Assembly (NCBI GenBank): GCA_963971575.1
Contig: OZ020611.1
Span: 205,448,743-205,512,742, forward strand
From: Liopterus haemorrhoidalis
Lineage: Eukaryota > Arthropoda > Insecta > Coleoptera > Dytiscidae
Reading direction: 5' to 3'
DNA length: 64,000 nt
The notes under the pieces were generated by a model that searched no databases, had not been told where the DNA came from, and saw only the letters and a list, made by a program, of their open reading frames with translations. A program made the position numbers and the translations under genes. Below are positions 1 through 64,000 of the stretch, piece by piece. Positions within the stretch are counted from its first letter, which is position 1. The number at the start of each line of letters is the position of its first letter.

Positions 1-1646
1 ATATATTCAATGTTTACATTAAATAAATGCAACATAACTTCCTGAAAAGTACTAAAATAGTGGCCGATTAAAAATTAAAAAAAAAAAGTTTAATTAATTG
101 ATAAAATGTTTGTTAAAATAATTATTTGTTATTTTTTTTTTTCTGGTGGTCGTGGAGAAAGTAGGGTCTGTGACTCGGTTTAAAGAAAAAATTCGAGGCG
201 AGTGGAACATTCCGAGTGCGAGCCGCAGGCGAGCGTGAGGAAAGTGGCAAAGTGAGGAACCATTCTTTGTCCCAGATTTTATTGAAAATTGGTACAAATA
301 TGTATTTTTGGTAATTGATTAACAACATTTGGTCCATTTTGAAGTTTGGGCAAAAGTTTTGGAATAATAGGCAAAAAAACTGACCTTAATCGGCTCTAGC
401 TCAAAAACGAGGATAGCATGAAGGTTTTTAATAGCTTTTTCATCTTCAAAAATTAGCTTAAAATTATATTTTGACGAAAATCGGAGTCAAAAAATTTTTT
501 ACCAAAATTTGAAAATTTTAGGAGAAAATTAATTTTTGAATTTTGTTGGAAAATTGGATTAGTTATACATTTTTTATGTCGCAAAAATATGGTCATATTT
601 GAGTAAAGGTCTAAAATTTTGATATATGTTTTTTTCGCCTCATATTTGGTTTCTACACGTTTCAGACAAATTATAAGAATATCCGCAAAAAATCAATTTT
701 TGACTGTATGTCTGTCGGTCTGAGATTCTCGCAAAAACAGCAAAATATTTTCACGTAATTTGGCATGATGATAGAATAAAACCAGGATTCAAACATAGAC
801 TATAAGGCATCTCAAAATTTATATTCTAGGAGGGTCTTTCCGAGTTAAAACTGTTTACTAAAAATTTAAAATATCTCCCTTATTATTCACTTAACAGAAA
901 AATGTGTATTATAAAAATTGTTTATAATAAGAAGACAAATCTTTTTTGCTGAATGCATTTTTTCAATTAGATTTACTATTTAGGTAATTACGGGGGGGGG
1001 CACCATTAAACTAAAATATACAAGTATTTCCCTTATTATGACTTAAAAACTTAAAAACTTAAAAATAAAAACATATATGACAAAAAAGTTTATAATAAGA
1101 AAATAAATCTTTTACTTTTATGCATTTTTTCATTTAGATGGTAGTTACGTGAGGACATCCTAAAGCTTTTGAAATATATCTATTCCTTATTGTTATGATG
1201 GACTCCTCTCTGTTTAATGCAGTTTTTAATAAAATTAATAAAAAGTATCTCAATTTTAATTTACTTAACATCAAAAATATATGCCTAAGTTAATAATAAA
1301 TAATCGATTATATTCTGTTCTACTTGAAATTGAAATTACTCATCAGAGATACAGCAAAATATACATTACAAAAACTCCAATTAGTATGGTATAATTGCTT
1401 TGTCGGTAATTATAATACGTAATAATAATTGAAATACTAATGTTTATTGGCCCTGGTCCAAAACTCAACTTGACTGTACATTTCGTTGATATATTTAGCT
1501 GTCATCAGTTACCGGCATTTTAGGTCTCTTTGCGACGTTTCTCTCAGTGCCTTAGGAGCTCTTTTTCTCAAGCCCCTGAGGCCCTCTGGGTGCTCGCTTG
1601 CTTGTATATATCTATTTACAATATATAATTAAAAAGTTTTATTTAC
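1..1646. other. Non-coding flank, AT-rich repeats
   Basis: I see no gene in this stretch. In minus-strand terms it is the intron that follows the TM3-TM4 receptor exon, so later receptor exons lie outside the window. Positions 250-420 are an inverted relative of 51565-51720: both contain the phrases 'ttggtccattttgaagtttggg' (in parts) and 'attggtacaaatatgtattt'. A short GTCY run (tgtctgtcggtctg) lies near 709-722 and a G9 run at 992-1000. Confidence 0.6.
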
Positions 1647-1867
1647 TGTTTTGTCTGTGGTTGTAGATGGATTCGAACATATGAGTAGATGGATACAAGG
1701 ATTGCTGGGGCGCCCCAACCGAGCAGCATGAAGCATCGCATCGCCACCTCGTCCCTCACAAACACCACAACTAGCGCCAAGTGGAGGTGAAGTCCCTCGC
1801 AGAACATCCAGAGATAATTCGCCACCATTAGGTAGTGGATTATTACATGTAACGCTTGACACCACAC
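1647..1867 (-). CDS. Dh31-R: Class B GPCR exon, TM3-TM4 (DH31/calcitonin-receptor-like)
   Basis: This internal exon belongs to a secretin-family (class B) neuropeptide receptor of the plasma membrane. The reading frame is open from the splice acceptor (ttgttgttctag, just above 1867) and starts VWCQALHVIIHYLMVANY. It holds the conserved TM3 cysteine (the disulphide partner of the second extracellular loop), the family signature WMFCEGLHLH in TM3, and GWGAPAILVSIYSYVR for TM4. The donor is taken as GTAAAT at 1641-1646, giving 221 bp and phase 2; this end is less certain than the start. The acceptor phase (0) matches the end of the TM2 exon at 31350, 29.5 kb away on the same strand. I see no stop or frameshift. 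The subfamily is inferred from memory: the phrases FCEGLHLHLALVVVFV and the TM2 exon look most like the CT/DH31 receptor; DH44 or PDF receptors fit less well. Confidence 0.88.
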
Positions 1868-1942
1868 CTAGAACAACAATTAGTATAAATTTTTTATTTT
1901 TTATTGTACCATATTACACAAATCTTTTTTATATTACATATA

Positions 1943-2375
1943 CGAGGTCTGTTCAAAAAGTACCGCGAATTTTGAATTTCCGCGGGTTACGTATATTCGA
2001 TTTTCGATTTTTTTGTGGCGTTATGTCGGTACTCATGTCTCTCACTTATGCCGATAAGTTCGGCCATTTTGAATGTTCAGTTAATTTTTGACAGTTGCTT
2101 TGCTTGCACGTGTTTTGGCTCGTCTTCGATTTTTGCCTATACCAAAAAATGGATCAAAGAATCAGTATCAAATTTTATGTGAAAAACAAAATTAAGTGCG
2201 CGGACGCGAGTATTGTTATGTAATATTATTATGCTTCGAGTATTGGAAAAAACGTTGGCACAAGTGTATAATATCTGGTGGGGATTACTTTGAAGGGGAC
2301 AAAATAGATATTCATGAATAAATAAATAATTTTTGAAAAAACACAAAATTCGCGATACTTTTTGAACAGACCTCA
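1943..2375 (+). mobile_element. Mariner deletion derivative (MITE), copy 1
   Basis: The ends are imperfect inverted repeats (cgaggtctgttcaaaaagta and its complement) bounded by TA at 1941-1942 and 2376-2377, the Tc1/mariner target duplication. The plus strand starts like a mariner transposase at 2149 (MDQRISIKFYVKNKIKCAD), then jumps to its last ~27 residues (WKKRWHKCIISGG, ending DIHE) with a stop at 2321. Everything between, including the whole catalytic domain, is missing. The same family occurs at 41316-42221 in the opposite orientation with a smaller deletion. Confidence 0.9.
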
Positions 2376-2518
2376 TATGTATTACATTTGTACAATTAAA
2401 ATAAGGAATACACCACTTAGACAGCATAATGTCTGTATGTGGCTTGTAAAGAATCATAATTACGTTCGTCGGTTAGTTAATAAGATATTTTTAGCTTAGA
2501 ATTATGGTATAAATTACG

Positions 2519-3118
2519 AAGAAATTATTATTATTATTATTTGTGTAAATGAAAATTTAAAATTTAAAGTTTATTCTTCTTTTTTTTTAATTAATATTTT
2601 ACAGTAAAGCAGTACTTTTTCGCAATTTTTTTAAAATTATGGCTGTTGATAGTTAAGTTGTTACTATGTATAAAATTTACAAACTTGTTATATATACTAG
2701 GTGCAAAATAAATAAAACGTCGTTGTCCCATAGACTTATTAGCTTTATAAGATTGCGCATCGGATTTATTTCTAGTGCTATAGTGATGTATCGACATAGT
2801 CAATACATTTGAGTTCCTGTGTAGGTATTGCAGAATTGAGTAGTTATATAATTGAGACGTATTTAATACTCCGGCCTCTTCAATCAACTTCACTGTAGAG
2901 TAGATACCGGGTTTATTTAAAATAGTTTTAATAATAGAATTTAAAATAACTTTGAGTTGGTGCATATAAGTTTCCACTGCCACTCCCCAACCTATAATTC
3001 CGTAAGAGACCAAGGACTGGACAAGACCAGAATAAAAAGTGAATTGTGATTTGACACTAAATATTTCACGTAGTATTCTAAAGTAGAAAATGGTTTTCCG
3101 CAGTCGTTTACATAGCAT
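2519..3118 (-). pseudogene. Non-LTR retrotransposon RT C-terminus, 5'-truncated
   Basis: A 175-codon minus-strand reading frame (2591-3118) matches the region after the reverse-transcriptase fingers/palm in insect LINEs. Recognisable phrases are SGLVQSLVSYGIIGWG, the ILNKPGIYSTVKLIEEAGVL block and NKFVNF near the end. No catalytic YxDD motif is present because the copy is truncated at its 5' side around 3120. The 3' side ends in a (TAA/ATT)n run at 2520-2541, a tail type used by several LINE clades. The clade is not certain (Jockey-superfamily-like). It is a dead 5'-truncated insertion in the receptor intron. Confidence 0.75.
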
Positions 3119-3352
3119 TAGTATATGACAAATTGATTGTATGAGGAAATTGATTGTATATTATAATAAATTTAAGTAGTCGAAAACACAAGATACATAC
3201 TTATCAACATGTAATCCTATCGAAATTTTGGAGACGTCTAGCATCACGAAATGTATATGCGGCCAAACATTCTTTACCTAAAAGTACTTATAATTGTTTC
3301 TCGATAATAGATAATTGTTCCTCTTGGCAATCCATTTCCTTAAATTATACTA

Positions 3353-3460
3353 GGGATGGGAAAAAAGCATCGATGTATCGAAAACATCGATGTTTGTTTT
3401 AAAAACATCGATGTTTTTTCCATCGATTCTCAGATGGCGATAGTATCGATAAATCATTGA
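3353..3460 (+). repeat. ATCGAT-rich palindromic block, hAT-MITE-like end
   Basis: The sequence starts 'tagggatgggaaaaaagcat' and then has four 'acatcgatg'-type palindromes within 70 bp. The CAGGGATGGG-like start resembles hAT terminal repeats. I could not place the opposite end, so this is a partial element. The remaining stretch to 3894 has no recognisable gene. Confidence 0.4.
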
Positions 3461-3894
3461 TGTCTACTACCGATGTTAATGTTTAAACTTTGAAATTCAG
3501 AAACTACTGCTAGAGCGCTGGAATCTTAAAATTTAAATTTTTATTAATATTAGTACACAAAATATAAGCGCCATCTATTGTGTTATAACAATACTAATAG
3601 TGTTAGTTCTTATTCTTCTTAGCAGTTAGCAGAATAAGAAAAAATAAGAAGAAACTTCTAATTTTTGCAAACAATGCCAACGACCAACGACGCCAACAAA
3701 CTTTTGCGTTTTGAGTCTTATTGACATTTTCCCAGTTGTTATTCCTCCAGTCCCTGGAATTACCGAATTGGGAAATATTATTATAATTTATTTATTAATA
3801 AAACTATTATTAGGATTATTATATTGTAATGTTAGTGTAAAATTAATATTAGGATTGCTATGTTAGTGTTATAAAAAAATGTAATATTTATTTC

Positions 3895-4040
3895 AACTTA
3901 AAAAATCAGCTGTGGCCACCAGAGGACCGAGCCAACACAAATTACTTGCATAAAATACATTCTAGCAACAGAGTAGAAATAACTTGGCCTAATATTTTCT
4001 AACAGAGATATTATTTATCATGACCATGGAAACGTTACAT
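3895..4040 (+). repeat. Interspersed repeat, partner at 53420-53570
   Basis: 'atcagctgtggccacca' and 'ataacttggcctaatatttt' through 'ccatggaaacgttacat' recur, in inverted orientation, at 53420-53570 with a few differences. No coding sequence is seen. The family is unidentified. Confidence 0.8.
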
Positions 4041-4242
4041 TAAGTATGAAAAAATAGATACTTAGAAAAAATCGCGGAAGACGGAAACAGATCGTTGAGC
4101 AGTTTCCGAAACGTCCGAAAATATTTTATATAACTTATGAAGTATTATATCTTTTTGATACTAATACTCATTATATTGTACTATTCTAGCCTAGTACTAT
4201 CAGCAATGGCAAACGTGCCAAATAACGGTGTCCGCAAAAATA

Positions 4243-4372
4243 AAATCAATAGTTAAAATACAACATTGAATATGTTTCAATTTAACGAACATTTTTTTTA
4301 AATTGAATTACATTTAAAAAAATGTCCGTTAAATTGTAACATATTCAATGTTGTATTTTAATTATTGATTTT
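4243..4372. repeat. 130-bp near-perfect hairpin
   Basis: 'aaaatcaatagttaaaatac' at the left end returns as its complement at the right. The arms run through 'caacattgaatatgtt' and '(c)gttaaattg' and meet around 4307. This is a fold-back MITE-like hairpin followed by a T-run. No ORF. Confidence 0.85.
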
Positions 4373-4452
4373 TTTTTTTTTAACTATTTATCTATTTATT
4401 TTTTTAACATTTTATTAACAATTTTTATATACATTTTATATTTGCAAGTAAG

Positions 4453-4456
<4 letters not shown>

Positions 4457-4545
<89 letters not shown>
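4457..4545. repeat. (TA)n microsatellite
   Basis: About 44 uninterrupted TA units. Confidence 0.98.
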
Positions 4546-4548
<3 letters not shown>

Positions 4549-5399
4549 AAACATTTTTAAACGTTTCTGTATAAAATAAAAAAATTCGATGTAATAATTT
4601 TGTAATTCAATTTCTTTTAAGCTTTGAAAATGATTCAGAGAGAATCGAAACTAGTAAGCAAATAAAATATGTTTTAATTATTTGAAAAGAAAAGAACGTA
4701 GTTTTATTACCCCAAAAAATTAATACTTATCCAAACTATTTAATATTTATTGTTTCTATATCAAAACAATAGTGTTTTTTGTTCATTACTGAAATGGCGT
4801 ATTATGAACAATTGTTATTCAGTTATATGAGAGATATTATTTGACAATTTTTAACGCTTTAACCCCTAATATGTTTTTTTTTTATGATCGGCCCAACCGT
4901 AATTTTTGACCGGCCCACCGGGCATTTGCCCGGTAGCCCGCCGGTTGTATCCGCCCCTGCAAATAAATATAGATATAAAATTTACAAACGATAATTTACT
5001 AATAAAAAATATGTTCTTTGGAGATGATGAAGTTTTGATAATATAATTTGACTCAAAATTAATTCGCATTTTGTATATACGAGTATTTCAAGGCGGTTCT
5101 GAATAATTGAGTATTTGCACTAAAGATGTACATCCCACATGTAATAATGTAATAATCCTTCTATATAATGGCTCATGACTAATTTTGAGACTTAAAATTT
5201 TAAACATGAGCAGACTTTATATAATACCTACATGTACAAGGACGGGATGAATAGTTGCGCAAACTCGTAGGAGTATATGGCGTGGTAAAAAATGAGAGGT
5301 GACGTTTTGTATACTATATTGTCAGTAAAATTTTATTTCGTTCTGAAATTAAGTTTGTTTTAATAGTAACGAGAAGCAGTAAGTGTAGATTTGTTTTAG

Positions 5400-5590
5400 A
5401 TATGGAAAATTTTGAAAATTGCACAGACTGCAACCAATTACCGCTGGTTGAATGACTTCAAAAGAGAAAGAGGGATAATCAGTGTCAAGGATGATCGCAG
5501 GAGCGGACGTCCGAAACAGACATAACTCCGAAAATTGTTGACAGTAGGGCAGTGACTATTCTACTGAAGATGCCTGCTTAGCTTGTCGAA
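5400..5590 (+). pseudogene. Mariner transposase HTH relic
   Basis: The plus strand reads YRWLNDFKRERG, then SVKDDRRSGRPK, the linker after the mariner helix-turn-helix, then after a frameshift TDITPKIVD. This matches the block that in mariner reads 'VKDxPRSGRPKT-DITPENVD'. There are frameshifts and no catalytic part. The upstream 'gaatagttgcgcaaactc' (~5250) may be what is left of a terminal repeat. The flanking stretch 5591-6460 shows no gene. Confidence 0.7.
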
Positions 5591-6460
5591 ATCTGCATTT
5601 AGAAAATTAATAAAATAAGTGAAAAAAAGTTACAGCGTTTTAATTATTATAATTAAAATCTTCACAGTATTATTAAATGCTAAAACCTAAATGTAACATA
5701 GTTAGGATGATTAGTACACATTTCGATGTGTACTATTAGACCTCAAACATGGCCAGAGATCAGGAGAGCACAACATGGTAAGAAGATGGACTAACAAACA
5801 ACTTTACCTGCATGTTCAAGATCCAATAAGATAACAACTACACCAAAATGAAGTCCCGAGAAAATAAAAATGTTAATAACACTTATGTATATAAAAATAT
5901 GTAGATAAGTCAAACTGAAAAATTTTAAAAAGTGAAATGTTAAAGCTAAATCGCCTGATTTAACAACACTGGATCTAATTACGTACAATATTTATTCTTC
6001 TGTTAAGCCCAATGGCTCTAAGTAGCTAAATATTAACTTCAATTCAATTCAATAACATACGACAAACAATCGCAGTGAATGAACTAGGTAATATTAAACT
6101 GTAGGTGGTTTACTCAGATGTCTGTAAACTTTGACCAAACTTTGCCGACGCTAAATAAATAATAGTCAATAAATATTTAATCTAAAACAATGATATTAAA
6201 ACAAATTTAATTAATATAATCCGCTTAATCCTACAGTCAATATTTGTTACCAAATTCAACATTTTGCTCAAAAAATAATAACTGATGCAAAGTGTGAAAA
6301 TACACACATTTCAGGATTTCCAAGTGAAAGGACAAAAGTTTTTTTTTTTTTTTTGGAAAATAGCAACAGACTAAAGATTTGAAACACAAATATATTTAAA
6401 ACATTACAGGACACATTTCTATAAAAAAAATTTCTCCAATTATAAATATCCTATTAGGTA

Positions 6461-7412
6461 CAGTTGTGGCAAACTAATTAAGAACGATCTTGTGATATGC
6501 ATGTATTCATATATTTTGATTGGTTAAAAGGGCGCCGTACATATTTTTTTTCCATCTGACTCTAATCGATTAACCTTTTTTCAACGCTCCAAAGGATATG
6601 CTTCCATTGGGAAATAGTCCAATCTTTAGGTTCCTCGGCAGAAGCTAGCCTGTCCTTCCTGTTTTTTGATGAAAGTAGTGAAGTAGTGGCTTCTTTCTTA
6701 CAGCTCTTCCAAATAGTTGGTTCTCATGCAATCTTTCTCTGATAGAACGAGCTGATAGTGCATTAGGTTCGTCAGCAAATATCTCCTTCTGGATTTCTTT
6801 GGAGCTAAGAAAGGGATTAGTTTTTGCTAATCGAACTATTCGTCGATCCACCGCTTCTGAAGTTTTTCGAGGTCGTCGACGTCTAGCTACATTTTCTGCG
6901 ATGTGATGTTTATTAAAATGTTGCACCGCGTTATAAACCATAGTTTTAGAACATTTTAATTTATTTGCAATTACTCCATAAGACATATTTTCATTTAAAT
7001 GCAGTTTTACTATGACATCCCTCATGCCTGGTGCGCAACTTTTTTTTTCTACCCTTAATAAAAAAAAAACTTAACCTACAACACAAAAAACGAAATTGAT
7101 TTTACCACTATAACCCTTGTATTAATAATTCTTACCAGTGTTTTATTTGTTGACACAGCTCAGACTTCACAAAATAATGTTTTGCAATGTCGTTCCTAAT
7201 TATATCGCCAATTGAAACAGGCACATGTACGCTTGAACTGAACTAAACAAATTTTACGACCGAAGATTTTTGGATGATGCAATATTTACTTTGGGGTATA
7301 TTATAAGGCATATAAAAATTAGTACATATTTGGAGATTTATTGACTCTAGTTAAAACTAGAGAACATTATCTGTAATTTTACCTGCCGTTTTTAATTAGT
7401 TCGCCACAACTG
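6461..7412 (-). mobile_element. Tc1-like element, internally deleted
   Basis: The terminal repeats 'cagttgtggcaaactaatta' and its near-complement 'ttaattagttcgccacaactg' are flanked by TA (6459-6460, 7413-7414). The element is 952 bp, against about 1.3-1.6 kb for complete Tc1 elements. The transposase relic inside is annotated separately. Confidence 0.92.
6500..7060 (-). pseudogene. Tc1 transposase relic
   Basis: The 126-codon frame at 6645-7025 is the bipartite Tc1 DNA-binding region: MRDVIVKLHLNENMSYGVIA is the first helix-turn-helix, then RRRRPRKTSEAVDRRIVRLA the linker and second one. Upstream the usual start (MGRKKSCAPGM) is visible, but ATG reads AAG and the A-run has an extra base, so the start is lost. 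Below 6660 the frame shifts to DWTISQWKHILWSVEKRLI; the first catalytic Asp (normally WSDE) is Val and a TAG follows. After KKYVRRP the sequence jumps to the terminal repeat, so the second and third catalytic residues are deleted. Confidence 0.88.
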
Positions 7413-7414
7413 TA

Positions 7415-8330
7415 TATAAAAATTCGCTGCAAATTTTGGTATATAGATTTTGCACCAGCTTGTTAGTTTTGTTTAAGAAAATTGTAATTTGTGTGACAAA
7501 ATACGTACCGTTAAGAAATGCGTTGTATATTAAGTGAAAGTGTGGTATGGTAGTGATTTTCTTTGACTTGTAACATTATTTACAAAAGTAATTGAGACAC
7601 GGCACAACCTTCGTATAAATAAAATTTGTTTACAACCACCCTAATGAAACGCACACAAAATTTGAATAAACACTCAATGTATGATATAAATAACTCTGCA
7701 AGATACATATATCCAAGGGCATTGTAACCCACGTTGCTCATATTACTACATGCTTGTCTTACTTTTCACTTTGAAGTATAAAATTAAATTAAAGCTGCGT
7801 TTTATTGCCGTTGTAATACATATTTCTTCTTTTTTATATAGGCCACAGGACTGTCTTCCTTCAGGAAATTATTTACAGTGCTTTTTTCGATAATTAAAAC
7901 TAACTTTCCATGCAGCGCTTCTTGGGTCTACCTCGATCTCTTCTCTATAACGATCACAGATCTCTAGCTACTTTTATTAAGCGTTATTTTTCTGGAAACG
8001 TGGTTAATCCATACGTTCCATTTTTTTTGCAAATTTTATTCTGCATTTTGCATTTATTACGTATATCTTGCTTTATAACTCGGTCCCTTTGTCCCAATTA
8101 TTGTCCTCAATGTATTCATCTCTGTTGTGCGCAATAACTGTTTTGGTTTATCAGTATTGGCCTCACCATAGTTTTGTATATCTTTAATTTGCCGTTAAAA
8201 AATGGTGAGTTAAAGTCTATTTATGTTAAAATTATGCGGGGTTAACAATTTCAAAATTATAAATTAAAATTAGTACTTAGAATTAACGTAAATATTTGTT
8301 ATACGTCGCTGTACGTAAGCGTGCACAACC
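7415..8330. other. No gene seen; repeat at 8250-8338
   Basis: Only chance ORFs are seen here. The segment 8250-8338 ('attagtacttagaattaacgt' and 'cacaaccttctaaat') also occurs at 36650-36765. It is an older repeat into which the hAT at 8339 inserted. Confidence 0.6.
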
Positions 8331-8338
8331 TTCTAAAT

Positions 8339-9114
8339 CAGGAATGTGCAACTTCCAAAAGACCGAGGGCCGGATAGCGATCTGAAATTCATTCGCGGGC
8401 CAGAATTTTTTAAGGATCTTTTGTTTAGAATCATCAGTTGTTTTTTTTTAAATTACTTCACTGAAATTTTCTTTATTATGAAAAAAAAAATCATTTAAAT
8501 TTTCTAAACTATGTATAGTTCATAACAAGTTCAGAACATCCATAAAAAACACAAGAAAAAAATAAAAAATCTTTTATAATGCATAAATATTGTTAGATAA
8601 AAACAAAATATTTGTTTAATTTGAATGGGACGGTTGAGACTTCATACTGCGCACAAGTTTGTTAATGTTCGGGAAAACAACTGATGCAGAAACACCCAAC
8701 GTGTTTTCTAGGTGCGAATCCGTTATTCACGTCCTTGTTTTTGATTTAACGAACTTCATCCTAGAAAAAATCTACTCACATTAGTGCTTCCAAAGAGCGT
8801 TATTCTCTTCTGAGCAAAAGCTGTGAGTTTCGGAAATTTGTCAACTAGAAAATATTTCTTATAAAACTCAATTAGTAAAACCTCCTTCATTCTTGATTTT
8901 AAATCAGAGTTCTCTTGTAGCTCAAGTAGTTCCATATGCAGAGAAAGTGGCGCTTGTTCCACATTAACATCAACCGTTTAACGGCATTTGATCTCTGAAA
9001 ACAAAGATATGCCCGCGGCCCAGATTCAATGGGAATTTGGATAGTTACCGCGGGCCGGACAAATGGAGGCGACGGGCCGGATCCGGCCCGCGGGCCCGAG
9101 GTTGCACATACCTG
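8339..9114 (-). mobile_element. hAT element (GTF2IRD2/ZBED-like), internally deleted
   Basis: The ends CAGGAATGTGCAAC and its imperfect complement GTTGCACATACCTG are flanked by a perfect 8-bp duplication TTCTAAAT (8331-8338, 9115-9122), diagnostic of hAT. Blocks rich in 'gggccgg' lie at both ends. It is 776 bp long with a short transposase remnant inside. Confidence 0.95.
8756..8962 (-). pseudogene. hAT transposase C-terminal fragment
   Basis: This 68-codon frame matches the part of GTF2IRD2-like hAT transposases just before the dimerisation helix. The recognisable parts are LHMELLELQENSDLKSRMKE, then LLIEFYKKYF and FPKLTAFAQKRITLFGST. Most of the protein (BED finger, catalytic core) is absent because of an internal deletion. 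Confidence 0.8.
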
Positions 9115-9708
9115 TTCTAAATTAATACCTGCAATTTAAAATTAGGAGATTGCAAACTCAAAACTTTTATGTTAATTTCTAATTGACGCATGCCCAGTAA
9201 GTATCGGTCTAGCCTCAAAACATTCTGTTTTTAAAGGCCGTAGATATAAATTTGACCTCCACTGTATTTTTTTTCCAAAACTATGAAAGATTCAAAACCT
9301 TATTCGGAAATATAAGCAGCTGTCAAATATCGATCGATAAAGTAGAAATCGATAGAAATTGACTGATTCGAGGCTGTTAGTTAATTTCTTAATTTACATT
9401 GTGAACACTACTTAATTTCTACGTATAAATTTGAAATTAAGTACTAATTTGATGTTAATTATAATTTATAGTTTTGACATTGTGAAGTCAGCATAATATA
9501 ATAGTTACGGAATAATTAGTAAATAAGTCAAGACAGCCCAACAGTATTAGTCTACCTAGGTATATCACGGTAAAAATAATCTGAACGTAGTGTCTGCACA
9601 ATTGAACACTGTACATATACTGTACACTGCACAATTTTACCTAGTTATTCTAACATTTCGGATTTCATTAAATATATATTTATTAGAGAAAGAGAGAGAG
9701 AAAAAGAG

Positions 9709-10307
9709 TAACCGACGAGTTCATCGAAAATCAATTCATCGTATGATCAATTCATCGAATCGTGAATTCATCGAAAAAAAAATATATATTTTGTAAATAT
9801 TTGAGAGGAATGCCGAGGGGATCGGAAAGTCAAAAAAGCAATGGTCAATAAAAGTAGACAGACTAAGAAATAATTGCATAAATTTTTTTACATGGTTTAA
9901 AAAAAGGTAAATAAAGTGACATAGTGTTTGAATATAAATAAAGAAATATAATAAGAATTATATAAATAAAGAAATATAATAATAAAACAAATACATTTTT
10001 TGTTTTTAAGGTTTAATAAGACAGGTTTTGGGCAATCGACAATTCAGACTACGACAAAACAAACTGACACTAACATAACAATGCCATCTGTTTAGCATCA
10101 CCGTACATTGAACAAATCATGTGTGGTATGACGCGGTGTGGCACATGCACAGTTGCGTAGGTAACTATTCCCTAGTTATACCCAAAATTTTCCCGATCCC
10201 CTCGGCATTCCTCTCAAATATTTACAAAATATTTTTTTTCGATGAATTGACGATTTGATGAATTGATTTTCGATGTATTGATTTTCGATGAACTTACTGT
10301 GAATCGT
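9709..10307. mobile_element. Fold-back-like element, copy A (ttcatcgaaaat ends)
   Basis: Both ends consist of short repeats of the type 'gttcatcgaaaatcaa', in inverted orientation, followed inward by the inverted block 'atttgagaggaatgccgagg'. A perfect 9-bp duplication GAAAAAGAG flanks it (9700-9708, 10308-10316); the target was a GA-rich microsatellite. There is no transposase. It is related to 21786-22905. Confidence 0.88.
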
Positions 10308-10308
10308 G

Positions 10309-10312
10309 AAAA

Positions 10313-10384
<72 letters not shown>
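10309..10384. repeat. (GA)n microsatellite
   Basis: About 37 GA units that continue the GA-rich target at 9686-9708 on the other side of fold-back copy A, so the element split this microsatellite. Confidence 0.95.
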
Positions 10385-10388
<4 letters not shown>

Positions 10389-11819
10389 AATAAAGTAATA
10401 AGGTTTCTATTTTGTCAGCAGAATTAAAATTTGAATTAAATTTAAATGTGCGATCAATGAATAATTACTTTTATTCACAATAATTAAATCAGTCGGAGCA
10501 AAAACTAAATAATTATTTAAATGCATCAGATCATAAATGTAATTATAAATGATATATGCTATAAATGAAATTACATAAAAAACGGACAAAAAATATACCC
10601 ATTTATTTGAATATATGAATAAACACAATTAAAGGCTTTCAAATATATTTGTATGAGACAGATTGCGTTTATAATTTAATTTTTTTAATCAGGATCGTTG
10701 GTATATGAATTAGTTATTTTTGATTTGCGCTACAGGGGTCTGTGGACGACCATGAATAAGTCATTTTAATAAAAATATGCAGCTCATAAAGGCTTTATTT
10801 AATGAGGCTCATAAAGGCTGTATTTAATTTAATTCCACCTGTTTTTTAATTCGAATGAACGATTCAAAAATACCGTGCCAGAAAACTGATCTGTGATTGG
10901 CTACTGGCGAGTCGTTTTTACATACAGCAAATTTTCATTACAACGGCAGCCATTACTTCAAACTGTCAACCTCAAAAATCTATCAAAATTTCAGATAAAT
11001 TAATCACGTGATTGGTTTTCAGATGCAAGCTATTTTTAAATTTAATATGTGTGGGAATGTTATTGCTTCTTAAAATGTCCTTTTGCATTTACTCCTCGGA
11101 ATTAAAAATCAGACTATAATGTGGCAGTATATCCCGAAATTTTGCACAAAATACGATCCGCTCAAGTAGCATAATGTCCATTTTCAATAAGAAGGAGATG
11201 ACGTCACACTTGGTTAATTTAATTGCCAATGTCAGAATGAAATATACCCAAATTTTAAGCATTACTCAGTTGTTACATTTGGTATTTATAGATTGGCATC
11301 CCTTTCCGACGTTGTCACATTTTAAACAGCAATTTGTCGTATTTGTTTGACACAACAAGTGAGGTTATGCTTACGTTTTGTTTTGAATTGTATCCAAAAT
11401 TATAATAATAAAAATGTTGAAAGCTCTTAGTAGCCGCGCCCAAAGAATAGCGAGATAATGGTTGGCCTTTAATAAATCTGAAATATGTAAAAGATGTAAG
11501 AATTAATTTTTGTTTATATCTGTAATCTTTTCACTTGAATATTTTTCGAAAAATAATTATTTATTAACCTTTTAGTGAGTTACTCCAGCATTAGACGTCA
11601 GCATTTCAAAAATTAATAAAATTGTTGTACAGCAATTCCGTGTATTGATTATCTTACCGAAGGCAACTGCTTATTTCAATATGTACCCAATATTTGTTGT
11701 CACTACTAAATCCCTATAAAACCCTGAAATGTGAGAACATACATATTTCAAAACAAATATTTTTTCGTTTTTAATAAAATATGTTCTATTTAAATGTGTC
11801 ACATTCATTATTTTTCCTA
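10385..11819. other. No gene seen
   Basis: AT-rich sequence without a supported ORF. Near 11721 'aaaccctgaaatgtgagaac' looks like a degraded 3' end of the HINE-like repeat family. Confidence 0.55.
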
Positions 11820-12160
11820 ATTTTAACATTAGGTCTGTTCGTAGAGCCACAATGGTTTATTATCGTCAGATGCAAGCGCAAAGTAATTTTAACGGACTCA
11901 TGAAATCTGCACTTGTGGCTAACAGTAAAAAACTATTGGAACTGACTACGAACAGGTTTATTCCTATTACCCTAATTCTACTATCCCTAAAAATGAACTG
12001 GGGTCAATTTTCTCCGGTCCGCTTATGTATTTATATTATAAACGAATGCACAATGATACACAATTTCAATTGGCTAATGTGGGACAAAATAAAGTAGTGT
12101 GTACCTAAAAACTAGGTAGTTAGTTTAGGTTTAGTTAGTATAAGTTTAGGACAGAAAGAA
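11820..12160 (+). repeat. Relative of the fold-back B interior
   Basis: 'acacaatgatacacaattt', '(t)ctaaaaactaggtagttag' and 'ggtttagttagtataag' correspond to 22170-22270 inside fold-back copy B. The open frame 11852-12097 is not a recognised protein. Confidence 0.6.
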
Positions 12161-14410
12161 GCCGATTAGAAGCCGAAATTTGGAAGACATATATAATTAA
12201 TGAAGTTTGAGCGGACCCGTCAGTACAAATTTACCAAGAACTGCAATTACTATTGGTAACAATGTTTGGATATTTATTATTCGAAGTAAAATTGTATCGA
12301 GCATTTGAAATTCAAAAATTTCTGCTTTCCGAACTTTTTGAGTGTAACACATCGGGCAAAAAATGAAAATAAATTGTAAAAAGTGGATGAAAAGAACACG
12401 AAACATTTCTAACAATTATTTTTGATGATTCTTACACACTGAAATTTTCATTTAATTTTATTTTGATTTGCATTTATGATATTTAACATTATATTACACA
12501 CTTAGTTTAATTTAAACCATAAATTTTACGACAAATTGACAATACGGTTGGAAAGAACTACTCTGCATCATAATTCACATTAACTCATTTCCTCCATAGG
12601 AAATATAGGTTTCCAATCTCTTTTTAGAAATTGTTCGATATGAACGGAGGTAATTTTGGTATTATTTCACAAATAAAATTTCATAAACAAATTTAGTATA
12701 ATCAGCCAATTAGAATAAAATATTTAAAATGTTAAATCTATTTCATAGAAAGGGCATTCAAGATAAGGGTAGACATGTTTATTATTGTAACTTAAGACTT
12801 TTGTAAATGTAACATGAAAAGTAAATAGTAAATTCTTGTGTCAAAATATATATGTCGACTACAAGCACGTAAATTATAATTAATCTTTGTCTGAAATATA
12901 AATACTATGTTTGGGTTATTTTATAATGGGATACTTATCTGAGTTATCACCAATAAATTGTAAATTTTAAGATATTTAAGATAGACAGTCAAGAGGGTGT
13001 GAAATGATATTTAACAGTTGGGTTATTAACTCAGGGTGGTTCTCTTTTTATGGGAGTTGAGCTTAAACCGTCGTAAGGTTAAGTCATGTTTTGGAGTTGG
13101 TTTTTAAGAGTCATGGGTTAGAGACATTAAGAGTTGTCAGTCGAGTCTAGTTAAAGTAAAAAGTAATTCCGTATGAGCGTAGTGTAGTGACCAGCTTAAA
13201 GGTGGAGGACATATTTAGAGACTTGGGAGAGACAATTGGTAGCTCGGAGATGTTATTGAGGATTGGGATGTGAAGTGGAGAAATTAGTGATTAGTGCTAA
13301 AGAGTCTAGTGTTTAGTGTTTGTGACGTGTATCTGATTGGATTTAGCTGTCGTCCTTAATTTGTAAGTGTATGTAAATAATGTAAATATTAAACCGTATT
13401 ATAATTAAAGTAGGTTAGTAAAATGTTGACTTTAATTGAACAACACTTAACTCCTTCCAAGAATCATAGCAACCAGCTGGCGGACTAAAGGGGAGGGGGT
13501 CCAGACTTTATCCGCTCGCAAGTCTAGATACTCATAATGTGAGGAAGACCTAGAGTTTGAGGGTTGAGAGTAAGTAGAAATGAAAATACTTAAATTCAAA
13601 CAGCCAACGCAACGTGACATTTCATTATAGATATATACGTAGATTCCCCACAGATATAGCCTAATTCTATTGACAATTAGCGAAGTGACAACACATCAAC
13701 TTTTTCGACTGTGACGTCATCTCATTTTTATCGTGAATGGACTTTACCAAGATTGTCATTGCGACGAATATTTATGGCTAATTTACACTTTTTTTGTATA
13801 AGATTCAACTGGTACATCAACTGAGACTAAGAAATAGCCACCATCGTCTGCACTCTGCAATTCTATAGAACTGCAACCCCTGGGGAACTTATGGTCTACT
13901 TTGTATATGAAAGGTATTAAAATGCAATATGCTGTTGCTATTGTATCATAATTTTATTAATTCTTTTTCGCCCAGGCTCACATACACATATTGAGATTTT
14001 AATCTAGTTCAATAGAGGCAATCTATATTTAGAAAATAACACCACTTTATAAGCAATTTGAATAATTTTTGCTTTAATGTTCAAACCGCCTGCTGAAAAT
14101 GGTTTCAATAGCTATTTTGTAACCTCTGGTTAAATTTTTTTCATTAAATTTTACGTTTTTTATAGGAAAATTTGAACTAGCTAAACATATACTAGTCCAG
14201 TGTTTCTCAAATCAAATGTTACGGATTTGCAAAATATCTAATTTACTACCCGGATCGGCAAAAAATATAAAATAATTAGGTTTTTATATGATACGTTTGG
14301 TAAATTTTCAAGTTTTCATGTTTTATTGGATATGCTGACTGCAGTTTCGGTATATACTACCATTATCAAAGCTACAATGTTTATAAAATATCTTACATGC
14401 TATTTATGTA
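12161..14410. other. No gene seen
   Basis: There is no supported ORF. Part of it (about 12770-13480) reads like a non-coding retroelement end, followed by a G-rich tract near 13490, but I found no paired repeat. Confidence 0.5.
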
Positions 14411-15702
14411 CAAGGTGTCTCAAAAGAAATTTTATATTTAGTGGATCGATTAAAAAAAAAGTAAGCCGTATATAGAAAAAATGTTTATTAATTATTAAAA
14501 TACACTTTTTGGGGATTTATTTCTTAAAAATGATATCGTCTAAATGTAGACCCTCGCGTTCTCGGCACTCATTTAATCGAACAGTAAAATTACTTATGAC
14601 GTCTCGGCAGGTGGACTCAGGGATGGCTGCCATTTCGTGACGAATATTTTCTTTCAAATGCGCCAGTGAAGTCGGTTTATTGGCGTAAACTTTAGATTTA
14701 AAATAACCCCATAGGAAAAAGTCCATAGGGGTTAAATCTGGACTGCGTGGAGGCCAATTTATGTCACCTCTCCGGGAGATCAATTTGCCTGAGAAAATTT
14801 CACGAACACGTGGCAGAGACATATTGGACGTGTGTGAAGTTGCTCCGACCTGTTGGAACCATGTTCTTTGGTTATAGCTAGGAAAGTTTTGCAGTTCAGG
14901 TACCAAGAAGTTGTCTTACATCTCCACATAACGCTCTGAATTCACTGTAACTGCACGCCCCCTTTCGTCTTCAAAAAAGTAAGGGCCGATAAATCCTCGC
15001 GCCGACATCGGAGCCCATACGGTCACTTTAGGCGAATGTAGGGGTTTCTGATGTTTGCGTTTCGGATTCGTTGCACTCCAGTAGCGGCAGCTTATTTACG
15101 TGGCCATTAAGATGAAAATGAGCTTCATCCGAAAATAAAATGTTGGTAAACGTTGAAAATCGCTCAATCACCTGATTTACGAAATTAAGCCTCTGACTGG
15201 CATCTTGGGGCTTTAATTCTTGCACCAATTGAATTTTGTAGGGGTGCAGCTTTAGGTCTTTGTGCATAATGCAATGTAATGATGATCTATGCACATTTAA
15301 AGCACTTGCGCGCTTCCGAATTGAAAGGTTCGGGTCGTCACGAACAGACTGATTAACATTCTCCACGTTTTCTACCGTTCTTGATGACCTAGGTCGCCCG
15401 GATTTTGATTTATCCAGCGTTGTACCAGTCTCTTCAAACTTTTTAACCCAATGTCGAATGAGAGGAATGCTTGGCGCATCATTTAAGTGGCGAAAACCTC
15501 GAATACTGCAGAATTTTCTACGTGCTACAGTCGCCGAATCACCGTTTTTGTAATACTCTCGCACGCATAACGCGAGAAACGCTCCATAGCGACTAAATTC
15601 CCAAGAGCCAGGCTACCAATTGACATAACCCCCGCGCCCCTCGGATATGTTGCGTTCACGCAGTAAGCTAAATAAATATAAAATTTCTTTTGAGACACCT
15701 TG
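14411..15702 (-). mobile_element. Mariner-like element with DUF4817-type transposase
   Basis: The terminal repeats 'caaggtgtctcaaaagaaat' (continuing tttatattta) and their complement end at 15702 and are flanked by TA (14409-14410, 15703-15704). The length, 1292 bp, is that of a complete element, so this copy decayed by point changes rather than by internal deletion. Confidence 0.95.
14517..15587 (-). pseudogene. DUF4817/DDE_3-type mariner transposase, decayed
   Basis: The start MERFSRYAC lies at 15587 and is followed by a frameshift into VREYYKNGDSATVARRKF (helix-turn-helix region, 15028-15564). Later come HYNVHRSSLH-like DNA-binding sequence (NVHRSSLHCIMHKDLKLHPY) and ILFSDEAHFHLNGHVNK with the first catalytic Asp. 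A second frameshift near 15090 leads to KVTVWAPMSARGFIGPYFFE. A TAA at 14916-14918 follows. The last part (14517-14906) has FQQVGATSHTS, where the second catalytic Asp (QDGAT) is Val, and PRSPDLTPMDFFLWGY with the third Asp intact. The element is thus near full length but cannot make an active transposase. Confidence 0.92.
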
Positions 15703-15957
15703 TATAAGAACAAGGAAGAAGGTGGTGTGGGAACAGGTACAAAATTAACAAACAAATAACGAGAAACAATATTATAATCTAATCTCTAATCCTACTAATG
15801 AGCAAAAAGTAAGTTCTGTCATTTCATTCAGGGGGTTTGTTTTTTTGATCTCGTGCGCAGAGAGATTAAGTTTTTTCTTGAATGTGTAGTATTTCGGGGT
15901 TGAAGGATGAAGTATGATTTTCAGTATGAAGATGTGCTGCAAATGTAGAGTCTAGGG

Positions 15958-17448
15958 CAGGGATGGCGAACCTTTTTGAGGAGTGGGTCAAATTTTGTTA
16001 ATTATTTTTCTTAATACTAGTCCGTGGGTCACTGAGTCAATAGATGCCACTTGGAAGGGAGTGTGGTAAAAGGGGTACCAATAATTTTGAACACCAAAAA
16101 TTTGTTTACAGAAAAACTCGACAGTTGACCTTTTTTTGGGACTCACTTTTAAAAACACTAAAAAGGTTTACGTTTCTTTTTTGTTTAACATTTTTTACTT
16201 TTGCAAGTGAAGGCAACAAATAAAGGTCGATGTCAAAAAGCTGACATCAATGGAGTAATATCATGAACTATCGCACCACTGTACTAAATATTTGAATGAA
16301 CACGGAATAAAGAACATCACATACATATATTATGAAGTATTCTTTATTATAAACATAGTTACAGATATTTGTATATATAATAAAGTTGATAAAAGTATAT
16401 ATATTTAATGTGAAATCTGTTATTGCTTATTTTCAGATAATAGTCAGATAATTTCTGAATATTAGGTTCATAATCCGTATTAGTTTAACGCATTTAGCTG
16501 TCAATTCATTTCCAAGTTTATTTCTGTTGGAGGATTTTACAAAATTCATTGAGGAAAACAATTTTTCGCACGAATATGTGGCCCCAAAAATCGTTAACAG
16601 AGCATTAGCAAGCTTTTTCATTGATATAAAATTGTTTGGTAAAGAATCCCATACGTTTAATATAATATTTTCAATTTTTAGTTTGGGATCATTATTATCT
16701 GTAGTACTTTCAGAAAATTTTCCTTCTATATCCGAAACTAAGTTTTCAAATTTATTTTTCCAATCTATGCTGCTTTGAAATTCAACTAATTCCATTTCTA
16801 AATCCATGATACCTAGCCACATAAATCCGGTTAGCTCCATTGTTGCAAATTCTGTTTTGTATGGATATAAAATAAAGTGAAATATATTTTCCAAACTTTT
16901 AAATTGATTGAATCTCTCCTGAAAAGCTTGTTTTATTTCCTGTATAATAGTTATATATTTTTTAATTGCATTTTTTTGAATATCAAGCGTATTTTCAAAA
17001 ATTATTGTGTTTTGAAAATGTTTTTGTAATTGAGGAAAATATTTCATCATTTTCATTTGCAAATCTTTTGTGAAGATGTTAAGTTTCGTCATAAATGTTT
17101 TAATATTTTCAAACATCATCAATACAACTTGTCCATTTCCCTGAAGTTTTTTATTCAGTTCATTGAAATGCTGAGTGATGTCACATAAGAGCATTAAATC
17201 ATTTAACCAATCTATATTTGAAAATTTTATGGCTCACATACAGGCACATTGATACGATAGTAAAACAGTTAGTCAACGTCCACTTGGAAATATATATTTT
17301 TTTATATAAATTCGACATTTTTTTTATTTATACTTTAATTTTTTAATATTTTCGATTGCCTGTTCTCTCTTTTATGCTATTTTTTTTCTTTTATTCAACA
17401 CGTGGGTCACTTAAAAAGCCTTCGCGGGTCATAGGTTCGCCATCACTG
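15958..17448 (-). mobile_element. hAT element, internally deleted
   Basis: The ends CAGGGATGGCGAACCT and the complement of CAGTGATGGCGAACCT are flanked by a perfect 8-bp duplication GTCTAGGG (15950-15957, 17449-17456). The element is 1491 bp and keeps only the C-terminal part of its transposase. It interrupts the Penelope-like frame. Confidence 0.96.
16433..17233 (-). pseudogene. hAT transposase, C-terminal half
   Basis: The open frame covers about 265 codons, beginning after a TGA near 17235 with NIDWLNDLMLLCDITQHFNE, the central region of GTF2IRD2/ZBED-type hAT transposases. It ends with the hAT dimerisation domain: LTIFGATYSCEKLFSSMNF followed by NKLGNELTAKCVKL. No stop lies in this part. 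The BED zinc finger and the first catalytic residues are absent through internal deletion, so it cannot transpose by itself. It could still make a C-terminal fragment if transcribed. Confidence 0.9.
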
Positions 17449-17745
17449 GTCTAGGGTTTCTTTTCGCAAAGATCTTTTATGTTCAGATATTCGTATGTTG
17501 AAACTGCGTCCCGTTTGACCAATGTACGCCCCATTGCAAAAATTACACGGCAACCTATAAACACCACGATGATCCAATCTTTCTATTCTGTCTTTATTGT
17601 TTGCTAAATATTTTTTAATATTGTTGACGGTTTTAAAAGCTATTTTAAATTCTTTGTTAATTTTAAGTTCATTGGCGATTTTATTACTAATTTCTCCGAG
17701 ATATGGTAGGATTACGTATTTATTATTTACGGAACAGATTTCTTA

Positions 17746-18309
17746 ACGTTGACCAGTAAAAATAATTTAAAAAAATCTTTATTACAACCAATTTGAATTA
17801 AAAAATAAATGTTAAAAAAATACTTTCAATTTACAAAACTACAACAAAAAGTCAATCAATACAAATCAATTTAGATAATAGAAATTATATATACCTGCTA
17901 GATTAGCCCTTTGCCAACAGTGCTGGCAACAAATAGTATTACAATATACTATGAATATGAATCGCAACAAATGCATTTCTAAGAAAAGTTTCAAAAAGCT
18001 TATTCTAGATGGCAAGTCTTGGCAAAATTGGATAAAATAATATGAATATCTGATATGTAGCTAAGAAAATTTTCTAGAAGTGTCAATAGTTATTTTTTCC
18101 TTAAAACTCTGTACCAGAAAAGAAATAGTATTTTAAAAATCCATTCGTGTATTTTTTTAAACTCTTGTGTTGCGATTAATTTTCACATTACATAATTCAT
18201 TTCCTCGAGTTACTAAGTTATTTTTGTGTAAACATATTAATTAACAACTATTATTATTTTCCGGTTTCTTTCAAACAAAAACATGGCGCGTTATATGTCA
18301 ATATACACT
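17746..18309. other. No gene seen
   Basis: At 17898-17932 'gctagattagccctttgccaacagtgctggcaac' (in parts) resembles 49358-49392 ('tagcagacccgttgccaac'), a small shared repeat. Nothing else is supported. Confidence 0.5.
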
Positions 18310-19016
18310 TCGGTAAGCTTCGGAATATTTTGTTACATTTCGGAATCTCGCTTCAAATTTGTATTAGACGCAGCATTGACGTCATCGGTAGTATAATTAT
18401 ACTACCTCATTGGATGACAGGCACGCACGCACCCAGACAACCAGGGACACAGGTTGGCGTATTATATTATAAATTATATTCGTAGATTCCTAGAGAATAA
18501 ATCTGCAAAATATTGTTCATATCGGTCCAAGAATATAGGAGTATCTAGTTTTTTTTTATTTATATCTACGAAACCCTAGACATTTCTAACTGTAATTATA
18601 TTTGTAAATTCTTAGAGAATAAATCTGCAAAATATTGTTCATATCAGTCAAAGCATATAGGAGTATCCAGAGTTTCTTGTTTATGCTTACGAAACCCTAG
18701 ACATTTCTTTATGTAATTATATTCGAAGATTCTGAGAATAAATCTGCAAAATATTCTTCATATCAGTCAAAGCATATAGGAGAATCTAGAGTTTCTTGCT
18801 TATGCCTACGAAACCCTAGACATTTCTATATGTTATTTTATTTAATTCAGATAAATTAAATACCGGCCGCTGAAAAATACCAAAATGTTTTTAGTCAAGT
18901 TATAGCTGATGACACTACGGTAATCTTCGGAATATTTCGTTACATTTCGGAATCTCGCTTCAAATTTATTTTGACGTCATAGCACGCACCCAGGGACCTA
19001 AGAACACACGTTAGTG

Positions 19017-19075
<59 letters not shown>
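18310..19075 (+). repeat. Segmental direct repeat with three ~120-bp tandem units
   Basis: The block 18310-18474 ('ttcggaatattttgttacat', 'tcggaatctcgcttcaaatt', 'gcacgcacccag') returns at 18913-19020. Between them lie three ~120-bp units starting near 18475, 18595 and 18715 ('tagagaataaatctgcaaaa' through 'gaaaccctagacatttct'). No ORF. Confidence 0.9.
19021..19073. repeat. (TA)n microsatellite
   Basis: About 26 TA units at the end of the second copy of the segmental repeat; the first copy has only a short 'attatattataaattat' there. Confidence 0.95.
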
Positions 19076-19076
<1 letters not shown>

Positions 19077-19094
19077 GCAGCCCAAAATGAATGT

Positions 19095-19250
19095 AGAGCG
19101 GAAAGGTCACAAATTTGTCTCTGATTTTGAGAGCAAACACATTTTTTGACGGAAGCATTAAATATTTTCTTTTTATGCACAAAAACAAATAAAACGTTTT
19201 AACATTTTTTGAGTGGAAAATAAATACTTAAAAAACTATTTGCTGAATTG
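19095..19250 (+). repeat. Interspersed repeat, partner at 21333-21480
   Basis: 'tgtctctgattttgagag' and 'taacattttttgagtggaaa' through 'aaaactatttgc' recur at 21333-21480 in the same orientation. The two copies bracket a LINE relic and a TA-flanked element. Confidence 0.85.
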
Positions 19251-19259
19251 GAATAATTT

Positions 19260-19667
19260 TGTCACTATGATTTTTGTCACAAGTTAATGAGCCAATCTTT
19301 GTCATCTATTAGCAGGTACTTTCTTGATGTCTTCGATCATCGCTTTGGTGAACGAACGTGCTCCTTTTCCCATTTATCGATCTCCAGGGGGTTAATATCA
19401 GAGACTATCTATCATCCGTCAGCCTAACAACGACCAGCCCAACTCCATTTAAGTTTGGCTGCTTTCCACTACATCAGTAAGTTCTCCCTTTGACCTTATT
19501 ATTTCATTTTTGAGCCTCTCCTTTAACGTTGAATCCTCCTCCTGACACATTGCGAGTTTACTAAGGACCTTTTTCGTGAAAACAGTTGTTTTGATGCTGA
19601 AGTTAATATAAGCAAAATGCAGGTATGTTATTGCTAATTTTTCTGGGAAGTTTTTAACTATGACCAT
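19260..19667 (-). pseudogene. LINE ORF2 C-terminus (RTE/'KWxWAGH' type)
   Basis: The frame 19449-19667 includes AMCQEEDSTLKERLKNEIIR and GELTDVVE, matching the block that in these LINEs reads 'ISLRDRIRNEEIRRRTGVTDV'. After the stop the sequence continues as KWSWAGR, then across frameshifts ILTPW, GARSFTKAMIEDIKKV, which is the KWxWAGH...GRPxxRWxDDI motif at the end of the RT protein. The upstream RT is missing. It is a heavily decayed 5'-truncated copy. Confidence 0.78.
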
Positions 19668-19814
19668 ACCACATATTGATCCTACAAATCATTCATCTAT
19701 TTTTGTATGAAGAACATTCAAGAATTTATCTCAAAATTTTTTAAATTACGGTCTTTATGGCGCCTGTAGGCCTAAAACTGCGTCCTGCGTCACACGGCTA
19801 ATCCATATGGACTA

Positions 19815-21056
19815 TGGTCTATTTCAAAGTAGAAAAATGTGTGTAAGAAGATAGGAGCTGTTTCTCCTTGCTTCGGATTGGTTTAGATAGTCATCCCTAT
19901 TACACAGTAAAAATATTGTTTTTAGTCCAAGTTTACAGATGTTCAGTGTCGTACATTGGAAATATATATTATTTATATTATTTAATTTTTCTCATATATT
20001 TTGTTTTTATTTACATATTTAGGCTTTTATTTATATTCTTGGCGTAGATTTTATGGAGAAAATTCGCCATGTAATTTGTTTTTACGTAGTTATATATTTT
20101 TTAGGTTATCTGACATATAAATACTTTTTGACACTTGACATTTAACAGATCAAGAGAGAGGACTAATGTGAGGCCAAAATACAGCCCAGATGATTGTGCC
20201 CAAAGAAGAAGTTATTGATATAATTTTTAGACCTTAATATATACATATATTTTTAATTTTTATTTACATACAATAATTATTTAAATAAGAAACTTTAGCT
20301 CTGAAGATATATTGTTTGTTTTATTGCTTTGTTTAAACTCTTTTAGCCAAATCTCTCTTTTTATATATACAGTCTGTTCCAACTGGTTAAGCGGAACTAG
20401 ATTTTGCAATCTAGTTACTTTCATCGCTTAAATCGTGCTTTTAGGTCGTTTTGTTTAAGCTTTGTAAATCATACTTACAATTAACATTTTTTGGTTAAGG
20501 TTAATATCATTTTAAAATATCATTTTCTTTATATTTTGATATTTTGTGCATTCTTAATACAAATTTCCCATTTATATATTTTTTTGTCATTAAAATTTGT
20601 AAAAAAAAATAATTTAATTTTGACATGTATTCGTTTCTATGGTTTCATTGTTGGAATTTTAAATTTTGACATTCCAACGTGAAAAATGAAATAACCCCAG
20701 CAAGGTCCCTTCTCGTGACAACCTTAAAGAACGAAAATCCCATTTAGTTCCGCTTAACCGTTTGGAACAGACTGTAGTACATAATTTTAAAAATTAATAT
20801 TTTTTTAACTTTTTCAAATTTCCCATTAAACTGAATTTATGTCGTATAAATAACGTAAGTGTATTATCTGCCTTGTTTATTTCAATATCTTATTAACCTT
20901 TTTTATATTAAAAAAAAAATCACTTGCTAACCCAGTTGCTACGCCCATGCCCTAGTTGTAACTTTTTTTTAAATTTCCCGCTATACTGTATTTGATCAGT
21001 GTAAATCGTACTCGGTTCGCAGCGCTATCTACATTATTCTCCTTTGAAATAGACCA
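19815..21056. mobile_element. TA-flanked TIR element hosting a nested MITE
   Basis: 'tggtctatttcaaagtaga' at the left is matched by the complement 'ctcctttgaaatagacca' at the right, each next to TA (19813-19814, 21057-21058). There is no coding sequence of its own. The 405-bp MITE 20370-20774 is nested inside. Confidence 0.75.
20370..20774. mobile_element. MITE of the 'AAGCGGAACTAG' family
   Basis: The TIRs 'cagtctgttccaactggtta' (then agcggaacta) and the near-complement at 20740-20774 are flanked by TA. Next to the left TIR is the palindrome 'ctagattttgcaatctag'. Partial or diverged relatives lie at 23100-23290, 47650-47710, 63040-63066 and 63898-64000. Confidence 0.9.
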
Positions 21057-21332
21057 TAGTTATCAGGGCGAATCGCGTCCTGAATAATTCCAAAGTAAAA
21101 TGCAAATTTCAGTCGGCATATTTTCAAGTGGGTCAGTGACTAGGTCAGTATTGTATCAATACATTACAAAAACACGTTATTATTTGTTTTCCTTGGAAGA
21201 CACATGTATTTGACAGACAGGTGTTTATTGAAAATCATGTGAATGAAATATCATATCAGAGGATAAAAATGATATTTAGATTTCGAGACAGTTTTGAATG
21301 GTGTAGCGAGTTTCGTTATCTTGTTCTTTTGT

Positions 21333-21480
21333 CTCTGATTTCGAGAGAAAAAATATTTTTGACAGAAGCATAAAAACTGAAATGTTTTCTGTTCAACTTG
21401 TTATGCACGAAAACAAATGAAACGGTTTAACATTTTTTGAGTGGAAAATAAATACATGAAAAAACTATTTGCAGAACCAG
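21333..21480 (+). repeat. Interspersed repeat, partner at 19095-19250
   Basis: Second copy of the repeat described at 19095-19250. Confidence 0.85.
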
Positions 21481-21785
21481 AATTCTAATACTGCCAGTCT
21501 ATAATCTACAATCAAAATAATGGATATAGGGTCAAAGAGCAAACATTTCTTTAAAAAAATATTAGTAATAAGAATTTAATCACAACAGCATTCGATTTAA
21601 AGCTGATAGTTTGTTGTAATTTAAAAATAGTATATTATACAACGAGCATGGAATGATGGACATTTCACACAAGTATAAAAGTTGCGCCACGAGCCGGAGG
21701 CGAGTAGCGCAATTCATACGAGTAAGAAATTACTATTTCATGCAAATTTCATACTATGCTTTTTAATTACTTATTTAATTTTTAT

Positions 21786-22905
21786 GGTAACCGACGAGTT
21801 CATCGAAAATCCATTCATCGAAAACCAATTCATCGAAAATCAATTCATCAAAAATCAATTCATCGAAAATCAATTCATCGAATGATCAATTCATCGAAAA
21901 AAAAAATAATAAATAAATTTTGTAAATATTTGAGAGGAATGCTGAGGGGATCGGAAAAAAGCAGTGGTCAATAAAAGTAGACAGACTAAGAAATAATTGC
22001 ATAAATTTTTTTATATGGTTTAAAAAAAGGTAAATAAAGTGACATAGTGTTTGAATATAAATAAAGAAATATAATAAGAAAACTTATATAATAAAACAAA
22101 TAAATTTTTTGTTTTTAAGGTTGAATAAGACAGGTTATGGGCAATTGCACTCAAATAATTTTTATAAATTCATACACAATGATACGCATTTTAATTGGGC
22201 TAATATGGGGGAATATAAAGTACTATGCATCTAAAAACAAGGTAATTAGGTTAGGTTTAGTTAGTAAAAGTCTAAAACCGAGCGGAGCGAGTTACCCATC
22301 TTCTAGTTTAAGGACAAAGCACTATTTTAGGTTAGGTTAGGTTAGTAAGGGTTTCGTTAGAAGAAGCCGAGCGAAGCGAGCTACCCATCTAGTTTAATGT
22401 CAAAACACTATCTTAGGTTAGGTTAGTAAGGGTTTGGTTAGAAGAAGCCGAGCGAAGCGAGCTACCCATCTTCTAGTTTAATGTCAAAACACTATCTTAG
22501 GTTAGGTTAGGTTAGTAAGGGTTTGGTTAGAAGAAGCCGAGCGAAGCGAGCTACCCATCTTCTAGTTTAATGACAAAACACTATCTTAGGTTAGGTTAGG
22601 TTAGTAAGGGTTTGGTTAGAAGAAGCCGAGCGTAGCGAGCTACCCATCATCTAGTTTAATGACAAAACAAACTCACACTAACTTAACAATGCCAGCTGTT
22701 TAGAATCACCGTACATTGAACACCGCACATTGTAGTTATTTAATAAGTGTAGTCTGTCAACTTTTATTGACCACTGCTTTTTTGGCTTTCCGATCCCCTC
22801 GGCATTCCTCTCAAATATTTTTTCGATAATATTGATCATTCGATGAATTGATTTTTGATTAATTGATTTTTGATGAATTGATTTTCGATGAACTTACCGT
22901 GAATC
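21786..22905. mobile_element. Fold-back-like element, copy B (ttcatcgaaaat ends)
   Basis: The left end has six tandem units of 'ttcatcgaaaatcaa' type and the right end inverted ones. A perfect 9-bp duplication AATTTTTAT flanks it (21777-21785, 22906-22914). Inward lies the inverted block 'atttgagaggaatgctgagg' shared with copy A. It carries an extra minisatellite that copy A lacks. The translations rich in FIENQ and HRKS are artefacts of the subrepeats. Confidence 0.92.
22250..22660 (+). repeat. ~89-bp minisatellite with TTAGG motifs
   Basis: Five units, spaced 89, 81, 89 and 89 bp, are marked by 'ccgagcgaagcgagctaccc' near 22278, 22367, 22448, 22537 and 22626. Each unit junction contains 'ttaggttaggttaggttagt' or a shorter form, that is two to four copies of the insect telomeric repeat TTAGG. 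Confidence 0.93.
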
Positions 22906-22914
22906 AATTTTTAT

Positions 22915-24008
22915 TCAGTTTCCAAAAACTAACAGTAATTTGACAGTTGCTTTCAACCTATTTATTACGGTGCCTAGCAATGGTCACGTGCGTATCACAC
23001 GGAATGTAAATTCAATTAAAATAACAATACTTGCGTCAACTGATTAATGGACTGACCAAGATCAACTTTATCGAAAAATATATTTACAAAATTCGATAAC
23101 TTTAACTATAGGCTATTGCAAACCTTTAGGCGGAACTAAATGTAATTTTCCAAAGTTGTCACTAGCTATTTTTTTATATATTGAAGTAGGCTTTTCTTAA
23201 ACAAAATTACCAAAAGCTTCAGTCAATCGGTAAAAGTTACTAGATTTAAAAATCTAGTTCCGCTTAAACCAAAGAAACCGTCTATATGTTATTTAATTTT
23301 AATCCAGTTTCCTTTACATACTAACAATAATTTGACATACGCTTTCAATCTATTTATTACGTTGCCTAGCAACGGTCGGCCATTGCTGCTTGAATCTGTT
23401 ATGTAATGAGCTCAACCTATTACGTAATGAGCTCATTACGTCATTACGTAACAGGTCAGCGATGTGTAACAAAAATGAGTAGGGAACGTGTTACATTTAT
23501 TAATCACTGTGACGCCTGTATAGAACGTATAATTGTATAATCGTGGAAAAAAAAATATTTTGGCTAAATTTTTTTATCAACATTTTTTTAAACACGTTTT
23601 GTCACGCACTCTTTAACCTAGAATCCTCTTGGTTTAAAAATATGAAAGTTTCTGAATAATGCGTACCTACTTGATGTAAAACAAACTAATTCAACAGGAA
23701 TTTGTAATCACATTATATTTTGCAATAATATGACATGTTTCTCATGGAAAAATTAATAATTTATTTTTAGTCAATAGTACGTATTAGACCTAGTCTTGCC
23801 ATAAATACTGTTACAAAGTTTTCAGTGAAATTGCATAAGAAGCTTGAAGATATTTTAGAAGCACATTATAAATAGATACATCTTAAGCAAAAAACAATAA
23901 TCAGATCTTAAAATGACTACTTCTGGCCATTACACAGCCAAGTCACTGAGGCAGCTTGTAAATAGAATTACGAAGGGTTTCTTGAAAAGATTTTCATGAA
24001 AGGATTTA
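22915..24008. other. No gene; diverged MITE copy at 23100-23290
   Basis: At 23243-23280 'actagatttaaaaatctag' followed by 'ttccgcttaaacc' is a reversed end of the AAGCGGAACTAG MITE family; 'ggcggaacta' near 23130 may be the other end. A short palindrome of 'attacgtaatgagctcatta' type lies near 23425-23450. Confidence 0.6.
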
Positions 24009-24578
24009 TAGACCGGGAGCCCATGACAGTTTTTGGTCTCCGATTTCATACAGCATGCCTTTTGGAGGAGAGAATATTTACTCTGTGACAACAAAAAAGG
24101 GATGGTACTAAGCCCCTGCACGCTTTCCGGTCATAGGGAAAATTGCATTTCCACTTAAACACAAAATTTTTGTGGGTTTCTCTGATTTAATATTGCTTGC
24201 CCTTTTGTCAAAAGAAAGTTATAACAAATTTAAAGTCTTTTAAATATATGCATGCGATTCGGAGGGTCCCAAAGGGCTCAAACGGTCATGTTATCTTGTA
24301 ATAAAAAAATATAATTTTCCGCGTTTTCATACAGCATGCCTATAATTAAAAGACTTTAAATTTGTTATAACTTTCTTTTGACAAAAGGGCAATCAATATT
24401 AAATCAGAGAAAAACACAAAAATTTTGTGCAAGTGGAAATGCAATTTTACCTATGACCAGAAAGCGTGCAGGGGTTTAGTACCATCCCTTTTTTGTTGTC
24501 ACATGGTAAATATTCTCTCCTCCAAAAGGCATGCTGTATGAAATCAGAGACCAAAAATGTCATGAGTTCCCGGTCTAT
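24009..24578. repeat. ~235-bp inverted repeat with 100-bp spacer
   Basis: The left arm 24009-24243 and right arm 24345-24578 are inverted copies: 'tttcatacagcatgcctttt' against its complement, 'acaaaaaagggatggtacta', and 'aaaagaaagttataacaaat' at the inner end. The spacer repeats 'ttttcatacagcatgcct' once more. Open frames on both strands here are mirror images and are not recognised proteins. Confidence 0.9.
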
Positions 24579-24589
24579 TATTATATTGA

Positions 24590-25140
24590 GGAAGCCTTTA
24601 ATCACCAGAACGACATGTTATATGCTACAAATTCACGAAAAGCTTTTGGAAAAGCGCCGACGATCCAGAGGGCCCATTACCCTGTTTCAGTTATGGTTTG
24701 ATGGGACGGAAGCTATGACGGTACCATTGAGCTTCATTTTTACGAGAAAGGGCTAAAAACGTTAGTCAAAGTCTACTAGAAATCAGTGCTAAAATCGATA
24801 GTTAAATAACTGAACATCTTTCTCTTAGCTGGTAACCCTTGGAGCTTCCAGCAAGATTCATCCAGCTCATATTGCGAAGGCTGCGCAGCAGTGACTTGTA
24901 AGCACGGTACTGGTCTTTATTACTGCTGCTCATTGGCCGCTTTGCAGCTCTGGTATCAATTGCCTGGACTATAAATTCAGGACATGGCTTGCAAGAAGGA
25001 ACACCCTAAATCGCTAGTCAAAAGCGCTCTCAGATGGAAGGCAGCGAAGAGTTTTTCTGTAGAAAACCTTTATAATTCTATTGACGTGTGGCCGCAGAGA
25101 CTTTAGCGTTCTGTAACGGCCAAAATTGGTAATTTTGTTT
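24590..25140 (+). pseudogene. Mariner-type transposase C-terminal relic
   Basis: The plus strand reads LFQLWFDGTEAMTVPLSFIF, the 'MVWAGVxxDGxTPLxFI' block after the first catalytic Asp. Then GNPWSFQQDSSS follows, with the second Asp in FQQDS; then a decayed LDYKF (third-Asp region, normally SPDLNPLDYKLW). Last is NSIDVWPQRL, the usual C-terminus IDAWPQRL. Several stops and frameshifts separate the pieces. It abuts the right arm of the inverted repeat at 24578, which may have replaced its N-terminal part. Confidence 0.8.
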
Positions 25141-25463
25141 CTTGTTTAAGATGCATGTATGTATCATGCACTAAAAGAAAAGTAAAATATATTTAAGCAT
25201 CTTGTTGAATTTCATTGAAACCAGTATTTATTGCAAGTAATTTAAATTGCACGAAAGTAACGTATAAAAATACTTTAAAACTTTAAACAAAATGTTAATA
25301 CTAATTTATTTCGGAAGTAACTAAATTAGTTTTAAATCTTTTAAGTAACAATGTCAATATATTTAAACGTCCGCGATTAGCGTTCAATAAAATAAGTTCG
25401 CGTATCCTAATGTATAGTAGCTATTAACGTAACCCATTCAAAGTTTAGTTATTTGTTTTACAG

Positions 25464-25519
25464 GCCAACAATTGGGCGTTTACAAGATTAACGGTGAGAA
25501 GTTAGAGCGGAAGTTTAAG
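25464..25519 (+). CDS. Putative 56-bp mini-exon, unknown gene
   Basis: The sequence is framed by a strong acceptor (ttatttgttttacag) and a consensus donor (GTGAGT). The open frame, entering in phase 2, reads QQLGVYKINGEKLERKFK with no stop and normal codon use, unlike the AT-rich surroundings. I do not recognise the protein. It lies on the strand opposite to the receptor gene. It could be an exon of a gene in the intron, an exon of a captured gene fragment, or chance. Confidence 0.4.
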
Positions 25520-25940
25520 GTGAGTTGACAATAATGATACGGTGAACCACGCTGAGTTTCGCTCTGCATTCCTAGCCAAGACATTCTTGGGATTTCACAA
25601 GGCGGTCATGAATGCCCTTAACTCTTACCACACGTATTCAGAATATTTAATTTTGTATCATTTAAAGTCTTAGACAAGTTTAAAATTGGCCGCAGGGTGA
25701 AAATGTTTGAGAACTTCAAGCATTAAAATTTGGAGACTGAGGTACTGGATAACAAAGGCAGAAATTTTTAATAATTTAATGACTGTGATAATAGGTCAGT
25801 GTTTTTCAACAATTTCGAGTTAGTTTCTTACACTATAATTATGTATACGAGTTGTGATTAAAAAGTTCGTTCAAATTTTTAATTTACAAAACAATATTTA
25901 TCTATTCCATTGTCGTAAAACGTCCTTTCATAGTTTTTAC

Positions 25941-26964
25941 GGTTTTGTAGGTATGACCAAAAAACCCTTATACCGTCATTTTGTCGTCTGTCTGTCAGTT
26001 CGGTAAAAATTGTAGCCAAACGGCTAAACCTAGAGAGTTGAAATTTGGCATGCTTATACAACTCTTTGACACTCACATAGGAAAAATACTAAAACATCTA
26101 AAAAATATATCCCCCTAAAAATATAAACAAACATGTGCTCATCGAAAATATTTTTTATAATTCTGAGTAGGGTATCAAATGAAAGCCCTTGGTACGTGGA
26201 TTAACGATCAAATTTTTATTTTTGCAAAATAAATTATTTTGAAGCGATTTTTGCCAAAATTGTGCAAAAAAATTTTTGTCCCACACCCTGAGCCCAGATG
26301 GTTTAAAGTAAAAATCTAAAAAAATTCTAAGTAATGTACATTGGTGTGAACCGGAATAGTACATCAGGAATTTTTGATCAGATTATGTTTTTGAAAAAAA
26401 AAACGCATTTTTTGTGATTTTTGGCTAATAATGTACACAAGTTATAGCTTTGTAACACGCTACACTGGAACGTGTATGCTGGTGTAGTGGTTTTTTGACG
26501 TTGGTTTTTCACCCAAGTAACTCGATCCGAAAGGGATCGAACCCTGCGAGAAGAGACAATATTATTTTTTGTATTTTTTTTTATTTTTATATTGTTTAAG
26601 TTATTTTTTCAAAATTCTAGTTATATTTTGGCAAATGTCGGTAAATTTAATAACCAGTGGGAAGTGTTGAAATTGTAATTTAATTCTGTTTGATGTATAC
26701 GAAATCAGAGGGCGGGGCTAATGATTTAAGCAACCAATAGAAGCCATAGGCGCAATTTTCAAAATCGTAATGAACCTTGCTATGTAAAAAAAATACTGCA
26801 CATATTTAGAAACCTAAATAATGGTATAGGCGTTCGAATTAAAATTAACAAAAAAAATATTTTAATATAAAATTTGTTTTCGCATCCCAAATAATCATCA
26901 TTCACTTACTAAATACCTGCAAAACCCTGAAATATGTGAAAATTCCCACTTCACATCAATTTTT
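25941..26964 (+). mobile_element. HINE-like repeat, copy 1
   Basis: The 5' subterminal repeat 'ggttttgtaggtat' is matched by 'atacctgcaaaaccctg' at 26914-26929, followed by the decayed 3' palindrome 'atgtgaaaattcccac' and 'cacatcaattttt'. A short GTCY run lies at 25987-25999. The interior ('gagttgaaatttggcatgc', 'ggtatcaaatgaaagccctt', 'ttcacaccaatgtacatt' type blocks) is shared with the copies at 39560, 45812, 51914, 57005 and 62031. The tRNA-like cassette is listed separately. No protein. Confidence 0.9.
26471..26570 (+). promoter_or_regulatory. tRNA-like Pol III cassette in HINE copy 1
   Basis: The A box TGGTGTAGTGG (26480-26490) and the B box GATCGAACC (26535-26543) both match the Pol III consensus exactly; a T6 run at 26565-26570 could terminate transcription. 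'AGGGATCGAACCCT' forms a T-arm-like stem. This copy carries the same B-arm as copy 6. Confidence 0.65.
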
Positions 26965-27714
26965 TCATCTTTGGGAAAAGAAAAAAAGTCACATGGGGCC
27001 ATATATGGTGAATAGGATGCTTGCGGAATCATATCGGTACTATTTTTGGACAGAAAATCTCGAACAAGCAATTAAGTATGAGGTAAACTTAAAAAGATTC
27101 TTTACTTCACAATTTGTGATTTGTAATTTGTGAAGTAAAGAATCTGTTAATACAGAGTAATTATATGTATATATAATTTTATTATTTAATATCTATATAC
27201 ATTTCATATTATATTTTGACATATACACTACTTCATATTTTTACATATCAATCTCAATAATATCTATATCCTAGCAACTGTTGATTGCTGATCTTATATG
27301 TTACATTTCCGTAGCAACAGAATCTTTTCAAGTTTACCTTATCCTAAGCTTCACGTTAACTCAACAATTCTGAATTCTGGATTCTGAAAGCTGGAGTTAA
27401 ATAACTCTCGCCATAATTACAATCAAATGTCAAATCGGTATTCTCAAATCTCAGAGTGACCTATCCACAGTTAATTCACGTAAACATTAATACGTTCTGC
27501 AGATCTTTGTACATGTTTTATATTTAGCAAATCAAATAAGAGTATTTCCAGCAATTGAATTAATTCAATCTGTCAATTTATTATTTTATATACAATATAG
27601 TTATTCCATACTTCTTTTATGATAATTAAGGATAATATAAAAATAAATTTTATTTATATAATTTATAACTGTATTAATTTATATAATTGCTGTCATATAT
27701 TTATACTCTATTGC
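26965..27714. other. No gene seen
   Basis: 'ttctttacttcacaatttgtgatttgtaatttgtgaagtaaagaa' (in parts, 27097-27141) is a perfect short hairpin. Nothing else is supported. Confidence 0.55.
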
Positions 27715-28300
27715 AGTGGTGTTCAACAGAAGACCTATAGTGTCAAGCCCAAAAATAATTTTTAAACGGCCTACACTAAATTTTTGCCTCCCCAATTTGA
27801 TATTTTTAAATTCTGCCCCACGCCATCACCAAGTGATATTCTGCCCTCTGGTGACTTTTTAAATTTCTGCACTCGATTCTTAAGTGATTTATTTTTAAGA
27901 TTTGTCATCTCTCCGGTTTTAGTGATATTTAGAATTTTTGTCCCCCCTTGCCCCTCACTTATTTTTACCTCCCCCATCCTCAAGTGATTTTATTTATGTA
28001 CTTCTGCTCTCCCTTAAAGTAATTTTTTGAATTATTGTTCCCCGTTGCCCGAACTTATTTTCGGAATTTTTACCTCCTTCATCCGAAGTGATTATTGTTT
28101 GTACTTCTGCTCTCCCTTAAAATTATTTTTAGAATTTTTGCTCCCACTACCCCCAGCTTATTTTATAAATTTTTACCTTCTCCGCCCTCACAATTTTTTT
28201 TGTACTTCTGCCCATCTTTCAAGTTATTTTTAGAAAAGGTTGCCCCTCGCCCTCTTTTGGTATTACTGATTTTTTACCCCCTCAAGATTGATGTAATTTT
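27715..28300 (+). repeat. Degenerate pyrimidine-rich tandem repeat
   Basis: Starting after a hAT-like 'cagtggtgttcaac' (27716), roughly ten imprecise units alternate 'tttttgcyccccc' with 'aagtgattttatt' blocks. The FxPLPPxxF-type open frames are products of this composition. The other hAT end was not found. Confidence 0.6.
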
Positions 28301-28514
28301 AATAATATTATAACTTCGAATCTAGAATTTTAGAGGTTAGAATATGTTAATGTTAGTACAAGCTATCTCTCAACGCTGCGATTCATCTGGCGTTATGTCA
28401 CTCCAACTTTCAGCGTTAACGTGCACGGAAACTTTCGTTCAGAATCGCAATTAGACAAAAACCCCTGTGACCTAACGTTAACCCTTGTTGTGACTTAACG
28501 CAAACTTTCAGAAT

Positions 28515-29293
28515 CCCACTGAATATTTAATTAAGTATGAGCTGGTGCGTTACCATGGTGCAATATCCAAATCCTTCTATAAGTCTTGCCGTTTTCTGCG
28601 AATTTATTTACGCAGCCGACGCTATAAGCTCAAATAGTATTTTTTAGTAACTGTAATACCTTGCGGTAAAAATGTATGTTACACAATACCATTATAATTG
28701 AAAAAAACAGTGAGAAGAACTTTAACATTCGAGCGAACTTGGCGTGCTTTTTTGGATCTTGGTTCATTTAGAATTGAGATGATTGAGCCTAGATTTCGAC
28801 GTTTTAACCGTAAACCCACGTCTTGTCACTGGTTATGATGCGCTGGAGCAATGTTGAGTCATTGCTGACCTCATCAATTATTTCCTGAGCGACTTCTTTA
28901 GACACATATTTTGTTCAAAATTTAACAATATCGGAACAAATTTTGTTGCCGCTCGCCTTATGCCCAAAACATTAGTGAAAATTTCTTCGCATGGACCATA
29001 CGATATACCAACTTCTTCAGCAACCTCTCTAATAGTAATTCGACGGTTATCAATAACTTTCTTCTTATCTTCTTTCCCGTTTTTTTTTTTTCGGTGATTG
29101 AAGTGTTGGGTCTCCCAACTCTATCATCATCTTCAACTGATTCTCAACCATCTTAAAAGCATTTATACTATTTGTAAATCATTCGTTAAATCATATTCGA
29201 CTCACCAAATGACTTCTGCTAGGTTTTCACTACTTTACAGCACTTGATTTAATGTTTTACGCAAAATTTAATGAATATTCTTTGATCTTTCAT
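28515..29293 (-). pseudogene. Mariner transposase, N-terminal two thirds, decayed
   Basis: From ATG 29293 the frame reads QRIFIKFCVKH (N-terminus), DGRESVEDDDRVGRPN (with Arg codons turned to stops), IDNRRITIREVAEEVGISYG (second helix-turn-helix), IFTNVLGIRRAATKFVP, ITSDKTWVYG (normally ITGDETWVYG, first catalytic Asp kept), ARQVRSNVKVLLTVFF, FLPQGITVTKKYYLSL and WILHHGNAPAHT, where the second catalytic Asp (HHDNA) is Gly. The match stops at about 28515 before the third Asp. There are at least six in-frame stops. It resembles the mariner at 41316 in its N-terminus but is a different copy lineage. Confidence 0.88.
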
Positions 29294-29509
29294 TGTTAAA
29301 AATAAAAAATCGCCGAATATGCAGAAACATAACCTCTTTAATTAGCTATCAAATCTAAAATACACATCCAATATGGCTGCTAATTGAGACAGTCAACAAT
29401 TATTATTAGACAGGTTAACCAACATGACAACAAAAAAGAGTATCAATTCGTCAACTGTAGCGTGGGAATTTAGAAATCACATCTCGTAAAAACAATCCCG
29501 GCGAGATAT

Positions 29510-30200
29510 TATATCATTAAAAGAAATACTTCGGATTTCACTAACTACGGTGCCATTAAATCATTGTACTCAGCACTAGTCAGGAGTCACCTCGAGTATG
29601 CAAGTGTGGTGTGGAGTCCGTATCAGTCCACATACTCCAACCGATTAGAACATGTACAGGACAGGTTTATTAAGTACCTACTGTACAAATCGTACATTAA
29701 TTACACTTTGCTGTCTCGAGATCAACGGAGAAAATTAGTCGGTATGGAGTCACTTCGAATGAGGCGGGATATGGGCGGGTTATGCTTGCTCCATAAACTC
29801 GTTAATGGAGTTATTTCTTCACCGCAACTTTTAGAAAGAATAAAAATAAGGGTACCTATTCGTTCGACGAGGACAAATGACACCTTCATAGTATCCCGGC
29901 ACAGAACCTGCTACGGAAGTGATGTCACCATTGACAAGATCTGCCATCTATACAATTCCGTCTGCTGCAGTATTCATAACCCAGCAGATATTTTTTGCTC
30001 CACACTAGTCGAATTTAAAAGAAGCATTTTTAATACCCTTAGTCAGGATGAAGTAATTTATTGATGTATTAATTGTACTTAAATTTTACTATTTCTTCAT
30101 TTATTTGTGAAATTATTATGTATGAACATGTTTTGTTATGTATTATTTAGGATTGAACCTGTAAATACAAATTACTTAAATAAATAAATAAATAAATAAG
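29510..30200 (+). pseudogene. Non-LTR retrotransposon RT C-terminus, 5'-truncated
   Basis: From about 29515 the frame reads NYGAIKSLYSALVRSHLEYA, VVWSPYQSTYSNRLEHVQDR, then SLRMRRDMGGLCLLHKLVNG and a stop at 30062-30064. This is the thumb/C-terminal part of a Jockey-superfamily-like reverse transcriptase, downstream of the catalytic motif. The 3' untranslated region ends in (AAATA)n/(TAAA)n around 30177-30199, a typical LINE tail. The last 166 codons are open, so this insertion is younger than most others here. Confidence 0.85.
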
Positions 30201-30339
30201 TTTGGACGCAAGTTAAAATAAAAATTACAATATATTCTATTAAAATCCTTGCTGTAATGAATGTAGCTACTAATTAAATACATTTTTAAGTATCTAGGTA
30301 GAAATAAAATACATATTAGTACATTAACAAAGAAGTTAG

Positions 30340-30960
30340 ACGAAAAGGTAGAAACGATTAAAGAAAATGGCTATACGAGTTACGAGACCAAGCACAAATG
30401 ACGGCAGAAACCCATAATCTCCACAGGACGCCCATAATATGTGAATGCGAAACATTACCTCATAATTGGGATACAGGGTTAATTATAATACTACAAAAAA
30501 AGGAGACCTGAAAACAACGATAAGTGGAGAAGCCCAACCCTTTAAAATTGTTCCACTAAGGTTTTTGCACAGCTCTTATATTATACTCTTTCTACCCATA
30601 CTCGACTCGACACTACGACAAGAACAAGCTGGTTTGAGACCAAGGAGGTCTTGCATAGAACAATCTATATAATGGCAAACTTAAATTTATACTGTCTTTA
30701 TTGATTTCAAGAGAGCCTTTGACAGTTTATGCCACAACGCTCGTTAATACCAATAAAGGCGTCCCTGACAAAATAATCAATCTAATTAAATTACTCTATA
30801 ATAACGCAAATTGCAAGGTATCTACTATACAGGCGACAAGCGAACGAAAACTTCCAGTTACTTTCAGGGGTCAAACAAGGCTGCGAATTTTCCTCACTAC
30901 TATTTAGCGTAGTATTAGATTACGTCCTGACGTCAGTTAATACTTCCGCCAATGGTACAG
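30340..30960 (+). pseudogene. LINE reverse transcriptase, palm domain relic
   Basis: Three frames together give KKGDLKTTISGE (normally PKKGD...WRGI), LRQEQAGLRPRRSCIEQSI (RT motif EQAGFRxGRS), VFIDFKRAFDSL (motif A with the first catalytic Asp) and SGVKQGCEFSSLLF (motif B, GVxQGCxLSPLLF). Frameshifts separate them and the YxDD motif is not reached. The style is that of RTE/CR1-related LINEs; the clade is uncertain. Confidence 0.8.
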
Positions 30961-31349
30961 TGCGGGACTTTACTTTGGGATATTAGTTTACTTTTGCACA
31001 CATACACCGATATAAAGAACATGCTACAGTACAAAATAAAACTGCGCATTTTTAATACGAACGTGAAATCCGTACTTCACGTATACGAAGCAATAGTTTT
31101 TGTATAGCAGCTCCATCATGAAGATGTTGTTTCTTCCTATCGTTTTACAGTACTCACAGAAATTTTTCATTCTCGGTGATAATTAAATTTTGAAGCGATT
31201 ACTGATTTTTAGTTGTCCATTGGCGTTTTAAGCGATGGTTTAAGGTTAATAATAATATTTATGGGATAATTTAGTTGTTAATCTTTCATTATACAGTATT
31301 TACTATGATGCATGATAGTGTAATATTGAACATAAATTTAAGTACTTAC

Positions 31350-31476
31350 CGGATTTTGTTTTATAACTTCTGTATCAGCAACGACGTGCTTGTACCACAC
31401 CAGCCACATTATGTTGTTAAGAGCAAACGAGATGAACAGATGCATGTGAATTCGTATTCTTGTACATTTTAAAGAC
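31350..31476 (-). CDS. Dh31-R: Class B GPCR exon, TM2 (DH31/calcitonin-receptor-like)
   Basis: This 127-bp exon is flanked by acceptor ttttttgcag and donor GTAAGT. Taking two bases (AG) from the TM1 exon, it reads RSLKCTRIRIHMHLF, ISFALNNIMWLVWYKHVV and ends VIKQNP at phase 0. These are hallmarks of class B receptors: the basic first intracellular loop, the IHxxLF start of TM2, and NNxxWLxWY at its end. Joining NP to VWC of the exon at 1867 gives the expected first extracellular loop. The exon lies between two LINE relics that stop 390 bp before and start 250 bp after it. The assignment to the calcitonin/DH31 group is from family memory; class B membership is very secure. Confidence 0.93.
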
Positions 31477-31725
31477 CTGCAAAAAATAAAGTTAATGAAG
31501 TCTTATCGAAACTTTAAAATAATTGATGGGAAGTGAGAATTTTCGCACTTTTCAGGGTTTCGTAGTAAGTGAAATAGGTCAACTGAAGACTCGAATTCTC
31601 AACTTCTCAACTGCGAGTCAACTGAAGACTTAACTCGAAGACTGTCTTTATTGTTTTAAATTAATCTAGTTCTGAAATCTAGGAAACTTTTTATTTTATT
31701 CCTTATGTCCCGCATTATATTTAAA

Positions 31726-32620
31726 ATTATCGAGATATGGGGCTGGAGAGAACAAGAAAGGGTAGAAAGAGTACAATATAAATATCTACGATGATTACTC
31801 AGCATAAATAAAGTAACACTCATCTACATCTTACTGGAAGAAACGAAGAGGTTCAAAGTGTCCATAGAAGCTGGAAGAAGAGTTGTCAGCTATGAAGAAA
31901 AGATATGACTGACTCCTTGGAAGGATCTTGCATTCGATAGCTGGCAAGAAATACAAAGAAAAGAAGTTAGAAGGAAAAAACAAATAGGAACGAAACGCGC
32001 GAGTTTCTACGAAACGAAGGGCTGCTCGCTGATGGAAATGGAAAATAGACGAAGACAAGGATACAGCATGCTGGAGGAAATAACTTTAAGGCAAACAGAT
32101 ATCCAAATACAGACCAGAAGGGAACTAATCCACAACTCCAATTAGAATAAAAGGTACAAGTTTTTAGTATCCATGGAATCGGCAGAATACCTAATGAAAA
32201 ATGACAAAAATACAAAGATGATAGCTAGGTATAGAGTAGGAAATGAAGAAAATGGAAGTATATACTGGAAACAAGAGCATGAGAAAAAGTGCAGAATATA
32301 TGAAAGAAGAGAAGTAACATTGGAACATCTGCCAAGAGACTGCACAGAGGAGTTAAGGATCTCCAAATCAGCTGTTCAGATACTCAGTGATTTAAGACCC
32401 GACATAAGATGGATGGAACTGGTGAAGAAGAAAAGAGGAGAAAAAACTTAAAATAGAATTATCTTTTTGTTGTGTATTGTTATATATTTATGTTATATGG
32501 TAGAATTAATGATAATTTGTTTTTTTTCTTTTTCAAAAAGTTATTCGTAAAACATGAAATGTGAAATAGTTTATGTAGATTTTAATCCGAAAGGAAAAAA
32601 AATAAATAAAATAAAAAAAC
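31726..32620 (+). pseudogene. LINE ORF2 C-terminus with zinc-knuckle region
   Basis: Over several frames it reads GQERVERVQYKYLR-like sequence, SMEMENRRRQGYSMLEE, then the open frame 32173-32451: MESAEYLMKN, MIARYRVGNEENGSIYWKQE, KKCRIYERREVTLEHLPRDC. This matches the end of a LINE family common in ants and wasps, where CRICxxExETxEHxxxxC forms a zinc knuckle. Here one Cys is Tyr. Stops interrupt the first half. The 3' end 'tccgaaaggaaaaaaaataa' (32586-32605) and the following A-rich tail fit that family. Confidence 0.8.
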
Positions 32621-32737
32621 ATTACTACTTACTATATTTAAAAATATCAAGAATCATGAGTGTACTACTAGACTTCACAAAAAAACAACTTTCATCTGAT
32701 TAGTCGAAAAAAAAAAAAATAAATAAATAAATAAAAT

Positions 32738-33140
32738 TCATGTGAAGTGTGAATGCTCACATATCTCTGGGTTTTGTAGATATTTAGTAAGTAATAACAA
32801 ACTGGGGTAGGTACATATTAAAAATAATATAATTCGATAAATTTGTAAAGAATATGCCCCGTGCTTCCATCAAGAGAAAACAGCACTAATTGAGATCCGT
32901 TTTTATCAAGATTCAGCTATAGCTATCCACTTCTAGTTAGTCAGATAAATATTGTAAGCACGGTGTTGTAAAAACTTTGATACCTTTCGAATTAATTATT
33001 AGATATAAATTCCTGTAGCACTGGGGGCAAGGGATTATTTAGCATATTTTTGGCAAAAATCGTTCATTTGGATACAATTTCTACCAAACAGACTGACAGG
33101 CACATGAATGACGTTTTTTTGGTCATGCCTACCAAACTCT
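32738..33140 (-). mobile_element. HINE-like repeat, short diverged copy
   Basis: Reversed ends are recognisable: 'catgtgaagtgtgaatgctc' and 'gggttttgtagatatttagtaagt' at the left, 'gttcatttggatacaatttc', 'cagactgacag' and 'ttttttggtcatgcctacca' at the right. At about 400 bp it is less than half the length of the main copies, and I see no tRNA-like cassette. Confidence 0.65.
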
Positions 33141-33253
33141 AAAAAAAGATAATTATGTTTTCGAACAATACAAAGGTTCAATAACTTTTGGAATAATAAT
33201 ATGAATAAGAAATACCGATCGTACTATTCCAGTTCACATAAGTTTGTAATCTA

Positions 33254-33857
33254 ATACCCTTTTCACATTAGAACTTTAAGACGAGAGAACTTAAAGTTCA
33301 CCGATGTTTAACATCGGTATGCTTTCACACTTGATGTTTAAATCTCTGGTGCTGTCATCAGCTACAGTAATTTTGTCCTTAAGTTACCGTCAGGAAATTA
33401 CCAGTTTTGAACTGTCTGCGCAGACGCACATTTTGAATTATTATAAACAAATATGGATATTTCATTTCATTCAACAATAAAGACTCTACAATAAAGAATA
33501 TATTACACCTGTATTAACATGTAAGTCGATCCATTTTATCTCAATTATTGTAGCTCTGTAGTTTATTAAATACATTATTAAAATAAATAATTTTATTATA
33601 ACAATAAGTATAAACTTCTTATAACGTCGATATAATACAGTATTCTTGTTTATGATAATACAAAATGTTGACAGCACAAATTCAAAGAGTATTTTTTTAT
33701 AATAGTAATTATGTTGGTAATGCGGACGATGTTTGAGACGTAGATCTCTGTCTTAAACATCGCTTGTATTTAAACGAGGTCATACGTTTTCACATTAGCG
33801 TTTAAAGACACATTCACTTTAACATCCGATCTTAAAGTTCAAGTGTGAAAAGGGTAT
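33254..33857. mobile_element. MITE with 'atacccttttcaca' TIRs
   Basis: The left 'atacccttttcacattagaa' and right complement 'aagtgtgaaaagggtat' lie next to TA on both sides. Inner inverted pieces 'cttaaagttca' also match. No coding sequence. Confidence 0.85.
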
Positions 33858-34038
33858 TATGTATATTCTTGAAAATTTTTGACAAAAATCGTTTAAACAA
33901 TAATATTTTTAAAAATTGTTTTTTAATAAACAGTTAATTTTAACTATAATACTGTTTTTCCAAAAGTCGGTTTTCCTTACGTTTTACGGATTGTTTCAAC
34001 TAGTTAACAAGAGAATAGTCGCTAAGGATCGCCTAGAT

Positions 34039-34372
34039 CAGTGTTTTACAACCGCCGGTCCGTGAGATTTTTTTGCCGGTCCGCGAGATTATTTTTTACT
34101 ATGCAACTATTCGCCTAATAAGTTATAACCCACTTAATTTTGAGATGAAAATCTTGGTCTTTAATCTGTTAATTGCTTAAGTAATAATTTGTTTCTTTTT
34201 TCACTAATTATGTGTGATTTTATATTTGCTGTTTTGTTTTGTGTGTTTGTAATCAGTGCAATAAAAAATATAAAACTTTTGCGATACATATTACTTTCTA
34301 AAATTGCCGGTCCGCGAATTTTTGGAGGAAGTCACTTGCTGGAACGGCATGAAAAAAGGTTGGAAAACGCTG
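34039..34372. mobile_element. hAT MITE
   Basis: The ends CAGTGTTTTACAACC and the complement GGTTGGAAAACGCTG are flanked by a perfect 8-bp duplication GCCTAGAT (34031-34038, 34373-34380). Blocks of 'gccggtccgcga' occur at both ends. No transposase. Confidence 0.96.
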
Positions 34373-34380
34373 GCCTAGAT

Positions 34381-34677
34381 CATGGGTAGGTATTATTTTT
34401 GAGGACGCGGGCTGTATTCAATTATTTGTCTTTTATTTTAACGTCCAGGGCCACATTCATTAATATTTTTTTTAGCGGGCTGTATTTCTTTTTTAATTTC
34501 TATTTTTTTACGATATTAAGTTTTTGTTTACACGTATTTACGTCGGCTTAAATACGCCTAGTGTTTAAGAATCCTAAAGCAGCGAGGCACTAATGTGTTT
34601 GCTACAGTGGATAAAAAAAGTAAATACTATATTGTCTTATTGGTGGGCCGCATTCGTCCCACGGGCCCCGACCCTTG
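34381..34677. mobile_element. Decayed hAT-like MITE
   Basis: It starts 'catgggtaggta' directly after the previous element and ends 'gggccccgacccttg'. Blocks 'gcgggctgtatt' and 'ggtgggccgcattcg' are typical of 'gggcc' hAT ends. The flanking 8-mers match only partly, so the limits are approximate. Confidence 0.5.
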
Positions 34678-34682
34678 GCTTA

Positions 34683-35244
34683 AGGTACCTACAGACGGTG
34701 TGCCAGCGTTCGCCAGCTTCTAATTCTGACGTTGGCCGTAACATGTAGCGCTGGTGGACACTTGTACTTGTGTACCCTACAGACGAAGCGTCCGTGCTGG
34801 CCAAGTATAAAAATAGCGAACATGGGCCAGCGCTAGTAAAATGGCGCCTGACAGTGAAAGTGAGGTTATGGTCGCAGCTTCGACCTTGCTTTTGTTATTT
34901 AAATTAGATTAAAAGTACAAAAAATTACTTTTTACTTTAAGTAGACTTCATAATTACGCAAAAATGGTTATAATTTTCACTCTGAGCACAACACTCGCGA
35001 CTGATGTGATGACAAGTGCGTGCGCGTCGTGTGTACGGTGCTAACATGCATGCACAAGTCTGCACCGATGTTGGTCAAACTCCTTTGACTTGTGATAGAA
35101 TACCGCCTCGGAAGCGAACACCGGCCAGCGGCAAGCCCAGCCTACGTTGGCTGTGACTTGTGACTTGTTTCCCCTTCACACGATCCGCGGAGCTAGACAA
35201 GTATAAATATTGGCCGTGACTTGCCACGCCGTCTGTAGGCACCT
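34683..35244. mobile_element. PIF/Harbinger-type MITE
   Basis: The TIR 'aggtacctacagacggtgtg' and the complement 'cgccgtctgtaggcacct' are flanked by the 3-bp duplication TTA (34680-34682, 35245-35247), the target type of PIF/Harbinger. It is 562 bp with no transposase. Confidence 0.85.
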
Positions 35245-35247
35245 TTA

Positions 35248-36196
35248 GATGACTAGATATAAGCCAGTCGAAGTGCGTTGACCACTTCATTTTACATCAT
35301 AACTTCAATGAAAAACTTAGTAGCGAAAAAATAACTAAATAGATTTTTTTTTTTTTTTTGTATTTGAATTATAGACTAATATTGTACTTCACTCTTTTAT
35401 TTTACTAAAACATACCTATTGTAGTCATATTTAGTGTGTTCGATAATCATTTTGAAGATTTACAGATTTTAAAAGTTTTTATTTAATATAGGGACATTTG
35501 TCTTGGTATCGCTAAATTTAACTATGTTTACAATTACCGACATTTTATAATATGTTCTGATTAATTTTGATATTTGTATTCACATATCTATATTATAGTA
35601 ATTTCTAAAAACTTTTTTTAATTAGTTTGTTGTATATTTATCAGTTTTGTGTTTAGTTATATATTTTCTTATATATATTTTATAGATTTCTATTTAATAT
35701 TGTTTGTAGTGCATAGCTTTTTAGGTTAAATTCAACTTATTTCTATTTTCTTTTCTTTGATCAGAATAGTTTATTTGTTTCTATTATGTTCTTATTCTTA
35801 TATTTTAATTTAACTTCGATGCAAGTGACAGCGTACAAGTATTACATTAGTTAAATGGATGCTATGTAAACGTACCAAATATGATGTCATAAAAAATGTG
35901 ACGTTTCCAGTGACGCAATTGCACTGACTGGCCGACTACCCCATACACTCCTTTTTACCACGTACTGCCTTTACTTCAACTATTGCTTCAAATTACTAGA
36001 AAATCATTTAGTTAAGTTCCAATTAAAATAAAATACAACAACCAACAAAAAATTGAAACACGGATATAAATAAATCCTCAAATAAAACACGTATGTTTCT
36101 AAAATTAATTCATAAAGTTATAAATAAATACACCAATCCAAATTGCATATCAATATTGACCTAATTTATTTCTGATACAAATGTAATGAAAATATA
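35248..36196. other. No gene seen
   Basis: AT-rich intron sequence without a recognisable element. Confidence 0.6.
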
Positions 36197-36202
36197 AATT
36201 AC

Positions 36203-36294
36203 CTGAATGAGAAGAATATGATGAGGGATATGATGATCGCTGCGAGGGAGAGCGAATAGCCGATAACATATAAGTTGTTAACGAACTGCCGGAA
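36203..36294 (-). CDS. Dh31-R: Class B GPCR exon, TM1 (DH31/calcitonin-receptor-like)
   Basis: This 92-bp exon has acceptor ttctttttcag and donor GTAATT. It reads FRQFVNNLYVIGYSLSLAA then IIISLIIFFSF and ends with AG (phase 2), to be completed as Arg by the TM2 exon. The GYSLSLxAxxxSLxIFxxFR pattern is the first transmembrane helix of secretin-family receptors, and the short exon with these phases is usual for them. The preceding exon, which should encode the cysteine-rich hormone-binding domain, was not found up to 64000, so the next intron is probably at least 27.7 kb. Confidence 0.92.
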
Positions 36295-36544
36295 CTGAAA
36301 AAGAAACCATTCATGTATCCTGTGATCTATTTGTCTAAAAATAATGTTTTATCAAAGAACAATAGGGTAACAAAGAACAACATCAATTAAGGCATACTAA
36401 AAATATATTTGGTATTTGATATTGTTACTTTGTAATCTCACATTACAAAAAACATTAGTTGTGAGTTATGAAGTAATACGAGGGTGAATTGAATAGTTCG
36501 CTACCTGATAATGAATTACTCTATTTTTTTTTTAATTACATTTT

Positions 36545-36770
36545 TTTTATAATAAACTAATGTTAAGTGTGAATTTTCACAAATTTCAGGATTTTGTAGG
36601 TATTTAATAAGTATAAGAAGTATAATAAGTATAATGCTGCGTTCAGAACCTCTAAATTATGAATTAGAATTAGTACTTAGAATTAACGTAAATGTTTGTT
36701 ATACGTAACTGTACGTTATCGTTCACAACCTTCTAAATTATACTTATAAATTAAAATTAGAAACATAATA
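36545..36770 (-). repeat. HINE-like terminus plus AT repeat
   Basis: 'aagtgtgaattttcacaaat' and 'aggattttgtaggtatttaa' (36555-36603) is a reversed 3' end of the HINE-like group, with the palindrome gtgtgaattttcac kept. The part 36650-36770 is the relative of 8250-8338 ('aattagtacttagaattaac', 'cacaaccttctaaatta'). Confidence 0.65.
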
Positions 36771-37042
36771 CTAGATGTCTAGAAATATTTGTTCTACAAT
36801 CACATCAAAATCCACAGTTTTTTGATAATAATTTTTATTCGTTATTTGGTAAGAGCAAAATAATTTCCCAAAATTACTCGCGTTTTTTCTGCATTTGTTT
36901 CGTATTCAGGTCTTCATTAGGTAATTAAGAAATATATTGACAAATTACTTTTTCTCACTATTAACAATTTGTTACTTGATTTATAAGTATTTCATAACTA
37001 TAAATGATTTATTCCTCGTTTACGAGCCAAATTCTAGTCATT

Positions 37043-38365
37043 TCACTGCAAATCTTAGTGAGTAATAGTACTCCTTTTAAATGAGTACTTTTTATATTAC
37101 TCATTTAAAGTGCGTACTTGTACTCAGTTTGAAGAAAGAGATAAGTGTACGCACTTGAAGTGAGTACTAGTACTCGTTATAAATGAGTACTTCAAAATAC
37201 TCACGTAAAACGAGTACAAGTACTCACTTCTAAAGCGGAACTGAAACTACGCGTTAAATGTGAGTACTAATACTCATTTTAAATGCGTACTTTTAATACG
37301 CGTTATATGTGAGTAACCTAACCTAACATATTAAATTTCCTGTCATATAAGCTCTTTAAACTAAACAACCAAATAATAGTACAATATTAACGTTTATTAG
37401 ACAATTAAAAATTAAAAAAAAAGTGCCAAAGTATCTGGATTAATAAGTGAATTTAAAGTTAAGTAAAAGTGAAAAATAATAATAATAAAGTGAAATGTAG
37501 CATTGAGAGGCTGCTGAAGCCAGAATTTATTTTTGCATAGTTTTTGTTTAAGAAGGTTCGGAAACCTCAAAGTTAGTTATACAAATATGCAGTTTTAATT
37601 TAAATGCGATATAATAATAGCACATGTAATGATTGCATTATTTTAGGAATAAATGCGCTCAGATTAATTCAGGTACCTTCTAGATATGTTTAAAGATTTA
37701 ACATTGATTCTATTATACGACATAATTACCGAGACAATTACATTATATTTTAGATACTAAAATAATACGTTTGAAAATGTAACTAAGGAGAAAATCATAA
37801 TTTTTATCTTCTATTATTCGTAGAAATTGTTTAGAATAATTTATTGAATTTTAGATGATAACTAAGTTCATACTTATACTTAATCATTATGATTATTTTA
37901 GTTGTAATACAGGAAAGGTTTGAAATTATTTTAAATAAATATATTCAAGAAATAATAATAATCGCATTTTATTATTTACAGAAAAATATGAAGCTTCATA
38001 AATTCTGGAAAAGGATTGCATTGAAAATTGGCAAAAAAGTGTATAAATTATTGATTATAATAATTTAAAAACTATTTTTCTGATGTTCAATCAACATTTT
38101 TACTTTTCCTGAATTTTAAAGCTTTATTGTGACGTCACTCAAGAAAAGAGTTTTATACCTATGTACGCACTATAAGTGCGTATTACTACCCTCTCTTCCT
38201 TTCCACTACCCATTTAAAACGCGTACTAGTACTCACTTTAAGTGAGTACTAGTACTCATTTAAAGTGCGTACAAAAGTACTCACTTGTACGTGAGTAAAA
38301 ACGAGGACAAGCAATGTACGCACTTTAAATAAGTACTAGTACTCACTTGAGATTTGCAGTGTTGA
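37043..38365. mobile_element. Fold-back-like element, copy C (gagtactagtactc ends)
   Basis: The outer ends 'cactgcaaatcttagtgagt' and the complement 'acttgagatttgcagtg' enclose about 270 bp (left) and 220 bp (right) made of recurrent palindromic units such as 'gagtactagtactcat' separated by 'tttaaagtgcgta'. The centre (about 37315-38130) is plain AT-rich DNA without ORFs. I could not confirm a target duplication. Confidence 0.82.
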
Positions 38366-38434
38366 AGCAGATGAAGACATCTGCGGCTGAGGCTCATTGA
38401 ATGCTTCATTGAATGCTCATTGAATGCATTGAAT

Positions 38435-38480
38435 GTGTCGTGAGTGGTTTCAACGATTCAAGAACGGTGATGTATCATTT
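38435..38480 (+). pseudogene. Short mariner HTH relic
   Basis: The phrase CREWFQRFKNGD followed by sequence without further match corresponds to the mariner block 'CREWFxRFKxGDFD'. It is only about 45 bp, so the call is tentative. Confidence 0.45.
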
Positions 38481-38786
38481 TCATGGTAGTGTCAAAGGCG
38501 AGACAGGAGTGAGAGGCGTGGTGTTATATTTGAAAGTTCGAATTTCATGGTGGCGTTATAGGCGTGATAACCTAAAAGTTTATACAATTTTTCGGAGTAA
38601 ACGGTTATTCAGTTTCATTAAATATGTCATCAAATCGAAGGAGATGTCTAGTTCTTTTATATACATATTTAGACTTACTGCGATATGAAGAAAAGCGATG
38701 GTGGGTGCGTCCCATATATACATAGAAACAGAAGGCACCAGGGAAATTATTTTAACTTGTTGCAAGAAATGAGACACAATAAACAA

Positions 38787-39031
38787 TTAACTATTTTTAT
38801 TTATTTTATTTTACATCGGCCTATTTCTGCAACGAGGCTAATCGCCGATGCCAGGGGGCGAGCTCATACACCTGGATGAGGGGTGAATGATTGTGAAATG
38901 AGAGTAATCTAAACATATTATTCTCGCCCGAATAATATCACCGACAGAGAATCGAACTACCAACCACACAATCCGACTGTATTCACCAGTTCAAACTGCT
39001 GCTATTTAGTGCGCTCGGCCACTCCGTCGGC
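38787..39031 (-). mobile_element. tRNA-derived SINE
   Basis: On the minus strand the 5' head 'gccgacggagtggccgagcg' has an A box (TGGCCGAGCGC) and an exact B box GTTCGATTC (near 38950). A body follows with 'cgccccctggcatcggcga' and 'gttgcagaaataggccgatg', then the tail TAAAATAAAATAAATAAA. Near-identical 13-bp flanks (ACACAATAAACAA at 38774-38786, ACACAAAAAACAA at 39032-39044) look like a target duplication. The head resembles tRNA-Ser/Leu (inference). Confidence 0.85.
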
Positions 39032-39279
39032 ACACAAAAAACAAAGACAGTTACTTCAATTACAATAAAAGAATTTAATACACAATCTTTTTTACTTGAC
39101 ATCACAGCTTAGATGAAGATTCTGTTGGCCTCTGCTTGGGGTTGTATTATCAGTATACCCACTGTATGACATTTCTGCAGACCAGATATTTGAAATCGAA
39201 TCCATAATAATAAACTTTATGACTGCCGACAACATTGTAAAAGTCGTTATTGCGAAAAAAATAATAAATTTTGTCAAAA

Positions 39280-39480
39280 ACACAAAAACTGCAATATATT
39301 CCAAAAATGTAATCTGATCAAAAATCCCTCTCATATGTTTCCGGCTTAAATCAATGTACATTACTTAGAATTTTTTTCAGATTTTTAGTTTAACAGCTTC
39401 GGGTTGTTTTAGTACTTTTTAAGTATTTTTGGAAAAAATTTAATAAAACAAAAAAATAAATTGAAATATAAAAAAATTAA
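39280..39480 (-). repeat. Diverged HINE-like interior fragment
   Basis: 'ttgtcaaaaacacaaaaact', 'aatctgatcaaaaatccctc' and 'atcaatgtacattacttaga' match the central part of the family in reverse. It is closest to 50990-51140 ('ctctcgtacgattccggct'). Confidence 0.65.
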
Positions 39481-39559
39481 ATAGAAGTTCTTAGTACTCA
39501 AATAATGAATTAAAATTATTAACAAAAAATGTATGTGAAGTGTGAATTTTCACACATTT

Positions 39560-40517
39560 CAGGGTTTCGCAGGTATTTAGTAAGTGAATGATGATTATTT
39601 GGGATGCCAAAACAATTTTTTTTTTTTTAATTCGAGTGTCTAATACCATTATTTAGGTTTTTAAATATGTGCAGTATTTTTTTTTTTTATATATAGCAAG
39701 GTTCATTAAGATTTTGAAAATTGCGCCTATGGCTTCCATTGGTTGTTTTAAGTTATAACTCCGCCCCTCTGATTTCATGTATTCAATTTCAACAATTTTC
39801 ACTGGTTATTAAATTTACACATTTAAAAATTAAATGCAACATATGCCCTTGAAAAAGAATTTAAACAAAAAAAAAAAAAATGCAAAAAAAAACAAAGGAA
39901 AAAATAAAATTGTCTCGAGACCGGAACCCTAGTTTGCAAAATAGAACGCAAGAGCACTAACCATTACACCATGAAAGCATGTTGGTTTCTTGCATAAGTT
40001 ATCAAATATTTTACATGGTCAAGCAAAAAACACAAAAAATGCGATATTTTCTGAAAACATAATCTGATCAAAAATTCCTGTTGTACTATTCCGGTTCACA
40101 CAAATGTATATTACTTAGAATATTTTCAGATTTTTAGTTAAAACCATCTGGGCTACAGGGTGTGGGGCAAAATTTGTTTGCACAATTTTGTCAAAAATCG
40201 TGTCATACTAATTTATTTTGTAAAAATAAAATTTTAATTGATAATCCACGTACTAAGGGCTTGCATTTGCTACCCTAGTCAGAATTTTAAAAAATTTATA
40301 TTTTTTTTCGATGCTCAGATATTTGTTTATATTTTTAGGGGGATATGTTTTTTGGATGTTTTAGTATTTTTCCTATGTGCGGGTCAAAGAGTTTTATAAG
40401 CATGCCAAATTTCAACTCTCTAGATTTAGCCATTTGGCTACAATTTTTACCGAACAGACAGACAGACAGAAGACAAAATGACGGTATAAGGGTTTTTTGG
40501 TCATTCATATAAAACCT
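39560..40517 (-). mobile_element. HINE-like repeat, copy 2
   Basis: Reversed copy. The 3' palindrome 'gtgtgaattttcacac' is intact just outside the left subterminal repeat (39541-39555), followed by 'cagggtttcgcaggtat' (39560). The (GTCY)n run is at 40455-40471 in complement, and 'ggttttttggtcattcatat' marks the 5' end. Confidence 0.9.
39899..39985 (-). promoter_or_regulatory. tRNA-like Pol III cassette in HINE copy 2
   Basis: The A box TGGTGTAATGG (39961-39971 in complement) matches exactly. The B-box region GTTCCGGTC has two mismatches. A T6 run follows (39899-39904 in complement). The phrase CATGGTGTAATGGTTAG is like the D arm of tRNA-Gln (inference from memory) and differs from copies 1, 3 and 6. 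Confidence 0.6.
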
Positions 40518-41147
40518 TAAAAACTGTTGGTTTTGATGTGATAATAGAATATTCCTAAACATCCAATATTATGTTGGCTTCTTATACTTATTAAATACCT
40601 TCAAAGGCCTGAAATGTGTGAAAATTCGCACTTCACATAATTTTTTCAGAATTACGTCGCTAAAAACGGGAACACATTTAAAGCATATTGCCTTAATATC
40701 ATTTCCAAAAGACTGCCACCATAAATCGGATTTATAAAAAAATATGTATGGAAGGAAATAAGCTGAATAAGCGGTATTTTCATTTTTATATATTCCACAG
40801 AAGGGAATTAAAGTATGAATTACGAATTTTGACATATTCCTATAGAAGAAATATAGAAGATTTTCTTTTATATAAATTAAAATCTAAGCTTTTCTATTAA
40901 CTTGTGACACGTGCGAACTTAGTATCAAATGGAAATGTTATTTCACAAGAAGTATAAATTGATTTATGTCTTTGATAATAATTCCCGCTGTCTCAAGAAT
41001 TCACAAAGGCTATACTTTTATATTTTTTTAAATATTAGCTTTATCACTGTTGGCACGTGTCGCTGATTATTGACACGTGGATTTTTATATATTCTTTTAC
41101 GTGATTTACTTAAAAACACAGAAGATAGACATCTTTTTAAATTTATG
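40518..41147. other. No gene; HINE-like 3' terminus at 40595-40650
   Basis: 'cctgaaatgtgtgaaaattc' and 'gcacttcacataattttttc' form an isolated plus-strand end of the HINE-like group. The flanks show no gene. Confidence 0.6.
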
Positions 41148-41315
41148 CTGAGTTCACAGCTCTTGAATTAGTCGACTATAGACTATGACTTGTGCACTGT
41201 TGATTGTCACTATCAAGTTTGTCATATGGTAATGCGAGCGACCGTTTAGATATCTAAATTTAATGCATATGCTTTGTGGTTGTAGTTAGTGCGTTGTTTT
41301 AATGAGACAAACATA

Positions 41316-42221
41316 CGAGGCCTGTTCAAAAAGTATCGCGAATTTTGTGTTTTTTCAAAAATTTATTTATTTATTCATGAATATCTATTTTGTCCCCTTC
41401 AAAGTAATACCCACCAGATATTATACACTTGTGCCAACGTTTTTTCCAATCCTCGAAGCACTTGAAAAAATCATTTTTTGTGATCTTGTTCAGCACCTCC
41501 TTCGATGCCGTCTTTATCTCCTCACTCGTAGCGTAGCGTCGTCCTTTCATGGGCCTCTTCAGTTTCGGGAACAAGAAAAAGTCACAGAGGGCCAGATCTG
41601 GGGAATATGGTGGCTGCGGCATTATTAGTGTGTTGTTTTTGGCCGAAAATTCGCGCACAAGCAACGATGTGTGGGCGGCGACCCGTCCCATGCCCAAATC
41701 ATTGGTAAAAATCGAATGGCACGAGCCAATCGATATGTTTAGGTCCTCAGCAACTTCTCTAACGGTGATTCGACGATTGGCCAATACTATTTTCTTCACT
41801 TCTTCAATGTTTTCGTGTGTTGTTGACGTGCTCGGGTGTCCGGCACGCTCTTCGTCGTTCACATCTTCTCGGCCCTCTGAGAACATTTTGTACTACCGAT
41901 AAACGTTGCTTCGGTCCAAGGTAGCTTCACCATATACCACAGTCAACATTCGGAATGCGTCCGCGCACTTAATTTTGTTTTTCACACAAAATTTGATACA
42001 GATTCTTTGAACCATTTTTTGGTATAGGCAAAAATCGAAGACGAGCCAAAACACGTGCAAGCAAAGCAACTGTCAAAAATTAACTGAACATTCAAAATGG
42101 CCGAACTTGTCGGCATAAGTGAGAGACATGAGTACCAACATAACGCTACAAAAAAATCGAAAATCGAATATACGTAACCCGCGGAAATTCAAAATTCGCG
42201 ATACTTTTTGAACAGACCTCG
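41316..42221 (-). mobile_element. Mariner deletion derivative, copy 2
   Basis: The terminal repeats 'cgaggcctgttcaaaaagta' and the complement ending 'gaacagacctcg' are flanked by TA (41314-41315, 42222-42223). It is 906 bp, about 400 bp shorter than a complete mariner. It belongs to the same family as 1943-2375. Confidence 0.95.
41371..42015 (-). pseudogene. Mariner transposase with catalytic-core deletion
   Basis: From ATG 42015 it reads MVQRICIKFCVKNKIKCADA, then YGEATLDRSNVYR, a TAG at 41893-41895 (the Trp codon of YRWYK), then YKMFSEGREDVNDEERAG and ITVREVAEDLNISIGSCHSI (two helix-turn-helix motifs). After LGMGRVAA the frame continues in AHTSLLVREF, so the first and second catalytic Asp are deleted in frame. 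The third-Asp block PYSPDLALCDFFLFPKLK and the C-terminus to HE are kept, with a stop at 41371. The total is about 214 codons, against ~345 in the family. Confidence 0.93.
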
Positions 42222-43689
42222 TATAAACACACATATTAGCTATCTCACTTTACATAACCTAAACCAGTGGCGAAGATAGACCTCCGCTAGACTTGCCATC
42301 CCATAAAATTTATAATAAAAAAATAAAATAAAAAAAAAATATATATAAAAAAAGAAGATTTAGGTAAACCTTCAAAAATACATCAAATTATGTTTTATAA
42401 AAATTTTTGTTCAAGGCATGGTTTATTAGTTATGAATTTTGTAAAATTTTAAAGTTTAGTAACTTAAGTTCCCGGTTTCGAATCTTAATAAAAAACAATA
42501 AAAAACAATAGGCTTCTTCCCAATTAATAGGAGAATTTTTTGATACCAGAACGAATTCTGTAAGTTGAACCGTCCTTGATTATCGTGTATACACACACAC
42601 ACAGACACACAAACATACGGACGGCACTTCGAAAATAGGTTTTTTGGATTCCCTAGATCATGAAACGTGGTCATCAGTCAAAATCACGACATCGAAAATT
42701 TTCGCGATTACAATACTTGCCCCTTATATATTAAGGTCGGGCAAGTAAAAATACTGTCACAGATATTTCAACAAATTTCGGAAATCGTGAAACGAAAAAG
42801 AATTGCTGTAGTTGCGGTTATAATTTTGTTATTAAAATTTAGTAAGAAATCATGATCTCACAGACGACGGGTCCTTACAAAGTCACAAATGTTTTTTTAT
42901 CATCGGAATTGGGTTGAAAAAACAATAAATGTCACAACTTTCGTTACGTATTAATTTTCAGAGCTGTAAATGCTTTCGTTAAACGTTAAAACTATAGTCT
43001 ATACTAATTTAAGAGCTGTGAATGCAGCTTTAGAGCATTACAAATTCTGAGTGTACTATTCCGGATTAAATTAATATTCATTATACTGATATTTTTCAGT
43101 TCTTTTAACCAATCCCTCTGGGAGATAAGAGATAGACGTAAGTATATTGAAACATTTTTAGATAACACGGAACCTCTTGATTTCTAAAGTATAACCAAGA
43201 ATGCCTTATAAAATCACTCATGTCATAGAATTACCTTGAACGGTTCACTAATTATTTTTGCAACGGTTTCAATATCTGTGCTCGGAATCGTTTTCAGATT
43301 GCTTAAAGATCGACCGGTCGACCCCGATCGACAATTTACCGATCCCTGACGTATGCCATTCGTTTATCCTATTCACTATGTTTAATAATAATAATAACAA
43401 GTTTATTAAATAACAACAGTGTTGTTTCATAGAAACAATTACAGTATAGTTAACAATATAACAATTATGTATAACAATAATTGAAATTATAGAAAATTTT
43501 AACATATTAGTAACACAACCTTACCTATTGGACTCAAAAATGGCCGATGGCGAGCGATCGCTGTAAAACAGCTGACCGAAACCAGTAATGTGTAAGTTGT
43601 CCGCATTTGTTCACATGTTAAATCTTCGATTTACAATTGATAATAAACAGCTGTCCTTACTAAATTATTTAATTTTTTTAAGTGCAACA

Positions 43690-43990
43690 CCTTCTTCTAA
43701 CTCGGTAGTTGAAGGAGAGGAGTTGTTAAACGCCGGTCGTTTTACATTATGCGGAATTTCCAAACAGAATGATGAGCATGTCGAAATATGTTTAAAAACA
43801 AGCAGTTTAAAATCACCACCTTACAAGTTTACTGGAAAATTTAAACTGCAAGTTAACCTGCACCTGTAAACCGCAACTTTTGTTAGAAACTCGCTGCCTA
43901 AAAAAATATTCAAAAACGAAAGCACACATTTCAGTGATGCTGTGTTGGAATATCTACGTACAAAATTTGAGACTGCATGCCCTAATCCTG
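43690..43990 (+). pseudogene. Left-arm copy of SWIM-type gene, finger deleted
   Basis: The plus strand reads VVEGEELLNAGRFTLCGISK, then LKTSSLKSPPYKFTGKFK, nearly the same as the right-arm gene. It stops at LHL where the right arm has the zinc finger: 'cctgcacctgtaaa' jumps to 'ccgcaacttttgtt'. The deletion takes the C-x-C...C-x-H segment and what follows. A non-functional copy. Confidence 0.85.
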
Positions 43991-45029
43991 CGTTAATGTT
44001 ACACGGGTAGATATTTAATTATGCTCGCGAAGGATTTTTATAATTAAGTATTTCTTATTTGTTGAATTTTTTTATTAAATACTAGTTTGTTAAATATTAA
44101 TAAGTTATCAATATTTATGTAATCTATAGCTTTGAAATGCTTTTAGCACACCTTTTTTCCCGCATTTATAGCATTTTCCCATGATCTTCTCCTATTTATC
44201 TCTTCCGCAACACCAAATATTGTATATTTATTATTTTCCCAAATTGTTTTTCATTTAGAAAAAATGGAAGTGAATGTTTCTCTCACTTCTTTTCTAGAAA
44301 GATAATCAAATATACAGCGGTTGACAATTCATTATAACAGAAAATAATATAAAAAAGAATAATAGTTGCTATCAAAAGTTAATGTTACAAACAAACTGCA
44401 ATATTAAAGTTTAAACGCGATACAAATAACACGAGCTAGTCACTTGTAAACAATAAACAGTTACTCGTTTCACTAGTTCAAATTTTGTCCACCTGCTGTC
44501 ACTTCTTAGCGCTGTTGAGCCCAATTGGGCTCAACAGCGCTATGAAGTGACGCCAAGCGGACTAAAACTGAACTAGGCGAAACGAGTAATAGTTTATTGT
44601 TTACATCTGGTTTACATGTGTTTTCTCGTGTAGTTTGTATTGCTTTTAAAAGTTAGTGTTGCAGTTTGTTTGTTATATTAACTTTTGATAGCAATTATTA
44701 TTCTTTTTTATATTACTTTATGTTACAATGAGTTATTATAACACAAATTGGTGTGTGTTTTGCTGTCACTTTAGAAAAGGAAGTAACAAAAATATTTACT
44801 TCCAGTATTTTCCAAATGAGAAACAATTTGTGAACTGTTAATAAATTTGGTGTTGTGGAAGAGATAATAACAAACTAGTATTTATTAAACAAATTAAATA
44901 AAAAACACTAAATTATAAAAATCCTTCTCAAACATAATTAAATATCTACCCGTGTAATTTTAATGCAGAATTAGGACAAGTGGTCTCAAATTCTGTACGC
45001 AGCTTTTCTAATACATTTTCACTGAACCT

Positions 45030-45559
45030 TCAGTGCCTGCTTTTGTTTTTAATCAATTTATTTAGGCAAGGAGTTTCAAACAGAGGTTGCGGTTCATACC
45101 GTTGTAAGACAGGTTTTTTAAAAGTAGACCACAGGCATTTTAAATCTGTGCTAGTTAATATTTCCATACTCAATATATTGTTTCTGGAACAAAAAGAAAA
45201 CCAACAGAAACCAAACAAAAAAAAAGAAAAATCAAATATTACAATCAATCAATGCCCTGATCTTGGCTTCTTTCATTTTGGTTTGTTAACCACCTGGCAC
45301 AAAATAATAGGATAGCTGAAATGTGTTTGCATGTAGTTCCTGCTTTACATGTGCAGGACATATTTAAAACTTCAACATCATTACTGAATTTTAATTTCCC
45401 AGTGACTTCGTGAGGTGGTGATCTCAAACTGCTTGTTTGTAAACATAACCCACATATGTCGACAAGCTCATCATTTTTGTCCAAAATTCCGCACAACATA
45501 AGATTTCCGGCGTTTAACAACTCTTCTCCTTCAACTACACACCTAGAAGAAGGTTGCAC
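45030..45559 (-). CDS. SWIM zinc-finger protein fragment (transposon-associated)
   Basis: The frame 45245-45559 reads CVVEGEELLNAGNLMLCGIL, LCLQTSSLRSPPHEVTGKLK and then VLNMSCTCKAGTTCKHISA, a SWIM-type zinc finger (C-x-C ... C-x-H). After a stop, a second frame (45030-45248) continues with MEILTSTDLKCLWSTFKKP and PLFETPCL, sequence that follows the SWIM finger in related insect repeat proteins. The two are separated by a T-rich stretch ending 'tttttgttccag', which looks like a short intron, though the first frame stops before its donor. The N-terminus is missing. Multi-copy insect proteins of this type are usually transposon-derived (inference). Confidence 0.7.
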
Positions 45560-45811
45560 TTAAAAAATTAAAATAATTTAATAAAGATAGCTGTTTATTA
45601 TCCATTGCAAATCGATGATTTAACATGTAAACAAATATGGACAACTTTCACATTACTCGTTTCAATCAGCTGTTCACAGCGCTCGTAGCGCCGCCATCGG
45701 GCATTGTTGTACCCAGTATGAAGCTCGTTCATCCTCTTCACCCATCACTGCGCTCTCAGGTTATGAACTGGACAAGAAATGTTTTTCAAATTATGAGGTG
45801 AGAACCTTTTT

Positions 45812-46850
45812 AGGGTTTTGTAGATATGATCAAAAAACCCTTATACCGTCATTTTTTCGTCTGTTTGTCTGTCTGTCTGTTCGGTAAAAATTGTAGCCAA
45901 CCGGCTAAACCTAGAGAGTTGAAATTTGGCATGCTTATACAACTCTTTGACCCGCACATAGGAAAAATACTAAAACATCTAAAAAACATATCTCCCAAAA
46001 ATATAAACAAATATGTGCTCATCGAAAAAAAAATATATATATTTTTTTAAATTCTGAGTAGGGTATCAAATGAAAGCCCTTGGTACGTGGATTAACGATC
46101 AAATTTTTATTTTTGCAAAATAAATTATTTTAAAGCGATTTTAGCCAGAATTGTCCAAATTTCTTTTTGTCCCATACCCTGTTGTAACCCAGATGGTTTA
46201 AACTAAAAATCTGAAAAAATTCTAAGTGATGTACATTGGTGTGAACCGGAATAGTACAACAGGAATTTTTGATCAGATTATGTTTTTGGAAAAAAACACA
46301 TTTTTTGTGTTTTTTTGGCTAATAATGTACACAAGTTATACTTATGTAACACGCTAGACTAGAAGGTGTGTCCTGGTGTAGTGGTTATGGCGCTGGCTGC
46401 TTACTCAACTAAATCAGTTCGTCCCTGCGAGAGGAGACAATATTATTATTTTTTTTGCATTTAAAAAAATTTTTTTTTCAAATTCTAGTTATATTTTGGC
46501 CAATGTTGCGTTTAATTTTTAAAAGCGTAAATTTAATAACCAGTGGATATTGTTGAAATTATAATTTAATTCTGTTTCAATGTACACGAAATCAGAGGGG
46601 CGGAGCTTATAACACCAATGGAAGCCATAGGCGCACTTTTCAAAATCTTAATGAACCTTGCTATATATAAAAAAATACTGCACATATTTAGAAAGCTAAA
46701 TAATGGTATTAGACATTCAAATTCAAATTAACAAAAAAAAAAAATATTTTAACATAAAATTGGTTTTGGCAACCCAAATAATCATCATTCACTTACTAAA
46801 TACCTGGAAACCCTGAAATGTGTGAAAATTCAGACTTCACATCAATTTTT
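45812..46850 (+). mobile_element. HINE-like repeat, copy 3
   Basis: The 5' subterminal repeat 'agggttttgtagatat' (45812) and (GTCT)n at 45859-45880 are present. The 3' subterminal repeat 'tacctggaaaccctg' (46801-46815) is followed by the palindrome 'gtgtgaaaattcagac' and 'cacatcaattttt'. The longest and most complete plus-strand copy. Confidence 0.92.
46366..46456 (+). promoter_or_regulatory. tRNA-like Pol III cassette in HINE copy 3
   Basis: Exact A box TGGTGTAGTGG (46374-46384), B-box region GTTCGTCCC (46417-46425, one mismatch), T-run 46449-46456. 'GTGGTGTAGTGGTTAT'-type D arms are known from tRNA-Val (inference from memory). Confidence 0.62.
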
Positions 46851-47016
46851 ACTTGCCCGACCTTAATATATAAGGGTCAAATATTGTAATCGTGAAAATT
46901 TTCGGTGTCGTACGACTTAATTATTTGTTATTTGTTTTTAAAAATATTCTATAATAATATGACAGTTTTTTATTATCCACCCTCATCTAAGGGAGGACTA
47001 CTCATATCACTTAACA

Positions 47017-48074
47017 CAGTGCTTCTCAACCTTTTATGACCTGGGACCCCCCAAATTATATAAATATTGTCTGCGGCCCCCCTATATATATATAGGGTGC
47101 ATCAAAATAATGGGAACACGAGTTTTTTCGAAAAGGCGACGTGGCTCACACGTCTCTCACACGTCAAAAATTTTGAACCAAAATTTATCCACAAAATTGA
47201 ATGGTAGTATTGAAATTTTCCGGAAAAAAACGGAATTACAGGATATCAAGGACAATTTCGAATTTTTAAATGGGAACGTATGTCATATTGGATATCTTTG
47301 GATGGAGCTTTTCAACAACTTTTCCTTAAACATTTTTTTAATACCTTTTACGGTTGACATGAAAACTGTGATATTTTTAAATGACGATTATATTCCCTAT
47401 AACGACTTGAAAGTAAAGTATTTTTATTTACAAGTTTTCAAAGTGCCTTCCATTTTAATTTAAACACATTCGCATCCTTACTCTTGAGTTACCTGTAGTT
47501 CGGAGAGCAATTAAAAAAATATATAATAACAAATATTGCACTTTCAAATCGTACTTCAAAGCACAACTTAAAAATACTTGAAGTACCCCTAACGCGAACT
47601 ATTGTCAGAGAAACCCATTAACCGACACATACATTTTATTTGACCTTGATATAGTCTACTTATAGTCTGTTTCTTTTGTTAAAGCGGAACTAGATTTTCA
47701 AATCTAGTAATTTTTATCGATTAAATGAATCTTTTGATCATTTTGTTTAGTAAAAGCCTATTTATACATTATAAAGTTAGCTAGGGACAACTTAAACATT
47801 TGAAATAGCCTGTAGTTTAAATTAGTTGTCAAAATAAGTATATTAAGTATAAAAATAAATAGAATATTTATTTTATTTATGTTGTGAAAGGTATACTTTT
47901 ATGAATATCAATATAAGATACTCGAATTTATAAATATGAATAAAATTTATATCTTGTAAGATTGAGTGCATTTTTATTATATTTTAATGTTTCGATCTTG
48001 TATGACTTCGCGGCCCCCCGACGAAGCCTTCACGGCCCCCCAGGGGGCCGCGGCCCCCCGGTTGAGAAACACTG
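47017..48074. mobile_element. hAT element without recognisable transposase
   Basis: The ends CAGTGCTTCTCAACC and the complement GGTTGAGAAACACTG are flanked by a perfect 8-bp duplication ACTTAACA (47009-47016, 48075-48082). Subterminal 'cggcccccc' blocks occur on both sides. The 117-codon frame at 47110-47463 is not a protein I recognise. A half copy of the AAGCGGAACTAG MITE lies at about 47654-47710. Confidence 0.96.
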
Positions 48075-48390
48075 ACTTAACATATACCATTATTGAGTAA
48101 GTTTAATATTTAATTAAGACATAATTGACTAATTTATTGTAACATTCCTAATTTGTTGTTTCTCTCATTTCAAATTATTTAATTGTAATTTTATTACAAT
48201 TTAGTGTAACTGAAGAAAATAATATCAGTTTATCGAAACTAGTTTTACGTCAATACGGAGTAATTCTTTGTTCCTGACCTGCCATCCCGAAATCTAATAA
48301 ACTATTTATTTTTTTTTATGTATTTTTTTTTGTTATTATTTTTTGGGAGGGCAAGTCTAGCGGAGATCTCCCTTCGCCACTGGTTTTTAT

Positions 48391-49474
48391 TTGGCAAGGG
48401 CGCCAAAACACGGCTCTGCCTCTAGCGCAAGTTATTCTTACTGCGACTCTATAATAATTCCTTATTATCCTAGTTGATTATTTTATTATATATAAACAAT
48501 TATTAATCCTATGAAATTTCTAAGGTTATTAAAATAATAAGGCGGTTTTCATTGTTCGTAATCTGGTGAAAATAAGCTCAGACATGTTACGCACCGGATT
48601 ACGTTAGGAACCCTCCTCGCTGAAATGCTCCCAATAGAAACAGACTTTAGGCATAATGCGTTTAATATGATTAATTCTCTGAACTCCAGCCATTTATCCA
48701 TTATCCTCAAATCCCAGCTTGAAAGATTTTTTTTTAATGGCTTCGTCGCTGAAGAATAGATCGTTCAAATTGTTATTAATGAAACTTATTCAAATTAAGT
48801 AAATTGATTTCTTTAAAATATTTACGCGTGTTAATTGAATTTTTGATAAAATGAAGATGAAAAAAGAAAATAGATAAATGATAAGACAAAGCCGTTTTTG
48901 AAACCATCCAACGAAAATTGTTGTAAATCACTATTTTAATTTTTTAAATTATGTAATTTAAATATTAATATAACGTGTAATCTTTCCGTGAAAAAAGAAA
49001 ATCTTAGAAAACTCTACGTTATGTTAGTAAAATTATAGCTTCGTGAGGTAACATTTTTTTCATGGAAAGATTACATGATAGTCTAATATTTAACTCATAT
49101 AATTCAAAAAATTGATGTGAGGTGTGAATTTTCATACATTTCAGGGTTTGTATGTATTTAATAATAATTTTATTTACTAGAGCCCATGGCTCAATAGAAA
49201 ATGCATTAATTTACAAATTTATGTCGCAAAAACAAACTTAATGACTAAACTATCATATCATAAGACTATAACATATCCAATTTTTAAACAAACAATAACA
49301 CTAAGAAAGTAATAAGTGTGCAATATTCTGTTTAACAGAATGCTGGATGTATAAGAACTAGCAGACCCGTTGCCAACAACGTTGGCAAACTGATATCGAA
49401 TAAAAATCAATATAAGCAGGAATCAATTATTAAAATTTGCATGATTCTGCGTATATTAACAAAACAAAAACGTT
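48391..49474. other. No gene; isolated HINE-like end at 49105-49165
   Basis: 'attgatgtgaggtgtgaatt' and 'catacatttcagggtttgta' form a reversed end of the HINE-like group. An inverted pair 'cttagaaaactctacgttat' / 'cgtgaggtaac' near 48980-49060 was too weak to call. Confidence 0.55.
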
Positions 49475-49690
49475 TCTTGATTATACCTAGGAAATCCTAA
49501 AAAGCTGCTAAATGCGTGTCGTTTAAAAATTAATATGGGGCCGGGCACGGTCCGCGGGCCATATGCTGGACATCAATGGTATAGCTGTTTCTGATTATAC
49601 CTAGGAAATCCTAAAAAGCCGCTCAATGGGTGTCGTTTAAAAATAAGTATCGGGCCAGACACGGCCCGTGGGCATATGTTAATTGACACA
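49475..49690 (+). repeat. Tandem duplication, ~116-bp unit
   Basis: 'tgattatacctaggaaatcc' (taaaaagc) through 'gtgtcgtttaaaaat' and 'gggcc...cacgg' occurs at 49480 and again at 49592. Confidence 0.85.
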
Positions 49691-49749
49691 ACATTCTTTA
49701 ATTAAGCCAAGGTATATACTGACTGGAGAGCTAAGAGCTATATTCTCGC

Positions 49750-50414
49750 TAAGGCTAAACACATAGTGAAGCAGAGAGCAAAGCAGCGATGAAAGCGGAG
49801 AGCAAAGCGGCGAAATTAAATAAATGAATTCCTGTTAACAGGCGCATAGTGGAGCGTACTGCAGCGAGGTTATATCGTTGTTATAGTCGAGCAAAGCGAC
49901 GCGTTCAAACAATTTTGATTTCTCTGCTATCATCGTTGCTAAAATAGTTGTTTAAAATAGATATTGAGGCATTTACAAGTAGTTCTCATTTATAAGAGGT
50001 ATTTATTGTAGGTTCCGATTGAAATTTGTCCATTTTTTACCAATTTATGTTGAATTTTTTCCAAAATATAATCAAACGTTGAAATACTCATGCGAAAATA
50101 AGAATGAAACTTTTCTGGATGTTCGCGGAGTTGCATATAGAAATGATGAAATTCGCCATGTATATGTCTACTTTTATTTATTCTGTGAACATTGCACCTT
50201 CTAGTGCGTTTATTTTGAATTTTTAGTAAATACCAAATTTTCAGGGAAGAGTTTTCTGTTAGTAAAAATCCATTATAATTTTGTGAACTTTCTGCTCGAT
50301 TTTAAACGCGTCACTATGTGTAGACACTCTTTTATAAGCGCGACATCCTTTCACTGTTTTACTCTCCGCTTTCATAGCTGTTTTGCTCTCTGCTTCACTA
50401 TGTGCTTAGTCTAA
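49750..50414. mobile_element. TIR element with ~50-bp inverted ends
   Basis: The left 'aacacatagtgaagcagaga' (gcaaagcagcgatgaaagcggagag) is matched by the complement at 50358-50414. The interior frame 50019-50204 is not recognised. The target duplication is unclear. Confidence 0.82.
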
Positions 50415-50989
50415 GTGACCTGTTGTCGGAGAACGTCGCTCTGACTAGTGAGGAGTGACCGACTACACACCTGAAGCCCCGCTAGCACCGAGGAACTTAG
50501 CGTTACAGAGGATACACAGAAATTAGGGCTTTTATATATATAATATTTTATTGATAAAAAGTTTTTTGTTAATCATTTTTAATCATTATTTGAGTACTAA
50601 GAGCTTCCATTTATTTATATTTTTAAATTAAATTTAAATTATTTACTAAAATTTCATCACAATAAAATCTAAAAAAAACATTTGCTTCGTTAATAAGTTT
50701 TCATTAACTTTATAAAAAATATATTAATAAAAATTAAAATTTATATTTCACTACTAAAAATGAGTTATTCTTAGTTGATACTCTAAAAACAAAAACTAAA
50801 CTAATTCAAATAATACGTTGAATAATTGTGTATAACAGTAGGCAAGGAGGCCTATAGGCTTCTCACTAATGTGAGTGACTCGATTCTCAGCTGTTAATTT
50901 TATTTTTAATTTAAAAAGTAGACATACATTACTTTAGCCATAAATACAAAAAATCCATAATATTATTAGCCATAATTTAGCCATTTATT

Positions 50990-51260
50990 AAAAAAAAATA
51001 ATAATAATAATTTTGTCAAAAACATAAAAACTGCAATATTTTCCAAAAACGCAATCTGATCAAAAATTTCTCTCGTACGATTCCGGCTCAGATCAATGTA
51101 CATTACCTATAACTTTTTCAGATTTTTAATTTTTTATTTGGAAAAGTACGGGGATAGCATATTTTTGACTAAAATCGTACTAAAAAAATGAATTTAATAT
51201 AACAATTTTTCGTTCCTTAATCTACGTCTTAAGAGCTTTCTTCTGATACTACACAATAAA
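50990..51260 (-). repeat. Diverged HINE-like interior fragment
   Basis: 'caatctgatcaaaaatttct', 'gattccggctcagatcaatg' and 'taatctacgtcttaagagct' correspond in reverse to the middle of the HINE-like repeats. Close to 39280-39480. Confidence 0.6.
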
Positions 51261-51564
51261 TTTTGAAAAAATATATATTTTTTCAACGACAAAAAAATTG
51301 ATATTTTTGGAAAAATTATTCTGATCAAAAATTCCGGTTGAACATTCAATGTAAATTATGGAGTTTTTTTTTTTTCATATTTTTAGATCAATCCCCTGGG
51401 AGATAGACAAATATACCAATTTTCCAACAAAATCCAATTTTTCCCCTTCAAATTTTTAAATTTTGATGAATCATTTTTTAACTCCGATTTTAGCCAAAAT
51501 ATAGTTAGTTAGTAAGCTAATTTTGGGGTGAGGATTATGAAAAAAATTAAATAAAATAAAAAAA

Positions 51565-51720
51565 TCATGCTTTCCTATTTTAGAGCCTATTTGGGTCAGT
51601 ATTTTGCCTATAATTTAAAAAAAATCCCAAACTTCAAAATGGACCAAATTTTGTTGATCTATAACCATAAATACATATTTGTACCAATTTCCAGTAAAAT
51701 TGGAGACAAAAACTTTTTGT
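51565..51720 (+). repeat. Interspersed repeat, partner at 250-420
   Basis: 'cccaaacttcaaaatggacc' and 'aaatacatatttgtaccaat' are the inverted form of the segment near the window start. Confidence 0.75.
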
Positions 51721-51913
51721 TTAAAAATCACGATTTTTTTAAGGTCTTCCCCTTACGATTTTTTCGATTTTTTGCCATTTACAATGGTTTTGGATAACTG
51801 TCTATACAAAACTTAATAATTGGTTTATTAAAGCCCAATTTTCTTTTTAAACTAAACAATGTAGGAGAATTTAAAAAATTTAAACCACAAATTCCTATCC
51901 ATAACCATTTATA

Positions 51914-52875
51914 GGGTTTTGTAGGTATGACCAAAAAAATACTTATACCGTCATTTTGTCGTCTGTCTGTCTGTCTGTTCTTTAAAAATTGTAGCTAAAC
52001 AGCTAAACCTAGAGAGTTGAAATTTGGCATGCTTATACAACACTTTGATCCGCACATAGGTAAAATACTAAAACATCGCAAAAACATATCCCCCTAAAAA
52101 TATAAATATGTGCTCATCGAAAAAAAATTTTTTTTTTTTAAATTCTGAGTAGGGTATTAAATGAAAGCCCTTACGTGGATTAACGAACAAAATTTTATTT
52201 TCGCAAAATAATTTATTTTGATGCGATTTTACTAAATTGTGCAAAAAAAAATAATTGTCCCACACCCTGTAGCCCAGATGGTTTAAACTAAAAACCTGAA
52301 AAAATTCTGTAAATAAAAAAAGTAATGTACATTGGTGTGTACCGGAATAGTACAACAGGAATTTTTGATCAGATTATGTTTTCGGAAAATAACGCGTTTT
52401 TTGTGTTTTTGGGTTGACGATGTTTTAAAGTTATAGTTATGTAACACACTATACTAGAAGGCGTATCCTGGTCTAATGGATAGTTTGCTCGCTTGCTACG
52501 CAGAAAACTAGGGTTCGCTCCCAGGCAGAGGAGACAATTTTATTTTTTGTTTTTTTTTTCTATTTTAATTTTGTTTAAATTATTTTGTTTAGTTATATTT
52601 TGGCAAATGTTGCATTTAATTTTTAAGAGCGTTAATTTCATAACCAGTTGGAATTGTTGGAATTATATTTTCATTCTATGTGTCATGTATACGAAAGCAG
52701 AAGGGCGGAGCATATGACTTAAAACAACCAATGGAAGCCATAGGCGCAATTTTCAAAAACTTAATGAACCTTGCTATAAATAAAAAAAAAACTGCACATA
52801 TTTAGAAACCTAAATAACGGTATTGGGTATTCGATTTAAAATTAACAAAAAAATATTTTAACATCAAATTTGTTT
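51914..52875 (+). mobile_element. HINE-like repeat, copy 4
   Basis: 5' end 'gggttttgtaggtatgacca', (GTCT)n at 51961-51979, and the usual interior. The 3' end is lost: after 'atcaaatttgttttt' unrelated sequence starts instead of the terminal palindrome. Confidence 0.9.
52461..52548 (+). promoter_or_regulatory. tRNA-like Pol III cassette in HINE copy 4
   Basis: Exact A box TGGTCTAATGG (52469-52479), B box GTTCGCTCC (52513-52521, one mismatch), then T6 at 52543-52548. The phrase GGTCTAATGGATAG is like the D arm of tRNA-Arg (inference from memory) and is unlike the other copies. Confidence 0.65.
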
Positions 52876-53013
52876 TTAAAGCTCTTAGATTAACAGACCG
52901 CCAACATATATAAGGGAGGTATTGTGATCATACCGATTTTGACGTTTCGAGATTTCGATGGATCTCCACGAATTGAGGTCCCTACATAACGTTTTGACTA
53001 TTTTTAGCATGAT

Positions 53014-53081
53014 GTCTGTCGGTCTGTCTGTCCGTCCGTCTGTCTGTCTGTCTGTCTGTCCGTCCGTCCGTCCGTCTGTCT

Positions 53082-53115
<34 letters not shown>

Positions 53116-53119
53116 CTGT
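53014..53119 (+). repeat. (GTCY)n microsatellite
   Basis: About 26 tetranucleotides, alternating blocks of GTCT and GTCC. The flank 'gttttgactatttttagcat' is like 56707-56726, next to another GTCY run, so it belongs to a second repeat family with this motif. Confidence 0.95.
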
Positions 53120-53419
53120 GTACAAGTGCAGAGCAAATTCGGCTGAAAGGATTTTTATGAAATTTCATATTTAAGCTTATGACATCAATGGCACAAGTTG
53201 ATCAACTTTTGGTAAAAATGGGTTGACTAAAAAGGGGAGTTTACTCGTGTCGATTTTAAGATTTTTGCGAATATTTGACAACAGAAAAATATTTCGAAAA
53301 AATGTATCGAACTATAGTTGCTATAAATGCAATAACTAATAACTTTTATTTGAGACGTTTTTTGATAAAACGAAAAATTTTGAAAATTTTTGTAAAATTT
53401 TTCTCAATTTTTACTTATA

Positions 53420-53570
53420 TGTAACGTTTCCATGGTTATGATAAATAATATCTCTGTTAGAAAATATTAGGCCAAGTTATTTCTACTCTGCTGCTAGAAT
53501 GTATTTTATACAATTACTTTATGATGGCGGTCGGTCCTGTGGTGGCCACAGCTGATTTTTTAGTTAGGAT
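53420..53570 (-). repeat. Interspersed repeat, partner at 3895-4040
   Basis: Inverted copy of the segment described at 3895-4040. Confidence 0.8.
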
Positions 53571-54226
53571 TTAACAAAATTTTCAAAACATTAATAAAAA
53601 AATGTTTTCAAATTTTTTGTTTGTTTCAAAATATAGTATGAAGGCAATTAGGACCTCAAGATTTCAAAAATTTCAACCCCAGGTCTTTATCGCATTTGGT
53701 TTTTGAGAAACGTCCATTCGAAGAAAACAATTTCTATAAATCACACCATATTAAAATTGATCATAATTTTAAAATAAGCAAAACGAATAAAGCCTCAAAT
53801 TTTATCTAGAATAAATAAACTATGAGAAATCCAAAAATTCTAACCTCAGTTCGTTTTCTCTAACCATTTTTAAGTTGTGATTTTTTTTAATTTACAGTTT
53901 TCACAAATAATGTAAATTACAAAGGACAACAAAAAAAAAAATTTTTTTTTGAGTCTTTATTTTAATGACTTTTTTCTGATTCTTCATATCGAAAAATAAC
54001 TAAAACCTTCGTTTATTTTTGAAAAACTTTGCTTTTGTACATTTTACAACGATCAATATATATTTATTTATATTTATGACCATATAAGGAATAGCTCGTT
54101 ATATTAAGTAAGGGTGGGGACGAGCGGATGGAAAGCAAATGGCATTTCACTTACGTGGTTCATAGTCGGTATGCGCATGCGCATTGCAGTGGTACAAGGC
54201 ATTTTGTGTGGCGGCAAATCCAAAAA

Positions 54227-54968
54227 ATGGCGTCAAAAAGTTGTAAACACGAAGTAGACTCATCCTGCTATATTTGCGGGAATGCATCCCATCAGAAATC
54301 TAACCATCTTAAAATCCCCTATCACTGGCCAGGTACACTCATCATACTTTAAACTCTCAAGCACCATTTTCAGACTTTCGTAATTTTCTTTGAGCCTTAC
54401 GGAATGGGTCAAAGGAAGAGATGGAAATTTATTTCCATTATGAAGAAGGACAGCTTTTAAACTTTTTGTAGCACTGTCTATGAAAAGACGCCAGTCAGAA
54501 GGAATGCATGAGATTCCGACTGCCTTGCATAGACGGTTATATTATTATCCTTGCTACCTTTATTTTTGTCGGACCACAAATAAAGAAAATAATGGCCAGT
54601 GACGAATTTTCACAGATACTCAATACTCATGAAAGGAAAGCCTAAAAGCAGTGGTTCATGGTTTTCTCGGAAACAACAGAGCAGACAATTACAAAGAGCT
54701 TATTGCAACTATGCTTGATAACTTTAAACTCATGGGTTGCAGAATGTCCCTTAAAGTGCATATGTTACATGCGTACTTGGACCAATTTAAAGATAACATG
54801 GGAGCCTATTCGGAAGAACAAGGTGAACGTTTTCATCAAGACGTGATGGACTTTGAACGTCGTTATCAGGGGCAATACAATGAGAGTATGATGGGGGACT
54901 ATATTTGGGGGCTAATACGAGAAAGTCCATACAATCACAGAAGAAATACGAAAAATAATCATTTCTAA
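54227..54968 (+). pseudogene. Transposon-type gene with inverted middle
   Basis: The parts belong to a multi-copy arthropod protein family whose function I do not know. Part 1 (+, 54227-54286) is the N-terminus MASKSCKHEVDSSCYICGN with a C-x2-C pair. Part 2 (-, about 54285-54545) reads KAVGISCIPSDWRLFIDSAT, KAVLLHNGNKFPSLPLTHSV and ENYESLKMVLESLKYDECTW in the opposite orientation, without stops. Part 3 (+, 54560-54966) reads VGPQIKKIMASDEFSQILNT, then after a one-base loss HGFLGNN, CRMSLKVHMLHAYLDQF and EEQGERFHQDVMDFERRYQG to a stop. In the family the order is Zn part, DWRLFIDS part, GERFHQD part, all on one strand. So about 260 bp were inverted in place, and a large piece after the Zn part is missing. 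Confidence 0.8.
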
Positions 54969-56112
54969 ACTTTTTTATATATTCTGTTACACTAGTTGCT
55001 TGTTTCGAATGGTTTTCTTGTAAATAAAACTGATTCAAATTCATAACAAAAGTTTGTATTATTTTTACATACAATAAAGGTCTGAAAAAAGGGAAATATT
55101 CTTAAAATCCGTAACTTCATTCTGATAGCTACAAAAGCAAACTTTTTCGGGTAAAACTATTTTTTCTTTAATTAATAATGTGGAAGAAATAAAAATCAGA
55201 TATGCAGAACCCAGACTCAAAATTCCTGTTGACCGGAAAAGAAATTTTACACTTACGAAAGTCACAAAAGTGGAGATAAGTATTGTAAAGTTAGAGAACA
55301 CTAGTTACAATTATAAATGAGTCACTAAATGAAAATATTGTGTTTAATTCAAAAATTTTCAACGATGACTTCTCTGAATATTAAAATTAGAGATATTAAA
55401 TTTTTCATAAAATTTTTCTTAAAAAAATTTTTGTTTTACATTTTAATTTCACAGTTTGTTACTACCTAATTTTATTTTTCTAACAAACACTTAATTTAAA
55501 TTTGCGAGACGAAAACTTAATTCCTATGCAATATTTAAATATTCTCTACTGTAAAACATTTACATCTATACTAAAATGTAAATTTCTCTATAAACTTTTA
55601 GTGAACCGACAAACTATTTTAATACTTCATAAAGAAATGTAAATTGTTGGTAACTTAACAATAAGAACACAACAGTATTCTATTCAACTTGCAAGCGTTT
55701 ACTGGCACTGTCGAATTTAATGAAACTATCTGCATGACTCGAGTTTCAAAGCAGACAATAGACAACTTTAAATGATTCGAAGAATAAGAGTAAGAATTTT
55801 CTGCAGTAATTTGTGATCAAATCGACCTGATAAGTTGGAGGCTGATAAGTTGTTTGTACATTAACTCTTTGAGGCACGGAATTTTAGAAAATAAAAAAAA
55901 CCATGTTGCACAGAATTTTTATTTATATAAATTTTAACAAAGTTGGTTTATTTTAACTAATAAGGAAGTAAAATTACAAAATAAACAAATACCAATGTGA
56001 CATCGTTATTAAGTGTGAAATTAGTAACAAGTTTAAACAGGTAGGATTACTTTATAACCTTTGTTCTGGTGGCACTTGTAATTTGATATAAAAAATATTC
56101 CACCGTGCTTAT
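54969..56112. other. No gene seen
   Basis: AT-rich. A polyadenylation-like aataaa at 55023 follows the preceding relic. The ORFs here are not recognised. Confidence 0.55.
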
Positions 56113-56603
56113 TTAGAGGAAGCCGGAGCATAACGGGCTCCCAGGGTATAACGAGCTCCTCTCTTTTTAGCTGTTAAAGAATGCCGCCATGTTTGGGTGC
56201 ATTCCAATCACGTTCAGTACTTCAGTACTTCGCTAGTGTCTCCCGACAGTGGTTGTATGACTGAGAGCTGGCGTTTACATTTTGTAAATTGGTGAAACGT
56301 GTTTTTTGCTGTGTTGATATATTTTCCAGACATATCCAGACGTTGATTGCTTCAGTGCAGACCAACACCGGCGCAAAATGAGCACAAGGACGCTTTTTTT
56401 ATATCGTCATAACTTTTATTTTAGTTTCTTTAAGTCTGTAATAATTAAGTCTTAAAGTATTTAAGTTTTTTTACTGTCTGTAATAATTAAACAATAAATC
56501 ATCTTACGAATAAAAGTATTTCGAAATTTTTTACAATATTCCTTAGTCTGTTAAGATTTTACTAAAGATAATCCTTAAGGTGCCCGTTATGCCCCGGCTT
56601 ACC
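56113..56603. mobile_element. MITE with 'aagccggggcataacgggc' TIRs
   Basis: 'gaagccggagcataacgggc' at 56118 is the complement of 'gcccgttatgccccggctt' ending 56603. No coding sequence. The target duplication is unclear. Confidence 0.8.
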
Positions 56604-56639
56604 GTAAGTATCAAAAAGGTGGGGCACTTTTAACTCTGC

Positions 56640-56880
56640 ATATCTCAAAGAGTTAAAAATTTTCGTAGTATTTTGACTTTGGTAGATTTAGTATGTTTAG
56701 CTTAAACCATTTTGACTATTTTTAGAATTTTTGTCTGTTTGTGTGTCTGTCTGTGTTCCTGTTTGTCCAAGCACTCAAAAACTACTGGTCGGATTTTGAT
56801 AACATTTTGTACATATGGTTATGATATTAGCACTTCCATGATAGGTTCTTTTTTACGGCAATACCTGGGTTAACACATTC
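56640..56880 (+). repeat. GTCY-containing repeat fragment
   Basis: 'ttttgactatttttagaatt' then 'tgtctgtttgtgtgtctgtc' resembles the flank of the long (GTCY)n at 52990-53119. Confidence 0.55.
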
Positions 56881-57004
56881 CCGCTTGAGCAATATATTTC
56901 GTAAATCTGTTATTAAACAACATATGAAAATCTACTGTAAAACCAATATTTTTGATGAAATTTTGTTGTAAAGCATTATAGCGACGGCAATCTATACATA
57001 AAAA

Positions 57005-58030
57005 TTGATGTGAAGTGTGAATTTTCACACATTTCAGGGTTTCGCAGGTATTTAGTAACTGAATGATGATTATTTGGGATGCCAAAACAAATTTTATGTC
57101 AAAATATTATTTTATGAATTTTAATTCGAATGCCTAATACCATTATTTAAGTTTCTAAATATGTGCAGTATTTTTTTTTTTTTATATAGTTAATTAAGAT
57201 TTTGAAAATTGCGCCTATGGCTTCCATTGGTTGCTTAAATCATAAGCCCCGCCCTCTGATTTCGTATACATTCAAACATAGAATTAAATTATAATTTCAA
57301 CACTTCCCACTGGTTATTATATTTACTCTTTTAAAAATTAAATGCAACATTTACCAAAATATAACTAGAATTTTGACAAAATAAAAATGCAAGAAAAAAA
57401 CAGAAAAATTAAAATTGACAGGAATAGAACTCTCGAATTTGCAAATTGCGAAGCGACGATACAACGCACTACGCTACGAGCGATTACTTATCTACTGTGG
57501 TACATAGCGAATTAAATATTTGACATATTTTTGTTCAAAACACAAAAAATGCGTTATTTTCCGAAAACATAATTTGATCAAAAATTCCTGTTGTACTATT
57601 CCGGTTCACACCAATGTACATTACTTAGAATTTTTTCAGATTTTTAGTTTAAACCATCTAGGCTACAGGGTGTGGGACAACATTTTTTTTGCACAATTTT
57701 GGCAAAATACGCGTCAAAATAATTTATTTTTCAAAAATAAAATTTTGATCGTTAATCCACGTACTAAGGGCTTTCATTTGATACCCTATTCAGAATTTTA
57801 AAAAAATATTTTTTTTTTTCGATGAGCACATATTTATTTATATTTTTAGGGGGATATGTTTTTTAGATGTTTTAGTATTTTTCTTATGTGTGGGCCAAAG
57901 AGTTGTATGAGCATGCCAAATTTCAACTCTCTAGGTTTAGCCGTTTGGCTACAATTTTTACAGAACAGATAGACAGACAGACGACAAAATGACGGTGTAA
58001 GAGTTTTTTGGTCATACCTACTCTAAAAAC
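57005..58030 (-). mobile_element. HINE-like repeat, copy 5
   Basis: Reversed copy with an intact palindrome 'gtgtgaattttcacac' (57015-57030), 'cagggtttcgcaggtat' (57035-57051), the usual interior and (GTCY)n complement near 57968-57983; 5' end 'ttttttggtcatacctact'. Confidence 0.92.
57404..57485 (-). promoter_or_regulatory. tRNA-like Pol III cassette in HINE copy 5
   Basis: A-box region TAGCGTAGTGC (57466-57476 in complement, one mismatch), B-box region GTTCTATTC (57421-57430, one mismatch) and a T5 run. The 'GCGTAGTGCGTTGTATCGTC' stretch has no counterpart in the other copies. Confidence 0.55.
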
Positions 58031-58233
58031 GATTGTTTATTATTATATTTTTGCTTTAGCAACTTTGGCTATTAGCCAGGATAGTTCTTATTTACTAAAT
58101 TGATGATTTTTAACTATAGAGAACACATTTTTAACTAGAAAATAAATGTTTATCCTCAGCGGGGATCGTTCCCAGACCCGCCACGTGGAAAGCATTGTTC
58201 GAATATGACATCTATATCTATGTTTAGGTCTTG

Positions 58234-58251
58234 CCCCCCCCCCCCCCCCCC
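58234..58251 (+). repeat. Poly-C run (C18)
   Basis: Eighteen consecutive C just before the outer arm of the nested palindrome. Confidence 0.97.
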
Positions 58252-58599
58252 TAGAATAATTTTGTCAGCCATAGCGATTTAACATGTAAAATAATAAATA
58301 TGATATTTCCTGCTTCTCTAATTGTTTTAGAGAAAAAGTGCAAGAGATAACATTTATTTAGAATTAAAAATTCTACATAACAGATAAGTTATCTTCCAAC
58401 TACTTCCTAGGAAATTTAAAAATTTAAAATTTTATAAAGCATTCTTTATCAAGATGCTATGCTTTATAAACAAATGTACATGAAAGACTAGTAATCTAAA
58501 TAATAAATTCAATTTATAAATCTAGTAAATTTATTAATAAATAAATAATTATAATATTTTTTAACATAAATAATTATATTTTACAGCAAATGTTCAAAT

Positions 58600-60183
58600 A
58601 TGTCGAGTTTACGGAAATTTCGACCCCCACATTTCGCCCCCACATTTTGTCCCCCATATTTCGCCCCCCACATTTTGTCCCCACATTTCGCCCCTCCACA
58701 TTTCGCGCCCCGGATATTTGCCCCTGGATATTTCGCCCCCCCCCCCGGATATTTCGCCCCCTGCATATTTCATCCCCGCGCCTATTTAACCCCCGAGATA
58801 TATTATAAGTAATTTAGCCGCACGTTCACTCTGATCGACTGGAATAGTTGCTATTTGACTGCCTGGAGAAGTGAACTGTGACAGGGAAATTTGGACATTT
58901 ACACAGGGATCAGCAATATTTACCCAACAAAAGCGAATAATTTGAACTTGTACAGGGATCGGAAACTTTTTTCTTACAAAATTGAGATTCTTTGACTTAT
59001 ACAGAGGTCGTCAACCTTTTACTTGTACTGTATTTACCAACATTTCTTCTACATTTTTCATAATTTTGCTTAATATTTTCTGGATAGTCTACTTAATTTG
59101 AGTGAATAGACGTAAAGATCTTGGAGTAGGAATGACGAGAATTAGAAATTTCTGGAACCGGGTACCCGCTACAATTACCCGGATAATACCCATTACCCGT
59201 TAATTACCCTCTACCCGCTAATAACCCGTTACCCGTTAATTACCCGTTACCCGATAATTACCCGCTACCCGTTAATTACTCGGTAACCGTTAAATACCCG
59301 CTAAAAAATTGGAAATACAGTATATTTTTCAATTTTGTCAATCTCCATAATATAAGTGACGAGCAAAAAAAAAGATCCTTACCTCTAAAATCCAAGAAAT
59401 GAGCAAAAAAAGAGTCCTCACTTCCAAAATCCAAGTGATAAGCAAAAAAAAAGGTCTTCACCCCAACTGATACCTGTTAATTACCCGCTACCCTTTAATT
59501 ACCCGCTACCGTTAATTACCCACTATCCGTTAATTACCCGTTAACTAAAGAGTTAACGGGTAATGGGTAGATAACGGGTAGCGGGTATTCAAACTCGGAA
59601 CCGGGTAGAACCTTAACGGTTCGGGTACCGGGTACTTGGGTACCCGAAGTCATTCCTAATCTGGAGGTACCCTAATCGCTTGTAAAAGAGTTTTACAATT
59701 TTATTTTAATCACGACTATGTGCTTCTATTAAACTTTCCGTCCTGCAATAAACATTTACCAACCAAAGGTTTGGGATAATAAAAATATTGCCGTTATGTT
59801 AACACGACCTCTGTATAAGTCAAGGATCTCAATTCTCTCGATCCCTATGCAAGTTCAAATTATTCGCTTTTGGTGGGTATTGCTGACCCCTGTACAAGTC
59901 CATATTTCCCTGTCATAGTTCACTTCTCCAGACAGTCAAGTAGCCACTATTCCAGTTGGTCAGAGTGAACGTGCAGCTAAATTACTTATAATATATCTCG
60001 GAAGCGAAATATCCGCGGGGGCGAAATGTGCAGGGAGCGAAATATCGGGGGGGGGGCGAAATGTGTAGGGGGCGAAATATCCGGGGACTATATGTCCGGG
60101 GGGCGAAATGTGGGGGCGAAATGTGGGGGTCGAAATGTGGGGGGCGAAATGTGAGGGGCGAAATTTCTGGATCTCAATATGTC
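58600..60183. mobile_element. Fold-back-like element, copy D (ttcgcccccacat ends)
   Basis: The arms of about 430 bp (58600-59040 and 59750-60183) are inverted copies. The outer ~180 bp of each is a tandem array of 'catttcgcccccca' units; inward they share 'aatttagccgcacgttcact', 'gactggaatagttgctattt' and 'gcgaataatttgaact'. Proline-rich open frames (FRPPHFAPTF) are by-products of the array. A second element (59127-59658) sits in the loop. Confidence 0.9.
59127..59658. mobile_element. hAT-like MITE full of 'ttacccg' repeats
   Basis: The ends TAGGAATGAC and the complement GTCATTCCTA continue with 'gggtaccc' on both sides, flanked by near-matching ATCTTGGAG / ATCTGGAG. The interior holds two clusters of 'gttaattacccgctacccg' units and a reversed block 'gggtaatgggtagataacgg'. 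Confidence 0.8.
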
Positions 60184-60300
60184 GCCATTCACTACTAAGC
60201 AGAAACCAAGTGTATCGGCAAAATTACTCCACACATTGGCCAGTTGCCTATCGGTTATTTTTGCACATTCCTTATTGATTTTATTTTTTAGGAAATCCAT
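60181..60300 (-). pseudogene. Myb/SANT-like domain fragment
   Basis: The 40-codon start MDFLKNKINKECAKITDRQL then ANVWSNFADTLGF resembles the N-terminus of insect Myb/SANT-like proteins (FLxxN...W..FA..LN), which often accompany Harbinger transposases. It runs directly into the end of the fold-back arm at 60181, which cuts it off before the rest of the domain. Confidence 0.5.
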
Positions 60301-60305
60301 GCATG

Positions 60306-60834
60306 CCAGCGCCTAAACCGTTGAGTCTAAACGTAAACGTACGGTGACTAAACAATTCGGTGAATGTCTGAACGGTTAGCGGTTAGTTTCAACGCGAGTG
60401 TTTGACAGTTTGAGTACATAACCTTAAAAATTTTTTAGAGATGGATTTATTTCTAATAGATAATTTTTTGTTTGACGAAGATATAGATTTTATGTTATCC
60501 AAATGGCAGTGGCTAACTTGGCGGCACCTATACATGTTGTGCCTGTTAGGAATGTGCCAACTTATAATGTTGGATATGACTAACAGACTAACAGAATTTA
60601 AAAACCATTTTAGACTGTCACGGCCTCAAGTGGCAGAATTAATCAATTTGTTAGCTCCAGTGCTATTAACTTGTATCTTGTATAAATTTCCGGCTAAAAA
60701 TTTAGGTTAGGTATACAAGTCAACATAACTAAACGTAAAATTTTTACGTTGAGATGTTTAGTAAACTGTTCACTGTCAACGGTAACGTTCAGAAGGTAAA
60801 CGTAGTGAACGAACTAAAATGTTTAGGGCGCTGG
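60306..60834. mobile_element. Harbinger-like segment with 'ccagcgcc' ends
   Basis: 'ccagcgcctaaac' at 60306 and the complement 'gtttagggcgctgg' ending 60834 form short inverted ends; AAACGT-rich sequence follows on both sides. The frame 60441-60710 is inside. No target duplication is visible. Confidence 0.55.
60441..60710 (+). pseudogene. Harbinger-like transposase N-terminus
   Basis: An 89-codon frame with acidic start LIDNFLFDEDIDFML, then TEFKNHFRLSRPQVAELINL, which resembles the F..RFRLS...V..L...I segment before the Harbinger DDE domain. The catalytic domain is missing. It lies head-to-head with the Myb/SANT fragment at 60300, the usual two-gene set of Harbinger elements, but both are incomplete. 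Assignment is tentative. Confidence 0.45.
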
Positions 60835-60979
60835 ACGCGCCCAATGTCTGGATGCCTTGCTCCGAATACTTTGCTTTTTAAATGTCCCTATAAAAAAAAG
60901 TTATTTGGTGATAGATCAGGGATAATTTTCAGAGATAAGTAGTTGGAAGATAGTTTACTTATCTATCATATTTATATAT

Positions 60980-61010
<31 letters not shown>

Positions 61011-61122
61011 AGTTTTTAATTATAAATAAATTTTATCTCTTGTACTTTTTCTCTAAAACAATTAGGTAAGCAGGAAATAGCATATTTATTATTTTACATG
61101 TTAAATCGCTATGGCCGACAGG

Positions 61123-62030
61123 TCAATTCACCATAATTTTAATTTAAAAAGCTTCTTATACACTTTATGAACTACAAACGTTTGCAGTTAAAAGCTTGCG
61201 AAATGTACGTATTATATTTTTGTATTTTTAAAGAATGAATAGGGATGCAGGACATCGCATGTTCGGTACAGCACATAAAACGTAAATATCCTTCTATTTG
61301 ACTTCAATCATAAAAAGTAACATTTCTATATTTTATATGATTCCATTTGTAAACGTATATATATATATATGATAGTTAATCCTTCCATGTCCATCTTAAT
61401 AATGAATTACTTTCCCGAAGGAAAATCTCAATTATAATTGTGGCTACAACAATCCGATTAGAAGTTTCGACGAGCCGCCACTGAAACCTATACATATTTT
61501 ATGAAACTAAACAAGTGAATTGATTGGCAAAAATTATAACCAGCGAAACAAATAGTGTAACTATTTCCGGTTTCATAGAGCATAATATCTGTCCAATAAA
61601 ATCACACAGCAAACTCTCAAACGAAGTGTTGCATATTGTGAAGTTAAAATTTTATTGGATTTCATAGTGCATTGTATTAACATTGTATAAAGTTGGTAAC
61701 ATGTCCCATATGTGCCTGAACAAACATGAAAAGCTATAACAAATGTAAATTACGTCCACCATTTATAGTTCGTCACAAAGCGTCATTTACATGTGCCATC
61801 TTTTGTTGTTATTTTGTACTTCATCATATATTACAGTGCACACAAACGGAGAATTTTTTATTTGGTTTTTTTATATTTAGATTTTGTTAGATATATAAGA
61901 TTATACAAATTTTGACAAAATGTGATACTGACAAAAATAGAAGAAGAAATAGAGCGAGAGAATAAATAGTTTACTTTTGTTATATAGTTCCTTTTTTAAT
62001 TTCGAGCGGAACTTGATAGTAATATCTTTT
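61123..62030. other. No gene seen
   Basis: Short (TA)n at 61355-61369; 'ttcgacgagccgccactg' at 61467-61484 is a hAT-like end in reverse. No ORF is supported. Confidence 0.5.
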
Positions 62031-62832
62031 CAGGGTTTTGTAGGTATGACCAAAAAACCCTTATACCGTCATTTTGTCGTCTGCCTGCCTGTCTGTCTGT
62101 CTGCCAATTTTACAATTCGGTGTAGGGTATCAAATGAAAGCCCTTGGTACGTGGATTAGCGATCAAAATTTTATTTTTGTCCCGCACCCTGTAGCCCAGA
62201 TGGTTTAAACTAAAAATCTGAAAAAATTCTAAATAATGTACATTGGTGTGAACCGGAATAGTTCAACAGGAATTTTTGATCAGATTATGTTTTCGAAAAA
62301 TAACGCATTTTTTGTTTAATAATGTACACTTTAAAGTTAAAGCTTTGTAACACGCTGCAATGGAAGGTCTATCCTGGTGTAGTGGTTATGATTCTGGCTT
62401 CTCACCCAACTAACTCGATCGAATGGGATCGAACCCTGCGAGAAGAGACAATATTATTTTTTGTTTTTTTTTTTGAATTTTTATATTTTTTAAATTATTT
62501 TTTCAAAATTCTGGTTATATTTTGGCAAATGTTGCATTTACTTTTTAATAGCGTAAATTTAATAACCAGTGGAAATTGTTTAAATTATAATTTTATTCTG
62601 TTTCAATGTACACGAAATCAGAGGGGCGGAGCTTATAACAACCAATGGAAGCCATACGCGCAATTTTTTAAATTCTTCGTGAACCAAGCTGAACCAAAAA
62701 AATACTGCACATATTTAGGAACCTAAATAATGGTATTAGGCGTTCGAATTAAAATTAACAAAAAAAATATTTTAATATAAAATTTGTTTTGGCATCCCAA
62801 ATAATCATCATTCACTTACTAAATACCTGTCA
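62031..62832 (+). mobile_element. HINE-like repeat, copy 6
   Basis: 5' end 'cagggttttgtaggtatgac' and (GTCT)n at 62082-62103. An internal deletion follows directly, so the block 'gttgaaatttggcatgct' is missing and the copy resumes at 'gtagggtatcaaatgaaagc'. The 3' side stops at 'aaatacctg' before the terminal palindrome. Confidence 0.9.
62366..62462 (+). promoter_or_regulatory. tRNA-like Pol III cassette in HINE copy 6
   Basis: Exact A box TGGTGTAGTGG (62375-62385), exact B box GATCGAACC (62427-62435), T6 at 62457-62462. Closest to copy 1. Confidence 0.65.
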
Positions 62833-63069
62833 GTCTACAAATTTCAGTCTACAAAAATGTCAGGTTATGTCTCAAATGTTAAATTTTTATTTGAATTTTG
62901 GTCATATTGTTATACAGTTGTCAAGGTAATATATTTTTTTTTATTTATTATTTAAAAATCAAGTTCTAATATAATTGACATTTTTAACCTAAATTGTCTT
63001 ATAAAGCCCCATTTTTAAAGTCCCATTCGATCATTAAAAGTCACTAGATTTCAGAATCTAGTTCTACAC

Positions 63070-63834
63070 TAGTGATGGACGCGTGCCGTGAAATTTACGT
63101 GTCACTTCGTGACACAGCCGTTCACGCTAAAATCGTGAGTGAAAGTGATTAATATATGTCTTTAGTGCTTGATTTAAAATTTGTCGTGACACGTCGTGCA
63201 TGCAATCACGGCATGTCACGACTCACGAAGTTTAAATTTTAGTAAATTGAATAAATAAGAAGAATGAATTGTCTATTTTGTATCATTATCTATGCTCGGT
63301 TTTGTATCTCTTTCTACAACGACTACTTTCTCTAACCAGTTGGATTTGGTGGGATCATACGGAACATTAACCAATATTTTTCATTTCTTAGAATATTTTC
63401 TTCATAATTTATCTTTTCTTTTAAGTATCATTTTCTTAAAATAAATTGAGTCTGCAAATCCGTGGATTTTTCTGCGGATGCAGATAAATTATCATTTTAA
63501 TCGTTCGGATGTGGATCAAATATCATATCCTCTTATCCGAAATATGCGCGTGAACATAAAATCTTCGGTTAGACGCCTCTTCTCACAGAAGACGCGTTTA
63601 CAACCCCAAAAATGTGTTTATGGCAAGAGTGAAATAATGGGAGAAACAAAATTTTGGGAGGGGCGTGGGTTGGCCATTCTAACGTGAAAAATTCACGCGT
63701 GACACACTTCACGCGTGAGTCACGAAGCACGCATGCGTGACCGTGAAATCTAAATTTATTTTTCGTTTTATTTTGAATTGAACTTCGTGAGCGTGCGTAA
63801 ACGTGACAAAATTTTATTCACGCGCCCAACACTA
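63070..63834. mobile_element. hAT-like MITE with TCACG-rich ends
   Basis: The left TAGTGATGGACGCGTG and right complement CACGCGCCCAACACTA are flanked by TTCTACAC / TTCCACAT (6 of 8 match). Dense 'gtcacg', 'cgtgac' and 'cacgcgtga' palindromes lie within 150 bp of both ends. The frame 63478-63687 is not recognised. Confidence 0.75.
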
Positions 63835-63897
63835 TTCCACATGAAGCTAAGAAATGAATTATAGCTCGTTTAGAAGAAAATCTAGGTCCGCAAGAAG

Positions 63898-64000
63898 CTA
63901 TAGTCTGTGCGTCTATTTCAGCGAAACTAGATTTTGAAAACTAGTAACTTTTATCGTTTATTGTTAAATAGTAATTGTTATTTTTTATTTTGCTTCCATA
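63898..64000 (+). repeat. Partial MITE of the AAGCGGAACTAG family
   Basis: 'tatagtctgtgcgtctattt' then 'agcgaaactagattttgaaa' is a diverged left end of the family whose full copy is 20370-20774; the window ends inside it. Confidence 0.65.

Follow-up and report, generated by a model that had tools for sequence, protein, structure and literature searches.

A HINE-type repeat family with a variable, tRNA-derived centre in a 64-kb window of the Liopterus haemorrhoidalis genome

Introduction

HINE/DINE-1 elements are characterized by subterminal inverted repeats, a GTCY microsatellite, a 3' palindrome, a T-rich insertion site and a variable centre between two conserved blocks (PMC4067079, PMC2374699). 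The DINE-1 study states that these elements have no Pol III promoter or tRNA-like sequence, and that their central repeats differ between species and much less within species (PMC2374699). In the Pacific oyster, some Cg_HINE elements combine similar flanks with different centres, and filler DNA as well as cut-and-replace are considered there (PMC7492417). Capture by filler DNA, with stepwise addition, is described for the Helitron Hel1 of Spodoptera frugiperda (PMC6544945). The string 'trna' has 0 occurrences in the Cg_HINE text (PMC7492417) and likewise 0 in the Hel1 text (PMC6544945).

Here we analyse a family of repeats in a 64-kb stretch of DNA from L. haemorrhoidalis (hereafter, the window). 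The family shares its ends, microsatellite, palindrome and variable centre with HINE/DINE-1 (PMC4067079, PMC2374699). In contrast to DINE-1, its centre is tRNA-derived and varies among copies inside one 64-kb window. It resembles Cg_HINE in having different centres on similar flanks, those of Cg_HINE being satellite-like arrays (PMC7492417), and Hel1 in having acquired host DNA internally on otherwise alike elements, while Hel1 added other DNA stepwise (PMC6544945). Insect tRNA-derived SINEs also have a tRNA-related head with Pol III boxes (PMC8010984), whereas the present unit has no SINE body or tail recognisable by eye and occupies a fixed place inside a HINE. We found no description of a tRNA-type centre in a HINE in searches of the open-licence literature. 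Swapped centres are already known from the satellite arrays of oyster HINEs; an exchangeable centre derived from tRNA would be a novel variation of an established element type, seen so far in six copies.

Results

Six copies with HINE anatomy

Profile search and alignment identified six related copies, 0.8–1.04 kb in length, within the window, bearing out an earlier sequence-only reading of this DNA. The copies and their diagnostic ends are as follows.

25939..26966, + strand: HINE copy c1 (nhmmer left and right profiles; ends)
39523..40518, − strand: HINE copy c2 (nhmmer profiles; ends; palindrome perfect)
45812..46852, + strand: HINE copy c3 (nhmmer profiles; ends)
51913..52884, + strand: HINE copy c4, 3' end truncated (nhmmer profiles; ends)
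56999..58033, − strand: HINE copy c5, lacking part of the 5' subterminal repeat (profile match from 58021; palindrome perfect)
62031..62843, + strand: HINE copy c6, internal deletions and 3' truncation (nhmmer profiles; ends)
62031..62047, + strand: 5' subterminal repeat, exact form, in c6 (pattern match)
39540..39555, − strand: 3' palindrome of c2 (pattern match)
57015..57030, − strand: 3' palindrome of c5 (pattern match)

By profile, c5 extends from 58021 to 56999, and to 58033 when its decayed 5' end is counted. Subterminal inverted repeats of ~12–17 bp are present at both ends of the family. The 5' form has 0–2 mismatches in 4 of the 6 copies, 5 mismatches in c2 and is partly gone in c5; the exact 17-mer CAGGGTTTTGTAGGTAT occurs only once in the window, in c6. 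The 3' form has 0–1 mismatch in c1, c2 and c5 and a one-base deletion in c3, while c4 and c6 are truncated before both this repeat and the palindrome. Accordingly, the palindrome between the 3' subterminal repeat and the 3' end, which had been ascribed to every copy, was found in four: c2 and c5 have it without mismatch, c3 with 1 and c1 with 2. A GTCT-type run, corresponding to the GTCY microsatellite in the 5' block of DINE-1, is common to all six. TTTT lies directly upstream of the element in 5/6 copies, and a T-run directly downstream in 4/4 copies with an intact 3' end. Judged by this anatomy, the copies are HINEs, that is, non-autonomous Helentrons of the DINE-1 kind, as had been proposed from their layout.

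A central unit that diverges far beyond its flanks

The flanks of the six copies differ by ~10%. Per pair, divergence is 6–14% in the left flank, 9–16% in the right flank and 13–53% in the core (mean core divergence 0.39); outside alignment columns 525–760, 65-column means peak at 0.22 and average 0.12 (145 steps). Comparing the core of each pair with columns 400–524 and 760–1080 (Fisher test) gave p values of 1.9e-3 to 1.9e-11 in 14 of the 15 pairs, the exception being c1–c6. The pattern of close flanks around a divergent cassette is therefore upheld, and cassette divergence at the flank rate, which the sequence-only reading had named as evidence against itself, was absent from these 14 pairs of window copies. 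On this alignment, the unit sits at one homologous place and in a single orientation, with copy-to-copy differences far above those of the flanks.

The five groups of the earlier reading (c1/c6, c2, c3, c4 and c5) do not correspond to as many unrelated cores: c1, c3 and c6 are graded relatives. The c2 and c4 cores (z 8.0, 37/53) are closer to each other than to any tRNA of the reference set. The leader is common to c1, c3, c4 and c6, so that c4 pairs the leader of the c1/c3/c6 group with a core nearest c2 and a trailer equally near c2 and c6. Sequence distances separate three or more types of unit (c1/c3/c6; c2; c5).

tRNA resemblance of the cores

The cores, taken from A box to B box, were scored against a reference set of 28 metazoan tRNAs, mostly human or fly.

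26480..26544, + strand: core c1, anticodon arm Glu-like (tRNA scoring)
39919..39971, − strand: core c2, 5' half Gln-like (tRNA scoring; drift simulation)
46374..46425, + strand: core c3, kin to c1 and c6 (tRNA scoring; divergence)
52469..52522, + strand: core c4, anticodon arm Gly-GCC-like (tRNA scoring)
57421..57476, − strand: core c5, tRNA-like, best Met, score 31 (tRNA scoring)
62375..62436, + strand: core c6, Glu-like (tRNA scoring)

Three cores, c6 (44), c4 (43) and c2 (40), exceed the maximum of 31 among 2494 non-cassette windows; c3 and c5 (both 31) tie with the best background, and c1 scores 29, a value of at least 29 being reached by 12/2494 windows. Read together with the shared position, these scores mark the central unit as tRNA-derived, and the proposal of such a unit at one fixed internal site is supported.

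The further claim that different cassettes resemble different tRNAs stands for c6 (Glu), c4 (Gly-GCC) and c2 (Gln). Among anticodon arms, which were picked for testing after looking at the data, none of 3000 shuffles matched Glu as well as c6 does, and c1 (Glu, p 0.007) and c4 (Gly-GCC, p 0.0033) were also significant; the arms of c3, c2 and c5 gave no significant match (p 0.17, 0.40 and 0.82). The c2/Gln match comprises 23/26 bases. Scores over the entire core often leave the isotype ambiguous, for c4 (Gly 30, Glu 29, Asp 29) and c2 (Gln 26, His 26) in particular; c1 scores highest with Val (21) and next with Glu (18), and the 5' half of c4 is closest to Arg (24), not Gly.

Approximately 15–33% of aligned bases differ between each core and its best match in the tRNA set. 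As the cores are thus further from these tRNAs than the copy flanks (~10%) are from each other, we rejected recent capture from tRNA genes as unlikely. Exchange among HINE lineages that already existed suits the sequences no less well than capture anew each time, one of the routes suggested earlier.

Promoter boxes and cloverleaf

An A box, a B box and a T-run had been reported in each copy. The 11-nt A box TRGYNNARNNG is matched in 5/6 cores, c5 deviating at the last base, and a run of at least 4 T starts 6–23 nt past the core end in 6/6 copies. However, only c1 and c6 have the strict B box GWTCRANNC; c3, c4 and c5 depart from it at one base and c2 at two. A Pol III promoter of its own in each copy is not supported by this; the combination (A box 5/6, strict B box 2/6, T-run 6/6) marks a candidate type 2 promoter. 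Scanning the window for A box, B box and T-run with one mismatch allowed in each gave 14 sites, including 5/6 cassettes (c2 was missed), and six Markov simulations gave 9–18. As the real total falls within the simulated range, the boxes alone are no more than chance would supply, and we rejected them as proof by themselves; the evidential weight lies in the resemblance to tRNAs and in the constant location.

The suggested check for tRNA secondary structure also came out negative. ARAGORN called 0 tRNAs in the window (relaxed settings were uninformative, with 30 calls at 80% and 207 at 70%), and Rfam returned no tRNA for the whole window at E up to 1, or for the c6 and c4 regions searched singly at E up to 10. 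The only Rfam match of the c4 region was bxd_1, whose 9.2 bits fall below the gathering score of 75. Our own tRNA covariance model reached 11.2 bits at best (E 0.22), and 7/20 cloverleaf pairs are broken in c6, likewise 7/20 in c4. On these results the units do not score as tRNAs in sequence and cloverleaf, and intact tRNA genes were rejected.

Mosaic ancestry and alternative explanations

Trees of neighbouring blocks disagree. In block R1, which was chosen after looking at the data, c1 and c5 are joined (bootstrap 99) and trees with c1+c6 are 29.7 lnL worse. The cassette tree sets {c1,c3,c6} apart from {c2,c4,c5} (support 92), although an AU test did not reject a c1+c5 grouping there (p 0.115), and the left-flank tree joins c1 and c3 (86), with c1+c5 disfavoured by 7.6 lnL. 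These conflicts indicate that the copies are mosaics. In most blocks the flanks show a star-like pattern, not one of subfamilies.

On balance, we favour a family of HINEs whose tRNA-derived centre is exchangeable and moved between lineages, a reading based on six copies. We regard as unlikely, yet worth serious weight, a single ancestral tRNA-derived insertion followed by fast local divergence, for instance through transcription-associated mutation of a Pol III unit or lost constraint, and with no swapping. tRNA genes have raised mutation. Leader homology can be traced by eye in all six copies to ~25 nt before the A box, the post-core sequence resembles (A)GACAAT-TTATTTTTT in 6/6, and c2 and c4 share AAACTAGGGTTC. 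Moreover, divergence is graded within c1/c3/c6 and high even between these clearly homologous cores (c1–c3 31%, c3–c6 25%), and it is likewise raised in leader and T-run, beyond the core, all of which suits fast local mutation. Against this stand core p-distances of up to 0.53 beside flanks near 0.10, the discordant trees of adjacent blocks, and the lack of a transition excess in the core (144 transitions versus 170 transversions, summed over 15 pairs), an inference that saturation weakens. In addition, the different isotype-specific arms were not reproduced by substitution-only drift from a single Glu-like or cassette-like ancestor: the Gly-GCC result of c4 arose in 0/2000 runs in each of 9 settings (some non-Glu isotype at its strength in 2–21/2000) and the Gln result of c2 in 0/2000 in each of 6.

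We give a rather small chance to a few old HINE subfamilies, each with a centre that diverged long ago, gene conversion having evened out their flanks, with no new capture. Such conversion would account for the different nearest relatives given by R1, cassette and left flank, and for the mixed leader and core of c4, but it would have to spare the centre alone, and the mostly star-like flanks do not look like subfamilies. Independent insertions of tRNA-derived SINEs at the same T-rich hot spot in different copies seem very improbable: T-rich sequence does flank the unit on both sides, and a separate tRNA-like stretch lies by a left-flank relative at ~38.94–39.04 kb, yet orientation and borders are identical in 6/6 copies, c1, c3, c4 and c6 share the leader, and inspection by eye shows neither a SINE body nor an A tail nor a clear target-site duplication around the unit. 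Finally, chance resemblance in AT-rich DNA, with the centre a mere variable spacer, would agree with the absent ARAGORN and Rfam calls, weak covariance scores and unenriched box scan, but is nearly negligible given how few of the 2494 other windows approach the cassette scores.

Discussion

Exchange between lineages, the favoured reading, would proceed as follows. HINE copies are presumably mobilised by a Rep/Helicase encoded elsewhere in the genome; within the window, Pfam (E up to 0.01) detected no Rep or helicase in 10 of the 16 ORFs of at least 110 aa. The central unit of ~90–120 bp, situated where satellite arrays lie in other HINEs, comprises a leader, an A box, an anticodon-arm relic, a B-box position and a T-run. 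We infer that source elements with near-identical flanks already bore different units, so that the unit was exchanged between lineages. The most likely route is recombination, template switching or gap repair, as in the filler-DNA route proposed for Helitrons, drawing on the homologous flanks and the tRNA boxes. As donors, tRNA-derived DNA that had decayed beforehand is probable, for example SINE heads, tRNA pseudogenes or further HINE copies.

Units that keep the strict B box (c1 and c6) are candidate recruiters of TFIIIC/Pol III, with a putative short RNA ending at the T-run. Chromatin boundaries of the tDNA type are known. A bolder proposal, to which we assign only a slim chance, is a fixed docking site at which whole tRNA-gene-type units are repeatedly swapped and kept for TFIIIC/Pol III binding, as an interchangeable Pol III promoter or a tDNA-type boundary against silencing, with decaying units replaced from various tRNA-derived sources. 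If the units do bind TFIIIC/Pol III, this would be a rolling-circle-type transposon with a Pol III-type regulatory unit, unlike reported DINE-1. Helitron-like elements are known to pick up DNA, and a short unit of recognisable tRNA origin at a fixed site between alignable flanks would allow exchanges of their centres to be counted and the borders mapped.

Exact patterns had no match in viral contig and genome contig collections, and a distant blastn search of c3 (45812–46380) against phages found none. A hAT-like ORF used as protein query had four hits, the named one among them being from Aphis gossypii (59% identity across 18% of the query). No empty insertion site was found in the window; a repeat at 42.7 kb was rejected as one, its match to the c3 3' flank (59 nt, 93%) lying ~0.8 kb from that to the 5' flank. 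The window also holds related sequences.

51018..51421, − strand: diverged left-flank relatives, without a recognised tRNA-like core (nhmmer profile; alignment)
39276..39417, − strand: diverged left-flank relative (nhmmer profile; alignment)
32728..33145, − strand: short related element with both ends (nhmmer profile)

The tRNA-like stretch at ~38.94–39.04 kb follows a diverged left-flank relative. For the relatives at 51.0–51.4 kb and 39.3 kb, reliable alignment ends where the unit starts.

Six copies of the repeat share HINE ends

Profiles built on the left part of the repeat and on its right part recovered all six copies (c1-c6) of the family proposed in the sequence-only reading, in an AT-rich window (GC 32%) that also holds remains of several other transposons.

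Copies of the repeat and their limits
25939-26966, +, c1
40518-39523, -, c2
45812-46852, +, c3
51913-52884, +, c4, 3' end truncated
58021-56999, -, c5 (58033 including the decayed 5' end)
62031-62843, +, c6, 3' end truncated

Inspected copy by copy, the 5' subterminal repeat shows 0-2 mismatches in four of the six copies and 5 in c2, and is partly lost in c5, while the 3' subterminal repeat and palindrome are present in c1, c2, c3 and c5 and gone from the truncated c4 and c6. TTTT lies immediately upstream of the element in 5/6 copies, and a T-run immediately downstream in all four with an intact 3' end. Subterminal repeats, palindrome and T-rich junctions are hallmarks of HINE and DINE-1 in the relevant passages of PMC4067079; by this structure the repeat is, as had been claimed, a HINE with a putative helper. 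Relatives were found neither in viral and genome contig collections (exact patterns) nor in phages (distant blastn with c3 45812-46380).

The centre diverges more than the flanks

In a MAFFT alignment of c1-c6, copy pairs diverged by 6-14% over the left flank and by 9-16% over the right; the range was 13-48% for the leader upstream of the A box, and the core between the A and B boxes spanned 13-53%. Averaged over 65 columns, divergence was 0.39 for the core, compared with a mean of 0.12 and a maximum of 0.22 among the 145 steps lying outside columns 525-760. Compared by Fisher's test with neighbouring flank columns (400-524 and 760-1080), the core differed significantly in 14 of 15 copy pairs, the exception being c1-c6 (core 8/62, flank 38/390, p 0.5). 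The claimed contrast between close flanks and unlike cassettes thus holds for all pairs but one, among six copies in one window. In best pairwise core alignments, which are independent of the multiple alignment, 60-87% of the aligned bases were identical, and 1-22 positions were gapped; different tRNA isotypes within our library average 67% mutual likeness.

The core keeps tRNA sequence but not the tRNA fold

We aligned 125-bp windows (step 50, both strands) locally with this library, 28 metazoan tRNAs, mostly human or fly and distinct from the species' own set. Cassettes (core with leader and T-run) topped the ranking, with c6 at 44 (Glu), c4 at 43 (Gly-GCC) and c2 at 40 (Gln), and the others scored 31 (c3, Val and Ser; c5, Met) and 29 (c1, Val). 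Among 2494 windows off the cassettes, two scored 31, none more, and 12 at least 29. The nearly palindromic B-box part of c6 makes its opposite strand match Ser as well (35). From this likeness we conclude that the core is tRNA-derived.

An actual tRNA is ruled out: ARAGORN found none in the window, and Rfam none across it at E up to 1 or in the c6 and c4 regions, each searched singly, at E up to 10. Scores were also weak in a covariance model built from 23 of the library tRNAs, where c6 (11.2 bits, E 0.22) and c4 (10.8 bits, E 0.29) led the window with 7/20 cloverleaf pairs broken in each. The next match was a non-cassette place (9.8 bits), c3 (8.2) and c2 (8.1) fell within noise, and the c1 and c5 cores gave no full-length match. 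Sequence is retained, chiefly in the boxes, and the fold has decayed; of the proposed tRNA-like units, the sequence match, above or at the edge of background, stands and the secondary structure does not.

Evidence for more than one tRNA source is divided

Anticodon arms, first chosen by eye, were scored against shuffles. The c6 arm matched Glu (0/3000 shuffles equally good), as did c1 (p 0.007), and c4 matched Gly-GCC (p 0.0033); those of c3, c2 and c5 had no significant tRNA match (p 0.17, 0.40 and 0.82). The 5' half of c2 matched Gln at 23/26 bases, acceptor-stem end included (score 40, then His 28). In substitution-only drift simulations (2000 runs per setting) started from a Glu arm or the c6 or c3 arm, an isotype other than Glu attained c4's strength in 2-21 runs of each setting, and Gly-GCC never did (9 x 2000); c2's Gln match arose from c6, c3 or c4 in none of 6 x 2000. 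Resemblance to different tRNAs is therefore borne out for the c6 and c4 arms and c2's 5' half, but not for the three non-significant arms, nor for the near-tied whole cores of c4 (Gly 30, Glu 29, Asp 29) and c2 (Gln and His 26). In c1, Val (21) leads Glu (18) over the whole core, c4's 5' half is closest to Arg, and the c2 and c4 cores are closer to one another than to any library tRNA; these points, the near-ties and the by-eye choice of arms count against different sources.

Copies are patchworks with a probably exchanged centre

Trees of separate blocks (HKY+G4, 200 bootstraps, alternatives by AU test) conflict. R1, a right-flank block beside the cassette (columns 740-900, picked after inspecting the alignment), groups c1 with c5 (bootstrap 99; c1+c6 trees lose 29.7 lnL units, AU p 0.001). 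A wider block on the right agrees (90), with c1+c6 not rejected (AU p 0.21). The cassette separates {c1,c3,c6} from {c2,c4,c5} (92) and groups c1+c6 (86); for c1+c5, 9.9 lnL worse, the AU test gives no rejection (p 0.115). Left-flank sequence groups c1 and c3 (86; c1+c5 7.6 lnL worse, AU p 0.042). The c4 leader is closest to c3, c1 and c6 (21-29%, versus 33-39% for c2 and c5), and its core to c2 (32%, versus 38-45% for others). The copies are therefore patchworks, in which we infer the centre to be one exchanged patch and R1 probably another. Variants common to c1 and c5 against other copies lie in R1 at about 26613-26750 + (c1) and 57214-57372 - (c5).

To judge from their ends, the copies would have been moved by a Helentron helper. 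Exchange of centres would have taken place in source elements and preceded the spread of the copies, because the flanks are too alike for the core differences to be ordinary mutation. The likely route is recombination or gap repair, with the homologous flanks and the boxes as guides; related proposals are filler-DNA capture for Helitrons (in part of PMC6544945) and, for oyster HINEs, insertion with concurrent excision of centres (in part of PMC7492417). Between the cores and the library tRNAs that they match best, about 15-33% of aligned bases differ, more than flanks differ between copies, so the donors were probably already degenerate.

The oyster HINEs resemble c1-c6 in their replaceable centre, as described in that portion of PMC7492417. 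In contrast to c1-c6, DINE-1 is stated, in the passage concerned of PMC2374699, to have no Pol III promoter or tRNA-like sequences. Searches of the open-licence literature yielded no description of a tRNA-derived HINE centre.

Pol III signals and neighbouring features

An A box, B box and T-run had been claimed for each copy. The T-run, which may be a candidate Pol III terminator, lies 6-23 nt past the core in 6/6 copies, but a strict B box is left in c1 and c6 only, and box motifs (14 in the window) show no excess over simulations (9-18).

Further HINE-type 3' ends (subterminal repeat with palindrome; profile search)
6270-6344, -
11682-11769, +
31514-31593, -
36548-36633, -
40586-40650, +, near the c2 5' end in opposite orientation
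49103-49184, -

Sequence upstream of these is mostly different from c1-c6, and the 3' end seems common to other HINE families. At about 38940-39040 (-), ~200 bp past a diverged relative of the left flank, lies a SINE-like, tRNA-like stretch, Leu/Ser type by eye, with a near-complete acceptor stem and a score of only 26 against the library. An Rfam MIR7993 match at 24212-24375 (-; 49.6 bits, below the gathering score of 100) covers a long imperfect inverted repeat, seen by eye, that is perhaps a MITE. At 22278-22669 (+), an 89-bp unit in tandem array includes TTAGGTTAGGTTAGG, the insect telomere motif. A longer GTCY array occupies 53013-53119 (+), ~130 bp past the truncated c4 3' end.
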